Notes under the pieces: model-generated
The model's database searches: none
What the model saw: the letters and a program-made list of their open reading frames with translations, nothing else
What the model was told of the DNA's origin: nothing
Shown: piece by piece, positions 1 through 64,000 of the stretch
How the letters are laid out: the number at the start of each line of letters is the position of its first letter
Position numbering within the stretch: position 1 is the first letter of the stretch
Program-made: the position numbers and the translations under genes
From: Streptomyces sp. T12
Lineage (GTDB): Bacteria > Actinomycetota > Actinomycetes > Streptomycetales > Streptomycetaceae
Assembly (NCBI RefSeq): GCF_028736035.1
Contig: NZ_CP117866.1
Location: 6,696,001 to 6,760,000, forward strand
Length of the DNA stretch: 64,000 nt
Direction of reading: 5' to 3'

Positions 1-2
1 CC

Positions 3-992
3 CGCGCGGTCGCGGACATCTTCGCGGACAGTCCGATCCATGTGTACGCGGACGGCCTCATGAGCTACGGCCCCACCCGCAACCGCATCCCGCACGGCAT
101 GAGCAGCCGCATCAAGCGCGTCCTCCACCTCGACCTGGTGCCGGGCCTGCGGCCCATGCTCCTGGCCGAGTACGGCGTCGAGCCCGAGGCCGTGCCCAAC
201 GAGGCGATCGTCGACGTTCTCGCCCAGATCGGCGAGTCCGGCGCCGGCATCCTCGCCGAGCGCCTCCCGGCCGACAACCCGCCCACCGCCGTCCTCCTCG
301 GCCAGTACCTCTCGGCCATCGACCTGATCACCCAGGACGAGGAGGAGCAGCTGCACATCCGCTTCCTGCGCGCCGCCGCCCGGGCCGGTCACCAGGACGT
401 GCTGTTCAAGCCGCACCCGAGCGCACCCGCCGTCTTCAACGAGTCGCTGGAGGCGGTCGCCGACGAGCTCGGCGTCAGGCTCACGGTCCTGAACGAGCCC
501 GTCCTCGCCGAGACCGTCTTCGCCTTCCTGAAGCCGAAGCTCGTCATCGGCTGCTTCTCGACCGCGCTGATGACCGCCGCCGCCTTCTACGGCATCCCGG
601 TCGCCCGCGTCGGCACGGACCTGCTCCTCGAACGCATCACGCCGTACGAGAACAGCAACCGCATCCCGCTGACCATCATCGACGCGGCCCTGCCCGACGC
701 GGAGCACGCCGAGCTCGGCTCGCAGCTCGAACTCACCGGGATGGCCGAGGGGTTGGCGCCGCTGGTGCGCAGCGTCGGCTACTGCATGCAGTCCCGCAAG
801 CACCACGGCTCGCGCGACGAGGTGGCCGCCTGGCTCACCGCCAACCTGGACCGCTACCAGCGCTACTTCAAGCGCCGCCGCCTCACCAGCCTGCGCCTCC
901 CCGGCGGCAGCCCGGTACGGGCGGAGGCGCTGCGCCGGCATCCGGCGGTGCGCAAGGCCGTGCGGCAGCTGCGGCAGACGACGCGTAAGTAA
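3..992 (+). CDS. Polysialyltransferase-like protein, 5' end outside window
   Basis: The frame is open from position 3 with no start codon, so the N-terminus lies outside the window. About 330 residues are present. The sequence parallels the protein encoded at 2330-3697 along its whole length, for example VYADGL-SYGPTR near the start and an FKRRRLTSL motif near the end. By that alignment roughly 130 residues are missing. It carries FKPHPSAP and GCFSTAL, which resemble the HP and Ser/Thr motifs of bacterial polysialyltransferases (GT38/POLYST family). These enzymes transfer nonulosonic acid residues from CMP-sugar donors to a growing polymer. The CMP-sugar synthetase and NeuB-type genes at 6240-8496 fit that role. 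The acceptor and the exact sugar (sialic acid or Kdn) cannot be read from sequence. Confidence 0.8.
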   Translation, partial: RAVADIFADSPIHVYADGLMSYGPTRNRIPHGMSSRIKRVLHLDLVPGLRPMLLAEYGVEPEAVPNEAIVDVLAQIGESGAGILAERLPADNPPTAVLLGQYLSAIDLITQDEEEQLHIRFLRAAARAGHQDVLFKPHPSAPAVFNESLEAVADELGVRLTVLNEPVLAETVFAFLKPKLVIGCFSTALMTAAAFYGIPVARVGTDLLLERITPYENSNRIPLTIIDAALPDAEHAELGSQLELTGMAEGLAPLVRSVGYCMQSRKHHGSRDEVAAWLTANLDRYQRYFKRRRLTSLRLPGGSPVRAEALRRHPAVRKAVRQLRQTTRK

Positions 993-1003
993 CGTACGCG
1001 GAA

Positions 1004-1041
1004 AGCAGGTTGGGGCGCCCCCGAAAGGGCGCCCCAACTGC
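1004..1041. terminator. Bidirectional hairpin terminator
   Basis: Inverted repeat with arms GTTGGGGCGCCC and GGGCGCCCCAAC around a CCGAAA loop. It extends outward through AGCAG and TGCT with one bulged base. It lies between two convergent genes and can serve both. Confidence 0.8.
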
Positions 1042-1078
1042 TGTGTCGCTCGATATCTGCTGTGCCGCTCGATCGGCG

Positions 1079-2209
1079 TCACCGCGACGGCAGGACCAGC
1101 TTCCGCTTCAGCTTCGGCCCGAACGGCTTCTCCACGAACCGGTGCATCAGCCAGGCCAGCCCGAGCAGGCTCAGCACGGACAGCGCCAGCGTCGGGTAGG
1201 AGCCAAGGCCGAGGCCCCGGTGCAGCACCCGGATGAAGAACCAGCCCAGGTGCTCGTGGATCAGGTAGAAGGGGTACGTCAGTGCCCCCGCCACCGTCAG
1301 CCAGCGCCAGTTGGCCCAGCGCGTCCAGCCCAGCGCCACCATCGCGACGGCGGCGAACGCGCAGAAGACGATGGCCTGGATGACGTACGGACTGCGGTGG
1401 AACTCGCCCTGCGCCCCGGGGTGCCACAGCGCCATGACCGAGTAGCGCTGGCCCAGCAGGAAGGACATGCCCACGATCCCCCACAGCAGCAGGTCGCTGC
1501 CGAAGCGGTGGATCAGGTACAGCGCGAGGCCGCCGATGAAGAACGGGGCGTGGTCGCGCATCACCAGCTCGTCGGTCAGCGGGTTGTCGGCGACCCGGGC
1601 GAAGGCGCCGGCGAGCGTCCACAGGATGCAGAAGGTGACCACGCGGCGGTAGGTGACGCCCTTCCAGATCACGAACAGCGCGAAGAGCACGTAGAACTTC
1701 AGCTCCACCCACAGCGTCCAGCACACCCCCAGGACCCGCGGCACGCCCAGCGGCTGCTGCATCATCGTGAGGTTGACCAGGAACTCGTCCGGCCGGACCG
1801 GGTGGACGACGACCGGCAGGAGGACCGCCGCGCCGGTGACCATGACGATGGCCACCCAGTACGCCGGGTAGAGGCGGGAGATCCGCGAGCGGAAGAAGTC
1901 GCCGAGGCTGCGGCCCCAGCTGCTCATGCAGATCACGAAGCCGCTGATGACGAAGAAGAACTGCACGCCCAGGCTGCCGTAGGTGGACAGCTGCGACAGC
2001 GTCGGGAACATGACCCCGGGGGACTGGTGCCAGGAGTTGGCGACCTCGCCGTTCTTGCCGGTGAAGTGGTACATGCACACCATCAGCGCGGCCATCAGCC
2101 GCAGCCCGTCCAGGGCGCGCAGCCGACTCGCCGCCCGGGGCCGGACGGGCGGCCGGTCGGACAGGGGCAGCCGTATGTGCGGTGCCGTGGCCTGGTCAGC
2201 CGCGCTCAT
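1079..2209 (-). CDS. Acyltransferase 3 family membrane protein
   Basis: Integral membrane acyltransferase of the OafA/YrhL type, about 376 residues with around ten hydrophobic segments. The N-terminal region has LRALDGLRLMAALMVCMYHF, with the histidine typical of the family, followed by GVQFFFVISGFVI and the RISRLYPAYW segment. These enzymes usually O-acetylate extracellular polysaccharides or other envelope carbohydrates. Its place between two polysialyltransferase-like genes suggests that it decorates the same polymer, which is inference. I chose the ATG at 2209 because AGAAGGGCCCAGG precedes it; a longer frame to 2311 lacks a good ribosome site and has non-hydrophobic filler. Confidence 0.85.
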   Translation of the reverse strand: MSAADQATAPHIRLPLSDRPPVRPRAASRLRALDGLRLMAALMVCMYHFTGKNGEVANSWHQSPGVMFPTLSQLSTYGSLGVQFFFVISGFVICMSSWGRSLGDFFRSRISRLYPAYWVAIVMVTGAAVLLPVVVHPVRPDEFLVNLTMMQQPLGVPRVLGVCWTLWVELKFYVLFALFVIWKGVTYRRVVTFCILWTLAGAFARVADNPLTDELVMRDHAPFFIGGLALYLIHRFGSDLLLWGIVGMSFLLGQRYSVMALWHPGAQGEFHRSPYVIQAIVFCAFAAVAMVALGWTRWANWRWLTVAGALTYPFYLIHEHLGWFFIRVLHRGLGLGSYPTLALSVLSLLGLAWLMHRFVEKPFGPKLKRKLVLPSR

Positions 2210-2329
2210 CCTGGGCCCTTCTCGTGGGAGTCGTGGGACGACCGAACCTATGTACCTCCGACGGGTGAAAGGTGAGTGACAGCTGACGCACGGGGAGCTC
2301 GAAGATGTCACTCGGATGAACAGCCACCG

Positions 2330-3697
2330 CTAGCCCTTCACCGCCGCGCGCTTCAGCGCCCGCGCCCGGCGCGCCAGTCGGCGTACGGTCGCGTTGCGCG
2401 GGATGAAGGAGAGCTGGGCCGGTACGGCGCCCGGCAGGGCCAGCGAGGTCAGGCGCTTGCGCTTGAAGTAGCGCCAGGTGTGCGGGGTGAGGTGCTGGGA
2501 GAGGTAGGCCTCGGCCGCGTCGCGCAGCCCCGGATAGATCTTCGGCTGCATCGCGAACCCGACCGCCTTGAGCAGCGCGGCCAGTTCGTCCACCCGCTCG
2601 CGCGGGGGCATCGCCCAGCCGCTGACCGCGGAGGCGTCCGCGACGTCGGGCAGCAGGGCGTCGACGATGGTCAGCGGGACGCGGTTGCTGTTCTGGTAGG
2701 GCGCGAGCCGGGCCAGCAGGGTGTCGGTGCCGACCCGTGCGACCGGGACGCCGTACAGACCGGCCGCCGTCAGCAGCGCGGTCGAGAAGCAGCCGACGAC
2801 GAGGGCGGGCCGTAGCCGCTGGAAGGCCACCTCGGCGAGTACGGGCCGGTCCAGGAGGGTGAGTTCGGCGCCCAGGTTCTTCGCCTCGTCCTCCAGGAGC
2901 CGCGACCAGCGGGCCGGGGCGACGGGGTGCGGCTTGAACACGAGCCTGCGGTGGCCGAGTGCGACGGCGCCGCGGACCATCTGCCGGTGCAGGTCCTCCT
3001 CCTCGGCGTCGGTGAGGATGCCGAGCGCGCCGAGGTACTGGCCGAGCAGCAGGGCCGGCCGGGCGTCGGTGGCGTCCGCGGGAGCGGTGGGCAGATCGGT
3101 CTCCGCCTCGGCGAGTTCACCGAGCACCTTCAGGAACGCCTCGGACGGCACCAGTTCGGTCGGGACGCCGAACTCGGTGAGCAGCAGCGGGGTGAGGCCC
3201 GGGACGAGATCGAGGTGCAGGAGGCGCCCGATGCGGGTGCCGACCAGCGGGTCGATCTTGTCGCGCGTGGGGCCGTAGCTTATGAGGCCGTCGGCGTAGA
3301 CGTCGACGGGAGCGCCGGTGAACAGCTGGCACAGCGCGAGGGCCGGATTGACCTGGACGGACTCGACGGCCAGCTGCACCTCGTCGTCGCCGAGGTTCCA
3401 CAGCAGCCGTACGTACCGCTCCCACATGGGGATGTCGTCCGCGCGGGGCGACCAGCCGCTGGGGTGGAACGGCGCGATGGTCGCGTTCCAGGACAGCACC
3501 TCGTCGAAACGCTCACGCAGCCGGTCGAAGCCCGGCATCGCGTCGACGGACGGGGTGGTCTCGGGGTTGGTCGCGTTGTTGGTGACCAGCAGCAGCCGGC
3601 GGTCGGCCGGTTCGAAGAGCCCGGCGTCCAGGGCGGCGGCCAGGGTCGCGGCGCCGTACAGCGTCGAGGCGCAGAAGATCTGGGTGGTGCGAGGCAT
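2330..3697 (-). CDS. Polysialyltransferase-like protein
   Basis: A 455-residue full-length paralog of the truncated gene at the left edge. It begins MPRTTQIFCASTLYGAATLA, a Rossmann-like start. It contains VYADGLISYGPTR near residue 150, FKPHPVAP near 260 and GCFSTALLTAAGLYGVPVARVG near 310. The last two match the HP and Ser/Thr signatures of the alpha-2,8-polysialyltransferase (POLYST) family. The product is probably cytoplasmic and uses CMP-activated nonulosonic acid. Its ATG overlaps the stop of the upstream glycosyltransferase (TGATG), so the two are translationally coupled. Two copies in one cluster may reflect priming and elongating enzymes or two linkages. Confidence 0.82.
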   Translation of the reverse strand: MPRTTQIFCASTLYGAATLAAALDAGLFEPADRRLLLVTNNATNPETTPSVDAMPGFDRLRERFDEVLSWNATIAPFHPSGWSPRADDIPMWERYVRLLWNLGDDEVQLAVESVQVNPALALCQLFTGAPVDVYADGLISYGPTRDKIDPLVGTRIGRLLHLDLVPGLTPLLLTEFGVPTELVPSEAFLKVLGELAEAETDLPTAPADATDARPALLLGQYLGALGILTDAEEEDLHRQMVRGAVALGHRRLVFKPHPVAPARWSRLLEDEAKNLGAELTLLDRPVLAEVAFQRLRPALVVGCFSTALLTAAGLYGVPVARVGTDTLLARLAPYQNSNRVPLTIVDALLPDVADASAVSGWAMPPRERVDELAALLKAVGFAMQPKIYPGLRDAAEAYLSQHLTPHTWRYFKRKRLTSLALPGAVPAQLSFIPRNATVRRLARRARALKRAAVKG

Positions 3698-4677
3698 CAG
3701 GCGGCCACCGTCCGTGCCCCCATCGACCGGCGGCGCACCCGCCGCAGCCGGGCGGCGCGCTGCGCGTCCATCGAGTCCATTACCTCCGCGAGCACGTCCT
3801 GCGGCATTCTTTTCAGGGCGGCGGCGCTCATCGAGCGCAGTTTTCGAGCCACGGCGGGTTCGAACCTCTCGATGTGGCCGAGATGATGAGCCATGATCGC
3901 GCAATAAGTGCGCACGGCTTTCGGAAGCAGCTTATCGGCCTCGGGGTCAGCCGCTGTTTCCTCGATTACCTGATCGAACGCACGAATGAAATCCAGCTGC
4001 CGGACGTCACCGATCTGAGTGAGTGAGGACGCCACGCCGCGCCGGTAGTAGACGCCGAGCAGCCCCACCGCGGCGAACGATTCCGCCTCCCGGTGCAGTT
4101 TCCAGATCCACGGCCGGTCCTCGGCCGTGCGCAGCCCGTGGGTGAAGTGCAGCACCCCGCGGTCGACGAGGCGGCGGTGGTAGACGCCCGCCCATGCGTA
4201 CGCGTAGTCCACGGACGTCGACCGGTCGGTGGGCAGGATCGCCTCCCGCGGGTTCATCACCGTCCAGCGCCGGCCGTGCGGCACCCGGTGGACGCTGCGC
4301 GCCCGCCCGGTGCACTGCACATGGTCGGTGCGCACGAAGTCGCAGCCCAACTCCTCGATGGCTGACAGGAGTTGGGGGAAATAGCCGGGCGCCAGCCAGT
4401 CGTCGCCGTCCAGGAACGTCAGGTACTCGCCGCGCGCCTTGTCGATGCCTGTGTTCCGCGCGGTGGCCAGTCCTCCGTTCTGCTCGTGTCTGACGACCAC
4501 CGCTCCCGGCAGCTCACGCTCCGCGCGCGCGAGGAGGTCCGGTGTCCCGTCGGTCGAACAGTCGTCGACGAGGATGAACTCGAAGTCCTCGCGTGTGTTC
4601 GCACGCAGGCTCTTCAGGGTGTCTGGCGCGTATTGCTGCACGTTGTAGAACGGCACGATGACCGAGAGCTTGACCAC
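3697..4677 (-). CDS. Family 2 glycosyltransferase
   Basis: A GT-A fold transferase of about 326 residues, starting at GTG 4677 so that the protein begins VKLSVIVPFYNVQQYAPDTL, a classical GT2 opening. ILVDDCSTDGT near residue 35, NGGLATARNTG near 70 and FLDGDDWL near 95 (the DxD metal and nucleotide-sugar motif) are all present. No strong ribosome site is visible. It is the first gene of a short minus-strand operon with the polysialyltransferase-like gene and diverges from the gene at 4876. It probably adds a sugar to the surface polymer or its linkage unit; donor and acceptor are unknown. Confidence 0.88.
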   Translation of the reverse strand: MVKLSVIVPFYNVQQYAPDTLKSLRANTREDFEFILVDDCSTDGTPDLLARAERELPGAVVVRHEQNGGLATARNTGIDKARGEYLTFLDGDDWLAPGYFPQLLSAIEELGCDFVRTDHVQCTGRARSVHRVPHGRRWTVMNPREAILPTDRSTSVDYAYAWAGVYHRRLVDRGVLHFTHGLRTAEDRPWIWKLHREAESFAAVGLLGVYYRRGVASSLTQIGDVRQLDFIRAFDQVIEETAADPEADKLLPKAVRTYCAIMAHHLGHIERFEPAVARKLRSMSAAALKRMPQDVLAEVMDSMDAQRAARLRRVRRRSMGARTVAA

Positions 4678-4875
4678 GCGAAGGACGTTAGGGGGCGGTC
4701 CGGCACCCGTCTTTACCCGGAGCTTGATGTCAGGTGAACGACGCGTGGCGATGCAGTGAACCAGGCTTTTTTTCAACGGTTTCGGGACCCGATTCGCCGT
4801 TCGTCGGTGTGCTGTTAACCGTTTGTTGCATTTGGGTTGGGCAGAACCTCTCAATCGCTTCCTAGCGTCTTCGAC

Positions 4876-6207
4876 GTGCCAGCAAGTGCGACGAAGACCC
4901 GACGAGTTGCCGTACTCGCGGATTCCGATACCCGGTGGAAATGGGGCGCGCTCACCGCGAACCGTATCGCCCCGGAGGATTCGGACATCCGTCTGGACGG
5001 ATATCTCCTGCGCGGCCGCGCCACCCCGACCCCCCGCCAGCTCCAGGAGGTCGGCGTCCACGCCGACTCCCTGCGTGAGGTGACCGCCGTCGAGTTCCTG
5101 CGCACCATGGCGCAGGAGTCGTACGACGTCCTGGTCCTCTCCCTCGTCGGCGGGGGCGTCCAGGCCATGCTGCACGGCCTGAAGCGGGTCTGGGAGGGGC
5201 AGGCGCAGCGGCCCGTGGTCGTCACCGGGTATGTCGGCGTCGTCTACGAGAAGCTCGCCGACGGCCTGCTGCTGCGGCACGGCGCGGACCTCGTCCTCGC
5301 CAACTCCCGTCAGGACGCGGAGCGTTTCCGGGCGGTGTACGACGGGGTCGGCGCCGACTCCTCGGCGGTGACCGAGGTGGCGCTGCCGTTCCTCGGCGGC
5401 GAGCCCTACGCCGGCGAGCACGACCCGTACACGGTCGTCTTCGCGGCCCAGCCCTCGGTGCCGGACAGCCGCAAGGACCGTACGTACCTGCTGAACCGCC
5501 TGATCCAGCACGCCCGCAAGCACCCCGAGCGCGAGGTGCTGCTGAAGCTGCGCTCCAAGCCGGGCGAACACACCACGCACATCGAGGAGTTGCCGTACCA
5601 GAAGCTGGTGCAGGGGCTCGAACCGCCGGCCAACTTCCGTCTGGTGTACGGGAACATGGGCGAGGTTCTCGACCGCACCGACCTGCTGGTCACGATCAGC
5701 TCCACGGCGGCGCTGGAGTCGCTGCACCGCCGTATCCCCACCGTCGTCCTCACCGACCTCGGCGTGCGCGAGGTGCTCGGCAACCACCACTTCGTGGGCT
5801 CCGGCTGCCTCGCCTCCTGGGACCAGCTGGACGACGGGCACCGCCCGACGCCCGACGAGGAGTGGGTGTCCCGGCAGGGCGTCTGCGCTGGGGGTACCCC
5901 CTCTGGGGGAGGCTCGTATGAGGCGGCCTTCGACGCGGCCCGCGAGCGCATCGCCAAGCTGCTGGAGCGGCCCGGCGGCCTGCCCGCCCTCACGCCGTAC
6001 TACACGCCGGCCACCGCGCCCGGCTATCTGCCCGGCATCCTCGCCCGCCACCACCTCGGCCCCGACGGCAGCCCGCTGCCCGGCGCCCCCGCCCACGACA
6101 AGGAGCCCGGCCCAGTCCGCCAGATAGTGCGCCGGGCGGCGCGCGGCGCCTACCGCCACGGCGTGCAGCGCGTGGCACCGGTCATCCGGCGGATGGGCGA
6201 GCTGTGA
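4876..6207 (+). CDS. Putative glycosyltransferase (DUF6716-like)
   Basis: A protein of about 443 residues conserved in streptomycete polymer clusters. I recognise it only as a DUF6716-type putative glycosyltransferase. RRVAVLADSDTRWKWGAL opens a Rossmann-like domain. VLLKLRSKPGEHTTHIEELPY and LVTISSTAALESLHRRIPTVV in the second half resemble the donor-side segments of GT-B enzymes and of the polysialyltransferases nearby. GTG 4876 is preferred: a TAGCGT hexamer lies 7 bases before it, fitting a leaderless transcript. An upstream start at 4837 would add 13 unlikely residues. Residues near 340 (QGVCAGGTPSGGGS) are encoded by a palindromic repeat (5887-5913) inserted in frame. Confidence 0.75.
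   Translation: MPASATKTRRVAVLADSDTRWKWGALTANRIAPEDSDIRLDGYLLRGRATPTPRQLQEVGVHADSLREVTAVEFLRTMAQESYDVLVLSLVGGGVQAMLHGLKRVWEGQAQRPVVVTGYVGVVYEKLADGLLLRHGADLVLANSRQDAERFRAVYDGVGADSSAVTEVALPFLGGEPYAGEHDPYTVVFAAQPSVPDSRKDRTYLLNRLIQHARKHPEREVLLKLRSKPGEHTTHIEELPYQKLVQGLEPPANFRLVYGNMGEVLDRTDLLVTISSTAALESLHRRIPTVVLTDLGVREVLGNHHFVGSGCLASWDQLDDGHRPTPDEEWVSRQGVCAGGTPSGGGSYEAAFDAARERIAKLLERPGGLPALTPYYTPATAPGYLPGILARHHLGPDGSPLPGAPAHDKEPGPVRQIVRRAARGAYRHGVQRVAPVIRRMGEL
5887..5913. repeat. Palindromic repeat inside a coding sequence
   Basis: Contains the perfect palindrome GGGGGTACCCCC followed by TCTGGGGGAGG. Nearly the same string, CTGGGGGTGCCCCC then TCTGGGGGAG, occurs inside the intergenic element at 44053-44282. 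Here it is in frame and encodes a Gly/Ser/Thr-rich stretch. Confidence 0.65.
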
Positions 6208-6239
6208 GCCGCCAGACCTCACGTCAAGGAGCAGAACCC

Positions 6240-7544
6240 ATGTCCAACCCGCAAGCAGGTCAAGGCACTTCGGTGCCGCGCGTGCTCGCCGTGATCCCCG
6301 CGCGCGGCGGCTCCAAGGGCGTGCCCGCGAAGAACCTCATGCCCGTCGGCGGCGTGCCGCTGGTGGCGCGTGCCGTGCGTGAGTGCCGGGCTTCGAGGCT
6401 CGTCACGGACGTCGTCGTCTCCACCGACGACCAGGGCATCGCGGCCGCCGCCCGCCAGGCCGGCGCCGAGGTCGTGCTGCGCCCTGCCGCCATCGCCGGC
6501 GACACCGCCACCTCCGAGGCGGCCGTACTGCACGCCATGGACGCCCACGAGGCGCTGCACGGCTCCCCGGTGGACGTGGTCCTGCTCGTGCAGTGCACCA
6601 GCCCCTTCATCGTGCGCGAGGACATCGACGGCGTGGTCAAGGCGATCGTCGCCAACGGCGCCGACACCTCCCTGACCGTCGCGCCCTTCCACGGCTTCGT
6701 GTGGCGCCACGGCGACGACGAGCCCACGGCGGCCGTACGCGCCGAGCGCCGGGCGGCCGAGGCCGGCACGGACACCGTCGCCACCCGCACCACCACCTCC
6801 GGCGGCGGCTACGGCGTCAACCACGACAAGTCCTTCCGCCCGCGCCGCCAGGACCGTCCCCAGGACTTCCTGGAGACCGGCGCCGCCTACGCGATGGACG
6901 CGCACGGCTTCCGCGAGCACAGGCACCGCTTCTTCGGCCGCACCGAGCTCGTGCGCACCGACCCCGCCCGGGTCCTGGAGATCGACGATCCGCACGACCT
7001 GGCCCGCGCCCGCGCGCTGGCGCCGCTGTTCGACGCGGACCGGCCCGGCGCCCTCCCGACCGCCGACGACATCGACGCGGTCGTACTGGACTTCGACGGC
7101 ACCCAGACCGACGACCGGGTGCTGATCGACGCCGATGGAAAGGAGTTCGTCTCCGTGCACCGCGGAGACGGCCTCGGCATCGCCGCCCTGCGCAAGAGCG
7201 GGCTGAAGATGCTGATCCTGTCCACGGAGCAGAACCCGGTCGTCGCCGCCCGCGCACGGAAGCTGCAGATTCCCGTGCTGCACGGCATCGACCGGAAAGA
7301 CCTCGCACTGAAGCAGTGGTGCGAGGAGCAGGGCATCGCGCCTGAGCGCGTGCTCTACGTCGGCAACGACGTCAACGACCTCCCGTGCTTCGCCCTCGTG
7401 GGCTGGCCCGTGGCGGTCGCGAGCGCCCACGACGTCGTGCGCGGCGCCGCACGCGCGGTCACCGCCACCCCCGGTGGCGACGGCGCGATCCGAGAGATCG
7501 CCAGCTGGATCCTCGGCCCCTCTCTCGATTCCCTCACCAAGTAA
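6240..7544 (+). CDS. neuA: CMP-nonulosonate synthetase fused to KdsC-like HAD phosphatase
   Basis: A 434-residue two-domain enzyme. The N-terminal ~230 residues form an acylneuraminate cytidylyltransferase: VIPARGGSKGVPAKNL is the nucleotide-binding loop, and LLVQCTSPF and RVLEIDDPHDLARA follow. It would activate a nine-carbon keto acid with CTP. The C-terminal ~170 residues form a KdsC-type HAD phosphatase, with VVLDFDGTQTDDRV as motif I, ILSTEQNP as motif II and VLYVGNDVNDLPCF as motif IV. A phosphatase fused to the synthetase suggests that the neighbouring synthase makes a 9-phosphate (Neu5Ac-9-P or Kdn-9-P) that must be dephosphorylated first. ATG 6240 has AAGGAG eight bases upstream. Streptomyces walls are known to contain Kdn polymers, so Kdn is a reasonable guess. 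Confidence 0.9.
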   Translation: MSNPQAGQGTSVPRVLAVIPARGGSKGVPAKNLMPVGGVPLVARAVRECRASRLVTDVVVSTDDQGIAAAARQAGAEVVLRPAAIAGDTATSEAAVLHAMDAHEALHGSPVDVVLLVQCTSPFIVREDIDGVVKAIVANGADTSLTVAPFHGFVWRHGDDEPTAAVRAERRAAEAGTDTVATRTTTSGGGYGVNHDKSFRPRRQDRPQDFLETGAAYAMDAHGFREHRHRFFGRTELVRTDPARVLEIDDPHDLARARALAPLFDADRPGALPTADDIDAVVLDFDGTQTDDRVLIDADGKEFVSVHRGDGLGIAALRKSGLKMLILSTEQNPVVAARARKLQIPVLHGIDRKDLALKQWCEEQGIAPERVLYVGNDVNDLPCFALVGWPVAVASAHDVVRGAARAVTATPGGDGAIREIASWILGPSLDSLTK

Positions 7545-7557
7545 GGACATCTCTGCC

Positions 7558-8496
7558 ATGAGCACCAACTCCCGCCTCCGCAACTTCGGTTCCCGCGAAG
7601 TCGGCCCGGGCAAGCCCGTCTACATCTGCGGCGAGATCGGCATCAACCACAACGGTGAGCTGGAGAACGCCTTCAAGCTCATCGACGCGGCCGCCGAGGC
7701 CGGCTGTGACGCCGTGAAGTTCCAGAAGCGCACCCCGGAGATCTGCACCCCGCGCGACCAGTGGGACATCGAGCGCGACACCCCCTGGGGCCGGATGACC
7801 TACATCGACTACCGCCACCGTGTGGAGTTCGGTGAGGACGAGTACCGCCAGATCGACGAGTACTGCAAGACCAAGAACATCGACTGGTTCGCCTCCCCGT
7901 GGGACACCGAGGCCGTCGCCTTCCTGGAGAAGTTCGACGTCCCCGCCCACAAGGTCGCCTCGGCCTCCCTGACCGACGACGAGCTGCTGCGCGCCCTGCG
8001 CGGTACCGGCCGCGCGGTCATCCTCTCCACCGGCATGTCGACGCCGAAGCAGATCCGCCACGCGGTCGAGGTCCTCGGCTCCGACAACATCGTCATGTGC
8101 CACGCCACCTCCACCTACCCGGCGAAGGCCGAGGAGCTCAACCTCCGCGCGATCAACACCCTGGAGAAGGAGTTCCCGAACGTCCCGATCGGCTACTCCG
8201 GCCACGAGACGGGCCTGCAGACCACGCTGGCCGCGGTCGCCCTCGGCGCCGTCTTCGTCGAGCGCCACATCACCCTGGACCGCGCGATGTGGGGCTCGGA
8301 CCAGGCCGCCTCGGTCGAGCCGCAGGGCCTGACCCGCCTCGTCCGCGACATCCGCACCATCGAGGCCTCCCTCGGTGACGGCGTCAAGAAGGTCTACGAC
8401 TCCGAGCTCGGCCCGATGAAGAAGCTGCGCCGCGTCGCCGGTGTGGTCGCCGAGGCGGAGATCGCCGCCGCGGCGGGCGAGCCGGTCCAGGTCTGA
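7558..8496 (+). CDS. neuB: NeuB-type nonulosonic acid synthase lacking the SAF domain
   Basis: A TIM-barrel synthase condensing phosphoenolpyruvate with a hexose or its 6-phosphate to give a nine-carbon acid. Family motifs are clear: YICGEIGINHNGELENAFKL, DAVKFQKRTPE, FASPWDTEAV, VILSTGMST, CHATSTYP, IGYSGHE and the end of the barrel FVERHITLDRAMWGSDQAAS. The protein is only 312 residues. Standard NeuB is about 345 and ends with an antifreeze-like (SAF) domain that caps the partner active site; here the chain stops at EIAAAAGEPVQV. It starts at ATG 7558 after AAGGAC, 13 bases behind the synthetase gene, so the two form an operon. The missing cap is real in this sequence because no in-frame SAF remnant follows. 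Confidence 0.9.
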   Translation: MSTNSRLRNFGSREVGPGKPVYICGEIGINHNGELENAFKLIDAAAEAGCDAVKFQKRTPEICTPRDQWDIERDTPWGRMTYIDYRHRVEFGEDEYRQIDEYCKTKNIDWFASPWDTEAVAFLEKFDVPAHKVASASLTDDELLRALRGTGRAVILSTGMSTPKQIRHAVEVLGSDNIVMCHATSTYPAKAEELNLRAINTLEKEFPNVPIGYSGHETGLQTTLAAVALGAVFVERHITLDRAMWGSDQAASVEPQGLTRLVRDIRTIEASLGDGVKKVYDSELGPMKKLRRVAGVVAEAEIAAAAGEPVQV

Positions 8497-8617
8497 GCCT
8501 GAAGGCACCGAGTCCGAGTGCGCCGATCCCGAGTGCCCCGAGTGGGAGCGCTCGGGCTCGGCGCCCTTCGGGCTCGTGGCAGCACCAGCCGGAACACGAG
8601 CTGAATACGAGCGCCGC

Positions 8618-9721
8618 ATGAGCGCCTTACGACGGGACGGTCGTACGCCGATGAGCCACCGCGCCGGGAACACCGGCCCTCACACTCTCGCCTTCGTCGA
8701 GAGCCCGGTACAGCTCCTGAACGTGCTGGAGTGGGCGCATGCCCGCGAGCACGCCCTCGGCGCGGGACTCACCCTCGTCGTCCTGTCCCCGATCGACCCC
8801 ATGACCCGCGGCCAGCTGCGCCGGATGGCCGAGCTGGCGCGGGACGACGGGCACGAGGTCCGCTGGGAGGAGGCGCGGGGCGGCGCGGCGGCCCCCTTCC
8901 ACACGATCGGCGGCCTCGCGGGCCGGCTCCGCCGGGCCGACCGCGTGGTCCTGGGCGACCCGTTCTCCCGCTACGTCCAACTCCTGCTGACGATCACCAA
9001 GGCCCGCGACCTGGTCGTAGTCGACGACGGCACGGCGACGATGGAGTTCGTCGCCCAACTCGCCCGTGGCGAGCGCCTGGTGCGCTGGCACCGCAAGGGA
9101 GGCCGCCCCGGCCCCCGCGACCTGGTCTTCGCGCCGGTGTCGTCCGCGGCCCGCAAGCGCCTGACGCCGAGCGAGCGGCGGACGGTCGAGATCTTCTCGT
9201 CCATGCCGATGGAGGAGACGCCGGACGGCGTGACGGTCACCGCCAACACCTTCGCCTGGACCCGCGACCGGTTCGGCCCGCCCCGCATCACCAAGGGCGC
9301 GGACATGGTCGGTACGTCCCTCGTCGAGACCGGCGTCGTGGACGGCGACCGCTACCTGGAGGCCGTCCGCTCCCTGGCCAAGGCACACGGCGCCACCCGC
9401 TACTTCGCCCACCGCCGCGAGAGCGCGGAGAAGCTGCACCGGCTGGCGGTGGAGACGGGCCTGGAGGTCGTCCGCCCGGACCTTCCCCTGGAGCTGATCG
9501 CCCGCCGCGGCCCCATCGGCCGCACGATCCTGAGCTTCCCGTCGACGGTTGTGCATACGTTGCCACTGGCCCTGACCGGCACGGAGGTGCGGGTCGCGGT
9601 GTGCGACATCGACCCGGCGTGGCTCACGGAGAATGCTTCGCCTCGGGCGCAGGGGTTCTTGTCGGGGGTTACGGGGACGGCTCGGGATGTGCATCGGCTG
9701 TCGGCGGTGAGCGCGGTCTAG
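8618..9721 (+). CDS. Sialyltransferase-like surface polymer protein
   Basis: A 367-residue protein without obvious membrane segments. TLAFVESPVQLLNVLEWAH at the N-terminus and VVVDDGTATMEFVAQL near residue 140 resemble bacterial sialyl/polysialyltransferases of the GT52 type. FAHRRESAEKLHRLA near 270 and SFPSTVVHTLPLAL near 310 could be the HP-like and Ser/Thr-like motifs. Placement directly after the NeuA-HAD and NeuB genes supports a role in using the CMP-sugar. The start is uncertain: ATG 8618 is given, ATG 8651 is possible, and neither has a strong ribosome site. The 121 bases before it hold short CCGAGTG-type direct repeats and little else. Confidence 0.7.
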   Translation: MSALRRDGRTPMSHRAGNTGPHTLAFVESPVQLLNVLEWAHAREHALGAGLTLVVLSPIDPMTRGQLRRMAELARDDGHEVRWEEARGGAAAPFHTIGGLAGRLRRADRVVLGDPFSRYVQLLLTITKARDLVVVDDGTATMEFVAQLARGERLVRWHRKGGRPGPRDLVFAPVSSAARKRLTPSERRTVEIFSSMPMEETPDGVTVTANTFAWTRDRFGPPRITKGADMVGTSLVETGVVDGDRYLEAVRSLAKAHGATRYFAHRRESAEKLHRLAVETGLEVVRPDLPLELIARRGPIGRTILSFPSTVVHTLPLALTGTEVRVAVCDIDPAWLTENASPRAQGFLSGVTGTARDVHRLSAVSAV

Positions 9722-9750
9722 CGGGCGGAGACTCTTACGCCCTTGTGCCT

Positions 9751-10413
9751 CTACGCCTGCGCTGAGGGCTTCTCGGCGAGGAGGAAGGCGCGCGGGCGCT
9801 TCTCCTCGCCCTCCGCTTCCCGCACGATCCGGGCGTACAGCCGCAGGCCCGCCGCGGTGAGCTGGTCGATGACGGTGTCCGGGATCCGCCAGTAGTAGTC
9901 GAGCGCGATCTCCTGGCCGAAGCGCTCGCTCAGGTGCAGGTGGTCCTCGTGGGCGCCGGACTGGAACGCCAGCAGCACCGGGGCGCCGGGCACGAGTACC
10001 CGGTGGAACTCGGCGAACGTCGCGGGCAGGTGATCGTCCGGGACGTGGATGATCGAGTACAGCGCGACGATCCCGCCCAGCGTCTCGTCCGGCAGGTCCA
10101 GCGACGTCATCGAGCCGACGTGGAACCGGAGTTCGGGATAGGCGCGGCGGGCCAGGCCCACCATCCGGGGCGAGAGGTCGACGCCGAAGACCGGCAGGCC
10201 GAGGGTGTGCAGGTGGGCCGTGACGGAGCCGGGGCCGCTGCCGAGGTCGGCGACGGGAGCCGGGGCGTGCTCGCGGGCCAGCTCGGCGAAGGCGGTGACC
10301 AGGGAGCGGTCCAGGGGCGTGCTGTCGGCCGGCCAGTCGGAGAAGCGGTCCGCGTAGGCGGGGGCTATGGCGTCGTACGAGGCTCGGGTGGCCTGCAGGA
10401 AGTCGGCGGTCAC
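9751..10413 (-). CDS. Class I SAM-dependent methyltransferase
   Basis: A 220-residue methyltransferase of the UbiE/Methyltransf_11 type. Motif I is VADLGSGPGSVTAHL near residue 60, followed by VFGVDLSPRMVGLARR and a motif near ALYSIIHV. The substrate is unknown. It converges with the polymer cluster and is probably unrelated to it. I chose the GTG at 10413 (protein starts VTADFLQATRASYD) because TAGGGT, a good -10 hexamer, ends seven bases before it. The alternative GTG at 10422 would overlap that hexamer. Confidence 0.85.
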   Translation of the reverse strand: MTADFLQATRASYDAIAPAYADRFSDWPADSTPLDRSLVTAFAELAREHAPAPVADLGSGPGSVTAHLHTLGLPVFGVDLSPRMVGLARRAYPELRFHVGSMTSLDLPDETLGGIVALYSIIHVPDDHLPATFAEFHRVLVPGAPVLLAFQSGAHEDHLHLSERFGQEIALDYYWRIPDTVIDQLTAAGLRLYARIVREAEGEEKRPRAFLLAEKPSAQA

Positions 10414-10725
10414 GGGGCGCACCCTAGTGCGGCGGGGGGACGGGCGTCCGGGAATTCACCGGGGGTGTGCGATCCCGACAGGTGAACACAACCGACGGTT
10501 CTGTTCACTACGTGGTAAGCGTGGAGGAGTGGAGGTTAGGCTCCGTCACTCTCCGTGCCGTCGATTTCATGATCGACTTGGCGGAAAGGTGCGCGAGTTT
10601 ACCCACCCAAACCGATACCTATGCTTCGGGCGGCCGGATTTTCTTCCCCAAACGGGTTGAACTTTTGTTGATCGAGGGGCAGTTGGCCACCCCAGCGTCC
10701 TACCCTTTAGAGGGTGAACCAACTG
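10414..10725. other. Intergenic region between divergent genes
   Basis: 312 bases without a convincing gene. It holds a 27-base palindrome (10482-10508) and a candidate -10 hexamer TACCCT at 10701-10706 serving the amidohydrolase. An open frame runs through it from 10467 but has poor codon bias, so I do not call it. Confidence 0.6.
10482..10508. promoter_or_regulatory. 27-base palindrome, candidate operator
   Basis: Outer arms GTGAACA and TGTTCAC and inner arms AACCG and CGGTT are separated by one mismatched pair (C/C) and centred on one base. The symmetry is well above chance for a non-coding stretch. It lies between divergent promoters, about 70 bases upstream of the methyltransferase start. 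No regulator is known to me. Confidence 0.45.
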
Positions 10726-11946
10726 ATGTCCCCAGAGTCCGAGGCCGATCACACCGGGGAAGCCGCCCTTCCCGGCACCCTGCCGGAGGCGCTCCGTGCC
10801 GAACTCATCGAGTTCCGGCGCGACTTGCACATGCACCCGGAACTCGGCAACCAGGAGTTCCGTACGACCGCCGCGATCAAGGCCCGCCTGGAGAAGGCCG
10901 GCCTGCAGCCCCGCGTGCTCGCCATCGGAACCGGGCTCATCTGTGACATCGGGGAGTGGGACGGCGGGCGGCCCATGCTCGCCCTGCGCGCCGACATCGA
11001 CGGCCTGCCCATTCCGGACACGAAGAGTGACTGCCCGTACCGCTCGACCGTCCCCGACCGGGCGCACGCCTGTGGCCACGACGTCCACACGGCCGCGGTG
11101 CTGGGCGCCGGCCTGGTGCTGGCCGGACTGCTCGAGCAGGGGCAGCTGCCCCGCCCCGTCCGCCTGATCTTCCAGCCCGCGGAGGAGGTGCTCCCCGGAG
11201 GCGCCGCCGACGTCGTCGAGTGCGGGGTGCTGGAGGGGGTGGGGCGGATCCTCGCCGTGCACTGCGACCCCAAGGTGGACGCAGGGAAGATCGGACTGCG
11301 GCAGGGTGCCATCACGTCCGCCTGCGACCGTCTCGAAATCGCCCTCGACGGGCCCGGCGGGCACACTGCTCGCCCCCACCTGACGACCGACCTGGTCACC
11401 GCCGCCGCCCGGGTCGTCACCGACGTGCCCGCGCTGGTCGCCCGGCGCACCGACGCCCGCAGCGGCCTCGCCGTGACCTGGGGCCGCGTCGAGTCCGGCC
11501 ACGCGCCCAACGTGATCCCGCAGCACGCCGAGCTATCCGGGACCGTGCGCTGCCTGGACCTCGACACCTGGCGGCAGGCGCCGGACCTCGTCGTCGCCGC
11601 CATCGACGAGGTCGCCAACCTCCACCGGGCCAAGTCGGAGATCAACTACGTCCGGGGCGTCCCGCCCGTCGTCAACGACCCGGCCGCCACCGAGCTGCTG
11701 CGCGACGCCATGACCGCCCGGCTCGGCGCCGACTCCGTCGAGGGCACGGAGCAGAGCCTCGGGGGTGAGGACTTCTCCTGGTACCTGGAGCACGTTCCGG
11801 GCGCCATGGCCCGCCTGGGCGTGCGCGCGCCGGGCGACCGGATCGGGCGGGACCTGCACCAGGGCGATTTCGACGTCGACGAGTCCGCCATCGCGGTGGG
11901 GGTGGAGATGTTCACGGCGGCCGCGCTTCTCGACGCCGTCAGGTAG
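10726..11946 (+). CDS. M20D family amidohydrolase
   Basis: A metallopeptidase-fold amidohydrolase of about 406 residues, related to hippurate, IAA-amino acid and AmhX hydrolases. It would release an amino acid or amine from an N-acyl compound in the cytoplasm. Metal-site motifs are DLHMHPELG near residue 35, AHACGHDVHTA near 110 and FQPAEEVLPGGA near 150; SLGGEDFSWY with the final His lies near 350. The central lid domain starts around LEIALDGPGGHTARPH. ATG 10726 follows AGAGGGTG by about ten bases; GTG 10714 is also in frame but overlaps that site. The 15-base tandem repeats start about 30 bases after the stop. Confidence 0.9.
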   Translation: MSPESEADHTGEAALPGTLPEALRAELIEFRRDLHMHPELGNQEFRTTAAIKARLEKAGLQPRVLAIGTGLICDIGEWDGGRPMLALRADIDGLPIPDTKSDCPYRSTVPDRAHACGHDVHTAAVLGAGLVLAGLLEQGQLPRPVRLIFQPAEEVLPGGAADVVECGVLEGVGRILAVHCDPKVDAGKIGLRQGAITSACDRLEIALDGPGGHTARPHLTTDLVTAAARVVTDVPALVARRTDARSGLAVTWGRVESGHAPNVIPQHAELSGTVRCLDLDTWRQAPDLVVAAIDEVANLHRAKSEINYVRGVPPVVNDPAATELLRDAMTARLGADSVEGTEQSLGGEDFSWYLEHVPGAMARLGVRAPGDRIGRDLHQGDFDVDESAIAVGVEMFTAAALLDAVR

Positions 11947-11974
11947 CCGGAGCGGTTTCGCCGTGCGGGGTGCG

Positions 11975-12032
11975 CTCGTCCGGAGGTCACTCGTCCGCAG
12001 GTCGCTCGTCCGGAGGTTGCTCGTCCGGCGGC
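11975..12032. repeat. Four tandem 15-base repeats
   Basis: CTCGTCCG recurs at 11975, 11990, 12005 and 12020, an exact 15-base period. The full unit is close to CTCGTCCGGAGGTCG with one to three changes per copy. The function is unknown. Confidence 0.85.
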
Positions 12033-12280
12033 CGCGCGCCCGTTGTAAGGCGTCGATCGTGACCGTCGGTCGTACCCTCCGCTTGCGGCAGCCATGAAGC
12101 GGAGGGAGTCTGAGCCCATGGCGGGCGGTCCTGAGCGTCATCACGGTGAAGGCACCCCTGGTGTACGCAGCGTGCGGTACGCGACGGGTGAAGTTGCCCC
12201 ATGCGTGCCTTTCGATCCGGTGGTTCACAAGGGCGTAACCGGCCATCGGCACGAATGGATAACGGCAACACGAAACCCCG

Positions 12281-12309
12281 TTCCCAGGAGTGTCTACGCG
12301 CGTTAATGT
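12281..12309 (+). promoter_or_regulatory. Promoter with nucleoside-regulon operator, BMP gene 1
   Basis: TTCCCA at 12281 and TAATGT at 12304 are separated by 17 bases, a standard sigma-70 layout. The operator-like TCTACGCGCGTTAA occupies 12293-12306, filling the spacer and overlapping the -10. The next 12 bases (ATGTGCG-CGAA type) are also shared with the second BMP promoter. Confidence 0.75.
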
Positions 12310-12358
12310 GCGCCGAACTCAGCACCCACTGCGGGGCTTGGAGAATGGGGACTTCACG

Positions 12359-13411
12359 ATGCGTCGGATATCCAAACTGACCCGTGTCGCGGTGGGGGTC
12401 GCGTCGATCGCGCTCGCTGCCACGGCGTGCGGTGGCACCAGCAGCGACAGCGGCGGCGACAGCGACGCGAGCGGCGAGGCCAAGGGTCTCGCCATCGCGT
12501 ACGACATCGGCGGTAAGGGCGACCAGTCCTTCAACGACGCCGCGTACGCCGGTCTGCAGAAGGCCCAGAAGGAGTTCGGTTACAAGACCGACGACGTCGA
12601 GCCCACCGAGGGTGAGACGGACGCCGACAAGGAGCAGCGCCTGTCCTCACTGGCCAGGCAGGGCTACAACCCCGTCATCGGCATCGGCTACGCCTACGGC
12701 CCGGCCATCACGGCCGTGTCCAAGAAGTACCCGAAGACCACCTTCGGCATTGTCGACTCCACGGTCGAGGCTGACAACGTGGCATCCCTCGTCTTCGCCG
12801 AGGAGCAGGCTTCTTACCTCGCCGGGGTCACCGCTGCCAAGGCCACCAAGTCGAACGTCGTCGGCTTCGTGGGTGGTGTGGACATCCCGCTGATCCACAA
12901 GTTCGAGGCCGGCTACAAGCAGGGCGTCCTGGACACCAACCCGAAGGTCAAGGTCCTGTCGCAGTACCTGACCCAGACCGCCGAGGAGGGTGGCTTCGCC
13001 AGCCCCGACAAGGGCAAGGCCGCCGCCGAGGGCCAGATCGAGAAGAAGGCCGACGTCGTCTACCAGGCGGCCGGTCTCTCCGGCCAGGGCGTCATCGAGG
13101 CCGCCGCGAAGGCCAAGGTCTGGGCGATCGGCGTCGACTCCGACCAGTACAAGCAGGCCGCCCTGGCGACGTACAAGAACTCCATCCTGACCTCCGCCCT
13201 CAAGGACGTCGGCGGCGCGGTCTACGCGCTGGCCAAGTCCGTCCACGACGACAAGCCGCTGACCGGCACCCAGACCTTCGACCTGAAGGTCAACGGCGTC
13301 GGCCTGGCCGAGTCCAACCCGGAGTTCGCGAAGATCGCGGGCCTGTCCGACGCCGTGGCGAAGGCCAAGGCGGGCATCATCGACGGCTCGATCAAGGTCA
13401 AGACCGAGTAG
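12359..13411 (+). CDS. BMP family nucleoside-binding lipoprotein 1
   Basis: Substrate-binding lipoprotein of a nucleoside ABC importer (Med/BMP family, like B. subtilis NupN). 350 residues; ATG 12359 gives a signal peptide with RR near the start and the lipobox AATAC, the lipidated Cys being followed by GGTSSDSGGDSD, a flexible linker. Mature motifs include GLAIAYDIGGKGDQSFND, VEPTEGETDADKEQRL, GIVDSTVEADNVAS, GGVDIPLIHKFEAGY and GVDSDQYKQAALA. It stands alone between its own operator-bearing promoter and a strong terminator, about 1.5 kb upstream of the ABC operon. The next gene is a close paralog. Confidence 0.95.
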   Translation: MRRISKLTRVAVGVASIALAATACGGTSSDSGGDSDASGEAKGLAIAYDIGGKGDQSFNDAAYAGLQKAQKEFGYKTDDVEPTEGETDADKEQRLSSLARQGYNPVIGIGYAYGPAITAVSKKYPKTTFGIVDSTVEADNVASLVFAEEQASYLAGVTAAKATKSNVVGFVGGVDIPLIHKFEAGYKQGVLDTNPKVKVLSQYLTQTAEEGGFASPDKGKAAAEGQIEKKADVVYQAAGLSGQGVIEAAAKAKVWAIGVDSDQYKQAALATYKNSILTSALKDVGGAVYALAKSVHDDKPLTGTQTFDLKVNGVGLAESNPEFAKIAGLSDAVAKAKAGIIDGSIKVKTE

Positions 13412-13427
13412 CAGCGGTCGTACGCAC

Positions 13428-13468
13428 ACAGAGCGGGCGGGCATCCGGGGGGTGCCCGCCCGCTCTGT
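13428..13468 (+). terminator. Terminator after BMP gene 1
   Basis: Perfect 16-bp stem built on CAGAGCGGGCGGGCA and its complement around a G-rich loop, followed by CGTTCC. It ends the first lipoprotein transcript. Confidence 0.85.
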
Positions 13469-13583
13469 CGTTCCCGGCTTCTCCGGATCACCCACCGCCA
13501 CCCTGCGTTTGCTGTCGGCAAGGCCTTGGTCAAGGTCTGACGTGGTGTTGGCCACGGGCGCATAACAAGGTGGACAGAAGGGG

Positions 13584-13612
13584 TTTTCAGGCAGGTCTAC
13601 GCGCGTTAATCT
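13584..13612 (+). promoter_or_regulatory. Promoter with nucleoside-regulon operator, BMP gene 2
   Basis: TTTTCA at 13584 and TAATCT at 13607 with a 17-base spacer. TCTACGCGCGTTAA at 13596-13609 is identical to the copy before BMP gene 1 and occupies the same position relative to the -10. Confidence 0.75.
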
Positions 13613-13680
13613 GCGGCGAAAGCCAGCGCCGTAGCTATCAGGCTGTCCGTCCGGCGCTTGTACGACAGGAGCACCTACAC

Positions 13681-14730
13681 ATGCGCCGGATTTCCCGGAT
13701 AACGGTCGCAGGCGCAGCGACCGCCTCTCTGGCCCTCGCGCTCTCCGCCTGTGGCGGCACCTCGACCTCGGCCTCGTCGTCGGAGTCGAAGGGGGACAAG
13801 GGCCTCGCCATCGCGTACGACGTCGGCGGCAAGGGCGACCAGTCCTTCAACGACGCCGCGTACGCGGGCCTGGAGCAGGCGAAGAAGGCGTTCCAGTACG
13901 ACACCGCCGACGTCGAGCCCACCGAGGGTGAGACGGACGCCGACAAGGAGCAGCGACTGGTGTCGCTGGCCAAGCAGGGTTACAACCCGGTCGTCGGTGT
14001 CGGCTACGCGTACGCCACCGCCGTGAAGGGCGCCGCGGAGAAGTTCCCCGACACCACCTTCGGCATCGTCGACGACTCCACCGTCGAGTCGAAGAACGTG
14101 GCCGACCTGGTCTTCTCCGAGGAGGAGGCCTCGTACCTGGCCGGTGTCGCCGCCGCCAAGAGCACCAAGACGAACACGGTCGGCTTCGTGGGCGGTGTGG
14201 ACATCCCGCTGATCCACAAGTTCCAGGCCGGCTACGAGCAGGGCGTCAAGGACACCAACCCCAAGGTCAAGGTCCTCTCCCAGTACCTCACGCAGACCGC
14301 GGAGGAGGGTGGCTTCGCCAGCCCGGACAAGGGCAAGTCGGCCGCCGAGGGCCAGATCGAGAAGAAGGCCGACGTCGTCTACGCGGCCGCCGGTCTCTCC
14401 GGCCAGGGTGTCATCGAGGCCGCCGCCGCCAACAAGGTGTGGGCGATCGGTGTCGACTCCGACCAGTACGAGCAGGAAGCCCTTGCCAAATACAAGGACT
14501 CCATCCTGACCTCGGCCATGAAGGACGTCGCCAAGGCGGTGTACAACCTGGCGAAGTCGGTCGAGGACGGCAAGCCCGAGACCGGTATCGTTCGTGGCGA
14601 TCTGAAGACCGGCCAGGTGAGCCTGTCGAACTCCAACCCGAAGTTCGCGGACGACGCCGCGGTCCAGGAAGCCATCAAGACGGCCAAGGAGAAGATCGTC
14701 AGCGGCGAGATCAAGGTCAAGACGAGCTGA
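13681..14730 (+). CDS. BMP family nucleoside-binding lipoprotein 2
   Basis: Tandem paralog of the preceding lipoprotein, 349 residues, with long identical blocks such as GGVDIPLIHKF and VLSQYLTQTAEEGGFASPDK. ATG 13681 is preceded by AGGAG. The signal peptide ends in LALALSAC, a good lipobox, followed by a Ser-rich linker. The two differ mainly in the linker, in surface segments such as the loop near YNLAKSVEDGKPETG and at the C-terminal end, so they may bind overlapping sets of purine and pyrimidine nucleosides for the shared ABC importer downstream. It has its own operator-bearing promoter and terminator. Confidence 0.95.
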   Translation: MRRISRITVAGAATASLALALSACGGTSTSASSSESKGDKGLAIAYDVGGKGDQSFNDAAYAGLEQAKKAFQYDTADVEPTEGETDADKEQRLVSLAKQGYNPVVGVGYAYATAVKGAAEKFPDTTFGIVDDSTVESKNVADLVFSEEEASYLAGVAAAKSTKTNTVGFVGGVDIPLIHKFQAGYEQGVKDTNPKVKVLSQYLTQTAEEGGFASPDKGKSAAEGQIEKKADVVYAAAGLSGQGVIEAAAANKVWAIGVDSDQYEQEALAKYKDSILTSAMKDVAKAVYNLAKSVEDGKPETGIVRGDLKTGQVSLSNSNPKFADDAAVQEAIKTAKEKIVSGEIKVKTS

Positions 14731-14776
14731 GTACAGCAACACCCTGAGCAGCGGTAACCCCGGGGTTACGTCCGCT

Positions 14777-14813
14777 CAACGGGGTACGGGGAGGATCTCC
14801 CCGTACCCCGTTG
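14777..14813 (+). terminator. Terminator after BMP gene 2
   Basis: Perfect 16-bp stem, left arm CAACGGGGTACGGGGA, loop GGATC, followed by TCGCGG. It separates the lipoprotein from the ABC operon, which has its own operator. Confidence 0.88.
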
Positions 14814-14849
14814 TCGCGGTGCGTCGGCCCCGTATCAGGCCATCGGGGC

Positions 14850-14863
14850 GCTACGCGCGTAGA
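14850..14863. promoter_or_regulatory. Nucleoside-regulon operator before the ABC operon
   Basis: GCTACGCGCGTAGA, with the full palindrome CTACGCGCGTAG. It lies about 40 bases before the translation start of the ATPase. No clear -35/-10 pair is visible here, so the exact promoter position is uncertain. Confidence 0.7.
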
Positions 14864-14890
14864 CGACCCCCGTCCCCAGGAGAGTGCGCC

Positions 14891-16533
<1,643 letters not shown>

Positions 16534-16534
<1 letters not shown>

Positions 16535-17658
16535 TGAAGAAGTTCGACAAGGAGCGCGTGCTCCTCGCCGTGGCCGGACCGGTCATCGCGCTCGCCGTGG
16601 CCTTCGTGCTCAGCGCGATCGTGCTGATCGCCTCGGGCAAGAGCCCGGTCGAGCCGTACACCCTGATGTTCGAGCAGGCCTCGTACTCCGACATCCAGGT
16701 CCTGATCATCAACCAGGCCTCGATGTACTACATCGCGGCCCTCGCGGTGGCCATCGGCTTCCGGATGAACCTGTTCAACATCGGTGTCGACGGCCAGTAC
16801 CAGCTCGCCGCCATGATGGCCGCGATCGTCGGCGCCCACGCGAACCTGCCGGCCGCTCTCCAGGTCCCGCTGCTGATCCTCACCGCGGTCTGCACCGGCG
16901 CCTTCTGGTCCGGCATCGCCGGTGTCCTCAAGGTCACCCGCGGCGTCAGCGAGGTCGTCGCGACGATCATGCTCAACGCGATCGCCACCTCCGTGATTGC
17001 CTACCTGTGGCTGCCGAACGTCTTCGGCGTCAAGGTCGGCAACAACAACACCACCGGCGAGATGCACGAGTCCGGCTGGGTCCCCGGCATCGACATGGGC
17101 GACGCCGGCGAGATCTACGGCCTGGTCTTCCTCGCCGTCCTGCTCGGCATCGGCTACTGGGTCGTCCTCAACCGCACCCGCTTCGGCTTCGACCTGCGCG
17201 CCTCCGGCGCCTCGGAGACCGCCGCGGCCGCCAGCGGTGTCGACCCCAAGCGCATGGTGCTCACCGCCATGCTGATCTCCGGCGGCATCGCGGGCCTCGC
17301 CGGCCTGCCGATCCTGCTCGGCGACACGCACACCTACAGCCTGAACTTCCCCACCGGCATCGGCTTCCTCGGCATCGGCATCGCCCTGCTCGGCCGTAAC
17401 AGCCCCGTCGGCATCGCGTTCGCCGCCCTGCTGTGGGCCTGGCTCGACAAGGCATCGCCCGAGCTGGACTTCCACGACTACGACAAGGAGATCGCGGTCA
17501 TCATGCAGGGCCTGATCGTGCTCTCCGTCGTCGTCTCCTACGAGGCCGTACGCGAGTGGGGCCTGCGCCGCCAGCAGCGCCGGGTCGGCGCGGAACTGGC
17601 CGCCGGTCATGTGCTCGGTGCCGACAACAACACCACGAAGGAGGTGGCAGGCCGATGA
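16534..17658 (+). CDS. Nucleoside ABC transporter permease 1
   Basis: Membrane subunit of the BPD_transp_2 family (NupP-like), 374 residues with about nine hydrophobic segments. Recognisable segments are NLFNIGVDGQYQLAAM near residue 80, GVSEVVATIMLNAIA near 135, and the cytoplasmic coupling stretch FDLRASGASETAAAASGV near 225. A large periplasmic loop (VFGVKVGNNNTTGEMHESG) lies in the middle, as in NupP homologs. Start ATG overlaps the ATPase stop by one base and its end overlaps the second permease by four bases, so all subunits are made from one coupled transcript. Confidence 0.93.
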
Positions 17659-18932
17659 CCACCCCGCAGACTTCAGCGGTCGATGTCAACCAGCCCACGC
17701 TGCAGCCCGCGGCTCCGACGGGCCGCCGCCTGTCGTGGCCCGTCCTGCTGCTGGTCATCGCCGGAGCCCTGGCGCTGACCTCGATCGTCCGCATCATCAC
17801 CGGCGCCGACGGCATCACCAACGTCAGCCAGATGTCCACCGCGCTCCAGCTCGCCGTGCCGATCGGCCTCGCCGGTCTCGGCGGTCTGTGGGCCGAGCGG
17901 GCGGGTGTGGTCAACATCGGCCTCGAGGGCATGATGATCCTCGGCACCTGGTTCGGCGCCTGGGCCGGCTTCCAGTGGGGCCCGTGGACCGGTGTCCTGG
18001 TCGGCATCGCCGGCGGCGCGATCGGCGGCCTGCTGCACGCGTTCGTCACCGTCACCTTCAACGTCAACCACATCGTCTCCGGTGTGGCCATCAACATCCT
18101 CGCCCTGGGCGCCACCCGCTACCTCGCGCCCCTCGCCTTCGAGGGCCACGCGGGCGGCTCCGCCAAGCAGTCCCCGGCGGTCGACTCGCTCGGCAACTTC
18201 ACCGTGCCGGGCCTGTCCGACGCGCTGCGGGACCTCAACAACCAGGGCTGGTTCTTCATCTCGGACATCGCCGGTCTGCTCGGCGGCCTGGTCACCAACG
18301 TCTCCTGGCTGACCCTGATCGCCGTCGCGCTGATCCCCGCCACCTGGTGGATCCTGTGGCGCACCTCCTTCGGACTGCGCCTGCGTTCCTGCGGTGAGAA
18401 CCCGGTGGCGGCCGAGTCCCTCGGCGTGAACGTCTACAAGTACAAGTACATCGCCGTGGTCATCTCCGGCGGCCTGGCCGGCCTCGGCGGCGTCTTCCTG
18501 TCCATCGTGGCCAACCCCTTCTACCTGGAGGGCCAGGTCAGCGGCCGCGGCTACATCGGTCTCGCCGCGATGATCTTCGGTAACTGGATGCCGGGCGGCC
18601 TCGCCCTCGGCGCCGGTCTGTTCGGCTACACCGACAGCCTCAACCTGCGCGGCGGCTCCACGAACGTCCACGCCCTGCTGCTGCTCGGCGCGCTTTTGCT
18701 GATCATCGGCGCCATCTGGCTCGTGATCACCAAGAAGTACGCCTCGTCGATGATCACCGCAGTCGTCGGCGCCCTGGTGTTCGCCTGGTACGCCAGCACC
18801 AACGAGGTCCCGAACCAGGTCGTCTCCGCCACGCCCTACGTCATCACGCTCATCGTCCTCACGCTGTCCGCGCAACGCCTCAGGATGCCGAAGGCGGACG
18901 GCCTGCCGTACCGGAAGGGCCAGGGCAAGTGA
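17655..18932 (+). CDS. Nucleoside ABC transporter permease 2
   Basis: Second BPD_transp_2 permease (NupQ-like), 425 residues with about ten membrane segments. ERAGVVNIGLEGMMILG near residue 80 is the family hallmark, followed by NVNHIVSGVAINILALG, and the coupling segment FGLRLRSCGENPVAAESLGV near 240. Starts at ATG 17655 in an ATGA overlap with permease 1 and ends in a GTGA overlap with cytidine deaminase. The N-terminal ~30 residues before the first hydrophobic segment are polar. Confidence 0.93.
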   Translation: MTTPQTSAVDVNQPTLQPAAPTGRRLSWPVLLLVIAGALALTSIVRIITGADGITNVSQMSTALQLAVPIGLAGLGGLWAERAGVVNIGLEGMMILGTWFGAWAGFQWGPWTGVLVGIAGGAIGGLLHAFVTVTFNVNHIVSGVAINILALGATRYLAPLAFEGHAGGSAKQSPAVDSLGNFTVPGLSDALRDLNNQGWFFISDIAGLLGGLVTNVSWLTLIAVALIPATWWILWRTSFGLRLRSCGENPVAAESLGVNVYKYKYIAVVISGGLAGLGGVFLSIVANPFYLEGQVSGRGYIGLAAMIFGNWMPGGLALGAGLFGYTDSLNLRGGSTNVHALLLLGALLLIIGAIWLVITKKYASSMITAVVGALVFAWYASTNEVPNQVVSATPYVITLIVLTLSAQRLRMPKADGLPYRKGQGK

Positions 18933-19336
18933 CCCCGGCCGCCTCCCACGACGTCGACTGGGACAAGCTGCGCGCGGCGGCCCGGGACGCCATGTCCCGC
19001 GCGTACGCCCCGTACTCCGGCTACCCGGTCGGCGTCGCGGCCCTGGTCGACGACGGCCGCATGATCACCGGCTGCAACGTCGAGAACGCGTCGTACGGCC
19101 TCGGCCTGTGCGCCGAGTGCGGGCTGGTCTCGGAGCTGCAGAACACGGGGGGCGGCAGGCTGACGCACTTCACGTGCGTCGACGGCAAGGGCGACATCCT
19201 CGTCCCGTGCGGCCGCTGCCGACAGCTGCTGTACGAGTTCGGCGGCCCGGACCTGCTGCTGGAGACCCCGGCGGGCACCCTGCCGCTCTCGGAGATGCTG
19301 CCCCAGGCCTTCGGGCCGGGCCACCTCACCAAGTAA
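18929..19336 (+). CDS. cdd: Cytidine deaminase
   Basis: Converts cytidine and deoxycytidine to uridine and deoxyuridine. 135 residues, the usual length of the tetrameric form. Zinc ligands and the catalytic glutamate are in LCAECGLV near residue 65 and VPCGRCRQLL near 95; PYSGYPVGVAALVDDG and GCNVENASYG are the standard substrate-side segments. Its GTG start overlaps the permease stop (GTGA). Being coupled to the importer, it probably acts on nucleosides as they enter. Confidence 0.95.
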   Translation: MTPAASHDVDWDKLRAAARDAMSRAYAPYSGYPVGVAALVDDGRMITGCNVENASYGLGLCAECGLVSELQNTGGGRLTHFTCVDGKGDILVPCGRCRQLLYEFGGPDLLLETPAGTLPLSEMLPQAFGPGHLTK

Positions 19337-19344
19337 CTCCCGTG

Positions 19345-19406
19345 CGGCCCCTCTGAGTTGCCCGGGCGACTGGACCAGTTGCCCGAGCACCGGCTCAGAG
19401 GGGCCG
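19345..19406 (+). promoter_or_regulatory. Long hairpin within the operon, between cdd and deoA
   Basis: A 13-bp perfect stem (CGGCCCCTCTGAG and its complement) encloses 36 bases. No T-run follows, so it looks more like a processing, stability or partial attenuation element than a full terminator. The deoA ribosome site GGAAGGAAG follows about 20 bases later. Confidence 0.5.
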
Positions 19407-19441
19407 TACGACTTCTGGAATCCTCGGAAGGAAGCCAAGCC

Positions 19442-20725
<1,284 letters not shown>

Positions 20726-20748
20726 CCTGCGGTTTCCTCTTTCGGGTT

Positions 20749-20780
20749 AACGGGATCGGTGGACCGGCGCCGGTCCCGTT
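20749..20780 (+). terminator. Hairpin after deoA
   Basis: Outer arms AACGGGA and TCCCGTT enclose an inner palindrome CCGGCGCCGG. It probably ends the importer operon; moderate strength. Confidence 0.5.
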
Positions 20781-20820
20781 CGGCATGCTGGGATCGGTGA
20801 CGCACCGATAGGAGACCGCC

Positions 20821-21405
20821 ATGAGCGCACTCACCGTGAGCCAGGACCCCGACCAGAACTGGGACGACCTCGTCCGGTACTGGGAGGAGATGGACTGGCC
20901 CGAGGGCAGCAAGGTGGAGATCATTGAGGGGATCATCACCGTGTCACCTGCTCCCGCATCCCGCCACAACGTGATCGCGGAACGAATTCAGCGTCGCCTC
21001 TACTCCGCGATCCCCGACGACTGGGGGATCTTCCAGACACTGGCGATCGCCGTGCCGTCACGTCTGGGCATGCTCATCCCTGACCTGCTCGTGGCTCCCG
21101 TGCAGGAATGCGCGGAGGCGGAATCCCACATCCCGGCAGCCCTCGCCGAACTCGTCGTCGAGGTGACCTCCAAGTCCAACGCCCACCACGACCGCGTCAG
21201 CAAGCCCGCCGCCTATGCCACCGCCGGGATTCCGCTCTACCTGCTGATCGACCGCTGGGCCCCCGGAGGGCCCACCGCCACGCTCTTCGGAGAGCCGAAG
21301 GGCGATGTCTACCGTGTGCTGAGCGCAGTCAAGTTCGGTGACCCCATCAAGCTGCCGGAGCCCTTCGACGTGACGATCGACACCGGTGAGTTCCCGGTCG
21401 ACTGA
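20821..21405 (+). CDS. Uma2 family (DUF820) protein
   Basis: A 194-residue PD-(D/E)XK-fold protein of the Uma2/DUF820 family, numerous in streptomycetes. VEIIEGIITVSPAPASRHNVI gives the conserved Glu-Gly and His positions near residue 40. IPDLLVAP near 90 and ELVVEVTSKSNAHHDRVSKPAAYATAGIPLYLLID near 120-150 provide the Asp and Glu-x-Ser/Thr-x-Ser core of the nuclease fold. The biological role is unknown for most members. AGGAG precedes ATG 20821. It converges with the AEC transporter, three bases apart. Confidence 0.88.
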   Translation: MSALTVSQDPDQNWDDLVRYWEEMDWPEGSKVEIIEGIITVSPAPASRHNVIAERIQRRLYSAIPDDWGIFQTLAIAVPSRLGMLIPDLLVAPVQECAEAESHIPAALAELVVEVTSKSNAHHDRVSKPAAYATAGIPLYLLIDRWAPGGPTATLFGEPKGDVYRVLSAVKFGDPIKLPEPFDVTIDTGEFPVD

Positions 21406-21408
21406 CCG

Positions 21409-22329
21409 TCAGCCCAGCAGTGTCGCCACCACGACGAGGACCGGCACCGACAACACCGTCGACAGCAGAATCGAGTCCCGAGCCAACCGCTCGCCCACCC
21501 CGTAACTCGACGCGTACGTGAACAGGTTCTGTGCGGCAGGCAGCGCCGACGTCACCACGACGTCCAGCAGCGGAGCGCCCCGCAGGCCGAACACCCCCGC
21601 CGCCAGTGCCCAGGCCGCCGCGGGCTGGCCCACCGACTTGAGCGCGACCGAGAGCAGCACCGGATGCCGGTCCGGGCCCCGGCCGGGCATCGTGCTCCCG
21701 CACAGGGAGATGCCGAAGGCCAGCAGGACCGCCGGGACCGACATGCCGCCGATCAGGGTCAGCGGGTCCAGGACGGGCGCCGGGACCTTCAACCCCGCCG
21801 CCGAGACCGCCACCCCCGCCAGCGAGCCCACCGCGATCGGGTTGCGCAACGGCGTCAGCAGCCGCCGCCACAGCGGCCCCTTCTCGCCCTCGCCGGACAG
21901 GTCCAGGACCGTCAGCGCGATCGGGGTGACCCCGATCAGCTGGAACAGCAGCACCGGCGCCACCAGCGAGGCGTCACCCAGGACGTACACCGCGATGGGG
22001 ATGCCGAGGTTGCCGGAGTTGACGTAGCTGGAGCACAGCGCGCCGATCGTCGTACGGCCCACGCCCCAGCGCCGTACGACCCCGACCGCGACGAAGACCC
22101 CGGCCGCCGCGGCCGTGCTCAGTGCCGTGACCAGGAGGCGGCTGGAGAAGATCACCGAGAGGTCGGTCTGCGCCAGCGTGGTGAACAGCAGGGCCGGGGA
22201 CGCCACATGGAACGCCAGCTTGGTCAGCACCTCGCGGCCATTGCTGCCGAGGTAACCGCGCCGGCCGATCGCATAACCCACCCCGATGACGACCGCGATC
22301 ACCGCGAACCCCGTCAACACCCCCTGCAC
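21409..22329 (-). CDS. AEC family (auxin efflux carrier-like) transporter
   Basis: Secondary transporter, about 306 residues with roughly ten hydrophobic segments. LTGFAVIAVVIGVGYAIGRRG opens the first helix and its loop; LCSSYVNSGNLGIPIAVYVLGD near residue 95 is the broken-helix motif of the family; a matching AAQNLFTYASSYGVGE lies near 265. Substrates are usually small carboxylates, but none can be assigned. GTG 22329 follows GAAGGGGG, so it is preferred over distant upstream starts whose residues are not helix-like. Confidence 0.88.
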   Translation of the reverse strand: MQGVLTGFAVIAVVIGVGYAIGRRGYLGSNGREVLTKLAFHVASPALLFTTLAQTDLSVIFSSRLLVTALSTAAAAGVFVAVGVVRRWGVGRTTIGALCSSYVNSGNLGIPIAVYVLGDASLVAPVLLFQLIGVTPIALTVLDLSGEGEKGPLWRRLLTPLRNPIAVGSLAGVAVSAAGLKVPAPVLDPLTLIGGMSVPAVLLAFGISLCGSTMPGRGPDRHPVLLSVALKSVGQPAAAWALAAGVFGLRGAPLLDVVVTSALPAAQNLFTYASSYGVGERLARDSILLSTVLSVPVLVVVATLLG

Positions 22330-22541
22330 GGCGCCCCCTTCGCGGGGAGGAGGCCGCAGGGTATTCGGGGATGCGCTGATGCGTGGGGCATACAGCCAAC
22401 CCTCCGGGGAAGGAGGGGAGCAGGTCAACGTGATCTCGGTCGGCGGACACCCGCGCACGGGCGACGAGCAGCGGGAATCGGCGACCGGCGCCTGGCCCGA
22501 TGAGTTACGCCCGCCCGCCCGGTCTACCGATCGTGGACGCC

Positions 22542-22886
22542 ATGACACCCGCTGTACTCGTGCTGGCCGGCCCCGTCACCCGGGATGAGGTGGCAGGGCT
22601 GTGTGACGACGTGCGGGCGCTTTTGGAGGCCTCCGGTGTGAGGGCTGTGGTGTGTGATGTCGGTGGGCTCGGGCCGCCGGGGCTCGGGGTCGTCGATCTG
22701 CTGGCGCGGCTGCAGCTGGCCGCCCGGCGGGCCGGGGGACGGATACGGCTGCGTGATCCCGACCCCGCCCTACTCCCCCTGCTCGACCTGGTCGGGCTCC
22801 GCTTCGAGGTGGAGGGGCAGCCCGAACAGCGGGAACCACCTCTTGGTGTCGAGGAAGAAGTGGAACCCGGTGAGCCGGCCGTCTGA
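22542..22886 (+). CDS. STAS domain protein
   Basis: A small STAS-fold protein of about 114 residues, related to anti-sigma factor antagonists. VLVLAGPVTRDEVAGLCDDVRALLEASG and VVCDVGGLGPPGLGVVDLLARLQLAARRAG match the sheet-helix pattern, where the phosphorylatable Ser position in a typical antagonist is replaced here by Gly/Pro. It therefore may not be regulated by phosphorylation. Its last 117 bases overlap the 3' end of the convergent ECF sigma factor gene. The acidic tail may be a by-product of that overlap. Confidence 0.65.
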   Translation: MTPAVLVLAGPVTRDEVAGLCDDVRALLEASGVRAVVCDVGGLGPPGLGVVDLLARLQLAARRAGGRIRLRDPDPALLPLLDLVGLRFEVEGQPEQREPPLGVEEEVEPGEPAV

Positions 22887-23789
22887 TATCTCCAGCACCT
22901 GGACCGCCCACGGGGTGAAGCCGCCCTCTTCCGGGTCCGGCTTGTACTGGGCGAAGCCCGGCAGACCGTTCACCTGCACCGGTACCAGGCGCGAGCCTTC
23001 GCAGGCGGAGCCCAGTGTCGTCATGAAGCCCGTGATGTCGGAGTGGCCCGTCAGCCACAGGTCGAACGGCGGCATCGTCATGACGGCGTCCTCGTGCAGT
23101 AGCGCGGTCAGCGCCGTCATGTCGTACCCCTCGAAGGCGGCGACATAGCGCTCGAGCAGCTTCTGCTGCTGCTCGTCCAGCGGGTCGGAGACGGCCGCGC
23201 CGGCCGCCTTGTCGTCCCGCTCGGCCAGTGTGGCCCGCGCCCGCTGCAGCGCGCTGTTCACCGACGCGACCGTCGTGTCCAGCAGCTCGGCGACCTCGCT
23301 CGCCTTCCAGGCCAGCACCTCGCGCAGGATCAGCACCGCCCGCTGCTTGGCCGGCAGCTGCTGCAGGGCGGCCATGAAGGCGAGCCGCACCGACTCCTTG
23401 GCGACGGCCGCCTCCGCCGGGTCCTCGACCGTCGGCAGCACCCGGTTGTCCGGCATCGGCTCCAGCCAGGTGTTGTCCGGACGGGGCGAGAGCGCCGCCT
23501 GGGCCAGTGGTGTGGACTCGCTGAGGTCCATGGGCCTGGCCCGCTTGTTGCTGACGGTCAGCATGTCCAGGCAGACGTTGGTCGCGATGCGGTACAGCCA
23601 TGACCGCAGGCTGGAACGCCCCTCGAACTTGTCGTAGCTGCGCCAGGCTCGGACCATCGTGTCCTGCACCGCGTCCTCGGCCTCGAAGGAGGAGCCGAGC
23701 ATGCGGTAGCAGTACCCGGTCAGCTCGACGCGGTGTTTCTCCAGCCTGATATCGAGGTCCGTCGTCGTGGTCGCCGTACCGTCGCTCAT
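22770..23789 (-). CDS. ECF sigma factor with C-terminal SnoaL-like domain
   Basis: 339 residues. Region 2 (YCYRMLGSSFEAEDAVQDTMVRAWRSYDKFEGRSSLRSWLYRIATNVCLD) and region 4 (LQQLPAKQRAVLILREVLAWKASEVAELLDTTVASVNSALQRARA, split here over residues 20-70 and 150-190) are clear. Residues ~215-330 form a SnoaL/NTF2-like domain, as in the SigG/SigX5-type group that lacks a classical anti-sigma factor and is thought to be controlled by its own tail. A promoter of DNA-damage type (23849-23871) precedes it. In mycobacteria SigG is known to be induced by DNA damage through such a promoter. Confidence 0.9.
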   Translation of the reverse strand: MSDGTATTTTDLDIRLEKHRVELTGYCYRMLGSSFEAEDAVQDTMVRAWRSYDKFEGRSSLRSWLYRIATNVCLDMLTVSNKRARPMDLSESTPLAQAALSPRPDNTWLEPMPDNRVLPTVEDPAEAAVAKESVRLAFMAALQQLPAKQRAVLILREVLAWKASEVAELLDTTVASVNSALQRARATLAERDDKAAGAAVSDPLDEQQQKLLERYVAAFEGYDMTALTALLHEDAVMTMPPFDLWLTGHSDITGFMTTLGSACEGSRLVPVQVNGLPGFAQYKPDPEEGGFTPWAVQVLEISDGRLTGFHFFLDTKRWFPLFGLPLHLEAEPDQVEQGE

Positions 23790-23848
23790 CGTCCACCCAC
23801 CCCTGTGGCCCTATCCGTCCGTGCGCCCCTTTGCGCCCAGCACTTCGG

Positions 23849-23871
23849 AAGCTACCGCAGCCCACTGACAA
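23849..23871 (-). promoter_or_regulatory. DNA-damage (PafBC-type) promoter before the ECF sigma gene
   Basis: On the minus strand TTGTCAGTG, eight bases, then TAGCTT. This equals the mycobacterial RecA-independent damage promoter consensus TTGTCRGTG-N8-TANNNT. It points to the sigma gene starting at 23789. Confidence 0.75.
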
Positions 23872-23911
23872 TGGCCCCCGGAGCGCACAAACGCGCACGT
23901 CAGAGCATGTG

Positions 23912-25075
23912 TCAGACCAGTTGCTTCACGGACATGAGCAGATGCCGATGAGAAGCGGGCCCTGCCCCGGCACCCCCGTCCTCGGCTCCGTCCTCACCCG
24001 CCACCGCGCTGAGCAGCGTCCGCTGTCCCGTCCCCAGCATCTCCAGCCGCAGCCGGGGAGCCTCGAAGGAGTTCAGCGCGTCCAGCAGATACGCCGGATT
24101 GAAGGCCACGGTGACCTCCTGCGCGCCGCTCAGCACGGCCGGCAGCCGCTGCGCCGCCACGTCGTCCCCGTACCCGGCCTGCAGCAGCACGGACCCGTCG
24201 GCCGAGAAGTCCAACCGCACCGGACTGCTCGCCTCCGCCACCACGGCGACCCGCCGCACCGCCTCCGTCAGCGCCCCGCACTCCACCTCGGCGACGGCGG
24301 CCCCGCCCATGTCGAACAGCGACCCGTACTTCGGCAGCCGCCCGTCCAGCAGCCGTACGACGGTCCGCATGCCCCCGCCTTCGAACCCGGCCAGCCCACC
24401 TCCCGCCGCGGCATCCAGCCCGATCCGCACGACCCCGCACCGCGCCAACGCCCGCGCGGTGTCCAGCAGTCGGCGTGCGGGTATCAGCGCCTCCACGACA
24501 CCGTCAGAGCCCTCCACAGCCCGCTCCGGCTTCCACCCCACCCGCCGTACGGCATACCGATACCGGTCCGACGCCGACAGGGTCATCCGGTCGCCGTCCA
24601 AGCGCACCTGCACGCCGGTCAGCACCGGCAGCGTCTCGTCCCGCCCCGCCGCCACGGCCACCTGCCCGACGGCGGTCGCGAACGCCGCGGCGTCCACGCT
24701 GCCGTAAGCCGAAGGCTGCGGCGGCAGCGCCGGGTACTCCTCGCGCGGCAGCGTCGACAGGCCGAACTCGGTGCCGCCCGCCTCCACCGTGAACCGCGTG
24801 CCCTCCAGGGCACAGCTCACCGGCCCGTCCGGCAGCACCCGGCAGATGTCCAGCAGCCGACGCCCGGGCACGAGCACCTCACCGGCCCCCGTGGTCTCGG
24901 CGCTCACCCCCCTACGCGCCGCGGCCTCGAAGTCGAACCCCGAGACGGTGAGACGCCCGGCGTCGACGGCCAGCAGCAGACCGCCCAGCACCGGCACCGG
25001 CGTGCGCGACGGCAGCACGCGCCCCGCCCACGCCACGGCCTCGGCGAAGGCGGCCCGCTCGATTCGGAACTCCAT
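23912..25075 (-). CDS. Second DNA polymerase III beta clamp (DnaN paralog)
   Basis: 387 residues with three repeated clamp domains of about 120-130 residues each. Landmarks include LPSRTPVPVLGGLLLAVDAG near residue 20, FGLSTLPREEYPALP near 105, GRDETLPVLTGVQVRLDGDRMTLSASDRYRYAV near 145-175 and SVKQLV near the end, in place of the usual MPMRL-type tail. dnaA and recF are not neighbours, so this is not the replicative dnaN locus. ATG 25075 follows AGGGGGA. A DNA-damage-type promoter (25116-25138) precedes it, suggesting a clamp made during repair or translesion synthesis. Confidence 0.9.
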   Translation of the reverse strand: MEFRIERAAFAEAVAWAGRVLPSRTPVPVLGGLLLAVDAGRLTVSGFDFEAAARRGVSAETTGAGEVLVPGRRLLDICRVLPDGPVSCALEGTRFTVEAGGTEFGLSTLPREEYPALPPQPSAYGSVDAAAFATAVGQVAVAAGRDETLPVLTGVQVRLDGDRMTLSASDRYRYAVRRVGWKPERAVEGSDGVVEALIPARRLLDTARALARCGVVRIGLDAAAGGGLAGFEGGGMRTVVRLLDGRLPKYGSLFDMGGAAVAEVECGALTEAVRRVAVVAEASSPVRLDFSADGSVLLQAGYGDDVAAQRLPAVLSGAQEVTVAFNPAYLLDALNSFEAPRLRLEMLGTGQRTLLSAVAGEDGAEDGGAGAGPASHRHLLMSVKQLV

Positions 25076-25082
25076 CAAAAAT

Positions 25083-25157
25083 CCCCCTGGTCGGTCCGGT
25101 CGTCAGTGATCGCGGAGGCTATCCGCCCCCACTGACAACCGGCCCCGACCAGGGGGA
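25083..25157 (-). terminator. Large hairpin: terminator of the MFS gene containing the clamp promoter and ribosome site
   Basis: On the minus strand the left arm CCCCCTGGTCGG pairs with CCGACCAGGGGG, which is followed directly by ATTTTTG, as in an intrinsic terminator. The right arm also contains AGGGGGA, the ribosome site of the clamp gene. A further CCGGTTGTCAGTG / CACTGACGACCGG pairing, with one mismatch, extends the stem. The clamp promoter sits in the loop half. Confidence 0.65.
25116..25138 (-). promoter_or_regulatory. DNA-damage (PafBC-type) promoter before the clamp paralog
   Basis: Minus strand TTGTCAGTG, eight bases (GGGGCGGA), then TAGCCT. It is the same motif and spacing as before the ECF sigma gene 1.3 kb away. 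Expected transcription start about 34 bases before the clamp ATG. Confidence 0.78.
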
Positions 25158-25174
25158 ACGGACGTACGAGTGGA

Positions 25175-26449
25175 TCAGGCCGCCGTCGCCAGCTGCTGTC
25201 GCTGAAGTCGCGCGGCCCGCGTCCCGAACACCGTGATCGTCACCACGCCGAGCACCGCCAGCAGGCCGACCCCGACCGTCCCGGCCCAGCCGCCCGCGTG
25301 GAAGGCCACCGCGCCGACCGTGCTGCCCGCGCTGGAGCCGATGTAGTAGGCGGACTGGTAGAGCGCCGAGGCCTGGGCGCGGCCGTGTGTCGCCGTCTTG
25401 CTGACCGCCGAGGACGCCACCGCGTGTCCGGCGAAGAAGCCGCCGGTGATCAGGACCAGGCCGAGAAGGACCAGCGGGAGCGAGCCCGCCAGGGACAGCA
25501 GCAGACCCGCCGCCGTCGTCGCGCCCGCCGCGTACAGGGCGCCCCGGCGGCCCAGGCGGCCCACCAGCCGCCCCGCCGTCGACGCCGACACCGTACCGAC
25601 CAGGTACACCAGGAAGACCGAGCCGATGATGCCCTGGGGGAGGCCGAACGGCGCCTCCGTCAGGCGGTAGCCGATCACCGTGTACACGCCGCCGAAGATC
25701 GTCATGAACAGGGCGCCGATCGCGTACAGGCGGCACAGCAGCGGGTTGGCGAGGTGGTCGCGGACCGTGCGGGCCAGGACCCGCGGGCGCAGCGAGCCCC
25801 GCTTGAAGTGGCGCGGTGCCGGGAGCAGCAGCCGGAAGGCCACCGCGCACGCGACCGCGATCACGCCGATCACGCCGATCGCGACCCGCCAGCCCCACTC
25901 CTGCGCGACCCAGCCGGTGATCACCCGGCCGCTCATGCCGCCGACGCTGTTGCCCGCGACGAACAGTCCGATCGCCGTGACCAGCGCCTTCGGGCGGACC
26001 TCCTCGGCCAGATAGGCCGTGGCCGACGCCGGCAGACCCGCCAGCGCCGCGCCCTGGACCGCCCGCAGCACGACCAGGGCGGTCAGGTTCGGCGCGAAGG
26101 GGACCAGCAGCCCGACCGTCACCGCGACCGCCAGCGACGCCGTCATGACCGTACGGCGTCCGAACCGCTCCGACAGCGCGCTCATCGGCAGCACGAACAG
26201 GGCCAGACCGCCCGTCGCCGCCGCCACCGTCCAGCTCGCCTCGCTCGCCACAACCCCGAACTCGCCCGAGATCAGCGGCAGCAGGGCCTGCGTGGAGTAG
26301 AGGAGCGCGAAGGTCGCGACACCGGCGAGGAAGAGGGCGAAGCTCATCCGGCGGTAGCCGGGGCCGCCCGGGGCCATGCGGGAGTCGGCGAGAGGGACAG
26401 CGGGTGCGGCGCCCACGGTGGTGGACGCCCCGGTACTGGCGGGAGACAT
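25175..26449 (-). CDS. MFS transporter (YnfM-like)
   Basis: Major facilitator superfamily permease, 424 residues with 12 predicted helices. LSERFGRRTVMTAS near residue 93 is the loop 2-3 motif. LRAVQGAALAGLPASATAYLAEE near 125 is the motif of helix 4-5; GRLVGRLGRRGALYAAG near 285 is its second-half counterpart. It resembles YnfM/arabinose-efflux type drug or metabolite exporters. It is divergent from a LysR regulator across 63 bases, the usual arrangement for a regulator and its target. Substrate unknown. Confidence 0.9.
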   Translation of the reverse strand: MSPASTGASTTVGAAPAVPLADSRMAPGGPGYRRMSFALFLAGVATFALLYSTQALLPLISGEFGVVASEASWTVAAATGGLALFVLPMSALSERFGRRTVMTASLAVAVTVGLLVPFAPNLTALVVLRAVQGAALAGLPASATAYLAEEVRPKALVTAIGLFVAGNSVGGMSGRVITGWVAQEWGWRVAIGVIGVIAVACAVAFRLLLPAPRHFKRGSLRPRVLARTVRDHLANPLLCRLYAIGALFMTIFGGVYTVIGYRLTEAPFGLPQGIIGSVFLVYLVGTVSASTAGRLVGRLGRRGALYAAGATTAAGLLLSLAGSLPLVLLGLVLITGGFFAGHAVASSAVSKTATHGRAQASALYQSAYYIGSSAGSTVGAVAFHAGGWAGTVGVGLLAVLGVVTITVFGTRAARLQRQQLATAA

Positions 26450-26482
26450 GCTTCGAAGCTACGTACGATCCCGCTGATCCGT

Positions 26483-26498
26483 CCAATGCATGGATTGG
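26483..26498. promoter_or_regulatory. Inverted repeat between MFS and LysR genes
   Basis: CCAAT-N6-ATTGG lies in the 63-base gap of the divergent pair. A CATAAT hexamer begins two bases later and ends seven bases before the LysR ATG, so the regulator may be leaderless. The repeat is a natural candidate for the LysR binding site. Confidence 0.55.
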
Positions 26499-26512
26499 CC
26501 ATAATCGTTCCC

Positions 26513-27466
26513 ATGGAGCATCAGCAGAGGTCACGAGCTCGCCTGTCACCATCCAGTGACACAGAAGACATGGTGATGTTGCTGGCGCCCCGCCTCGCGT
26601 ACTTCGCCGGCGTCGCCCGCACCGAGCACGTCACCCGGGCCGCGCAGGAGATGCAGGTCCCGCAGTCCACGCTCTCCCGTGCCATGGTCCGCCTCGAACA
26701 GGACCTGGGCGTCGACCTGTTCGCCCGCCACGGCCGTACGGTCTCGCTGACGCCCGCCGGCCGCACCTTCCTCGGCTCCGTCGAACGTGCCCTCGCGGAG
26801 ATCGAGCGCGCCGCCGACGAGGTCCGCGCCGACGCCGACCCGGCCACCGGCAAGGTCGCCTTCGGCTTCCTGCACACCATGGGCGCGGAAACGGTCCCCG
26901 GCCTGATCCACGCCTTCCGCGCCGACCACCCCCGCATCCGCTTCAGCCTCGTCCAGAACTACGGCGAGGCGATGATCGAGCGTCTGCGCTCCGGTGAGCT
27001 CGACCTGTGCCTGACGTCCCCGGTACCGGACGCCCCCGACCTGGTGGCCCGCCGCGTGGACGAACAGAAACTCCGTCTGGTCGTCCCGGCCGACCACCGT
27101 CTGGCGGCGCGCAAACGCGTCCGCCTGGCCGAGGCGGCCGACGAGACCTTCGTGACCCTGGAGCCCGGCTACGGCATGCGCCGCATCACCGACGACCTGT
27201 GCAGACAAGCGGGGTTCAAGCCCCGCATCGCCTTCGAGGGCGAGGAGGCGGAGACGCTGCGCGGACTGGTGGCGGCGGGGCTCGGAGTCGCCCTGCTGCC
27301 GCCACCGGCGGTGCCCCGCCCGGGCGTGGTCGAGCTGACGGTCACGGCTCCACGAGCGGTGCGGGAAATCGGTGTCGCCTGGTTGGAGGGCCGCCCGGAC
27401 ACGCCGCCGGTGGCGGCCTTCAAGAAGTTCCTGCTCTCGAAGAAGGGCAACCTGCTCCCCGCCTAG
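26513..27466 (+). CDS. LysR family transcriptional regulator
   Basis: 317 residues. The N-terminal winged helix covers residues ~25-85: LAYFAGVARTEHVTRAAQEM, then QSTLSRAMVRLEQDLGVDLF and RTVSLTPAGRTFL. A two-lobed effector domain follows (from KVAFGFLHTMG near 110). It probably controls the divergent MFS gene, based on arrangement alone. The true start is ATG 26513; the much longer open frame upstream is the complement of the MFS gene. It converges on the hydrolase 17 bases after its stop, across a GGGGCCGGCCCC palindrome. Confidence 0.9.
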   Translation: MEHQQRSRARLSPSSDTEDMVMLLAPRLAYFAGVARTEHVTRAAQEMQVPQSTLSRAMVRLEQDLGVDLFARHGRTVSLTPAGRTFLGSVERALAEIERAADEVRADADPATGKVAFGFLHTMGAETVPGLIHAFRADHPRIRFSLVQNYGEAMIERLRSGELDLCLTSPVPDAPDLVARRVDEQKLRLVVPADHRLAARKRVRLAEAADETFVTLEPGYGMRRITDDLCRQAGFKPRIAFEGEEAETLRGLVAAGLGVALLPPPAVPRPGVVELTVTAPRAVREIGVAWLEGRPDTPPVAAFKKFLLSKKGNLLPA

Positions 27467-27482
27467 GGGGCCGGCCCCCGCG

Positions 27483-28244
27483 CTACCTCCGCAACGACTT
27501 CCCGAACCCCGCGGCCAACGGCATCCGCAGCCCCAGCGGAGGCGGAGCCGCGAACGCGTCGGCGACCGGCCGGGAGAACGCCCTCCCGAACAGCACCCCC
27601 ATGACGAAGTCCTCGGCCAGCGCGAGGACTTCGTCCCGATGCTGATGCAACCCATGTCGATCGGAGTGCACTTCGAACCGGCACACGTCCCTGTTCGCCT
27701 TCTTCGCCCGCTCCGCCAACCGGAACGACAGCTCGGGATCGGTGCGCTCGTCATTCGTGCCGTGCACGACCAGCACCCGCCGCCCGCCGAGCTGCTTCAC
27801 CGGTTCGGGTGAGGCCGCCAGGTCCTCTTCCGGCAGCCAAGGAGCGATCGCCAGCGCGGAGTTGACGGCCTCGTGGCCGGCCGCGTGCAGGGCCGCCCGT
27901 CCGCCCATGTCGATCCCGGCGAGGCACACCGGGACGTCCCCGTAGCGCCGTACGACCTCGTCCGCGGCCCATGACGCGTCGCTCGCGAGGTTCGCGGAGG
28001 TGCCGTTCCACCCGCGGAAGCGGTAGTGGACGACATGCGCGGCCAGCCCGTCCCCGCGTCCCGCCCGCATCAGGCGGCGCCCCAGCGCCCGCACGTACGA
28101 GGTCGCCAACAGGGTCGCCGGCTTGCGATGTGAGACCTCGTCACCTCCGGGAAGCAGGAGGACCACGCCGCTCACCGCTGTCGGCTCCGGCCCGATCGCT
28201 CTGCCCAGCCGGGCCCTGCGAACCGGCGTCGCTTGGTGTGCCAT
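27483..28244 (-). CDS. Alpha/beta hydrolase with Asp at the nucleophile elbow
   Basis: A 253-residue alpha/beta hydrolase of the dienelactone-hydrolase-like group. [13 protein letters not shown] near residue 30 supplies the oxyanion region. The elbow reads [13 protein letters not shown] near 110, so the usual Ser in G-x-S-x-G is Asp. [12 protein letters not shown] near 160 gives the acid and [12 protein letters not shown] near 195 the His. An Asp nucleophile is known in haloalkane dehalogenases and epoxide hydrolases; an inactive or non-hydrolytic member is also possible. Diverges from add across 135 bases. Confidence 0.82.
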
Positions 28245-28350
28245 GACAGAACAGTGTCAGAAGCGCGGGTGTACGCCACCCTGCCGTGGGGTCACCGTTA
28301 CGTATCGACGGATTCGTACAGCGAAGGGAAACGGCGCGATGAGCGCGCCG

Positions 28351-28373
28351 TCTACGCGCGTAGGCGTTACAGT
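28351..28373 (+). promoter_or_regulatory. Nucleoside-regulon operator and -10 box before add
   Basis: TCTACGCGCGTAGG at 28351-28364 is followed after three bases by TACAGT (28368-28373), a good -10. The ATG of add begins six bases later, so the message is probably leaderless and the operator covers the -35/spacer region. Confidence 0.75.
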
Positions 28374-28379
28374 GCGAAA

Positions 28380-29543
28380 ATGACGAGCCAGACTGCCCAG
28401 AAGGCGACCATCCCGAGCTCGGACCAGATCCGCCGGGCGCCGAAGGTTCTGCTGCACGACCACCTCGACGGCGGGTTGCGCCCCGGCACCGTCGTCGAGC
28501 TCGCCCGCGCGTCGGGCTACACCCAGCTCCCCGAGACCGACCCCGACAAGCTCGGCCTGTGGTTCCGCGAGGCGGCCGACTCCGGCTCCCTGGAGCGGTA
28601 CTTGGAGACCTTCTCGCACACCGTCGGCGTGATGCAGACCCGCGAGGCCCTCGTCCGGGTCGCGCGCGAGTGCGCCGAGGACCTCGCCGAGGACGGGGTC
28701 GTCTACGCCGAGGTGCGGTACGCGCCCGAACAGCACCTCGAAGGCGGGCTCACCCTCGAAGAGGTCGTCGAGGCCGTCAACGAGGGCTTCCGGGAGGGCG
28801 AGCGCATCGCGCGCGAGAACGGCCTCCGCATCCGCGTGGGTGCCCTGCTCACCGCCATGCGGCACGCCGCCCGCGCCCTGGAGATCGCCGAACTCGCCAA
28901 CCGCTACCGCGACCTGGGCGTCGTCGGCTTCGACATCGCGGGCGCCGAGGCCGGCCACCCGCCCACCCGGCACCTCGACGCCTTCGAGTACCTCAAGCGC
29001 GAGAACAACCACTTCACCATCCACGCGGGCGAGGCCTTCGGCCTGCCGTCCATCTGGCAGGCCCTGCAGTGGTGCGGCGCCGACCGGCTCGGGCACGGGG
29101 TGCGCATCATCGACGACATCCAGGTGCACGCCGACGGCTCGGTGAAGCTCGGCCGGCTCGCCTCGTACGTACGGGACAAGCGCATCCCGCTGGAGCTGTG
29201 CCCCAGCTCCAACCTCCAGACGGGCGCCGCCGACTCCTACGCAGCCCACCCCATCGGACTGCTGCGCCGGCTGCACTTCCGGGCCACCGTGAACACCGAC
29301 AACCGTCTCATGTCCCACACCAGCATGAGCCGGGAATTCGAGCACCTTGTCGAGGCATTCGGCTACACGCTCGACGACATGCAGTGGTTCTCCGTCAATG
29401 CGATGAAATCATCGTTCATTCCTTTCGATGAACGGCTCGCGATGATCAATGACGTCATCAAGCCCGGATATGCCGAACTGAAGTCCGAGTGGCTTTTCCG
29501 ACAGGCGACGTCTACCAGCGACTCTGCGGCTGAGGAGGAGTGA
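28380..29543 (+). CDS. add: Adenosine deaminase
   Basis: Hydrolytic deamination of adenosine and deoxyadenosine to inosine and deoxyinosine. 387 residues. Zinc-binding [14 protein letters not shown] lies near residue 25, where the usual HxHLDG pair is seen; the catalytic Glu is in [10 protein letters not shown] near 220; RLGHGVRI near 245 and SSNLQTG near 280 follow, and the Asp pair is in [13 protein letters not shown] near 305. ATG 28380 sits directly behind a -10 box. Products would be substrates for the purine nucleoside phosphorylase at 44293-45117, which carries the same operator. Confidence 0.95.
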
Positions 29544-29680
29544 CCGGGGGCTCTCCGCCTACAGGGAATGCAGGCACCATTCACAATCCGTCCTCATTTC
29601 GATGTTTGCGACGGCGTGCCGGGCGTGTTTACGGTCGAGAACCGCTCACAACCCCGTAACGAATTTCGAGGACGCATTTC

Positions 29681-30073
29681 ATGAAGCAGTCTGCTGCCAA
29701 GACCCTCGGTGTCGCCGCGCTCGGTGCCGCCTTCGCCGCCGCCGGTGCGGGTGCCGCGAACGCCGCGCCGGTCGCCCCGGACGCCGCCGGTGCGGCGCTG
29801 GGCGCCGTCCAGACCCTCCCGGCCGGGGACCTCGCCCAGGCGGCGCCGGGTGCCGGTGCGGGGCTGGCCCACGGTCCCGAGGCGGTCACCACCGGACTGG
29901 CCGCCGCGCAGTCCGGCGTGCAGCCGGCTGCCGAGCAGGCGCTGGCCGGTGGCCCGACCGGCGTGGTCGGCGGGCTGCTCGGCGGACTGCCGGTGCAGGG
30001 TCTGGCCGCCGAGGGTCTCGCCCAGGGTCTGCCCACCCAGGGCCTGCCCGTGAACGGCGTTCCGCTCGGCTGA
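29681..30073 (+). CDS. Small secreted Ala/Gly-rich protein
   Basis: A 130-residue protein with a signal peptide (two Lys near the start, AALGAAFAAAGAGAANAA with an ANA-A type cleavage site near residue 28). The mature part is low complexity, rich in Ala, Gly and Gln, and ends with QGL/VQGL/TQGL repeats. No enzyme motif is present. Similar small exported proteins are common in streptomycetes and some are linked to aerial growth; the function is unknown. GAGGAC lies before the ATG. Confidence 0.8.
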   Translation: MKQSAAKTLGVAALGAAFAAAGAGAANAAPVAPDAAGAALGAVQTLPAGDLAQAAPGAGAGLAHGPEAVTTGLAAAQSGVQPAAEQALAGGPTGVVGGLLGGLPVQGLAAEGLAQGLPTQGLPVNGVPLG

Positions 30074-30093
30074 GTCCGCCCTACCCCGAAGCG

Positions 30094-30138
30094 CGCCGCT
30101 GGGGCGCACCCTTGGACACCGGGTGCGCCCCAGCGGCG
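30094..30138. terminator. Bidirectional terminator
   Basis: Perfect 18-bp stem built on CGCCGCTGGGGCGCACCC around a nine-base loop. It lies between convergent genes. Confidence 0.88.
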
Positions 30139-30167
30139 TACGTATGTACGCCTGTGTGCCGAGTGGG

Positions 30168-30377
30168 TCACCAGGCCGTCTGTGTCCTGTTCGCCTTGTC
30201 CTCCGACGGGAGCAGGAGCCACAGGGCTATGTAGAGCAGGAACTGCGGGCCCGGGAGCAGGCAGGAGATCAGGAAGATCACGCGCATCGTCGTCGCGGAG
30301 GTGCCGAAGCGCCGCGCCAGCGCGGCGCACACTCCGCCGATCATGCGGCCGTGGGTGGGGCGGGCAAGCGCGGTCAT
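30168..30377 (-). CDS. PspC domain membrane protein
   Basis: A 69-residue protein consisting of one PspC domain. RPTHGRMIGGVCAALARRFG is the conserved amphipathic start, then VIFLISCLLPGPQFLLYIALWLLLP forms two close membrane segments. PspC-type proteins relate to envelope stress in other bacteria. ATG 30377 follows AAGGAG at good spacing; an upstream ATG at 30452 lacks a comparable site. Confidence 0.9.
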   Translation of the reverse strand: MTALARPTHGRMIGGVCAALARRFGTSATTMRVIFLISCLLPGPQFLLYIALWLLLPSEDKANRTQTAW

Positions 30378-30484
30378 GGTGCGGCTCCTTCGCGAGCGTC
30401 GGTCGAAGGCCCCTGGCGGGGTCTCCCGAGGCGTTGCCTCATCTGACATCAACGCTAGGGCGACGAAGCGGGCAAAGCGTCACT

Positions 30485-31036
30485 CTACGGAGCTATCCCG
30501 ACCCTGGGAATCGTCGGGGTCCGACCCTGAGAGGGCTCCTCCTGGGGGACCGTTGCCCGGTGTGCGCGCTCGGACCTGCGGCGGAGCCAGGCGCGGGTCG
30601 CGGGGACCACGGTCGCATGTGCCAGCGCGACCCCCACCGTGTTCAGCAGCAGAGAGTCGACGTCGACGATCTGGCCGGGTACGCCGGTCTGCAGCAGCTC
30701 TATGCCCAGCGAGATCAGGGCGCCGGCGGCTACCGTGCGCACCAGGGAGCCGAGGGGGGAAGCGGTGAGTCTGCCGTGCGCCATCGGGATCAGCACGCCC
30801 AGCGGTGCGAGCAGGGCGAGTCCCTCGATGATGCGGCGGGCGCCCTCCTGCCAGCCCAGCGCCAGATCGGCCCTGATCCCGGCGAACGGGCGCAGGTTGG
30901 CCGGCATCACCCAGGGGACGTCCAGGGGGCGCAGCGTGAGCCAGGCGACGAACGCCAGGTGCGCGACCAGGAGGACACCCCCCGTCGCACGGATGCGGAT
31001 CGCGGCGCTGCCGCCGATGGAGCCTTGACGCTGCAC
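30485..31036 (-). CDS. VanZ-like membrane protein
   Basis: 183 residues with four or five hydrophobic segments. LVAHLAFVAWLTLRPLDVPWV and the central LGVLIPMAHG, then SLGIELLQTGVPGQIVDVDSLLLNTVGVALA, match the VanZ family. VanZ proteins confer low-level teicoplanin resistance in enterococci by an unclear mechanism, but most streptomycete members have no known role. The charged C-terminal tail of ~30 residues is cytoplasmic. GTG 31036 is the start. Confidence 0.85.
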   Translation of the reverse strand: MQRQGSIGGSAAIRIRATGGVLLVAHLAFVAWLTLRPLDVPWVMPANLRPFAGIRADLALGWQEGARRIIEGLALLAPLGVLIPMAHGRLTASPLGSLVRTVAAGALISLGIELLQTGVPGQIVDVDSLLLNTVGVALAHATVVPATRAWLRRRSERAHRATVPQEEPSQGRTPTIPRVGIAP

Positions 31037-31100
31037 GCCCCCCTAGACGCGCCCCCCGGCAGGATCGGTTCCGGGACGGGCTGTGAGGCGTCCGCCACAC

Positions 31101-31189
31101 GTGCCTCCGGCGGTGGGGCGGGGGTGCCTGCGGCGGCCTGTGCGGGTGCCTTCGGCGGTGGGCGGGGATGCCTGCGGCGGCCTGTGCGG
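31101..31189. repeat. Tandem duplication of a ~45-base unit
   Basis: GTGCCTCCGGCGGTGGGG... at 31101-31145 is repeated as GTGCCTTCGGCGGTGGGC... at 31146-31189. The two share the 20-base tail GCCTGCGGCGGCCTGTGCGG exactly. Confidence 0.8.
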
Positions 31190-31238
31190 GTGGGGTGGGG
31201 GTGCGCGTAGCGCCTTGGGTTGTGTTGTGGGGCGGGGC

Positions 31239-31336
31239 CGTGCCGGGGGGTGTCCGTCCTCGGTCGGGCGGTTGCCGTTGGGCTAGAGGTGCCGTGTCTT
31301 GACGCCCGCCGCTGCGGGCGGACACCCCCCGGCACG
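31239..31336. repeat. Inverted-repeat element
   Basis: Perfect 18-bp terminal inverted repeat (CGTGCCGGGGGGTGTCCG and its complement) with a 62-base interior that holds a second hairpin, CGCCCGC-CGCT-GCGGGCG. No coding capacity. From memory, similar strings recur in Streptomyces genomes. Confidence 0.65.
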
Positions 31337-31396
31337 TCCCCTTCCCGCCGTACGCGGGTGCCGCGCCGCGGGGGTACGCCCGCCGGGGGGAAGACG

Positions 31397-32011
31397 TCAG
31401 CCGTCTGTGACCTCGGTCGACGGGGGCTCGTTGCTGCCCGGGCGGGTGCGGACCTCGTCCGTGCACTCGTAGCGGCGTAGGGGCTTGTCGTCGGGGCCGC
31501 CCAGGATTACCGAGCCGTCGCCCTCGGCTGCCGTGGAGTCCGAGAACGTGCAGACGATCTGGGCGAGTGCGTACGAGGTGAGGTCGTTGGGGGGTGTGCT
31601 CAGGCGTAGTGCCTCGTCGGGGTCGTCAGCGCGTGGGCTGCTCACGCTCATGGCGCCGCGGACGTCCGTGGTGTAGCCGGCCTCCTTCTCGTCGGCCGAC
31701 GGCGTCGCCTCCAGCTCGTCGAGGAGGCCCTGGGCCACGAGGACGCGTCGCTCCGAGTCCGCCGTGCCCTCCGGTACGCGTACGGTCCGGTCGACGGCCA
31801 CCAGTTGGGACCCGCAGAGCAGGAACACCTGCACCGGGAGTCCGCGCGTGGCCTGCGTCGACACGTCCGGTTCGGAGAGTGAGCAGTGGACGCGGGAGGG
31901 GGCGGGGCCGAAGTCGGTCGGGACCTCTGTGGAGCGTATGCCGCATCCGGCCAGGAGGGCGGCGGTGACGGTGGAGAGCGCCAGTAGGCGGCGTACGTTC
32001 CTCTCCGGCAT
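31397..32011 (-). CDS. Lipoprotein of the afsQ locus
   Basis: A 204-residue predicted lipoprotein with signal peptide NVRRLLALSTVTAALLAGC, where Cys23 is the lipidation site. The rest has three to four Cys and alternating charged segments but no motif I recognise. Its ATG overlaps the afsQ2 stop (TGATG), so it is made together with the sensor kinase. The corresponding S. coelicolor gene (SCO4905) is usually described as the third member of this operon. It may act as an accessory sensor at the cell surface, which is inference. Confidence 0.9.
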   Translation of the reverse strand: MPERNVRRLLALSTVTAALLAGCGIRSTEVPTDFGPAPSRVHCSLSEPDVSTQATRGLPVQVFLLCGSQLVAVDRTVRVPEGTADSERRVLVAQGLLDELEATPSADEKEAGYTTDVRGAMSVSSPRADDPDEALRLSTPPNDLTSYALAQIVCTFSDSTAAEGDGSVILGGPDDKPLRRYECTDEVRTRPGSNEPPSTEVTDG

Positions 32012-33594
32012 CACGCGTCCCCCTTCTTCGTGTCGCCGGCGCCCTGGCCGTTGTTCTCGTTGCCGTCCTGTTCCGCCAGCTTCGACGCGTCCCGGGGCAG
32101 GCGCAGGGTGAACACCGCGCCGCCCTCGGGGGAGTTGGCGGCGGTGATCTCGCCGCCGTGGATGTGGGCGTTCTCCAGGGCGATGGACAGGCCGAGTCCG
32201 CTGCCCTCGGAGCGGGGGCGGGAGGCGCTGGCCTTGTAGAAGCGGTCGAAGACGTGGGGGAGTACGTCCTCGGGGATGCCGGGGCCGTGGTCTCGTACCG
32301 TGATGACGACTGAGTCGTCCGCCTCGCGGATCGAGACGCGGACCGGCGAGCCGCCGTGCTTGAGCGCGTTGCCGATGAGGTTGGCCAGGATGACGTCGAG
32401 GCGGCGGGGGTCCAGGCGGGCCATGAGGCCGCGCTCGGCGTCCAGGTCCACCGCGTCCAGCCAGGCCCGGGCGTCGATGCACGCCGTGATCTGGTCGGCG
32501 ACGTCGACGTTGTCGGTGACCAGGCGAGCCGTGCCCGCGTCGAAGCGGGTGACCTCCATCAGGTTCTCGACCAGGTCGTTCAGGCGGCGCGTCTCGCTGA
32601 CGACGAGCCGTACGGCGGGTTCGATCATGGGGTCCATGGACCCGGTCTCCGCCTCCAGCTCCTCCTCCAGCACCTCCGTCACGGCGGTGATCGCGGTGAG
32701 GGGGGTGCGCAGTTCGTGCGACATGTCGGCCACGAAGCGGCGGGATGCCTCGTCCCGCCCGGCCATGTCGGCGACCCGCTTCTCCAGGGCTTCGGCGGCG
32801 TTGTTGAACGTCCGGGAGAGATCGGCCAGTTCGTCGGTCCCGGACACCCTCAGGCGGGTGTCCAGCTTGCCCTCGCCGAGCCGACGGGCGGCGGCACCGA
32901 GCCGTTGCACCGGCTTCAGTACGGTCGTGGCGGCGGCCTGCGCGAGCAGCGCGGAGCCGATCAGGGCGAGGCCCGTGGCGATGCCGAGCGACCAGGCGAG
33001 GGAGTTGAGGTCCTTGGCCTCCTGCTCGAGGGACTTGAGCATGTAGCCGGTCGGACCGCCGCCGTTCACCCTGGTGCCGGCGATCAGATACGGCTGGTCG
33101 TCCTCCACGATCCGCTGCCAGTACAGGTGGTACTCCGACTTGTTGGTCGAGTTGACCGGCTGCTTGTCGTTCACCGCCTTGCGCAGCGAGGCGGGCACGT
33201 CCGCGAGCGTGAAGCCGTCCAGGCCGCCGGAGGAGCCGTACGCGGGAGTGCCGTCGGCGTCGTCGGCGACCAGCAGCACACTGAAGCGCTGGCTGCTGTT
33301 GGCCATCTGCCCCGCGGTGTGCTGCAGTTCGTCCTGCGTCGGCGCCTCGGGCAGCAGGCCCGCGCGGTTCTGCATCTCCTGCTCGAAGTCGCGCAGCACC
33401 GCGTCCTGGGTGCGCGTGAGCACCGCCTCGCGGTTGAGCCAGTAGGCGATCCCGGACGCGGACACGGCGGCCGTGAGCGCCACGAGACCGAAGACGACCA
33501 CCAGGCGCAGTCGAAGACTGGTGAAGCGCAGCCGCGACCACACTCCCTTGCGAGCCGCGACCCAGCCGCGGAAACCCCCTTGCGCCTTGGTCAC
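32011..33594 (-). CDS. afsQ2: Sensor histidine kinase AfsQ2
   Basis: 527 residues. Helix LRLRLVVVFGLVALTAAVSASGIAYWL near residue 30 and a second hydrophobic stretch near 190 flank an extracellular sensor domain. A HAMP segment follows (LKPVQRLGAAARRLGEGKLDTRL). The H box is FVADMSHELRTPLTAI near residue 290, the N box NLIGNALKHG near 415, then VRDHGPGIP and GSGLGLSI. GTG 33594 overlaps the afsQ1 stop (GTGA). It is the partner of AfsQ1, known in S. coelicolor to respond to nitrogen-rich (glutamate) conditions and to affect antibiotic production. Confidence 0.96.
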   Translation of the reverse strand: MTKAQGGFRGWVAARKGVWSRLRFTSLRLRLVVVFGLVALTAAVSASGIAYWLNREAVLTRTQDAVLRDFEQEMQNRAGLLPEAPTQDELQHTAGQMANSSQRFSVLLVADDADGTPAYGSSGGLDGFTLADVPASLRKAVNDKQPVNSTNKSEYHLYWQRIVEDDQPYLIAGTRVNGGGPTGYMLKSLEQEAKDLNSLAWSLGIATGLALIGSALLAQAAATTVLKPVQRLGAAARRLGEGKLDTRLRVSGTDELADLSRTFNNAAEALEKRVADMAGRDEASRRFVADMSHELRTPLTAITAVTEVLEEELEAETGSMDPMIEPAVRLVVSETRRLNDLVENLMEVTRFDAGTARLVTDNVDVADQITACIDARAWLDAVDLDAERGLMARLDPRRLDVILANLIGNALKHGGSPVRVSIREADDSVVITVRDHGPGIPEDVLPHVFDRFYKASASRPRSEGSGLGLSIALENAHIHGGEITAANSPEGGAVFTLRLPRDASKLAEQDGNENNGQGAGDTKKGDA

Positions 33595-34268
33595 TGAGGC
33601 GCGTCCAGGCGGTAGCCGACACCGCGCACGGTACGGATCAGGGTCGGGGACGACGGGACGTCCTCGACCTTGGCGCGCAGGCGCTGGACACAGGCGTCGA
33701 CGAGGCGTGAGTCGCCGAGGTAGTCGTGTTCCCAGACGAGGCGCAGGAGTTGCTGGCGGGACAGGGCCTGACCCGGACGGCGGCTCAGTTCGAGCAGCAG
33801 GCGCAGCTCGGTCGGGGTGAGCTGGAGGTCCTCGCCGTTCTTCGTCACGGTCATCGCCGCGCGGTCGATGACCAGGCTGCCGAAGCTCGCCGCGTCGTTC
33901 GACTCCCGTTCGCCGCGCCGCAGCACGGCCCGGATCCGGGCGTCGAGGACCCGCCCCTGTACGGGCTTGACCACGTAGTCGTCCGCACCGGACTCCAGGC
34001 CGACGACCACGTCGATGTCGTCGCTGCGCGCGGTCAGCAGGATGATCGGCAGCTGGTCGGTGCGCCGGATGCGGCGGCACACCTCGAAGCCGTCGATGCC
34101 GGGCAGCATCACGTCCAGCACGATCAGGTCCGGCCGCTGCTCACGCAGCAGTTTCAGGCCGTCCTCGCCGGTGGCAGCCGTGGCCACACGGTGTCCCTGG
34201 CGCGTCAGTGAGAGCTCCAGGGCCGTGCGGATGGCGTCGTCGTCCTCGATCAGCAACAGGGAAGGCAC
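33591..34268 (-). CDS. afsQ1: Response regulator AfsQ1
   Basis: OmpR-type response regulator of 225 residues. Receiver domain: LLIEDDDAIRTALEL (acidic pocket), LIVLDVMLPGIDGFE (phosphorylated Asp near residue 52), ILLTARSDD and YVVKPV (Lys). Winged helix from FGSLVID to GVGYRLDAP. GTG 34268 gives the length I recall for S. coelicolor AfsQ1; ATG 34277 is three codons upstream. In S. coelicolor it binds GTnAC-n6-GTnAC sites, and one is present in the sigQ promoter region at 34398-34413. Confidence 0.96.
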   Translation of the reverse strand: MPSLLLIEDDDAIRTALELSLTRQGHRVATAATGEDGLKLLREQRPDLIVLDVMLPGIDGFEVCRRIRRTDQLPIILLTARSDDIDVVVGLESGADDYVVKPVQGRVLDARIRAVLRRGERESNDAASFGSLVIDRAAMTVTKNGEDLQLTPTELRLLLELSRRPGQALSRQQLLRLVWEHDYLGDSRLVDACVQRLRAKVEDVPSSPTLIRTVRGVGYRLDAPQ

Positions 34269-34397
34269 GGGGGTCATTCTGGCCCATGCGGGGCGGTCTT
34301 TCGACACCTGTACGAGCAGTACGCCTACGCGCACGTAGCGCGTTCGTCTGTGACCGGACTGTCCCGCGCCTGGGAGCCACCTCTGACGCAGGCCCCT

Positions 34398-34413
34398 GTG
34401 ACAGGTCTGTGAC
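34398..34413 (+). promoter_or_regulatory. AfsQ1 binding site upstream of sigQ
   Basis: GTGAC-AGGTCT-GTGAC fits the published AfsQ1 consensus GTnAC-n6-GTnAC exactly. A weaker second copy, GTGAC-CGGACT-GTCCC, lies at 34350-34365. Both are between the divergent afsQ1 and sigQ genes. Confidence 0.8.
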
Positions 34414-34533
34414 AGTCGGCGGACACGGCCATGAAGGTGCCCGGGCAAGCTTTTCGGCACAGGCAAGACAGCAAGCCGCACCACAGCAAGACGAACGAGC
34501 AGAACACCGGAAGTCCACGACGGGGGGCGCGAG

Positions 34534-35280
34534 ATGAACACGCTGCACGGCACCAGCACCAGCGCAGTGATCACGCGTCTGCACGACGTGAACGGGGGCC
34601 GGGGTTCGGAGAAGTCCGGTGCCGTGAGCGGGCGGGGGTGCGCTCGCGGCGCCGGGCGTCAGCACACCGCGTACATGACGGTGGTTGACGGTTTCACGGG
34701 GGAACCGCACGGGGGAACCGCGTACAGGGAGGACTCGGGGGAGCGTCGTCGCTCGCTGTCGGAGGCGGAGTTCACCGCCTACGTCCAGGAGCGCCGCGCC
34801 TCCCTGTACGCAACCGCCTACCACCTGACCGGTGACCGTTTCGAGGCCGAGGACCTGCTGCAGAGCGCGCTGTTCTCGACGTACAAGGCGTGGGACCGGA
34901 TCAGCGACAAGGCCGCCGTCGGGGGTTACCTGCGGCGGACGATGACGAACCTGCACATCAGCGCGTGGCGCCGCCGCAAGCTGAACGAGTACCCGACCGA
35001 GGAACTGCCGGAGACGCCCGGCGACACGGACGCGATGCGCGGCACCGAACTGCGCGCGGTCCTGTGGCAGGCGCTCGCCCGGCTCCCCGAACTCCAGCGG
35101 ACGATGCTGGTCCTCCGTTACTACGAGGGCCGCACCGACCCGGAGATCGCGGACATCCTCGACATCAGTGTCGGCACGGTGAAGTCCAGCATCTGGCGGT
35201 CGCTCCGCCGGCTGCGCGAGGACGAGGTCCTCAGCTTCGGCCGTGACGAGGAGGACGCCTTCGGGGAGCTCGTCGCCTGA
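34534..35280 (+). CDS. sigQ: ECF sigma factor SigQ
   Basis: SigE-family ECF sigma factor, up to 248 residues. Region 2 is FTAYVQERRASLYATAYHLTGDRFEAEDLLQSALFSTYKAWDRI (residues ~80-125) and region 4 is LPELQRTMLVLRYYEGRTDPEIADILDISVGTVKSSIWRSLRRL (~185-230). The first ~70 residues are Gly-rich and poorly conserved-looking; ATG 34675 is an alternative start. It is divergent from afsQ1, and in S. coelicolor it is AfsQ1-controlled and antagonises the AfsQ effect on antibiotics. No anti-sigma gene is adjacent. Confidence 0.93.
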   Translation: MNTLHGTSTSAVITRLHDVNGGRGSEKSGAVSGRGCARGAGRQHTAYMTVVDGFTGEPHGGTAYREDSGERRRSLSEAEFTAYVQERRASLYATAYHLTGDRFEAEDLLQSALFSTYKAWDRISDKAAVGGYLRRTMTNLHISAWRRRKLNEYPTEELPETPGDTDAMRGTELRAVLWQALARLPELQRTMLVLRYYEGRTDPEIADILDISVGTVKSSIWRSLRRLREDEVLSFGRDEEDAFGELVA

Positions 35281-35480
35281 AGGTCCGGGGGGACCGCATC
35301 CGGGGGGATGCAACGGGGGAGCGGTAAGAAGTGGGGGGACCCACGGGGGCCGGGGGGCCCACGGGGGGACCGACGGGGGAAACACGGGGGATGCTCCACC
35401 ACGGGGAACCCGGGAAACCGGGGGAGGCGGGGGAGCACAACGAGAGCGGGGCTGGAGGGCCGGGGGGTCCGTCCAGTCCC
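35281..35480 (+). other. G-tract-rich region downstream of sigQ
   Basis: About 200 bases with more than fifteen runs of four to six G on the plus strand, starting at the sigQ stop. No conserved gene is apparent. Such spacing allows G-quadruplexes in the sigQ transcript tail. Confidence 0.6.
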
Positions 35481-35509
35481 GTTCTTCGTGTGCGTTCATT
35501 CGGGTGCGT

Positions 35510-35743
35510 TCAGCGGACCTTCACGAGCCTCGCTTCGGCGGCGGTGTCGCCGACGGCGATGGCGTCGCACGCCGGGAGCGTGGCGCTGCCCAGTTTCTCG
35601 CCGACGGTGAATTCGAGGTTCCCGGCGTCCAGATAGGAGCGGCTGTCGTACGTCACGACGTACGCGCAGGAGGCCGCGGCCGTACCGCCCGCCCCGCCCG
35701 ACTCCGCGCAGCCGACGGCCGCCGTGAGGAGCAGGGCCGTCAT
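35510..35743 (-). CDS. Small putative lipoprotein
   Basis: A 77-residue product beginning MTALLLTAAVGCAESGG, where LTAAVGC resembles a lipobox but the signal sequence lacks positive charges at its start, so the true start may be a little upstream. The rest contains ASCAYVVTYDSRSYLDAGN and LPACDAIA, two further Cys that could form a disulfide. It is similar to short DUF6281-type streptomycete lipoproteins, as far as I can tell. Lies 26 bases downstream of the kinase gene on the same strand. Confidence 0.6.
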   Translation of the reverse strand: MTALLLTAAVGCAESGGAGGTAAASCAYVVTYDSRSYLDAGNLEFTVGEKLGSATLPACDAIAVGDTAAEARLVKVR

Positions 35744-35769
35744 GATCGTCCGTCGGCCGGCCTGAAGGT

Positions 35770-36405
35770 TCAGGTGGCCGGAGTCGCCGCCGGGCACCGC
35801 CCCGCGGCGGCCGCGGTGAGGCGGCCGAGGGCCTCGTCCCGGTCGCAGGCGTGGGCGCCCAGCGCGGTCTGGTGGGCGATGATCGAGCGCTCCAGGCGCA
35901 TCAGGCGCCAGCCGCGGCGCAGGAGGAACGGAACCGACTTGCGGCCCTCCTTCAGGTCGCGCACGAAGCGGCGGCGGAAGGTCTTCACCGGGCCGCGGCT
36001 CAGGCACAGCGCGTCGGCCAGCACGCCGAGTTCCCGGCAGCGGGTCACGATCTCGGCCGCGAAGATGCCCTCCGCGATGAACAGCGGGGTCCGGCCGACC
36101 TCGACGGTCTCCTCGCCGGTGCGGGCGCTGAGCGAGATGTCGTACAGCGGAACGCTGGTACGGCCCGTGCGGCACAGCTGCGTGATCGCCGCCACGGCCG
36201 TGTCGGCGTCCCACGAGTCGGGGTGGTCCCAGTCGATGTCGGAGCTCCCGGGGACCTGCGGCAGGGTCGGGTCGTCGCCCTCTTTGTAGAAGTCGTCGAG
36301 CCGTAGCACCGGAAGACCGGAGCGGGCCGCGAGAAGGGACTTGCCGGAGCCGGAGGGGCCGCAAAGCAGCACGACTCGCGTCGGTATGGGCGGTTGGGGA
36401 CTCAC
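35770..36405 (-). CDS. Uridine kinase-like P-loop kinase
   Basis: 211 residues, P-loop kinase of the uridine kinase/PRK family. Walker A GPSGSGKS lies near residue 17, LRLDDFYKEGDDPTLP near 38 gives the catalytic Asp and nucleoside-side residues, and IDWDHPDSWD near 58 is characteristic of the group. FIAEGIFAAE near 110 is Walker B-like and FRRRFVRDLKEGRK near 145 is the lid. It would phosphorylate uridine or cytidine in salvage, fitting the other nucleoside genes here, but no copy of the palindromic operator lies upstream. GTG 36405 is chosen; ATG 36474 is possible. Confidence 0.82.
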   Translation of the reverse strand: MSPQPPIPTRVVLLCGPSGSGKSLLAARSGLPVLRLDDFYKEGDDPTLPQVPGSSDIDWDHPDSWDADTAVAAITQLCRTGRTSVPLYDISLSARTGEETVEVGRTPLFIAEGIFAAEIVTRCRELGVLADALCLSRGPVKTFRRRFVRDLKEGRKSVPFLLRRGWRLMRLERSIIAHQTALGAHACDRDEALGRLTAAAAGRCPAATPAT

Positions 36406-36533
36406 GGGACACCAGTGTGAGGCATCGCCGGGCCACAGAACGACCCCGCGTACCGCCTTTGAAGCGTGCGTCACACTCCGAATGCTCTTCGTGTCCGAAC
36501 GATCACCCTGTGCGTCGGAGAGGCGGCGCGGCA

Positions 36534-36575
36534 GAGAGCCGCGCTTCCCCCGGACGGAGGGGAAACGCGGCTCTC
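36534..36575 (-). terminator. Terminator after the deoC-aldehyde dehydrogenase operon
   Basis: 17-bp stem GAGAGCCGCGCTTCCCC against GGGGAAACGCGGCTCTC with a single mismatch and an eight-base loop. Confidence 0.82.
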
Positions 36576-36597
36576 CGGTCTCGATGCCCGTCGGACC

Positions 36598-37536
36598 TCA
36601 GTACGACGAGCCGGACGCGCCCAGCGACCCCGTCGGGTGCCAGACCGTCTTGGTCTCCAGGAACGCCGTCATGCGGTCGATGCCGGGGGTGGCCGTGTAA
36701 TCCACAGGCTGTGGACGCAGGACGCGCTTCAGGTTGTCCGCCGCGGCGATCTCCAGTTCCTTCGCCAGTACGTCGTCGGCGCCGGCCAGGTCGATCGCGT
36801 TGACGTCCTGGTGCGCGGCCAGCGGCGTCGCGATCTCCGCCGTACGGCCGGAGAGGATGTTGACGACACCGCCGGGGAGGTCGGAGGTGGCCAGGACCTC
36901 GCCGAGGGAGAGGGCAGGGAGCGGGGACTTCTCGGACGCCACCACGATCGCCGTGTTGCCGGTGGCGATCACCGGGGCGACGACCGAGACCAGGCCCAGG
37001 AAGGACGACTCCTGCGGGGCCAGGACGGCCACCACGCCCGTCGGCTCGGGGGAGGAGAGGTTGAAGAACGGGCCCGCGACCGGGTTGCCACCGCCGACCA
37101 CCTGGGCGATCTTGTCGGTCCAGCCCGCGTACCAGACCCAGCGGTCGATCGCCGCGTCGACCTGCGCCGCCGCCTTCGCTGTATTTGATTTTGCTTTCGC
37201 GGGCGACAGGCCCTCCGCGTCGGCCACTTCACGGACGTACTGCTCGCGGCGGCCCTCCAGCATCTCGGCGATGCGGTAGAGGATCTGACCGCGGTTGTAC
37301 GCCGTCGCGCCGGACCACGCCCCGAACGCCTTGCGGGCGGCCACGACCGCGTCACGGGCGTCCTTGCGGGACGACAGCGGTACGTTCGCCAGCCAGTTGC
37401 CCTTTGCGTCGGTCACCTCGTACACCCGGCCGCTCTCGGAACGCGGGAACTTCCCGCCGACGTACAGCTTGTAGGTCTTGAAGACGGAGAGCCGCTCGGC
37501 GCGCTCGGTCTTGTCGTTCTTGTCAGCTGTGCTCAT
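36598..37536 (-). CDS. Truncated aldehyde dehydrogenase paralog without catalytic domain
   Basis: 312 residues homologous to the N-terminal and cofactor-binding part of aldehyde dehydrogenases. YKLYVGGKFPRSESGRVYEV and WVWYAGWTDKI align with the upstream full-length enzyme. The loop corresponding to FTGST is LAGADD, the catalytic Glu segment is replaced by NLKRVLRPQP, and no F-N-x-G-Q-x-C-C motif exists. ATG 37536 follows the TAA of the full-length gene with no gap. The pair (485 + 312 residues) mirrors ALDH16, where a classical domain is followed by a catalytically dead one. It probably binds its partner as a structural subunit. Confidence 0.85.
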   Translation of the reverse strand: MSTADKNDKTERAERLSVFKTYKLYVGGKFPRSESGRVYEVTDAKGNWLANVPLSSRKDARDAVVAARKAFGAWSGATAYNRGQILYRIAEMLEGRREQYVREVADAEGLSPAKAKSNTAKAAAQVDAAIDRWVWYAGWTDKIAQVVGGGNPVAGPFFNLSSPEPTGVVAVLAPQESSFLGLVSVVAPVIATGNTAIVVASEKSPLPALSLGEVLATSDLPGGVVNILSGRTAEIATPLAAHQDVNAIDLAGADDVLAKELEIAAADNLKRVLRPQPVDYTATPGIDRMTAFLETKTVWHPTGSLGASGSSY

Positions 37537-38994
37537 TTATCGCTCGCCCTCCGGGCTCGACGGGGCGAGGTACGCCTCCAGGCCGTGGCGGCCGCCCTCG
37601 CGGCCGAAGCCCGACTCCTTGTAGCCGCCGAACGGCGAGGTCGGGTCGAACTTGTTGAACGTGTTGGACCAGACGACGCCTGCGCGGAGCTTGCCGGCCA
37701 CGGCCAGGATCCGCGAACCCTTCTCCGTCCAGATGCCCGCCGACAGGCCGTACGGGGTGTTGTTGGCCTTGGCGACGGCCTCGTCCGGCGTGCGGAAGGT
37801 GAGGACCGACAGGACCGGGCCGAAGATCTCGTCGCGGGCGATCCGGTGCGCCTGGGTGACGTTCGTGAAGAGCGTGGGCGCGAACCAGTAGCCGGAGGTC
37901 GGGATCTCGCAGGCCGGGGACCAGCGCTCGGCGCCCTCCGCCTCGCCCTGCTCGACGAGCGAGGTGATGCGCGAGAGCTGCTCCTCGGAGTTGATCGCGC
38001 CGATGTCCGTGTTCTTGTCGAGCGGGTCGCCGAGGCGGAGGGTCGACAGGCGGCGCTTCAGGGAGTCCAGCAGCTCGTCCTGGATCGACTCCTGGACCAG
38101 CAGACGGCTGCCCGCGCAGCAGACCTGGCCCTGGTTGAAGAAGATTCCGTTGACGATCCCCTCCACCGCCTGGTCGATCGGGGCGTCGTCGAAGACGATG
38201 TTGGCGCCCTTGCCACCGAGTTCGAGGGTGACCTTCTTGTGGGTGCCGGCGACGGTCCGCGCGATCTCCTTGCCGACGGCCGTGGAGCCGGTGAAGGCGA
38301 CCTTGTTCACGTCCGGGTGCGCGACGAGCGCGGCGCCCGCGTCGCCGTATCCGGGAAGGATGTTGACGACGCCCTTGGGCAGGCCCGCCTGGCGGCAGAT
38401 GTCCGCGAAGAACAGGGCGGAGAGAGGGGTCGTCTCGGCGGGCTTGAGCACCACCGTGTTGCCGGTGGCGAGTGCCGGGGCGATCTTCCAGGCCAGCATC
38501 AGCAGCGGGAAGTTCCAGGGGATGACCTGGCCGGCGACGCCGAGGGGCTTCGCGTTCGGCCCGAAGCCGGCGTGCTCCAGCTTGTCGGCCCAGCCCGCGT
38601 AGTAGAAGAAGTGCGCGGCGACCAGCGGGAGGTCGGCGTCGCGGGTCTCCTTGATCGGCTTGCCGTTGTCCAGGGTCTCCAGGACCGCCAGCTCACGGCT
38701 GCGCTCCTGGATGATCCGGGCGATGCGGAACAGGTACTTCGCACGCTCGGAGCCGGGCAGCGCCGACCACTTCCCGAAAGCCTTGCGGGCGGCCTTCACC
38801 GCGCGGTCGACGTCCGCCTCGCCGGCCTGGGCGACCTCGGAGAGGACCTCCTCGGTGGACGGGGAGACGGTCTTGAAGACCTTGCCGTCCGCCGCCTCCA
38901 CGAACTCGCCGTCGATGAACAGGCCGTACGAGGGCGCGATGTCGACGATTCCGCGGGACTCGGGGGCCGGTGCGTATTCGAATGCCGATGCCAT
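37537..38994 (-). CDS. Aldehyde dehydrogenase
   Basis: A full-length NAD(P)-dependent aldehyde dehydrogenase, 485 residues. VIPWNFPLLML near residue 155, FTGSTAVGKEI near 230, catalytic Glu in VTLELGGKGANIV near 255, and catalytic Cys in FFNQGQVCCAGSR near 290. EIFGPVLSV near 385 is also present. It follows deoC by five bases, so both are under the deoC operator. DeoC releases acetaldehyde from deoxyribose-5-phosphate, and oxidation to acetate (or acetyl-CoA precursors) is the natural role. The dead paralog downstream is expected to be its partner. Confidence 0.92.
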   Translation of the reverse strand: MASAFEYAPAPESRGIVDIAPSYGLFIDGEFVEAADGKVFKTVSPSTEEVLSEVAQAGEADVDRAVKAARKAFGKWSALPGSERAKYLFRIARIIQERSRELAVLETLDNGKPIKETRDADLPLVAAHFFYYAGWADKLEHAGFGPNAKPLGVAGQVIPWNFPLLMLAWKIAPALATGNTVVLKPAETTPLSALFFADICRQAGLPKGVVNILPGYGDAGAALVAHPDVNKVAFTGSTAVGKEIARTVAGTHKKVTLELGGKGANIVFDDAPIDQAVEGIVNGIFFNQGQVCCAGSRLLVQESIQDELLDSLKRRLSTLRLGDPLDKNTDIGAINSEEQLSRITSLVEQGEAEGAERWSPACEIPTSGYWFAPTLFTNVTQAHRIARDEIFGPVLSVLTFRTPDEAVAKANNTPYGLSAGIWTEKGSRILAVAGKLRAGVVWSNTFNKFDPTSPFGGYKESGFGREGGRHGLEAYLAPSSPEGER

Positions 38995-38999
38995 GGTGA

Positions 39000-39998
39000 T
39001 CAGTCCACCGTCACGTAGTCGGGGCCGGAGTAGCGGCCGGTGGCCAGCTTCTGACGCTGCATCAGCAGGTCGTTCAGGAGCGAGGAGGCGCCGAAGCGGA
39101 ACCAGTGGTTGCCCAGCCAGTCCTCACCCGCGGTCTCCTTGACCAGGACGAGGAACTTGATGGCGTCCTTGGTCGTCCTGATGCCGCCGGCCGGCTTCAC
39201 GCCGACCTGGATGCCGGTCTGGGCGCGGAAGTCGCGTACCGCTTCCAGCATAAGGAGGGTGTTCGCGGGGGTGGCGTTCACGGCGACCTTGCCGGTGGAC
39301 GTCTTGATGAAGTCGGCGCCCGCCAGCATGCCGAGCCAGCTCGCCCGCCGGATGTTGTCGTACGTCGACAGCTCGCCGGTCTCGAAGATGACCTTGAGGC
39401 GGGCGCTCGCCGCGCAGGCCTCCTTCACGGCGACGATCTCGTCGTAGACCTTCATGTAGTTGCCCGCGAGGAACGCCCCGCGGTCGATGACCATGTCGAT
39501 CTCGTCCGCACCGGCCGCGACGGCGTCGCGCACGTCGGCCAGCTTCACGGCGAGGGCCGCGCGGCCGGCCGGGAAGGCGGTGGCGACCGAGGCGACCTTC
39601 ACGGTCGAGCCGGCGACGGCCTCCTTGGCGGTGGCCACCATGTCCGGGTAGACGCAGACGGCCGCGGTCGCCGGAGTCGTACGGTCGGTGGGGTCGGGGT
39701 GGACCGCCTTGGCGCCGAGCGCCCGGACCTTGCCCGGGGTGTCCGCGCCTTCCAGCGTCGTCAGGTCGACCATCGAGATGGCGAGGTCGATGGCGTACGC
39801 CTTCGCGGTCGTCTTGATGGAACGGGTGCCGAGGGACGCGGCACGCCCCTCCAGGCCGACCGCGTCGACGCCGGGCAGCCCGTGGAGGAAGCGGCGCAGC
39901 GTGCTGTCGGACGCGGCGACGTCCGTGAGGGCATGAGCGCTGGGGGTGCCTCCCACGCTTTCGGCGGTGGGGGAGGGTGCATTGGTGGGCATGGTCAC
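39000..39998 (-). CDS. deoC: Deoxyribose-phosphate aldolase
   Basis: Cleaves 2-deoxyribose-5-phosphate to glyceraldehyde-3-phosphate and acetaldehyde. About 332 residues. Conserved segments are AVCVYPDMVATAKE, VKVASVATAFPAG, EIDMVIDRGAFLAGNY, LKVIFETGELS, FIKTSTGKVAVNATPAN (Schiff-base Lys) and VGVKPAGGIRTTKDAIKF. GTG 39998 is six bases behind TATGCT, a -10 box, so a leaderless start is likely; ATG 39992 is two codons on. The ~70-residue N-terminal extension includes a stretch encoded by a palindromic repeat (39944-39978). First gene of an operon with two aldehyde dehydrogenase genes. Confidence 0.95.
   Translation of the reverse strand: MTMPTNAPSPTAESVGGTPSAHALTDVAASDSTLRRFLHGLPGVDAVGLEGRAASLGTRSIKTTAKAYAIDLAISMVDLTTLEGADTPGKVRALGAKAVHPDPTDRTTPATAAVCVYPDMVATAKEAVAGSTVKVASVATAFPAGRAALAVKLADVRDAVAAGADEIDMVIDRGAFLAGNYMKVYDEIVAVKEACAASARLKVIFETGELSTYDNIRRASWLGMLAGADFIKTSTGKVAVNATPANTLLMLEAVRDFRAQTGIQVGVKPAGGIRTTKDAIKFLVLVKETAGEDWLGNHWFRFGASSLLNDLLMQRQKLATGRYSGPDYVTVD
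39944..39978. repeat. Palindromic repeat in frame in deoC
   Basis: CTGGGGGTGCCTCCCAC, a short centre, then GGTGGGGGAGG, an imperfect inverted repeat of the same flavour as 5887-5913. It encodes part of the poorly conserved N-terminus of DeoC. Confidence 0.6.
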
Positions 39999-40004
39999 CA
40001 GACG

Positions 40005-40024
40005 AGCATATCTACGCGCGTAGC
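40005..40024 (-). promoter_or_regulatory. Nucleoside-regulon operator and -10 box before deoC
   Basis: The palindrome CTACGCGCGTAG (14-base site 40011-40024) is directly followed, on the minus strand, by TATGCT at 40010-40005. Six bases later is the GTG of deoC. Binding would block the -35 and -10 contacts. Confidence 0.78.
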
Positions 40025-40106
40025 GGCTGTACAGGCCCGGGTGCTCATCTTGTGTGGTGGGTGGTGCGGATGAGCGCTGTCCGGGGCGTCGGGCAGAATC
40101 GGGCCC

Positions 40107-40799
40107 ATGACGACCCCGGAGCATCAGCCCCCCACCCCGGACCCCGCGTCGAAGGACCGGGTCTTCCGCTCACCCATGGGCATCGTCGGCGGCGTCGCGC
40201 TGCTGGCCCTCGTGCTCTGGCTGGGCGTCGACGCGCTGGTGCGGGGCGAGGGGCGCACCCAGTGGCTGGCGCTCGCGGCGCTGATCCTGATCGTGCCGCT
40301 GGTGTCCGCCTTCACGCTGCGGCCCGCCGTCTACGCCAACGAGGACCGGCTGCGCATCCGCAACCCGCTCCGCGTGATCGTGCTCCCCTGGGGACAGGTC
40401 GCCTCACTGCGGTCCGGTTACTCGAACGAGGTCGTCGCCAAGTCCGGCACCAAGTTCCAGCTCTGGGCGATCCCGGTCTCGCTGCGGGCCCGCAAGAAGG
40501 CGGCGCGCCGGTCGGCCCGGGCGGCCGGGGAGCGAAGCGCTGCCGCGCGCGGTGAGCGGGGTGCCCGCGCGGGCGGGGGGACGGGGCTCGGGTTCGGGGC
40601 GCCGCGCGGAGATGTCGACGCACACGGGCCGATGCGGGCCGAGACCGACAAGGTCATGGACGACCTGCGCGAACTGCTGGAGCACCGGGAGACGGCGGAG
40701 TCCGCGCAGGGTGAGGTGACCGTGCGGTGGGCCTACGAGGTGGCCGGGCCGGCGGTTGCGGGGGCTGTGTTGCTGGTGATTTTGCTGGTGATGTCCTGA
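40107..40799 (+). CDS. PH-domain membrane protein
   Basis: 230 residues. Two hydrophobic segments near residues 24-45 and 52-70 are followed by a bacterial PH domain (RPAVYANEDRLRIRNPLRVIVLPWGQVASLRSGYS, residues ~72-106). A charged Ala/Gly/Arg-rich insert lies near 130-160, and a third hydrophobic segment ends the chain (residues ~210-230). Typical of actinobacterial PH-domain membrane proteins of unknown function. Diverges from deoC by about 108 bases that include the deoC operator. Confidence 0.85.
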   Translation: MTTPEHQPPTPDPASKDRVFRSPMGIVGGVALLALVLWLGVDALVRGEGRTQWLALAALILIVPLVSAFTLRPAVYANEDRLRIRNPLRVIVLPWGQVASLRSGYSNEVVAKSGTKFQLWAIPVSLRARKKAARRSARAAGERSAAARGERGARAGGGTGLGFGAPRGDVDAHGPMRAETDKVMDDLRELLEHRETAESAQGEVTVRWAYEVAGPAVAGAVLLVILLVMS

Positions 40800-40980
40800 G
40801 GCACCCGCGGGTCCGTGTACGTCCTGAGGGCCTGAGCCGGTAGGCAGCCTGCTCAGCCGCTCCGTTCACGGCTACCTGCGTCATCAGCGCTCCCGCCCCG
40901 ACGCCAGGGTCGGCCGATGGCCAATCCGCCCCGGACCGTGCTGGTCGTCGCCGTGACCCGGTGGCCTCGATGCCGCTGCC

Positions 40981-42189
40981 TCAGGGCGCCCCCGGATACA
41001 CCAGTGCCATGTACGCACCGCAGTACGCCGAGCCGGTGACCGCCGCCGCGAGGGCCAGGGTGCGGTAGCGGCGGGACGCGTGGGACAGGTGCAGGGCGAC
41101 GGGGAGCAGGAGCGGGAAGGCGGGGAGGAGGAAGCGGGCGCGGGGGAAGTAGACGCCGCCGCTGCCCAGGACGATCGCCAGCAGTACGGCCGTGAAGACC
41201 AGCAGCGGCACCGGCTGCCGGTCCCACACCGCCAGCCCGAACAGCACCACCGACGCGATCAGCGTGAGCGTCACCATCACCAGGAACAGCCCGGGGTTGG
41301 ATTCGTACACCAGCAGCCGCCGCATCAGGCGAAGGGTCTCGCGGCCACCGTCCAGCTCGTTGCGCCACAGCCGCTGTACGGCGAAGTAGCCGTCCCAGCG
41401 GCCCACCCGCAGGCCCACCCAGCCGACGTAGCCGCACCAGCCGAGCGGCGCGATCGCGGCGGCCGCGAGGGTGCGGACGCGGAAGCGGCGGCGCAGCGCG
41501 AGCAGGGCCGTCACGGTGACCGCTGCCGCGACCGCGATGCCGGTCGGGCGGGTCAGCCCCGCGAGCGCGGCGAGCCAGGCCGCGGTGAGGAGGCGGCCGG
41601 TGAGCACGGCGTACAACGACCAGGCCGCGAGCGCCGTGAACAGGGACTCGGTGTAGCCCATCCACTGCACCAGGCCGACCGGGAGCGCGGCCCACAGGAC
41701 CGTGAGGAGGATGCCGACCCGGCGGCCGTGCAGCCGGTCGCCGACGGCGAAGACGCCCCACGCGGCGACGAGGGAGGCGAGGACGGCGATCGCGAGGCCG
41801 GTGCTGGCGCGGGTGCCCGGGGTGACCACCGCGACCGCCTTGACCAGGACCGGGTAGAGCGGGAAGAAGGCGAGGTTGTTGGCGCTGTACGCGGTGCCGA
41901 GTGCGTGCGCGTAGCCGTGGTCGGCGATGCCGAGATACCAGTCGGCGTCCCACTGCGTCGCCAGGATCGGCCAGACGCCGTGCCGCTGGCGGTGTGCCCA
42001 GACCGTCAGGAGCAGCAGGCCCGTGCCGCGTACGGCGAGGTACGCGAGGAGGGCGGGGGCCGCGTGGCGCAGGGCGTGCAGTGCAGCGGGGCGGGCTCGT
42101 GGGGGTGGTGGGGGGCGGGAGCCGGGGTGGTTGGGGTTCCCGGGGGTGGGGTTCGCTCGGTGGGTCGGCCGGGATGCGGTCGTGGACAC
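40981..42189 (-). CDS. PIG-V-like mannosyltransferase family membrane protein
   Basis: About 402 residues with roughly ten hydrophobic segments, GT-C fold. QWDADWYLGIADHGYA near residue 85 supplies the acidic pair expected in the first extracellular loop, and SANNLAFFPLYPVLVKA and MGYTESLFTALAAWSLY follow, both typical of the PIG-V/mannosyltransferase family. Donors in this family are polyprenyl-phosphate sugars. The first ~40 residues are Pro-rich and cytoplasmic. GTG 42189 follows GGAG at eight bases; an upstream TTG at 42270 would extend it by 27 residues. Confidence 0.85.
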   Translation of the reverse strand: MSTTASRPTHRANPTPGNPNHPGSRPPPPPRARPAALHALRHAAPALLAYLAVRGTGLLLLTVWAHRQRHGVWPILATQWDADWYLGIADHGYAHALGTAYSANNLAFFPLYPVLVKAVAVVTPGTRASTGLAIAVLASLVAAWGVFAVGDRLHGRRVGILLTVLWAALPVGLVQWMGYTESLFTALAAWSLYAVLTGRLLTAAWLAALAGLTRPTGIAVAAAVTVTALLALRRRFRVRTLAAAAIAPLGWCGYVGWVGLRVGRWDGYFAVQRLWRNELDGGRETLRLMRRLLVYESNPGLFLVMVTLTLIASVVLFGLAVWDRQPVPLLVFTAVLLAIVLGSGGVYFPRARFLLPAFPLLLPVALHLSHASRRYRTLALAAAVTGSAYCGAYMALVYPGAP

Positions 42190-42287
42190 GGCGCGGCTCC
42201 AGGCGGTTCGGTCGTGCTTTCCCGTCCACCGTTGCCCGGGGGGCGGGGCGGGGCGTGGAGCGCGGGTCAATCACCGGGGGGAAATCG

Positions 42288-42325
42288 CCCGAAAGGGTGC
42301 CTCCGGATGGGGGCACCCTTTCGGG
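42288..42325 (-). terminator. Terminator after the phosphohexomutase gene
   Basis: Perfect 14-bp stem CCCGAAAGGGTGCC with its complement around a ten-base loop, between the mutase stop and the mannosyltransferase start. Confidence 0.8.
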
Positions 42326-42350
42326 AACGAGCTGGAGAGTCGCGTACGGC

Positions 42351-43997
42351 TCAGATGCCGGCCGCCGCCGACAGGTCCCGCTTGATCGTCTCGAGCAGGT
42401 CGGTCGCCTTGGCGCGGGCGGCCGGGAGGTCGGCGTGGGCCGGGACCGGGACGACGACCTCCAGGTAGCACTTCAGCTTGGGCTCCGTGCCGCTGGGGCG
42501 GACGATGACGCGGGCGCCCTCGAGGGTGTAGCGCAGGCCGTCGGTGGGCGGGAGCGTGTCCGTGCCCTGGGTGAGGTCCTCGGCGCGGGTGATGGCCAGG
42601 CCGGCGAGCTCGGTCGGCGGCTGCTCGCGCAGCCGGCGCATGGCGTTCGCGATGACCGACAGGTCCTCAACGCGGACCGAGAGCTGGTCGGTGGCGTGCA
42701 GGCCGTGCTCCACGGCGAGGTCGTCGAGGAGGTCGAGGAGCGTGCGGCCCTCGGCCTTGAGGACGGACGCCAGCTCGGTGATCAGCAGGGCGGCGGTGAT
42801 GCCGTCCTTGTCGCGTACGCCCTCGGGGTCGACGCAGTAGCCGAGGGCCTCCTCGTAGCCGTAGCGCAGGCCGTCGACGCGGGCGATCCACTTGAAGCCG
42901 GTGAGGGTCTCCTCGTACGGCAGTCCCGCCTTCTCGGCGATACGGCCGAGGAGGGAGGAGGAGACGATCGACTCGGCGAAGGTGCCCTGTGCTCCGCGGC
43001 TCACCAGGTGCGCGGCGAGCAGCGCCCCCACCTCGTCGCCGCGCAGCATCCGCCAGTCCTCGCCGTCCTTGACGGCCGCGGCACAGCGGTCGGCGTCGGG
43101 GTCGTTGGCGATGACGAGGTCGGGGTCGGTCTCGCGGGCCTTGGCGAAGGCCAGGTCCATCGCACCGGGCTCTTCCGGGTTGGGGAAGGCGACGGTGGGG
43201 AAGTCCGGGTCCGGGTCGGCCTGCTCGGCGACCAGGGCGGGGGCGGGGAAGCCGGCGCGGGCGAAGGCGGCGAGGAGGACGTCCTTGCCGACGCCGTGCA
43301 TCGCCGTGTAGACGGTGCGGGCGGTGCGCGGGGAGCCGGCGGACAGGACCGCGTCCGTGCGGGCGAGGTAGGCGTCCAGGACGCTGTCGTCGAGGGTTTC
43401 CCAGCCTTCGGTGGGGCGGGGGACGACGGTCAGGGACGGGACGGCGGCGATCTCTTCCGCGATGTCGATGTCCGCGGGCGGGACGATCTGGGAGCCGTCG
43501 CCGAGGTAGACCTTGTAGCCGTTGTCGCGGGGCGGGTTGTGGCTGGCGGTGACCTCCACGCCGGCGACCGCGCCGAGGTGCCTTATGGCGTACGCGAGGA
43601 CCGGGGTGGGCAGGGGGCGGGGGAGTACGGCTGCGCGGAGACCGGCGCCGGTCATGACGGCGGCCGTGTCGCGGGCGAAGTCCTCCGACTTGTGGCGGGC
43701 GTCGTAGCCGATGACGACGAGGCCCTCACCCCTTTCCCCGTGGGGGGGACCCTGCTTCTTGAGGTACGCCGCGAGGCCGGCGGCGGCGCGGATGACGACG
43801 GTGCGGTTCATCCGCATGGGCCCGGCGCCGAGTTCCCCGCGCAGGCCCGCGGTGCCGAACTGGAGGGTGCCGCTGAAGCGTGCGGCGAGCTCTTCGATGT
43901 CCGCGGCGTCGATGAGCTTGGCGAGCTCTTCGCGGGTCTCCGGGTCCGGGTCCTCGGCGAGCCAGGCCTGGGCCCGGGCGATGAGATCGTCGTGCAC
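42351..43997 (-). CDS. Phosphohexomutase family enzyme, possible phosphopentomutase
   Basis: 548 residues, alpha-D-phosphohexomutase superfamily, usually annotated phosphomannomutase. FGTAGLRGELGAG near residue 50 is the N-terminal signature; catalytic phosphoserine loop VEVTASHNPPRDNGYKVY near 150; metal loop VIANDPDADRCAAA near 285; GDEVGALLAAHL near 310; and the phosphate-binding RPSGTEPKLKCY near 515. Located between deoC and purine nucleoside phosphorylase, it may isomerise ribose-1- or deoxyribose-1-phosphate, because no classical deoB is in the window; members of this superfamily doing that are known. GTG 43997 has GAGAGG nine bases before it. Confidence 0.88.
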   Translation of the reverse strand: MHDDLIARAQAWLAEDPDPETREELAKLIDAADIEELAARFSGTLQFGTAGLRGELGAGPMRMNRTVVIRAAAGLAAYLKKQGPPHGERGEGLVVIGYDARHKSEDFARDTAAVMTGAGLRAAVLPRPLPTPVLAYAIRHLGAVAGVEVTASHNPPRDNGYKVYLGDGSQIVPPADIDIAEEIAAVPSLTVVPRPTEGWETLDDSVLDAYLARTDAVLSAGSPRTARTVYTAMHGVGKDVLLAAFARAGFPAPALVAEQADPDPDFPTVAFPNPEEPGAMDLAFAKARETDPDLVIANDPDADRCAAAVKDGEDWRMLRGDEVGALLAAHLVSRGAQGTFAESIVSSSLLGRIAEKAGLPYEETLTGFKWIARVDGLRYGYEEALGYCVDPEGVRDKDGITAALLITELASVLKAEGRTLLDLLDDLAVEHGLHATDQLSVRVEDLSVIANAMRRLREQPPTELAGLAITRAEDLTQGTDTLPPTDGLRYTLEGARVIVRPSGTEPKLKCYLEVVVPVPAHADLPAARAKATDLLETIKRDLSAAAGI

Positions 43998-44052
43998 GTC
44001 GGTCAACCTCTCGTTCGTGTCGTTCGGTGCGGGGCGGGGGGCGGGCTTTCTT

Positions 44053-44282
44053 CGCCCCCGCCGCCCCTACCCGTCCCATCCCCAGGGGCGCTGCCCCTTC
44101 GACCCCGCCAGGGGGCTCTGCCCCCTGGACCCCCGCTCCTCAAACGCCGGAGGGGCTGGTTTTTCAGCCCGTCTGGGGGTGCCCCCTCTGGGGGAGTTTG
44201 AGGACGAGGCCCGTTCAGGGCCGAAGCGGGGGTCTGGGGGCGGCAGCCCCCAGGGACGGGACGGGTAGGGGCGGCGGGGGCG
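44053..44282. repeat. 230-bp composite inverted-repeat element
   Basis: Perfect 25-bp terminal inverted repeats (44053-44077 and 44258-44282) made of CCCCGCCGCCCCTACCCGTC-type sequence. Inside are three hairpins (AGGGGC-GCT-GCCCCT type) and the string CTGGGGGTGCCCCCTCTGGGGGAG. A related single arm lies at 60890-61022. No coding capacity. It occupies most of the gap between the nucleoside phosphorylase and mutase genes. Confidence 0.8.
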
Positions 44283-44292
44283 GGGAAACGGC

Positions 44293-45117
44293 TTACAGCC
44301 GCCCGAGCACCTGCGCCAGCAGCGAGCCCATCTGCGTCGCCGAGTCGCGGCCCGCCTGCAGGACCTCCTCGTGGTTGAGGGGCTCGCCCGTCATACCCGC
44401 CGCGAGGTTCGTCACCAGGGAGATGCCCAGGACCTCGGCACCGGCCTCGCGCGCCGCGATGGCTTCGAGGACCGTCGACATGCCCACCAGGTCCGCGCCG
44501 ATGACGCGGGCCATGCGGATCTCGGCCGGAGTCTCGTAGTGCGGGCCGGGGAACTGGGCGTAGACGCCCTCCTCCAGCGTGGGGTCGATCTCCTTGCACA
44601 GGGCGCGCAGGCGCGGCGAGTACAGGTCCGTCAGGTCGACGAAGTTCGCGCCGACGATCGGGGACGTCGCCGTGAGGTTGATGTGGTCGCTGATCAGGAC
44701 CGGCTGGCCGGGGCGCATGCCCTCGCGCAGGCCCCCGCAGCCGTTGGTGAGGACGATCGTCTTGCAGCCGGCCGCGACCGCGGTGCGGACGCCATGGGCC
44801 ACGGCCGCCACGCCACGGCCCTCGTAGTAGTGGGTGCGGCCCAGGAAGACCAGCGCGCGCTTGTTGCCGATCTTGTACGAGCGGATCTTGCCGCCGTGCC
44901 CTTCCACCGCCGGCGGCGGGAAACCGGGCAGCTCGGTGACCTGGAACTCGGCATCGGGTGCGCCGAGGGCATCCACGGCCGGTGCCCAGCCGGAGCCCAT
45001 CACGAGGGCGACGTCGTGGGTCTCGGCGCCGGTGAGTTCGCGCAGGCGCGCGGCGGCGGCGTCGGCGGCGGCGTGGGGGTCGCCCTGGATGTCGTCCGGA
45101 AGAAGAGATGCGTTCAC
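44293..45117 (-). CDS. Purine nucleoside phosphorylase
   Basis: Trimeric-type PNP (PNP/MTAP family I), 274 residues. [11 protein letters not shown] near residue 37 gives the phosphate loop; [16 protein letters not shown] near 65; [10 protein letters not shown] near 95; [25 protein letters not shown] near 122; [33 protein letters not shown] near 190, covering the purine site; and LVTNLAAGM near 240. It cleaves inosine, guanosine and deoxy forms to base plus (deoxy)ribose-1-phosphate. GTG 45117 lies seven bases after TACCCT, a leaderless arrangement. Followed by the phosphohexomutase on the same strand. Confidence 0.95.
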
Positions 45118-45124
45118 GCGACTG

Positions 45125-45155
45125 AGGGTAGCCGGTTTGGGCCTACGCGCGTAGA
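45125..45155 (-). promoter_or_regulatory. Nucleoside-regulon operator and -10 box before PNP
   Basis: The 14-base site at 45142-45155 contains CTACGCGCGTAG. On the minus strand, eleven bases later comes TACCCT (45130-45125), then seven bases to the GTG. The operator overlaps where the -35 element would be. Confidence 0.78.
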
Positions 45156-45249
45156 TGACAGAGCTCACGGGATGGCGATCGTTGTCTTGTCGTTTCCAAC
45201 GAAGAGGTGCGATCGGTGGGGCGCGAGGGGGTGGTGAGGCCGGGGATGC

Positions 45250-45687
45250 TCAGCAGGGGCGCTTCCGCAGCTCCATCACGTAGTCGTGCGGTGCGCCCGC
45301 CGACTCCGCCGCGTCCGCGAGCTCGCCCAGATAGCGGGCGGACGGCAGGCCGCCCTCGTAGGCGTTCAGCACGTACACCCAGGCCGGCTCCTCGCCCTCC
45401 AGCGTGTCCACCCGCACCCGCAGCCGCCGGTAGATGCCCAGGCCGACGCCCTCCCAGCGGTCCAGGGACTCCTCGTCCATCGGGGCGATGTCGTACAGCG
45501 CGACGAAGACCTGCTCCTTCGGCTCCTCGACGAGCGTCGCCAGCGCGCCGTCCCAGCCCAACTGCTCGCCCCCGAACGTCAGTCGCCACCCGTTCAGCCA
45601 GCCGGTGGCGCGCAGCGGCGAGTGCGGGGCGCGGCGGGTCATCAGCCGCGCGTCGAGATTGCCGGCGTACGCGGCGTAGAGCGACAT
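45250..45687 (-). CDS. Gamma-glutamylcyclotransferase-like protein
   Basis: 145 residues, GGCT/AIG2 fold. YAAYAGNLDARLMTRRAPHSP is the characteristic N-terminal Y-GSN-like loop (here YAGNLD), and ATLVEEPKEQVFVALYDIAPMDEESLDRWEGVGLGIYRR contains the catalytic Glu region near residue 70-80. Members act on gamma-glutamyl amines or are uncharacterised. ATG 45687 is six bases behind TACCCT, so it is probably leaderless. Diverges from lpdA by about 105 bases. Confidence 0.8.
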   Translation of the reverse strand: MSLYAAYAGNLDARLMTRRAPHSPLRATGWLNGWRLTFGGEQLGWDGALATLVEEPKEQVFVALYDIAPMDEESLDRWEGVGLGIYRRLRVRVDTLEGEEPAWVYVLNAYEGGLPSARYLGELADAAESAGAPHDYVMELRKRPC

Positions 45688-45792
45688 GCAGAGAGGGTAC
45701 GGCAGGCGAATCGTCCTCCCCTCCCGTAACAGTGGTGTCTCGGGCGGGCCCCCGGGCAGTGGCACGGTGTGGCGTGCGGGACAATGGAGTAC

Positions 45793-47232
45793 GTGACTCG
45801 GATCGTGATCATCGGTGGCGGACCCGGCGGATACGAGGCGGCCCTGGTGGCCGCCCAGCTCGGCGCGGAGGTGACCGTCGTCGACTGCGACGGTCTGGGC
45901 GGGGCGTCGGTGCTCACCGACTGCGTGCCGTCGAAGACTCTTATCGCCACGGCCGAGGTGATGACCACCTTCGATTCCTCCTACGAGGAACTGGGGATCA
46001 TCGTCGCCGACGACACGCCGCACATCGACACGCCCGCACGGGTGGTGGGCGTCGACCTGGGCAAGGTCAACCGGCGTGTGAAGCGGCTCGCGCTCGCCCA
46101 GTCCCACGACATCACCGCCTCCGTCACCCGCGCCGGCGCCCGGGTCCTGCGCGGCCGCGGCCGGCTGGAGGGCATGCAGGCCCTCGACGGGTCGCGCAAG
46201 GTCGTGGTGCGGGCCGCGGACGGGACCGAGGAGACGCTCGCCGCCGACGCGGTGCTGATCGCCACCGGTGGGCATCCCCGCGAGCTGCCCGACGCCCAGC
46301 CCGACGGCGAGCGCATCCTCAACTGGACCCAGGTCTACGACCTCACCGAGCTGCCCGAGGAACTCATCGTGGTCGGCTCGGGTGTCACCGGTGCCGAGTT
46401 CGCCGGCGCCTACCAGGCGCTCGGGTCGCGGGTCACTCTCGTCTCGTCGCGGGATCGCGTGCTGCCGGGTGAGGACCCGGACGCCGCGGCCGTCCTGGAG
46501 GACGTCTTCCGGCGGCGCGGCATGAACGTCATGGCGCGCTCGCGTGCCGCCGCCGCCAAACGCGTCGGCGACCGGGTGGAGGTCACCCTCGCCGACGGCC
46601 GCGTCATCAGCGGCAGCCACTGCCTCATGGCCGTCGGCGCCATCCCGAACTCCGCGGGCATGGGCCTGGAGGAGGCCGGGGTCAAGCTGCGCGAGTCCGG
46701 GCACATCTGGACCGACAAGGTGTCCAGGACGACCGCGCCGGGCGTGTACGCCGCCGGTGACGTCACCGGTGTCTTCGCCCTCGCCTCGGTGGCGGCGATG
46801 CAGGGACGTATCGCCATGTACCACTTCCTCGGCGACGCGGTGGCCCCGCTGAACCTCAAGACCGTGTCCTCCAACGTCTTCACCGACCCCGAGATCGCCA
46901 CCGTCGGCTACACCCAGGCGGACGTCGACGCGGGCAAGATCGACGCCCGGGCCGTCAAGCTGCCGCTGCTGCGCAACCCGCGCGCCAAGATGCAGGGCAT
47001 CCGGGACGGCTTCGTCAAGATCTTCTGCCGTCCGGGTACGGGCATCGTGGTCGGCGGTGTGGTCGTGGCCCCGCGCGCCTCGGAACTGATCCACCCCATC
47101 TCGATCGCGGTCGACAACAATCTGACGGTCGAACAGATCGCGAACGCCTTCACCGTGTACCCCTCCCTTTCGGGGTCGATCGCCGAGGTCGCACGGCAGC
47201 TGCACACGCGGAAGGCCGGCGACGAGATCTGA
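45793..47232 (+). CDS. lpdA: NAD(P)H-quinone dehydrogenase (LpdA-like flavoprotein)
   Basis: 479 residues, flavoprotein disulfide reductase superfamily. IVIIGGGPGGYEAALVAAQLG is the FAD loop and VVGSGVTGAEFAGAYQALG near residue 180 the NAD(P) loop; VYAAGDVTGVFALASVAAMQG near 315 binds FAD; a dimer domain completes it. The redox site reads GASVLTDCVPSK, so the first Cys of the usual C-x4-C pair is absent. This matches M. tuberculosis LpdA, a quinone reductase and not a lipoamide dehydrogenase. GTG 45793 has GACAAT seven bases before it; ATG 45784 is an alternative. Confidence 0.92.
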   Translation: MTRIVIIGGGPGGYEAALVAAQLGAEVTVVDCDGLGGASVLTDCVPSKTLIATAEVMTTFDSSYEELGIIVADDTPHIDTPARVVGVDLGKVNRRVKRLALAQSHDITASVTRAGARVLRGRGRLEGMQALDGSRKVVVRAADGTEETLAADAVLIATGGHPRELPDAQPDGERILNWTQVYDLTELPEELIVVGSGVTGAEFAGAYQALGSRVTLVSSRDRVLPGEDPDAAAVLEDVFRRRGMNVMARSRAAAAKRVGDRVEVTLADGRVISGSHCLMAVGAIPNSAGMGLEEAGVKLRESGHIWTDKVSRTTAPGVYAAGDVTGVFALASVAAMQGRIAMYHFLGDAVAPLNLKTVSSNVFTDPEIATVGYTQADVDAGKIDARAVKLPLLRNPRAKMQGIRDGFVKIFCRPGTGIVVGGVVVAPRASELIHPISIAVDNNLTVEQIANAFTVYPSLSGSIAEVARQLHTRKAGDEI

Positions 47233-47398
47233 CGGCCGGAATCAACTCCTCGCTGGTCACGGGGAGTTGTCGAGCATGCGTACGGCATAGGCGGCGGGAC
47301 TAGGCCCTATACCACTTCTCGCCCTCACGTACGAACAACTTCTGTTATTCGGCGCAAACTGCTGAAACCAGACGGTCGTTGGGGTTACTGTCAGTTTC

Positions 47399-48343
47399 GT
47401 GTTCGCTGCAGAACGTCGCCAATTGATCCTCGAAATGGTGCGAGCGAACGGAGCCGTGTCGCTCCGTGAGCTCGCCCGCGTCGTCCAGACCTCCGAAGTG
47501 ACCGTACGGCGGGACGTGCGCGCACTGGAGGCAGAAGGACTCCTCGACCGCCGGCATGGCGGTGCGGTATTGCCGGGCGGGTTCACGCGGGAGTCCGGCT
47601 TTCCGCAGAAGTCACATCTCGCGACCGCCGAGAAGACGGCCATCGCCGACCTCGCCGCGAACTTCGTGGAAGAGGGCGAGGCGATCGTCGTCGGGGCGGG
47701 GACCACCACGCAGGAGCTGGCCCGCCGGCTCGCTCGCGTCCCCGGACTGACCGTCGTCACCAACTCCCTCCTGGTGGCGCAGGCGTTGGCCCATGCCAAC
47801 CGGGTCGAGGTCGTGATGACCGGCGGTACGCTCCGCGGCTCGAACTACGCGCTGGTGGGCAGCGGCGCCGAGCAGTCCCTGCAAGGGCTGCGGGTGTCGC
47901 GGGCCTTCATCTCCGGGAGCGGGCTCACCGCCGAGCGCGGGCTGTCCACGTCCAACATGCTCTCGGCGTCCGTCGACCGGGCGCTGGTGCAGGCGGCCGC
48001 GGAGGTCGTCGTCCTTGCCGACCATACGAAGCTCGGTACGGACACGATGTTCCAGACGGTGCCCACGGAGGTCATCACCCGGCTCGTCACCGATGATCCG
48101 CCGGCGCACGACGACCGTGCCCACACCGAGTTGCAGGCCCTGGCCGACCAGGGGGTGCAGATCGCCGTGGCCGGGGCGACCGGGAACCCGGGGGGTGACG
48201 AGGTCCCGGCGCGGCGTCGTGCTCTGCCGGGGCCGAGGCGGGGACAGGCGCCGGCGCCCGGGTTGCGGTCCGCTGCGGCGGTGCTCGGGGAGCAAGGGGC
48301 CGAGCGGGAGCGGGCCCGGGTTGCGGATCTGCGGCGGCGTTAG
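47399..48343 (+). CDS. DeoR family transcriptional regulator
   Basis: 314 residues. Winged helix at residues 1-57: ERRQLILEMVRANGAVSLRELARVVQTSEVTVRRDVRALEAEGLLDRRHGG (split between two helices). The DeoRC sensor domain follows, with IVVGAGTTTQELARRL (phosphate loop) near 97 and VVLADHTKLG near 203. The C-terminal ~60 residues are a charged Pro/Arg/Ala-rich extension not usual in the family. GTG 47399 is seven bases after TACTGT, so probably leaderless. It is a candidate for the regulator of the nucleoside operators, since the family senses sugar phosphates, but its own promoter lacks the palindrome. Confidence 0.9.
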   Translation: MFAAERRQLILEMVRANGAVSLRELARVVQTSEVTVRRDVRALEAEGLLDRRHGGAVLPGGFTRESGFPQKSHLATAEKTAIADLAANFVEEGEAIVVGAGTTTQELARRLARVPGLTVVTNSLLVAQALAHANRVEVVMTGGTLRGSNYALVGSGAEQSLQGLRVSRAFISGSGLTAERGLSTSNMLSASVDRALVQAAAEVVVLADHTKLGTDTMFQTVPTEVITRLVTDDPPAHDDRAHTELQALADQGVQIAVAGATGNPGGDEVPARRRALPGPRRGQAPAPGLRSAAAVLGEQGAERERARVADLRRR

Positions 48344-48376
48344 ATTCGCCTGTTCGCCGTAGGGGTTTGCGTTATT

Positions 48377-48450
48377 GCGCGGGCGCGGGCGGTTCGTGGC
48401 TGGTTGCGCCCACGCGGCGGAGCCGCAATTGACACAGCCCCGCGCCCCTA
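48377..48450. repeat. Common streptomycete palindromic repeat
   Basis: GCGGGCGCGGGCGG, then a GCGGCGGAGCCGC hairpin, then CAATTGACACAGCCCCGCGC. From memory this string recurs in many Streptomyces intergenic regions. It reaches into the stop codon of the TetR gene. It fills most of the gap between two convergent genes. Confidence 0.6.
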
Positions 48451-49026
48451 GATGGGCTTCAGCCCCCGCAGTGTCAAGTGCAGCAACCTGTCCGCCAGGT
48501 CCGGGTCGCCAGGTGTCTCCTCCGCCGCCAGCGCGATGGCGTGCGTCAGTTGGAGGAGGTCGCCGATCGCCACATCCTGGCGGACCGACCCGGCCTCCTG
48601 TGCGCGCGCCAGCAGCGCGCCGCCCGCCTCCCTGATCGGGCCGCTGCAACGGGCCAGGGCCGAGGTGTTGTCGTCCGAGACGGACATCAGGGATCTGGCC
48701 AGGCCGCGGTACTCGCCCGCGTGTGTGACCATCTCGCGCAGCCAGGTCACCAGGGCCGCGCACGGCTCCGGGGCGTCGAGGAGTTCTCGGGAGCGGGTCA
48801 GGAGGTCGCCGACCGCGTCCTCGAAGACCGCGCTCAGCAGGGCGTCGCGGTTGGGGAAGTGGCGGTACAGCGTGCCGATTCCGACGCCCGCGCGGCGGGC
48901 CACGTCCTCCAAGGACGCGTCCGTGCCGCGTTCGGCGAAGGCGGAGCGGGCCTCGGTGACCAGACGCTCGTAGTTGCGGCGGGCATCGGCGCGCATGCCT
49001 GCCGGCGGCCGGGCCATGGGGTTCAC
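48448..49026 (-). CDS. TetR family transcriptional regulator
   Basis: About 192 residues. The DNA-binding domain is NYERLVTEARSAFAERGTDASLEDVARRAGVGIGTLYRHFPNRDALL (residues ~18-65, given in outline), followed by a helical ligand domain with a conserved TetR_C_33-like pattern (LLTRSRELLDAPEPCAALVTW). GTG 49026 has AAGGAAGGG at suitable spacing; ATG 49017 is three codons later. The target is unknown. Its neighbours are a terminator and accA2. Confidence 0.88.
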   Translation of the reverse strand: MNPMARPPAGMRADARRNYERLVTEARSAFAERGTDASLEDVARRAGVGIGTLYRHFPNRDALLSAVFEDAVGDLLTRSRELLDAPEPCAALVTWLREMVTHAGEYRGLARSLMSVSDDNTSALARCSGPIREAGGALLARAQEAGSVRQDVAIGDLLQLTHAIALAAEETPGDPDLADRLLHLTLRGLKPI

Positions 49027-49087
49027 CTGCCCTTCCTTCACTTGTTCCGTGGGTTCAGCATGCCATCGGCCGCCGGACCCCAAGAAA

Positions 49088-49129
49088 GAGGCGCCCGGTG
49101 GACTGATCGCTCAGTCCACCGGGCGCCTC
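49088..49129 (-). terminator. Terminator after accA2
   Basis: Perfect 19-bp stem with a TCGC loop, followed on the minus strand by TTTCTTG. Confidence 0.9.
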
Positions 49130-49144
49130 GGGGCGTCGTACGAC

Positions 49145-50917
49145 TCAGTCCTTGATCTCGCAGATGGGGGCGCCGGAGGTGAGGGAGGCGCCGACTTCGG
49201 CGGACAGGCCCTTGACGGTGCCGGACTTGTGCGCGTTCAGCGGCTGTTCCATCTTCATCGCCTCGAGGACGACGATCAGGTCGCCTTCCTTGACCTCCTG
49301 GCCCTCTTCCACGGCCACCTTGACGATGGTGCCCTGCATCGGGGAGGCGAGGGTGTCGCCGGAGGCCGCGGGGCCGGACTTCTTGGCCGCGCGCCGCTTG
49401 GGCTTGGCGCCGGCGGCGAGGCCGGTGCGGGCCAGGGTCATGCCCAGGGAGGCCGGCAGGGAGACCTCCAGGCGCTTGCCGCCGACCTCGACCACGACCG
49501 TCTCACGACCGGCTTCCTCGTCCGCCTCGGTGTCGGCGGGCGCGGCGAAGGGCTTGATGTCGTTGACGAACTCGGTCTCGATCCAGCGGGTGTGGACCGT
49601 GAACGGCTCGCTGGAGCCGGTCAGTTCCGGCGCGAACGCCGGGTCGGTGACCACCGCGCGGTGGAACGGGATCGCCGTGGCCATGCCCTCCACCTGGAAC
49701 TCGGCCAGCGCACGGGCCGCGCGCTGCAACGCCTGCTCGCGGGTGGCGCCGGTGACGATCAGCTTGGCCAGCAGGGAGTCCCACGCCGGGCCGATCACGC
49801 TACCGGACTCCACCCCCGCGTCCAGGCGGACGCCCGGACCCGACGGCGCGGTGAACGTGGTGACCGTGCCGGGGGCGGGCAGGAAGTTGCGGCCGGGGTC
49901 CTCGCCGTTGATGCGGAACTCCAGGGAGTGGCCGCGCAGGGGCGGGTCGTCGTAGCCGAGGGCTTCGCCGTCGGCGATGCGGAACATCTCGCGCACCAGG
50001 TCGATGCCGGCGACCTCTTCGGTGACCGGGTGCTCGACCTGCAGGCGGGTGTTGACCTCCAGGAAGGAGATCGTGCCGTCGAGGCCGACGAGGAACTCCA
50101 CCGTGCCGGCGCCGACGTAGCCGGCCTCCTTCAGGATGGCCTTGGAGGAGGAGTACAGCTCGGCGACCTGCGCCTCCGACAGGAACGGCGCGGGGGCCTC
50201 CTCGACCAGCTTCTGGTGGCGGCGCTGCAGCGAGCAGTCGCGGGTGGAGACGACCACGACGTTGCCGTGGGAGTCGGCCAGGCACTGGGTCTCCACGTGC
50301 CGGGGCTTGTCGAGGTAGCGCTCGACGAAGCACTCACCGCGCCCGAACGCGGCCACCGCCTCACGCACCGCCGACTCGTACAGCTCCGGCACCTCTTCGA
50401 GCGTGCGGGCGACCTTCAGGCCGCGCCCGCCGCCGCCGAACGCGGCCTTGATGGCGATCGGCAGGCCGTGCTCCTCGGCGAAGGCGACGACTTCCTCGGC
50501 CCCGGAGACGGGGTCGGGGGTGCCGGCCACCAGCGGGGCGCCGGCCCGCTGGGCGATGTGCCGGGCGGCGACCTTGTCACCGAGGTCGCGGATGGCCTGC
50601 GGCGGCGGGCCGATCCAGATCAGGCCCGCGTCCAGGACCGCCTGGGCGAAGTCGGCGTTCTCGGAGAGGAAGCCGTAGCCGGGGTGGATCGCGTCCGCCC
50701 CGGATTCACGCGCGGCGTTCAGCACCTTGTCGATGTCCAGGTAGCTGGTGGCCGGAGTGTCACCGCCCAGGGCGAACGCCTCATCCGCGGCGCGGACATG
50801 CAGAGCGTCCCGGTCCGGGTCGGCATAGACGGCCACGCTCGCGATCCCGGCGTCCCGACAGGCCCGGGCCACGCGGACAGCGATTTCGCCACGGTTGGCG
50901 ATGAGCACCTTGCGCAC
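49145..50917 (-). CDS. accA2: Acyl-CoA carboxylase alpha subunit (biotin carboxylase + BCCP)
   Basis: 590 residues, the expected length for streptomycete AccA. Biotin carboxylase domain: [20 protein letters not shown] at the start, the ATP-grasp glycine loop [13 protein letters not shown] near residue 160, [30 protein letters not shown] near 280. BCCP domain at the end with the biotinylated Lys in [12 protein letters not shown] near 555. It carboxylates biotin with ATP and bicarbonate and works with the PccB/PccE subunits at 53826-55666; AccA2 serves both acetyl- and propionyl-CoA carboxylases in S. coelicolor. GTG 50917 follows AAGGAGG. Confidence 0.96.
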
Positions 50918-51280
50918 GATTGAGGCTCCCTCCTTGAAACAAGCCGAGTTTAGGGACTGCCGACACGCCACATCGACCCGTCCCCAGTGGTGAGCTTGCC
51001 CACACGGAGCGTGATTCCAGGCTCGCTCGACCTGCGAAATCCCATGTCGCGCCTCGGCACGCAGGTCTCTTCCCGGAAACCCTAGCCCTCCGCTGTGGTC
51101 AAGGTCTCTGTCATCACGTGCTGCGGGCCACTCGGTTTCTTTGTGGAATCCCTACGAATGGCCCAATGATTCTTTGCTGTCGCCCGAACCCTTGTCCCGG
51201 GGTTTACCCGTTAGTAGCGTTCGCGATGTCTCGTACGTACTTGGGGTAACAGCGCGGAGCTCGGAAGTGGGTGGGGACCG
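50918..51280. other. Intergenic region between divergent genes
   Basis: 363 bases without a gene. It holds the ribosome site of accA2 at its left edge and a promoter at 51192-51220 for the membrane protein at its right. Nothing else stands out. Confidence 0.65.
51192..51220 (+). promoter_or_regulatory. Sigma-70 type promoter
   Basis: TTGTCC and TAGCGT with a 17-base spacer, about 60 bases before the GTG of the next gene. Confidence 0.6.
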
Positions 51281-51802
51281 GTGGTACGCAGGCCGGTGGC
51301 GTGGGTGGTGGCGGTCGTGCTCTTCGTCGAGGGGCTCGGCGTCGCGGCGGTGCAGTGGTTCCTCGGCGTTGTCGTCGACCGGCAGGACATGTCCCTCGCG
51401 GGCCTGGACCCGGACGTGATGTCGATGTCCTCGAAGATCGGCGGCCTGGTCTTCGGCGCCTACTTCGCGCTGTGCGGGCTGGTCGCCCTGCTCGTGGCCG
51501 TGCGCGACCGCGCCCCGGCCGGCTTCGGGCGCATCCTGCTGATCAGCGCGGCCGTGGTGCACGGGCTGCTGGGCGCGTTCGCCTGGGGGCTGGTGGGCTG
51601 GACGGCGTTCCTGTTCATGGTCGTCGTACTCGGCCTGATAGTGCTGCTGTTGATGACGTACGACGCCCAGGGCACGCCCGCCTCCGAGGAGCCCGCCGGC
51701 GCCGCTCCCGACGGGGGCAAGGGCGGCGACGGCTCCCCGGTGGGCGGTTCCCCGGCCGGCGGTTCCCCGGTCACCCCTCCGCCGGCGCCCACAACTCCGT
51801 GA
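51281..51802 (+). CDS. Small integral membrane protein
   Basis: 173 residues with four hydrophobic segments ([80 protein letters not shown]) and a Pro/Gly/Ser-rich cytoplasmic tail. No family function is known. Its last 31 bases overlap the 3' end of the convergent maf gene. GTG 51281 is the start, with weak ribosome-site evidence. Confidence 0.8.
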
Positions 51803-52391
51803 TGCCGATGCCCAGTTGGCTCAGCAGCCGCCGTACCAGCGGCAGGCTGATGCCGATCACATTGCCGTGGTCGCCGTCGATGCCGTCGATGAACGGGGCC
51901 GAGCGGCCGTCCAGGGTGAACGCCCCGGCCACGTAGAGGGGTTCGCCGGAGGCGACGTACGCGGCGATCTCCTCGTCGGTCGGCTCGCCGAAGCGGATGA
52001 CCGTGGAGGCGGTGGCCGAGGTGTACCGGCCGGTGACGGTGTCGTAGACGCAGTGGCCGGTCTGCAGTGTGCCCGCCCGGCCGCGCATCGACTTCCAGCG
52101 GGCGGTGGCCTCCTCGGCGTCGGCAGGCTTGCCCAGGGCCTCGCCGTCCAGGTCGAGGACCGAGTCGCAGCCGATCACGATCGCGCCCTTGACCTCCGGC
52201 TTCGCCGCCACGACGGAGGCCTTCGCCTCGGCCAGGGCCAGCGCCAGCTCGGCGGGGGTGGGCGCGGTGACGGCGTCCTCGTCGACGCCGCTCACGATGA
52301 CCTCGGGGTCCAGCCCGGCCTGGCGGAGCAGGTTGAGCCGGGCGGGGGACTGGGAGGCGAGGACGAGTCGGCGGCGCGGCTGATCAGTCAT
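51771..52391 (-). CDS. maf: Maf family nucleotide pyrophosphatase
   Basis: 206 residues. [20 protein letters not shown] is the phosphate-binding start, [25 protein letters not shown] near residue 70 contains the catalytic Asp region, and [38 protein letters not shown] near 155-190 completes the family pattern. Maf proteins hydrolyse non-canonical or modified nucleoside triphosphates and were linked to septum formation in Bacillus. It follows mmpB on the same strand by 31 bases. Confidence 0.93.
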
Positions 52392-52422
52392 GCGGTCAGC
52401 GTATCGGCGCGCCCGGCCGGGC

Positions 52423-52560
52423 TCACCTCAGCCCGAGCACGATCATCGTGAGCACCATGGCCAGCGCCATGAGAACGCCCAGCCGCCGCAACATCTCCTG
52501 CGTGTCGCGCAGTTCCTTGGGCGGCTCGTTCTCGGGGTCGGACCACAGCATGCCTTCCAT
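52423..52560 (-). CDS. mmpB: Morphogenic membrane protein MmpB-like
   Basis: A 45-codon gene that ordinary length cut-offs miss. The product reads [20 protein letters not shown], then [11 protein letters not shown], then one membrane helix [14 protein letters not shown]. The [15 protein letters not shown] block and the single C-terminal helix match the small streptomycete morphogenic membrane protein MmpB as I remember it. The internal ATG at codon 4 is an equally plausible start. Gene order with maf and the acyl-CoA carboxylase genes also agrees. Confidence 0.82.
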
Positions 52561-52674
52561 CGTCGATCGGGAATCCGGGGCGGCGCCTGAGTACGCATAC
52601 TCAACTTTTCCATAAACGGTGCTACGGTTCCATTAGCTAAAGGGTCTTCAGTTCTGTTTGGAGGATGTGCTGCC

Positions 52675-53829
52675 ATGTTCACGGCTTCCTGGACCGCGTC
52701 ACCTCAGCTGCCCAGCGAGGGCTTCACTCCCAACTGGTCCCGCGAGGGCTTCTGGCGCCAGTCACTGCGGCAGGTCGTACGGCTGTCCGCGGGTGGTGGG
52801 CGGGTGCGGGTGCGGCTCTCGCACGCCTACGGCACCTCGCCCGTGCGGGTCGCGGGCGCGAGCGTGGGGCGTACGGCCGTCGGAGCCGCCGTGGAGCCGG
52901 AGTCGCTCACGCGGCTCACCTTCGGGGGCGGCGGTGAGGCCGAGCTGCCGGCGCGTGGGGAGATCGTCAGCGACGAGGTCCGACTCGCCGTCGCCGCCGG
53001 GGAGTCGGTGACCGTCACCCTGTACTTCGACACCACCACCGGCCCCGCGACCTTCCACGCCCAGGCCTTCACGACCAGCTATCGGGGCGAGGGCGACCTG
53101 TCGGCCGACACCGGCGGCGAGGGCTTCGACGCGGTGAGCGAGTCCTGGTACTTCCTGGCGGGTGTGGAGGTCGACGCCGGCCGCACGGACGCCGTGGCGC
53201 TCTTCGGGGACTCGATCACGGACGGGTTCGGTTCCACGCCGGGGGCGGACCGCCGCTGGTCCGATGCCCTTGCCGCGCGCACGGGGCGGCCCGTTCTCAA
53301 CGCGGGCATCGGCGGGAATCTGCTGCTCAACGACTCCGCGTGGTACGGCGAGAAGGGCGTCCGCCGGTTGCGCCGGGACGTCCTCGACCAGCCCGGCGTG
53401 GACACGCTCGTCGTGCTCCTCGGCCTCAACGACATCGGCTTCAGCGAGACGGACGAGCAGCCGACGTACCAGCCGGCGCCGGTGGTGGAGGCGGAGGAAC
53501 TCATCGCCGGGCACCGGGAGTTGATACGGCAGGGCAGGGCGGCGGGGCTGAGGGTGATCGGTGCGACTCTGCTGCCGTTCGGGGGCTCGGACCACTGGGG
53601 TGAGCACGCGGCCAAGGTGAGTCACGAGCTGAACGAGTGGATCCGTCGCTCGGGGGAGCACGACGGGGAGTGCGACGGGGGGTACGGCGCGGTGGTGGAC
53701 CTCAACCGGCTGCTGGCCGACCCCGCGGACCCCGACCGCCTGCACCCGTCGTACGACTTCGGCGATCACCTGCACCCCAATGACGCCGGGTACGCGGTGA
53801 TGGCCGAAGTCGTGTCGACGATCCTCTAG
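52675..53829 (+). CDS. SGNH/GDSL-type esterase
   Basis: 384 residues. The first ~170 residues form a beta-rich domain (RVRVRLSHAYGTSPVRVAG, then VTVTLYFDTTTGPATFHAQ). The catalytic SGNH domain follows: block I ALFGDSITDGFG, block II NAGIGGN, block III LLGLNDIG, and block V DHLHPNDAGY supplying Asp and His. There is no signal peptide, so the enzyme is predicted cytoplasmic or exported by another route. This layout resembles streptomycete rhamnogalacturonan-acetylesterase-like proteins. GGAGGATG precedes ATG 52675. Its stop overlaps that of convergent pccE. Confidence 0.9.
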   Translation: MFTASWTASPQLPSEGFTPNWSREGFWRQSLRQVVRLSAGGGRVRVRLSHAYGTSPVRVAGASVGRTAVGAAVEPESLTRLTFGGGGEAELPARGEIVSDEVRLAVAAGESVTVTLYFDTTTGPATFHAQAFTTSYRGEGDLSADTGGEGFDAVSESWYFLAGVEVDAGRTDAVALFGDSITDGFGSTPGADRRWSDALAARTGRPVLNAGIGGNLLLNDSAWYGEKGVRRLRRDVLDQPGVDTLVVLLGLNDIGFSETDEQPTYQPAPVVEAEELIAGHRELIRQGRAAGLRVIGATLLPFGGSDHWGEHAAKVSHELNEWIRRSGEHDGECDGGYGAVVDLNRLLADPADPDRLHPSYDFGDHLHPNDAGYAVMAEVVSTIL

Positions 53830-54035
53830 CCGGGCCAGTAGGTACGCGCCCACGTCGACGGCCCCGGCTGCGGCAGCCGGCGTGCCGCGATGCGGGACGG
53901 GTCGGACCAGGAGTCGCGCGGGGCGGGCGCGCCGGACGGCGTGGCCGATGCCGCCGCGGCGCGGGCGCGGACCACCGCCAGTGCGGCGGCCAGCTCCTCC
54001 GGTGTCGGGTTGCCCCGTAGGACCTTGATGTTCAT
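53826..54035 (-). CDS. pccE: Acyl-CoA carboxylase epsilon subunit
   Basis: 69 residues. MNIKVLRGNPTPEELAAALAVV and the C-terminal WSDPSRIAARRLPQPGPSTW segment are the hallmarks of the small actinobacterial epsilon subunit, which bridges alpha and beta subunits and stimulates activity. The Ala-rich centre is a likely helix. It starts 18 bases after the pccB stop, so the two are co-transcribed. Propionyl-CoA carboxylase of S. coelicolor has the same beta-epsilon gene pair. Confidence 0.93.
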   Translation of the reverse strand: MNIKVLRGNPTPEELAAALAVVRARAAAASATPSGAPAPRDSWSDPSRIAARRLPQPGPSTWARTYWPG

Positions 54036-54052
54036 AGCGGCTCCCAGCAGGC

Positions 54053-55666
54053 CTAGAGGGGGATGTTGCCGTGCTTCTTCGGAGGCAGGGATTCCCGCTT
54101 GGTACGCAGCTGACGCAGGCCGCGTACGACATGGCGGCGGGTCTCGGACGGCATGATCACGGAGTCGATGTAGCCGCGCTCGGCCGCGATGTAGGGGTTG
54201 AGGAGGGTGTCCTCGTACTCCTGGATCAGCCGGGCGCGCACCGCCTCCAGATCCTCCCCGTTGGCCTCCGCCTCGGCGATGGTGCGCCGGTGCAGGATGT
54301 TGACCGCGCCCTGGGCGCCCATGACGGCGATCTGGGCGGTGGGCCAGGCGAGGTTGATGTCGGCGCCGAGGTGCTTGGAGCCCATGACGTCGTAGGCGCC
54401 GCCGAAGGCCTTGCGGGTGATGACCGTGATGAGCGGGACGGTGGCTTCCGCGTAGGCGTAGATCAGCTTGGCGCCGCGGCGGATGATGCCGTCGTGCTCC
54501 TGGTCGACGCCCGGGAGGAAGCCGGGGACGTCCACGAACGTGATGACCGGGACGTTGAAGGCGTCGCAGGTCCGCACGAAGCGGGCCGCCTTCTCGCTGG
54601 CCTGGATGTCGAGGCAGCCGGCGAACTGCATCGGCTGGTTGGCGACGATGCCGACCGGGCGACCCTCCACCCGGCCGAAGCCGGTGAGGATGTTCGGCGC
54701 GAACAGCGGCTGCGTCTCGAAGAACTCGGCGTCGTCCAGGATGTGTTCGATCACCGTGTGCATGTCGTACGGCTGGTTCGCGCTGTCCGGCACGATGCGA
54801 TCCAGCTCGCGGTCCTCGTCGGTGACGGCGAGGTCCGCCTCCTCCGGGAAGGCCGGGGGCTCGGAGAGGTTGTTGGACGGCAGGTACGACAGCAGCTGCT
54901 TGACGTACTCGATGGCGTCCTTCTCGTCGCCGGCCATGTGGTGGGCCACGCCGGAGGCGGAGTTGTGGGTGCGGGCGCCGCCCAGCTCCTCGAAGCCGAC
55001 GTCCTCGCCGGTGACCGTCTTGATGACGTCCGGGCCGGTGATGAACATGTGCGAGGTCTGGTCGACCATGATCGTGAAGTCGGTGATGGCGGGCGAGTAG
55101 ACCGCACCGCCCGCACACGGGCCGACGACCAGGCTGATCTGCGGGATGACACCGGACGCGTGCGTGTTGCGGCGGAAGATCTCGCCGTACGCGCCCAGCG
55201 AGGCGACGCCCTCCTGGATGCGGGCGCCGCCGGAGTCGTTGATGCCGATGACCGGACAGCCGGTCTTCAGCGCGAAGTCCATGACCTTGACGATCTTCTG
55301 GCCGTAGACCTCGCCCAGCGCACCGCCGAAGACGGTGAAGTCCTGGGAGAACACGGCGACGGGGCGGCCGTCGACGGTGCCGTACCCGGTGACGACGCCG
55401 TCGCCGTACGGGCGGTTCTTCTCCAGACCGAAGTTGGTGGAGCGGTGCCGGGCGAACTCGTCGAGTTCGACGAAGGAGTCCTCGTCGAGGAGCAGGTCGA
55501 TGCGCTCACGGGCCGTCAACTTGCCCTTGGCGTGCTGCTTTTCGACGGCGCGTGCGGAGCCGGCATGCGTCGCTTCCTCGATACGGCGCTGGAGATCCGC
55601 GAGCTTGCCCGCGGTGGTGTGGATGTCGATCCCTTGGATCTCGTGACGCTCTTCCGGCTCGGACAT
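54053..55666 (-). CDS. pccB: Propionyl-CoA carboxylase beta subunit
   Basis: 537 residues, carboxyltransferase with tandem crotonase-like domains. [24 protein letters not shown] near residue 145 and [20 protein letters not shown] near 180 build the N-domain oxyanion hole; [22 protein letters not shown] near 395 and [19 protein letters not shown] near 425 that of the C-domain. The Asp in GGAYDVM corresponds, as I recall, to Asp422 of S. coelicolor PccB, which sets preference for propionyl-CoA. With AccA2 and PccE it makes methylmalonyl-CoA for odd-chain metabolism and polyketide extension. ATG 55666 start. Divergent from birA. Confidence 0.95.
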
Positions 55667-55763
55667 CGGGATTGCGCTCCCTGCCTGCTCAAAAGGGGGG
55701 ACGGTTACTCATCCGTAGAGTAGTGGGGTGCCTACGAATCAGCAGTGCGGCGTTTGCCACACC

Positions 55764-55769
55764 TAGGGT
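55764..55769 (+). promoter_or_regulatory. -10 box of birA
   Basis: TAGGGT followed by exactly seven bases and the ATG of birA, a leaderless layout. No convincing -35 is seen. Confidence 0.6.
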
Positions 55770-55776
55770 GGCTTGC

Positions 55777-56637
55777 ATGACGCCGCAAGATGCATCAGAC
55801 GACAGCCGCTGGTCCGACCTGGAACGTCCGCCGCTCAACGCGGCCGCGCTGCGACGCGGGCTCGTGCGGGAGGGCGGGTTCTGGCGGGACGTGGAAGTGG
55901 TGCAGCGCACCGGCTCCACCAACACCGACCTGGTGGACCTGGCGACCGAGGGCAAGGCGGGCGAGGGCGCCGTCCTGGTCGCCGAGGAGCAGACGGCCGG
56001 CAAGGGCCGCCTCGACCGGCAGTGGACGGCACCGCCCCGCTCGGGGCTGTTCTTCTCCGTGCTGCTGAACCCGGCCGAGGTGCCGGCCGCCCGCTGGGGG
56101 TGGCTGCCGCTGCTCACCGGAGTCGCCGTGGCGACGGGGCTGTCGCGGGCCGCGGGCGTCGACACGGCACTCAAGTGGCCGAACGACCTGCTGGTGACCG
56201 TGGGCGGCGAGGAACGCAAGGCCGGCGGGATCCTGGCGGAGCGGGCCGGGAACGAAGGGGTCGTCGTCGGCGTCGGCATCAATGTCACGCTGCGTGAGGA
56301 CGAGCTGCCGGTCCCCCAGGCGGGCTCGCTGGCACTCGCCGGAGCCGTGAGCACGGACCGGGATCCGCTGCTGCGGGGCATGCTGCGGTCGCTGGAGGAG
56401 TGGTACGGGCGCTGGCGGGCCGCGGCGGGGGACCCGGTGGTGAGCGGGCTGCAGGAGACGTACGCGGCGGGGTGCGCGACGCTGGGGAGGGTCGTGCGGG
56501 CCGAGTTGCCGGGGGATCGGTCGATCACGGGGGAGGCGGTCGCCATCGACGGGGACGGACGGCTGGTGCTGGCTACGGCGGAAGGGGTGCAGGAGCCCGT
56601 AGGGGCGGGGGACATCGTGCATCTGAGGCCGGCGTAG
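55777..56637 (+). CDS. birA: Biotin-[acetyl-CoA-carboxylase] ligase
   Basis: 286 residues, BirA without the N-terminal DNA-binding domain, so an enzyme only. GSTNTDLVDLA near residue 46, AEEQTAGKGRLDRQWTAPPRSGLFFSVLL near 70-100 (biotinyl-AMP loop), LKWPNDLLV near 130 and RKAGGILAE near 148 are the family motifs, with the small C-terminal SH3-like domain after 230. It attaches biotin to the Lys of AccA2's BCCP domain. Its divergence from pccB places enzyme and target complex together. Confidence 0.94.
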   Translation: MTPQDASDDSRWSDLERPPLNAAALRRGLVREGGFWRDVEVVQRTGSTNTDLVDLATEGKAGEGAVLVAEEQTAGKGRLDRQWTAPPRSGLFFSVLLNPAEVPAARWGWLPLLTGVAVATGLSRAAGVDTALKWPNDLLVTVGGEERKAGGILAERAGNEGVVVGVGINVTLREDELPVPQAGSLALAGAVSTDRDPLLRGMLRSLEEWYGRWRAAAGDPVVSGLQETYAAGCATLGRVVRAELPGDRSITGEAVAIDGDGRLVLATAEGVQEPVGAGDIVHLRPA

Positions 56638-56741
56638 GTGCGGGTGGGGCTGTGCTCCTCTCGGGAGTGAGGTGGCCCACACCTGCCGTAAAGTGAAGGC
56701 CGGTCGATTACTGACCGCGGCAGATCGGAAGGGCAGCAGGC

Positions 56742-57872
56742 GTGACCGTCGACGACACGGGCTCCGGCACGGGCGCGGACGGCCGGGTGGACCCCCACGC
56801 CGCCGACCCCGGCGAGGATCCGCTCGCCCTGCGCCTCGAAGGCCTCATCCTCGGCGCCGAGCGGCGCTACACCCCGTTTCAGGCGGCCCGTAGCGCCGGA
56901 GTCTCCATGGAGCTGGCGTCCCGGTTCTGGCGGGCCATGGGGTTCGCCGACATCGGGCAGGCCAAGGCGCTGACCGAGGCCGACGTACTGGCGCTCAGGC
57001 GCCTCGCCGGTCTCGTCGAGGCGGGGCTGCTCAGCGAGGCCATGGCCGTACAGGTGGCCAGGTCCACCGGGCAGACCACGGCGCGGCTCGCCGAGTGGCA
57101 GATCGACTCGTTCCTGGAGGGGCTGACCGAGCCGCCGGAGCCGGGGATGACGCGCACCGAGGTGACGTACCCGATCATCGAGCTGCTCCTGCCCGAGCTG
57201 GAGGAGTTCCTCGTCTACGTCTGGCGCCGCCAGCTCGCCGCCTCGGCCGGCCGGGTCATCCAGGCCGCCGACGACGAGGAGATGGTCGACCGGCGCCTGG
57301 CCGTGGGCTTCGCGGACCTGGTCGGCTTCACGCGCCTGACCCGCCGGATGGAGGAGGAGGAACTCGGCGAACTCGTCGAGGCCTTCGAGACCACCGCGGC
57401 CGACCTGGTGGCCGCGCGCGGGGGGCGACTGATCAAGACCCTCGGCGACGAGGTCCTGTACGCGGCCGACGACGCGGGCGTCGCGGCGGAGATCGCCCTG
57501 CGGCTCATCGAGACGATGGCCCACGACGAGACGATGCCCGAGTTGCGCGTCGGCATCGCCTTCGGCACGGTGACCACCCGGATGGGCGATGTCTTCGGTA
57601 CGACCGTGAACCTCGCCTCCCGGCTCACGTCGATAGCTCCGCGTGACGCCGTTCTCGTCGACAGCGCCTTTGCGGAGGATCTCATCCGAACGGGTGAAGC
57701 CCCTGCGTCGGAGGCGGAGGCCGCGGAGGCCGCGGCCGCGGCGGAGAAGGAGGGGGAGGAGCCGCCGGTGTACCGGTTTGCGCTGCAGCCGATGTGGCAG
57801 CGGCCGGTGCGGGGGCTTGGTGTGGTCGAGCCGTGGCTCTTGACGCGGAGGGCCTCCGGCGCGGGCGAGTGA
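56742..57872 (+). CDS. cya: Class III adenylate cyclase
   Basis: 376 residues, soluble. The N-terminal ~175 residues are helical (YTPFQAARSAGVSMELASRFWRAMG resembles a DNA-binding-like fold shared by the streptomycete Cya group). The catalytic domain starts at AVGFADLVGFTRLTRRM near residue 190, with metal Asp residues there and in LIKTLGDEVLYAADD near 230, and VNLASRLTSIA near 290 provides the Asn and Arg of the transition state. It makes cAMP, which in S. coelicolor affects germination and development. GTG 56742 follows GGAAGGG. Confidence 0.92.
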   Translation: MTVDDTGSGTGADGRVDPHAADPGEDPLALRLEGLILGAERRYTPFQAARSAGVSMELASRFWRAMGFADIGQAKALTEADVLALRRLAGLVEAGLLSEAMAVQVARSTGQTTARLAEWQIDSFLEGLTEPPEPGMTRTEVTYPIIELLLPELEEFLVYVWRRQLAASAGRVIQAADDEEMVDRRLAVGFADLVGFTRLTRRMEEEELGELVEAFETTAADLVAARGGRLIKTLGDEVLYAADDAGVAAEIALRLIETMAHDETMPELRVGIAFGTVTTRMGDVFGTTVNLASRLTSIAPRDAVLVDSAFAEDLIRTGEAPASEAEAAEAAAAAEKEGEEPPVYRFALQPMWQRPVRGLGVVEPWLLTRRASGAGE

Positions 57873-57890
57873 GCGCCGTTGCGGGGCGTT

Positions 57891-58514
57891 TCAGTCGTCG
57901 GTGGTCAAGGGGTCCACGCACAGGCCGATGACTGGGACGCAGACGGTGTTGTCCTCGGGGTGATCCGGCTGTGGGGTCGGGGGATTCGTCGTGGGTCGGC
58001 TGGGGGGCGGAGTCGGCGCCGGTTGGGGTGCCTGGCTGGTCCCCGCTGGTGGGCGGTGCGTGGGGGTTGGCGCCGGTGCCTGGCCGTCGGCCGTCGTGCC
58101 GGGGCGTGGTGTCGCGGTCGTGTTCGTCGTGGGTACGACGATCGTGGTGGTCGTCGGTGTCGTGTCCAGGGCGCCCATGACGGAGGTCGCCGACGGGCTT
58201 GCCTTCGGGCCGGGGGTCGGGACGGTGGCGGCGGCGTTCGCCGAACGACCCGTGTCCGTCGCCGTGTCCGTGTCTGTGCCGGAGTCCGGGGTGGGTTCCG
58301 TCTCCGTTGCGCTGAGGCCGGTGACGTCCGAGTCGGGGGTCAGGCGTACGAGACTCAGTGCGCCCGCGGCCAGGGCCAGGCCTCCGGCCGCGAGGAGGAC
58401 CTTGCGGGGGCGGGGGCGGCGGTGGCGGCCACGGGGGCCGAAGAGACGGGGGATGGTCTGTTCCGCCTCACCGCTCGCCCCGGTTTCCGCTGATGTCTCC
58501 GCCGTCACGCCCAT
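57891..58514 (-). CDS. Pro/Thr-rich exported protein with membrane anchor
   Basis: 207 residues. A cytoplasmic N-terminus with a PRGRHRRPRPRK basic patch precedes one membrane helix (VLLAAGGLALAAGALSLV, near residue 45). The outside portion is a ~120-residue low-complexity Thr/Pro/Ser segment and ends with VCVPVIGLCVDPL, a small two-Cys motif. Probably an envelope protein; function unknown. ATG 58514 chosen over a start five codons upstream. Converges with cya, 18 bases apart. Confidence 0.78.
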   Translation of the reverse strand: MGVTAETSAETGASGEAEQTIPRLFGPRGRHRRPRPRKVLLAAGGLALAAGALSLVRLTPDSDVTGLSATETEPTPDSGTDTDTATDTGRSANAAATVPTPGPKASPSATSVMGALDTTPTTTTIVVPTTNTTATPRPGTTADGQAPAPTPTHRPPAGTSQAPQPAPTPPPSRPTTNPPTPQPDHPEDNTVCVPVIGLCVDPLTTDD

Positions 58515-58728
58515 CACGACCCCTCCCAACGCACTCGCGCCCCCAATGCGCCGTGGTGTCGCGCACGTTATGCGTAGTCGTGGGCGGTGGGACGGGAGTT
58601 GGGCGGGATGTCACTCGAACGGGGTGTCGGGACTCGGCTTGGGAACCGGTCGTCGGGCCTTTCCCCGGCGGGGTCCGGCTGCGATGATCGGGGCGAATGC
58701 TGTTAACCCGCGTTAACCGGAGGGTGTC

Positions 58729-59547
58729 ATGAGTGAGGAGCGGTACGGGGAGTTCGTGCTGGTGCGGCGACACGGTGACGGGGGTGACGGGGGTGTCGGG
58801 CATGTCGCGGAGCTCGTCCTCGACCGGCCCAAGGCCATGAACGCCGTGTCGACGGAGATGGCCCGTTCGATCGCGGGGGCGTGCGCGGCGTTGGGTGCGG
58901 ACCGTGACGTACGGGTGGTGGTGCTGACCTCGACGCATGAGCGGGCGTTCTGTGTCGGGGCGGATCTGAAGGAGCGGAATTCCTTCAGTGACGCGGATCT
59001 GGTGCGGCAGCGGCCCGTGGCGCGGGGGGCGTACACGGGGGTGCTGGAGTTGCCGGTGCCGACGATCGCGGCGGTGCACGGCTTCGCGCTGGGCGGTGGC
59101 TTCGAGCTGGCGCTGTCCTGCGATGTGATCGTGGCCGACCGTACGGCTGTGGTGGGGCTGCCCGAGGTGTCGGTCGGGGTGATTCCGGGGGGTGGCGGCA
59201 CCCAGTTGCTGCCCCGGCGGGTGGGGGCCGCTCGGGCGGCGGAGCTGATCTTCACGGCGCGGCGGGTCGAGGCCGGTGAGGCCCGGGAGCTGGGGCTCGT
59301 GGACGTGCTGGTGGAGGAGGGGCGGGATCGGGAGGAGGCCCTGGCGCTGGGGGGCCGGATCGCCGTGAACTCGCCGGTGGGGCTGCGGGCGGCCAAGCGG
59401 GCGCTGCGGATGGGGCACGGGCTGGATCTGCGGGCCGGGCTGGAGGTCGAGGACGCGGCTTGGCGGGCGACGGCGTTCTCGGGAGACCGGGCGGAGGGGG
59501 TGGCGGCGTTCAACGAGAAGCGGCGGCCTGAGTGGCCGGGGGAGTGA
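58729..59547 (+). CDS. Enoyl-CoA hydratase/isomerase family protein
   Basis: 272 residues, crotonase fold. The oxyanion segments are AFCVGADLKER near residue 75 and HGFALGGGFELALSCD near 120. Catalytic Glu positions are retained: GLPEVSVGVIPGGGGTQLLPRRVGAARAAELIF near 143-170 holds both Glu residues. A true hydratase is therefore likely, in fatty acid or amino acid degradation. A GDGGDGG linker-like insert follows the first strand. CCGGAGGG precedes ATG 58729. Confidence 0.9.
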   Translation: MSEERYGEFVLVRRHGDGGDGGVGHVAELVLDRPKAMNAVSTEMARSIAGACAALGADRDVRVVVLTSTHERAFCVGADLKERNSFSDADLVRQRPVARGAYTGVLELPVPTIAAVHGFALGGGFELALSCDVIVADRTAVVGLPEVSVGVIPGGGGTQLLPRRVGAARAAELIFTARRVEAGEARELGLVDVLVEEGRDREEALALGGRIAVNSPVGLRAAKRALRMGHGLDLRAGLEVEDAAWRATAFSGDRAEGVAAFNEKRRPEWPGE

Positions 59548-59702
59548 CGGGGTGCCCTTTGTGGGTGGGGAGGGGGGATCGCTGGATTGCTGAGGGGGAG
59601 GGGAGATCGCTGGTGGGGCGGGGTGAGGTGGAAATCGGCGGTGAGGGCCCCGTTCGCCACGCCAACGTCCCAAATCTGGGCAAAGCTACCTAGCCTGGAG
59701 TG

Positions 59703-60851
59703 ATGGGTGAGGACAGACGGCTCGCGGCCGTAGTGGCGTTGGCGCAGGGGATGGCGGCGGCGCACACTCCGCGTGAGTCCTGGCGGGCGGCGGCGCTCGG
59801 GGCGTGCCGGGCGCTGGACGGGAGCTTTGCGGCGCTGTCGGTGTGGGAGCGGGAGCTCGGGCGGTTGCGGGTGCTCGTGAACGTGGGGGACCGGGCTCGG
59901 GGGGAGGAGGAGTTTCCGGGCGACGAGGCCTATCCCGTGCATCAGTTCCCGGAGATCACCGAGTTCCTGCACGAGCGGTGGGCCGCCGGTGGTGAGCCCA
60001 ACGCCTGGGTGGAGACGGCCGACGGACCGTCCACCGGTCATCCCGGGTACTGCCATCAGCGGGTGGCCGCCCTGCGCCGGCGTGGGCGAGGGTGCTGTGT
60101 CGTGGCGCCGATCGTGCTGAACGGGCGTGCCTGGGGGGAGCTGTATGTCGCCCGTGCCGCCGGTGCGCCTGTCTTCGACCGTGGGGACGCCGACTTCGCG
60201 ACCGTGCTGGCCTCCGTCGTGGCCGCCGGGATGGCGCAGTGCGAGCGGCTGGAGGAGGCTCGGCGGCTCGCCTTCACCGACGCGCTCACGGGGCTGGCCA
60301 ATCGGCGTGCCGTCGATGTGCGGTTGGAGGAGGCCATTGAGCGGCATCGCGGCCACGGGGTTGTCGTGAGCCTCGTCGTCTGTGATCTCAATGGGCTCAA
60401 GCGTGTGAACGACACGCTGGGGCATGCCGTGGGGGACCGGCTTCTGGAGCGGTTCGGGTCGGTGCTGTCGCTGTGCGGCGCCATGTTGCCCGGGGCTCTC
60501 GCCGCCCGGCTCGGCGGTGACGAGTTCTGTCTGCTTGTCGTCGGGTCGCCCGTCGGCGATGTCGTGAAGGCTGCCGATGAATTGTGCCGTCGGGCTGCTG
60601 AGTTGGAGTTGGGGGAGGGGGTCGCGTGTGGGGTGGCGTCGACCGAGGATGCCGTCGGGCCGGTTCGCTCTGCGCGGCGGCTGTTTCGGCTTGCTGATGC
60701 GGCTCAGTACCAGGCGAAGGCGGTTCGGGCCGGCAAGCCTGTGGTCGCGGGGCGGGAGGGGCCGGACGATCCTGTGGTGCGGCTCGCTGACGCGGAGCCG
60801 GCGGGGGAGGGGGCCGTGGAGCGGCGGCGGTTCCGTGGCCGTGTGCCGTGA
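59703..60851 (+). CDS. GAF-GGDEF diguanylate cyclase
   Basis: About 382 residues. Residues ~20-180 form a GAF-like sensor, and residues ~195-345 the GGDEF domain: FTDALTGLANRRAVDVRLEEAI, then LVVCDLNGLKRVNDTLGHAVGDRLLE, and an intact active site ARLGGDEFCLLV. The RxxD product-inhibition site expected five residues before GGDEF is missing. It should make cyclic di-GMP, which in Streptomyces controls BldD and development. ATG 59703 lies six bases after TAGCCT, suggesting a leaderless message. Confidence 0.9.
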   Translation: MGEDRRLAAVVALAQGMAAAHTPRESWRAAALGACRALDGSFAALSVWERELGRLRVLVNVGDRARGEEEFPGDEAYPVHQFPEITEFLHERWAAGGEPNAWVETADGPSTGHPGYCHQRVAALRRRGRGCCVVAPIVLNGRAWGELYVARAAGAPVFDRGDADFATVLASVVAAGMAQCERLEEARRLAFTDALTGLANRRAVDVRLEEAIERHRGHGVVVSLVVCDLNGLKRVNDTLGHAVGDRLLERFGSVLSLCGAMLPGALAARLGGDEFCLLVVGSPVGDVVKAADELCRRAAELELGEGVACGVASTEDAVGPVRSARRLFRLADAAQYQAKAVRAGKPVVAGREGPDDPVVRLADAEPAGEGAVERRRFRGRVP

Positions 60852-60889
60852 CGGTGGCCGGGCGCTGCGGCGGGCCTGACGGGTTTCCT

Positions 60890-61022
60890 CGCCCCCGCCG
60901 CCCCTACCCGTCCCATCCTGAAGGGGCTGCCGCCCCTTCGACCCCGCCTCCTGGGGGCCTGCGGCCCCCAGACCCCCGCTTCGGCCCTGAACGGGCCTCG
61001 TCCTCAAACGCCGGACGGGCTG
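60890..61022. repeat. Repeat related to the 44053-44282 element
   Basis: Begins with the same ~29 bases as the left end of that element (CGCCCCCGCCGCCCC... then TACCCGTCCCATCC), has equivalent GGGGCTGCCGCCCC and TGGGGGCCTGCGGCCCCCA hairpins, and ends CAAACGCCGGACGGGCTG. It is a single arm without the inverted partner. Located between convergent-free genes in the GGDEF-hutH gap. Confidence 0.7.
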
Positions 61023-61142
61023 AGATTGCCTGGACCGGAGCTGAAAGGTGCCGGACGGGCTGGATGGTGCCGCCGACCCTGTAAGGGGCGTACCGCCCGC
61101 CCACTAGTGACATCTTCGTCTTCAATGCGTACGCTCCTGAAT

Positions 61143-62687
61143 ATGGATATGCACACTGTGGTGGTGGGGACGTCCGGGGTCACCGCGTCCGACGTCCTTG
61201 CCGTGGCGCGCGGTGGGGCGCGTGTCGAGTTGTCGGACGAGGCGCTCGCGGCGCTTGGCGCGGCGCGCGAGATCGTGGAGGCGTTGGCGGCCAAGCCCGA
61301 GCCGGTCTACGGCGTCTCCACCGGCTTCGGCGCCCTGGCGACCCGGCACATCAGCCAGGAGCTGCGGGCCCAGCTGCAGCGCAACATCGTGCGCTCGCAC
61401 GCCGCCGGGATGGGGCCGCGGGTGGAGCGGGAGGTCGTACGGGCGCTGATGTTCCTGCGGCTCAAGACCGTCTGCTCGGGGCATACCGGTGTGCGGCCGG
61501 AGGTCGCCCAGACCATGGCCGACGTTCTCAACGCCGGGATCACGCCCGTCGTCCACGAATACGGTTCCCTCGGCTGCTCCGGTGATCTCGCTCCCCTTTC
61601 GCACTGCGCCCTCGCCCTTATGGGGGAAGGGGAGGCGGAAGGTCCGGACGGGAGCGTGCGGCCTGCTGGAGAACTGCTCGCCGCCCACGGCATCGCACCC
61701 GTCGAGCTGCGGGAGAAGGAGGGGCTCGCCCTCCTCAACGGCACCGACGGCATGCTCGGGATGCTGATCATGGCCCTCGCCGACCTCGACACCCTTTACA
61801 AGTCCGCCGACGTCACCGCCGCGCTGAGCCTTGAAGGGCTCCTCGGGACCGACAAGGTGCTCGCACCCGAGCTGCATGCCATTCGGCCGCATCCCGGTCA
61901 GGGCGCCTCCGCGGCCAACATGCTGGCCGTGCTGAAGGGTTCGGGGCTGACCGGGCATCACCAGGACGACGCGCCCCGCGTGCAGGACGCGTACTCGGTG
62001 CGGTGTGCTCCGCAGGTCGCCGGTGCCGGGCGGGACACCATGGCGCATGCGCGGCTCGTCGCCGAGCGGGAGCTGGCGTCGGCGGTCGACAATCCCGTCG
62101 TGCTGCCCGACGGGCGCGTCGAGTCCAACGGCAACTTCCACGGGGCGCCCGTCGCTTACGTGCTCGACTTCCTCGCCATCGCCGTCGCCGACCTCGCCTC
62201 CATCGCGGAGCGCCGTACCGACCGGCTGCTGGACAAGAACCGCAGCCATGGGCTGCCGCCGTTCCTGGCCGACGACGCGGGTGTCGACTCGGGGCTGATG
62301 ATCGCCCAGTACACGCAGGCCGCCCTGGTGAGCGAGTTGAAGCGGCTGGCCGTGCCCGCGTCCGCCGACTCCATTCCCTCCTCCGCCATGCAGGAGGACC
62401 ACGTCTCCATGGGCTGGTCCGCCGCCCGCAAGCTGCGTACGGCCGTCGACAACCTCACGCGTGTTCTGGCGGTTGAGCTGTACGCCGCCACCCGTGCCAT
62501 CGAGCTGCGGGAGGGACTCGCGCCGGCGCCGGCCTCGCAGGCGGTCATCGACGCCGTACGGGCCGCCGGCGTCCAGGGTCCGGGGCCGGACCGGTTCCTG
62601 GCGCCCGACCTGGCCGCCGCCGACGCGTTCGTGCGGGGTGGGGAGCTGGTCGTGGCGGTGGAGAAGGTCACCGGGCCGCTCCAGTAA
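61143..62687 (+). CDS. hutH: Histidine ammonia-lyase
   Basis: 514 residues. Removes ammonia from L-histidine to give urocanate, the first step of histidine catabolism. YGVSTGFGALATRHIS near residue 58 supplies the catalytic Tyr; the MIO cofactor loop reads GSLGCSGDLAPLSH near 143, so the cyclising triad is Cys-Ser-Gly instead of Ala-Ser-Gly, as in other streptomycete enzymes I recall. QDAYSVRCAPQVAG near 285 and SSAMQEDHVSMGW near 410 complete the active site. ATG 61143 chosen; a second ATG is two codons on. No other hut gene is adjacent. Confidence 0.95.
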   Translation: MDMHTVVVGTSGVTASDVLAVARGGARVELSDEALAALGAAREIVEALAAKPEPVYGVSTGFGALATRHISQELRAQLQRNIVRSHAAGMGPRVEREVVRALMFLRLKTVCSGHTGVRPEVAQTMADVLNAGITPVVHEYGSLGCSGDLAPLSHCALALMGEGEAEGPDGSVRPAGELLAAHGIAPVELREKEGLALLNGTDGMLGMLIMALADLDTLYKSADVTAALSLEGLLGTDKVLAPELHAIRPHPGQGASAANMLAVLKGSGLTGHHQDDAPRVQDAYSVRCAPQVAGAGRDTMAHARLVAERELASAVDNPVVLPDGRVESNGNFHGAPVAYVLDFLAIAVADLASIAERRTDRLLDKNRSHGLPPFLADDAGVDSGLMIAQYTQAALVSELKRLAVPASADSIPSSAMQEDHVSMGWSAARKLRTAVDNLTRVLAVELYAATRAIELREGLAPAPASQAVIDAVRAAGVQGPGPDRFLAPDLAAADAFVRGGELVVAVEKVTGPLQ

Positions 62688-62711
62688 TTCCAGTAATACC
62701 CGTAATGGAAG

Positions 62712-62741
62712 GGGGCCCTGTCGTACCTGCGACAGGGCCCC
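62712..62741. terminator. Bidirectional terminator
   Basis: Perfect 12-bp stem GGGGCCCTGTCG with loop TACCTG, between hutH and a convergent lipoprotein gene. Confidence 0.88.
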
Positions 62742-62756
62742 TGCGGCAAGGGCGGG

Positions 62757-63521
62757 TTACTTCAGCTTCGCGGCCTGCGCGTCGATGAGGGCGGCCGGGA
62801 CGTCGTACGCCTTGTCCGTCATCATCAGACCGAGGTTCATCGTGTAGTACGTGGCGATGGTGCTGCCGTGCCGGACCGCCTCGACGTGCGTGGTGGCCAC
62901 GTCGCCGTCCTCCATGTCGCTCACCGCGGTGAACGCCACCGACTCGTCACCGGCCCCGGACGCCTTCTCCGAGGTGATCTTGGTGACCTTCTGGTCCGTG
63001 CCCTGCATGGTGAGGGTGAAGCCCCCGGAGCAGCTCTTCACCGCGTCCGACACGGACTTGAAGGTCTCCTCGGCGCCGTCACCGTCGTACGAGGACAGTC
63101 CCACGACGGTCATGTCGAGGCTCAGCGCGTCCGCGAACGAGTCCTCGAACTCGCCCTCGGTCAGGTCCTCCAGGGACTTGGAGGCGGTGTCGGTGGGCTG
63201 CTTCTTGTCCTGCGTGGCCATGACGGCCGCGTTCGAGGCCGAGTCACCCGGCGCCAGGCCGCCCATGGCGTAGGCCAGCGGGACGCACTTCTCCTCGCTG
63301 CTCTTGATCTCGTCCTTGGACTTCGGCAGCTGCTTGCCGGAGGTGTTCACCTTGTATCCGTCGACATCGCTCTGGGCGATGATCGCCTTCTTCAACTCCG
63401 CGGAGCTCAGCGCCTTCGCGTCCGAACCGCCGGAGTCACCCCCGCAACCCGTGACAAGGGCGAGCGTCAGCGCACTCACGGCAACCGTGGCGGCTACACG
63501 CACGCCCGATGATCTCTTCAT
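62757..63521 (-). CDS. Putative lipoprotein
   Basis: 254 residues. ATG 63521 gives KRSS at the start, a hydrophobic core AATVAVSALTLALVTGC with the lipidated Cys, then GGDSGGSDAK linker. The mature domain has alternating strands with two further Cys (EEKCVPLAYAMGG and VKSCSGGFTL) that could form a disulfide. It is similar in style to streptomycete sensor-like or LppX-unrelated lipoproteins, but I cannot assign a family. Downstream of a bidirectional terminator shared with hutH. Confidence 0.82.
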   Translation of the reverse strand: MKRSSGVRVAATVAVSALTLALVTGCGGDSGGSDAKALSSAELKKAIIAQSDVDGYKVNTSGKQLPKSKDEIKSSEEKCVPLAYAMGGLAPGDSASNAAVMATQDKKQPTDTASKSLEDLTEGEFEDSFADALSLDMTVVGLSSYDGDGAEETFKSVSDAVKSCSGGFTLTMQGTDQKVTKITSEKASGAGDESVAFTAVSDMEDGDVATTHVEAVRHGSTIATYYTMNLGLMMTDKAYDVPAALIDAQAAKLK

Positions 63522-63563
63522 GGGCGGACTATGAAGCCCATGTGAAGGGAGAGTCAAGCGAAT

Positions 63564-63902
63564 TCAAAATCCGAGACGCTCGCGGCGCACCGAGTAGGCG
63601 ACGAAGCCCGCGCCCAGCGCCAGGAAGACGGTCCCGCCGACGATGTACGGCGTGGTGTCGAAGCTTCCGGTGTCGGCGAGCCGGGTGCTGTCCTCGGCGG
63701 TGTCGTCCGTGCTCTCGGACGCGGCCCGTGCCTGCTGGGTGACCTGCGTCGTCCGGGTCACGGAGGGGTCCGTTCTCGCCGGCTCGTCCCCCGTCGCGTT
63801 GGCGGAGGGCACGAACCACAGGGCGCCCAGCAGGGCCCCCGCGGCGGTGGCGGTCAGCAGCGATCGGCGTGCGGTGGACGACGATCGGTGAGCGGCGGAC
63901 AC
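63564..63902 (-). CDS. LAxTG-type sortase substrate, short surface protein
   Basis: 112 residues. A signal peptide (RRSLLTATAAGALLGALWFVPSANA) is followed by a ~45-residue Thr/Ser/Ala-rich stalk, the sorting motif LADTG near residue 76, a hydrophobic segment PYIVGGTVFLALGAGFVAYSV and the basic tail RRERLGF. LAxTG is the signal known for class E sortases of Streptomyces, which anchor long chaplins. It probably ends covalently linked to the wall. The message may start close to ATG 63902. Confidence 0.85.
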   Translation of the reverse strand: MSAAHRSSSTARRSLLTATAAGALLGALWFVPSANATGDEPARTDPSVTRTTQVTQQARAASESTDDTAEDSTRLADTGSFDTTPYIVGGTVFLALGAGFVAYSVRRERLGF

Positions 63903-64000
63903 GGAATATCGATCCCCTTGTGGCGCTGGCGAATTGGCCGTGTGGGGCGATGTTAGTGAAAGTCGCGGGTCACGGGAAAGTCACGGGGGAAATGAGCCGT

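Follow-up and report, generated by a model that had tools for sequence, protein, structure and literature searches.

In the 64,000-nt stretch of Streptomyces sp. T12 DNA analysed here (the window), a short palindrome recurs in front of genes for nucleoside import and breakdown. Does it mark a regulon, how far would such a regulon reach, and which protein would read it? The palindrome, CTACGCGCGTAG, looks like the putative binding site of a control protein. Our preferred reading, to which we assign a probability of about 0.75, is that this word (or, in a looser form with one nearly perfect half, CTACGCGCGTNR) serves as operator for a nucleic-acid scavenging regulon found across the family, bound by a dimeric factor that most likely represses.

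The palindrome in the window

All six sites claimed in the initial annotation were found where it had placed them, and its statement that they lie within about 70 bases of gene starts agrees with the gaps of 13-76 nt measured from the likely starts (Table 1). The 14-mer quoted for them holds only in its 12-mer core, which is exact at four sites and takes the form CTACGCGCGTTA at the two BMP sites. The outer T...A is only loosely kept: one of these two bases is missing at every exact site. A similar string near 34325 had been rightly set aside: it reads CTACGCGCACGTAG, with half-sites 2 bases further apart.

Table 1. Palindrome sites and genes of the nucleoside cluster in the window; gap, distance from site to gene start.
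Feature	Position	Strand	Remarks
Site CTACGCGCGTTA before BMP lipoprotein gene 1	12294..12305	+	gap 53 nt; overlaps likely -10 TAATGT (by eye)
Site CTACGCGCGTTA before BMP lipoprotein gene 2	13597..13608	+	gap 72 nt; overlaps likely -10 TAATCT (by eye)
Site CTACGCGCGTAG before ABC ATPase-permease-permease-cdd-deoA operon	14851..14862	.	gap 76 nt (start uncertain)
Site CTACGCGCGTAG before add	28352..28363	.	gap 16 nt; just upstream of likely -10 TACAGT (by eye)
Site CTACGCGCGTAG before deoC-aldehyde dehydrogenase genes (minus strand)	40012..40023	.	gap 13 nt
Site CTACGCGCGTAG before PNP gene (minus strand)	45143..45154	.	gap 25 nt
BMP/PnrA-type substrate-binding lipoprotein 1	12359..13411	+	Pfam Bmp; ATG 12359 is the likely start, inferred from sequence
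BMP/PnrA-type substrate-binding lipoprotein 2	13681..14730	+	Pfam Bmp
ABC transporter ATPase	14939..16534	+	start uncertain
Two BPD_transp_2 permeases	16534..18932	+	
Cytidine deaminase (cdd)	18929..19336	+	
Pyrimidine nucleoside phosphorylase (deoA)	19442..20725	+	
MFS transporter gene, divergent to LysR gene	25175-26377		
LysR-family regulator adjoining add	26570..27466	+	second positional candidate; own promoter without site
Adenosine deaminase (add)	28380..29543	+	
Two aldehyde dehydrogenase genes, downstream of deoC	36598..38994	-	
Deoxyribose-phosphate aldolase (deoC)	39000..39998	-	TIGR00126 above cut-off
Purine nucleoside phosphorylase (PNP)	44293..45117	-	TIGR01698 above cut-off
DeoR/GlpR-family regulator	47399..48343	+	HTH_DeoR and DeoRC domains; positional candidate, unsupported as binder

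We compared the six sites with chance expectation. When two mismatches are allowed, 4.6 sites are expected in the window and 30 of 100 shuffles reach six, so that six such sites are not unusual. The exact word is seen four times against 0.002-0.004 expected under Markov models of order 1-3, and CTACGCGCGTNR gives 10 strand matches at the six places against 0.12 expected, a number reached by none of 100 shuffles. The palindrome observation is confirmed, and it is stronger than first stated.

Specificity, conservation and extent

Would the motif be scattered before unrelated genes elsewhere in the genome? For the exact word, the answer is no. The 11.46-Mb genome holds five copies, all at nucleoside genes: four in the window (ABC-cdd-deoA, add, deoC and PNP) and a fifth 4 Mb away, within codons 4-7 of another adenosine deaminase gene (add2). 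The same pattern read backwards, used as a control, has no exact copy in the same genome. With up to one mismatch, 37 sites are found against 44 for the reversed control, and thus single-mismatch matches alone prove nothing. At this level the specificity holds for 13 of the 37 sites, which lie at nucleotide or nucleic-acid genes (the thirteenth, at PhoX, being a looser link), but fails for the other 24: 10 lie within genes and 14 are intergenic or unclear and have no nucleotide link, including one at a carbon-nitrogen hydrolase (L290). Fifteen of the 44 control sites were placed, by position only; 12 fall within genes and three outside.

Several genes with a site at the one-mismatch level belong to the nucleotide field. 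Two encode nucleotidase-like proteins (L009 and L017; Pfam matches above and NCBIfam matches below the cut-off), with a Tat signal in the first and a signal recognised by eye in the second. Others encode an ExeM/NucH-like DNase (L008; match below the cut-off, gene truncated at the edge of the locus), a nuclease-type GmrSD_C domain protein whose site lies within the first codons (L010), a Xan_ur permease (L014), purS (L275), an Exo_endo_phos protein (L288) and the PhoX phosphatase (L287).

We then asked whether the motif is conserved in orthologous promoters, and across the family it is. Every one of the 101 genus genomes searched has an exact copy, with 2-6 copies each (just two or three in some) against 0-3 for the control. 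Of the 31 genomes of the family Streptomycetaceae, 30 have an exact copy, as do 16 of its 17 genera searched; the sole exception, G443, has CTACGCGAGTAG at deoC and CTACGCGCGTTA at PNP. Deeper genera show single-base changes at the same promoters, for example CTACGCGTGTAG at deoC and CTACGCGCATAG at PNP. Among the best 80 of 564 named Streptomyces deoC loci (1.39 Mb in total), 80/80 have an exact site no more than 160 nt from the deoC start, and 53/53 of those holding PNP have one equally close to the PNP start. The same 80 loci contain 134 exact copies; 133 of them stand at deoC or PNP, and the sole stray lies 348 nt before deoC. An earlier count with end filters gave 73/74 for deoC and 53/53 for PNP.

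At deoC, 70 of the first 73 loci measured have a gap of 13 nt, but on the other side the divergent gene lies at variable distances. A nearly fixed spacing on one side and a variable flank on the other argue against a nucleoid, methylation or chromosome-structure element that is conserved by its location. Such an element would account for the clustering of four of the five exact copies within 31 kb, but not for the fifth copy 4 Mb away at add2, nor for the further conserved sites elsewhere before nucleotidase, purS and DNase genes, and we regard it as extremely improbable.

Conservation was counted against a denominator for deoC, PNP, purS and the DNase, whereas the BMP, ABC, add and nucleotidase promoters are represented by collected sites only. 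Among the latter, BMP gene 2 has the identical form CTACGCGCGTTA in nine sites and the ABC operon the exact word in 10 sites, both sets having been collected because they bear the site, and the 16-nt gap to the ATG of add recurs in 7/7 collected sites. Upstream of purS (within 150 nt), a site with up to one mismatch is present in 16/30 family genomes and with up to two in 21/30, compared with 0-3/30 for six control words; one of the 31 family genomes gave no purS match, and nine (G435, G438, G442, G443, G448, G451, G453, G456 and G461) have no site with up to two mismatches in the 150 nt. For the secreted ExeM/NucH-like DNase, taken as the best 30 of 41 genomes, the promoter carries a site with up to one mismatch in 6/30 loci and with up to two in 30/30, compared with 0-2/30 for six control words.

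A further 40 off-cluster regions from 14 Streptomyces genomes were chosen because they bear a site, and thus they reveal site placement and not promoter frequency. Fifteen of these sites lie before orthologues of the two nucleotidases, seven in the glyoxalase-add2 operon or within add2, two between purS and lsr2, one before an ExeM-like gene, one upstream of a GmrSD_C gene, three within a HAD gene and 11 elsewhere. The site in the HAD gene (L015, L235, L244 and L264) was set aside because it lies within coding sequence. A site near an SCO1979-type regulator (L018) lies in a gap where two species do not align, and it was also discarded. In the BMP, nucleotidase and DNase sites the half CTACGC is constant and the other half differs in its final two bases; in the purS sites and in deeper genera, inner bases vary too. 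The regulon proposed at first is supported, but it probably extends beyond the six units, to add2, two secreted nucleotidases, a secreted DNase and purS.

Outside the family the picture is different. A class-wide draw found a copy in 32 of 246 genomes, namely in 22/22 of the genus and 10/224 others. Nine exact copies in seven other genomes of the class (three in G184 and six single) have no nucleoside-gene homologue nearby, also with a wider reference; nor have seven sites (of nine) in seven genomes of two sister families. Three further class genomes and two further sites of G344 were left out of this inspection. The form CTACGCGCGTWR occurs in 104/104 genus genomes, but in 15 genomes from two other families of the order it is no commoner than background. 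Upstream of nucleoside genes in 20 non-family genomes, 104 regions (some inside operons) contain no site with up to two mismatches and no noteworthy recurrent palindrome. Beyond Streptomycetaceae, the motif is at background level. What the DNA itself shows is where the sites lie and that the exact word is rare, specific and conserved.

Promoter geometry and candidate regulators

The initial annotation had located five of the six sites in the -35/-10 spacer or against the -10, a geometry that it took to indicate a repressor. By eye, the BMP and add sites overlap or abut a likely -10 (Table 1), and the PNP and purS sites are in the -35 region, with a likely -10 following 12-18 nt downstream; a consensus promoter scan of 12150-15000, however, marked no promoter at the three sites there. 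Overall, the positions range from the -35 region to just within the gene, as at add2, a spread compatible with steric repression. Sites on or next to likely -10 or -35 elements point to a repressor, which we favour because a protein at each of these positions would block RNA polymerase.

An activator, or a dual-acting protein, could bind the site instead, and the PNP and purS sites lie (by eye) in the -35 region, where activators also can bind. The BMP sites, however, overlap the likely -10, the add site abuts it, the deoC site ends 13 nt before the ATG and the add2 site lies within codons 4-7. One activator geometry hardly fits all of these positions, and we consider activation unlikely.

Which protein would act at the operator? 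The initial annotation offered the DeoR-family protein as a positional candidate whose own promoter lacks the site, and it rated a distant regulator (LacI or GntR type, for example) as equally possible. The DeoR-family protein could bind CTACGCGCGTAG and repress in response to a sugar phosphate, for example deoxyribose 5-phosphate, and its HTH_DeoR and DeoRC domains suit sugar-phosphate sensing, as is generally known of the family. Its gene lies 2-7 kb from PNP and deoC in the window and is present in 31/31 family genomes of 17 genera, which matches the spread of the operator. The point about its promoter stands: no site was found in any of 52 named loci or 12 further family loci (all 12 with at least three mismatches); other conserved blocks are present there. 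The candidacy itself fared poorly. Among 17 DeoR homologues from outside the family (47-70% identity), 15 have the same helix SEVTVRRD, and the motif is found in 0/17 of their loci; five long ABC ATPases near these homologues match monosaccharide-transporter models best, below the cut-off. Since the promoter of the gene and the loci of same-helix homologues are without the site, DeoR is a poor candidate. It was dropped as the leading idea, and we now think it improbable as the binder.

The LysR-family gene was weighed as a second candidate. In E. coli, the LysR-type PunR and the MFS-type PunC form a pair for purine nucleosides, and LysR proteins usually act on the divergent promoter. The LysR gene of the window and its divergent MFS gene resemble this pair, and the LysR gene adjoins add here and in all six other family genomes with a long enough flank. 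Yet the best match in the LysR/MFS divergent promoter has at least four mismatches on both sides (window, L312, L314, L317, L319, L322 and L324), and a 12-bp palindrome misfits the T-N11-A rule. PunR is described as a regulator of a purine nucleoside transporter (PMC8376909). That the LysR protein is the regulator of the operator seems to us very unlikely.

We also looked for a regulator near deoA. In 20 deoA neighbourhoods of other actinobacteria, no regulator recurs across families (the remaining genes were judged by eye): one family has MarR-family genes at four loci (L374-L377), a different family has GntR-aminotransferase genes at two (L368 and L370), and L363 and L379 hold single TetR and MarR genes. 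Since the DeoR and LysR promoters lack the site and no recurrent regulator is found near deoA, the gene for the regulator probably lies elsewhere and the regulator is peculiar to the family, or its specificity has changed within the family.

A putative regulon for nucleic-acid scavenging

We propose a mechanistic model in which protein binding, repression and the inducing signal at the operator are inferred. A dimeric transcription factor would bind the operator, most likely as a repressor, and a nucleoside- or nucleotide-derived signal, proposed from gene content only, would release it. Upon release, the secreted DNase and nucleotidases, the BMP-ABC nucleoside importer, the deaminases and the phosphorylases would be switched on, together with the deoC-aldehyde dehydrogenase route for deoxyribose, and the weaker purS site may couple the system to purine synthesis. 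Judged by its sites, the regulon looks like one that spans extracellular nucleic-acid breakdown, import and catabolism and reaches into purine synthesis.

E. coli offers close parallels. There, the DeoR/CytR regulons control nucleoside catabolism, and unlinked genes for uptake and breakdown, among them cdd, deoA, deoC and one for a nucleoside phosphorylase, share an operator. The E. coli operator has another sequence, and here a secreted DNase, nucleotidases, adenosine deaminases and purS seem to be included. E. coli PurR, a LacI-family protein, is similar in that one regulator reaches purine synthesis and other purine genes. LacI-type operators are even palindromes with a central CG and usually an A at the third base from the centre; CTACGCGCGTAG has the central CG, but its third base from the centre is C.

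Our search of the open-access literature, with subscription journals and RegPrecise outside its scope, found no paper on this operator. The genes of Streptomyces sp. T12 are equated here with SCO locus tags on the assumption of a shared gene order. Streptomyces PhoP, ArgR and XdhR are comparable in acting on single genes of the nucleotide field (SCO4152, SCO2015 and xdh), but in the available parts of these papers none of them is described for the whole gene set (PMC7866108, PMC5839063, PMC3293853, PMC6627660). SCO4152 is a 5'-nucleotidase called PhoP-regulated (PMC7866108); a study of Lon, which also reports cell death, finds it raised 2.7-fold at 72 h (PMC13033682). An ArgR site is listed for SCO2015, and as printed it differs from the palindrome (PMC5839063); another study gives SCO2015 and SCO5662 as higher in an argR mutant (PMC3293853).

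Other genes are mentioned in the literature too. An inferred network module, described as sigma-factor-rich, has SCO4920 at its centre, and the passage does not use the word nucleoside (PMC3224704); the same gene stands in the regulator table of a study on glucose repression (PMC4848846). For SCO4885 the description is that of a putative nucleoside-binding lipoprotein (PMC6593405), and the SCO4914 promoter is among WblC-enriched promoters (PMC7157823). SAV4189 showed no binding to an add promoter (PMC6036246). The available part of a purine review names XdhR and not PurR (PMC6627660), and that of another paper mentions Streptomyces only for IMP dehydrogenase (PMC10912719). A likeness is also seen in the Gram-positive Bacillus, where NupR (GntR/HutC), a nucleoside permease regulator, is dedicated to nucleoside transport; it differs in that, by its abstract, it controls mainly this transport (PMC9430930).

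Together, our results suggest that the palindrome is a real operator of a known kind with unusual reach, unreported in the open-access papers searched; it would act by the mechanism proposed above. More tentatively, a single Streptomycetaceae-specific regulator may run the whole DNA-eating programme, keeping secreted DNases, nucleotidases, the importer, the enzymes and purine synthesis in step, and could govern how the mycelium reuses DNA from parts that die in development; we see this as possible and somewhat speculative.

If the proposed regulon is real, its very clean operator should ease capture of the regulator by pull-down, and its nucleoside-responsive promoters may serve as tools. Streptomyces would then have a dedicated, family-wide regulon for nucleic acids as food, and one switch would link nucleoside salvage, the supply of purines (the precursors of ppGpp and c-di-GMP) and the reuse of DNA from dying hyphae.

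Putative operators in the second add and ABC-cdd-deoA operons

The putative operator occupies different places around the second add gene, the adenosine deaminase gene 4 Mb from the window. In some species, the exact site (a perfect 12-bp palindrome) falls within codons 4-7 of this gene, while in other species, CTACGCGCGTTG lies ~70 nt upstream of the preceding glyoxalase gene (loci L005 1491-1522, L242, L243 and L251 compared). As judged from these sequences, the putative operator has two alternative positions for one glyoxalase-second add operon.

In the ABC-cdd-deoA operon, CTACGCGCGTTG is present in the cdd-deoA interval in one other genus (L314, L317 and L319) and is absent from this interval in all 11 Streptomyces loci checked (11/11). 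Among the candidate starts of the ABC ATPase gene (window 14877-14939), the GTG that follows a favourable ribosome site at ~14884 does not match the reading frame of the gene, and the in-frame GTG lies at 14939.

Regulators and other neighbouring elements

Beside add, a LysR gene and a divergent MFS transporter gene (window 25175-27466) are kept in several genera. By analogy with E. coli PunR-PunC, which combines a regulator with a purine-nucleoside transporter, the pair may represent a purine-nucleoside transporter and its own regulator. The DeoR gene promoter (window 47250-47400) contains the strongly conserved blocks TGCGAACA.CTTC... and GCTGAAA.CAGACGGTCG (53 sequences), probably the gene's own control region. 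TATGATCGG-type elements lie upstream of DeoR homologues of another family (L109-L111) and are perhaps the operator of that branch.

A short cupin-like protein of ~118 residues (IPVPGGK..DE.VGRV) recurs around deoA and add in many other actinobacteria (L363, L365, L368-L376); the one scanned, from L375, has a Cupin_2 domain. At window 34321-34340, CTACGCGCACGTAG has the half-sites of the putative operator with a spacing two bases wider, and lies near the two-component genes at ~33.6 kb. Three genomes (L018, L240 and L108), one from another family, also have exact or near-matching sites at a distance of ~0.8-2 kb from genes for SCO1979-type regulators or DUF397-like proteins. Since such genes are common, this proximity may be due to chance.

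Further candidate members of the regulon

In three genomes from two other genera, the exact site is located 39-104 nt upstream of genes for secreted-looking proteins of unassigned function with an ABC_transp_aux-like part, which on this basis are possibly additional regulon members.

Secreted-looking proteins preceded by the exact site (coordinates within each locus)
Locus	Coordinates	Feature	Site
L327	7050-8804	ABC_transp_aux-like part	exact, upstream
L328	5299-7017	ABC_transp_aux-like part	exact, upstream
L316	7178-8032	ABC_transp_aux-like part	exact, upstream

Exact sites also precede purN-purH in two genera (L326 7086; L330 6924), making it a second predicted purine-synthesis unit that carries the site.
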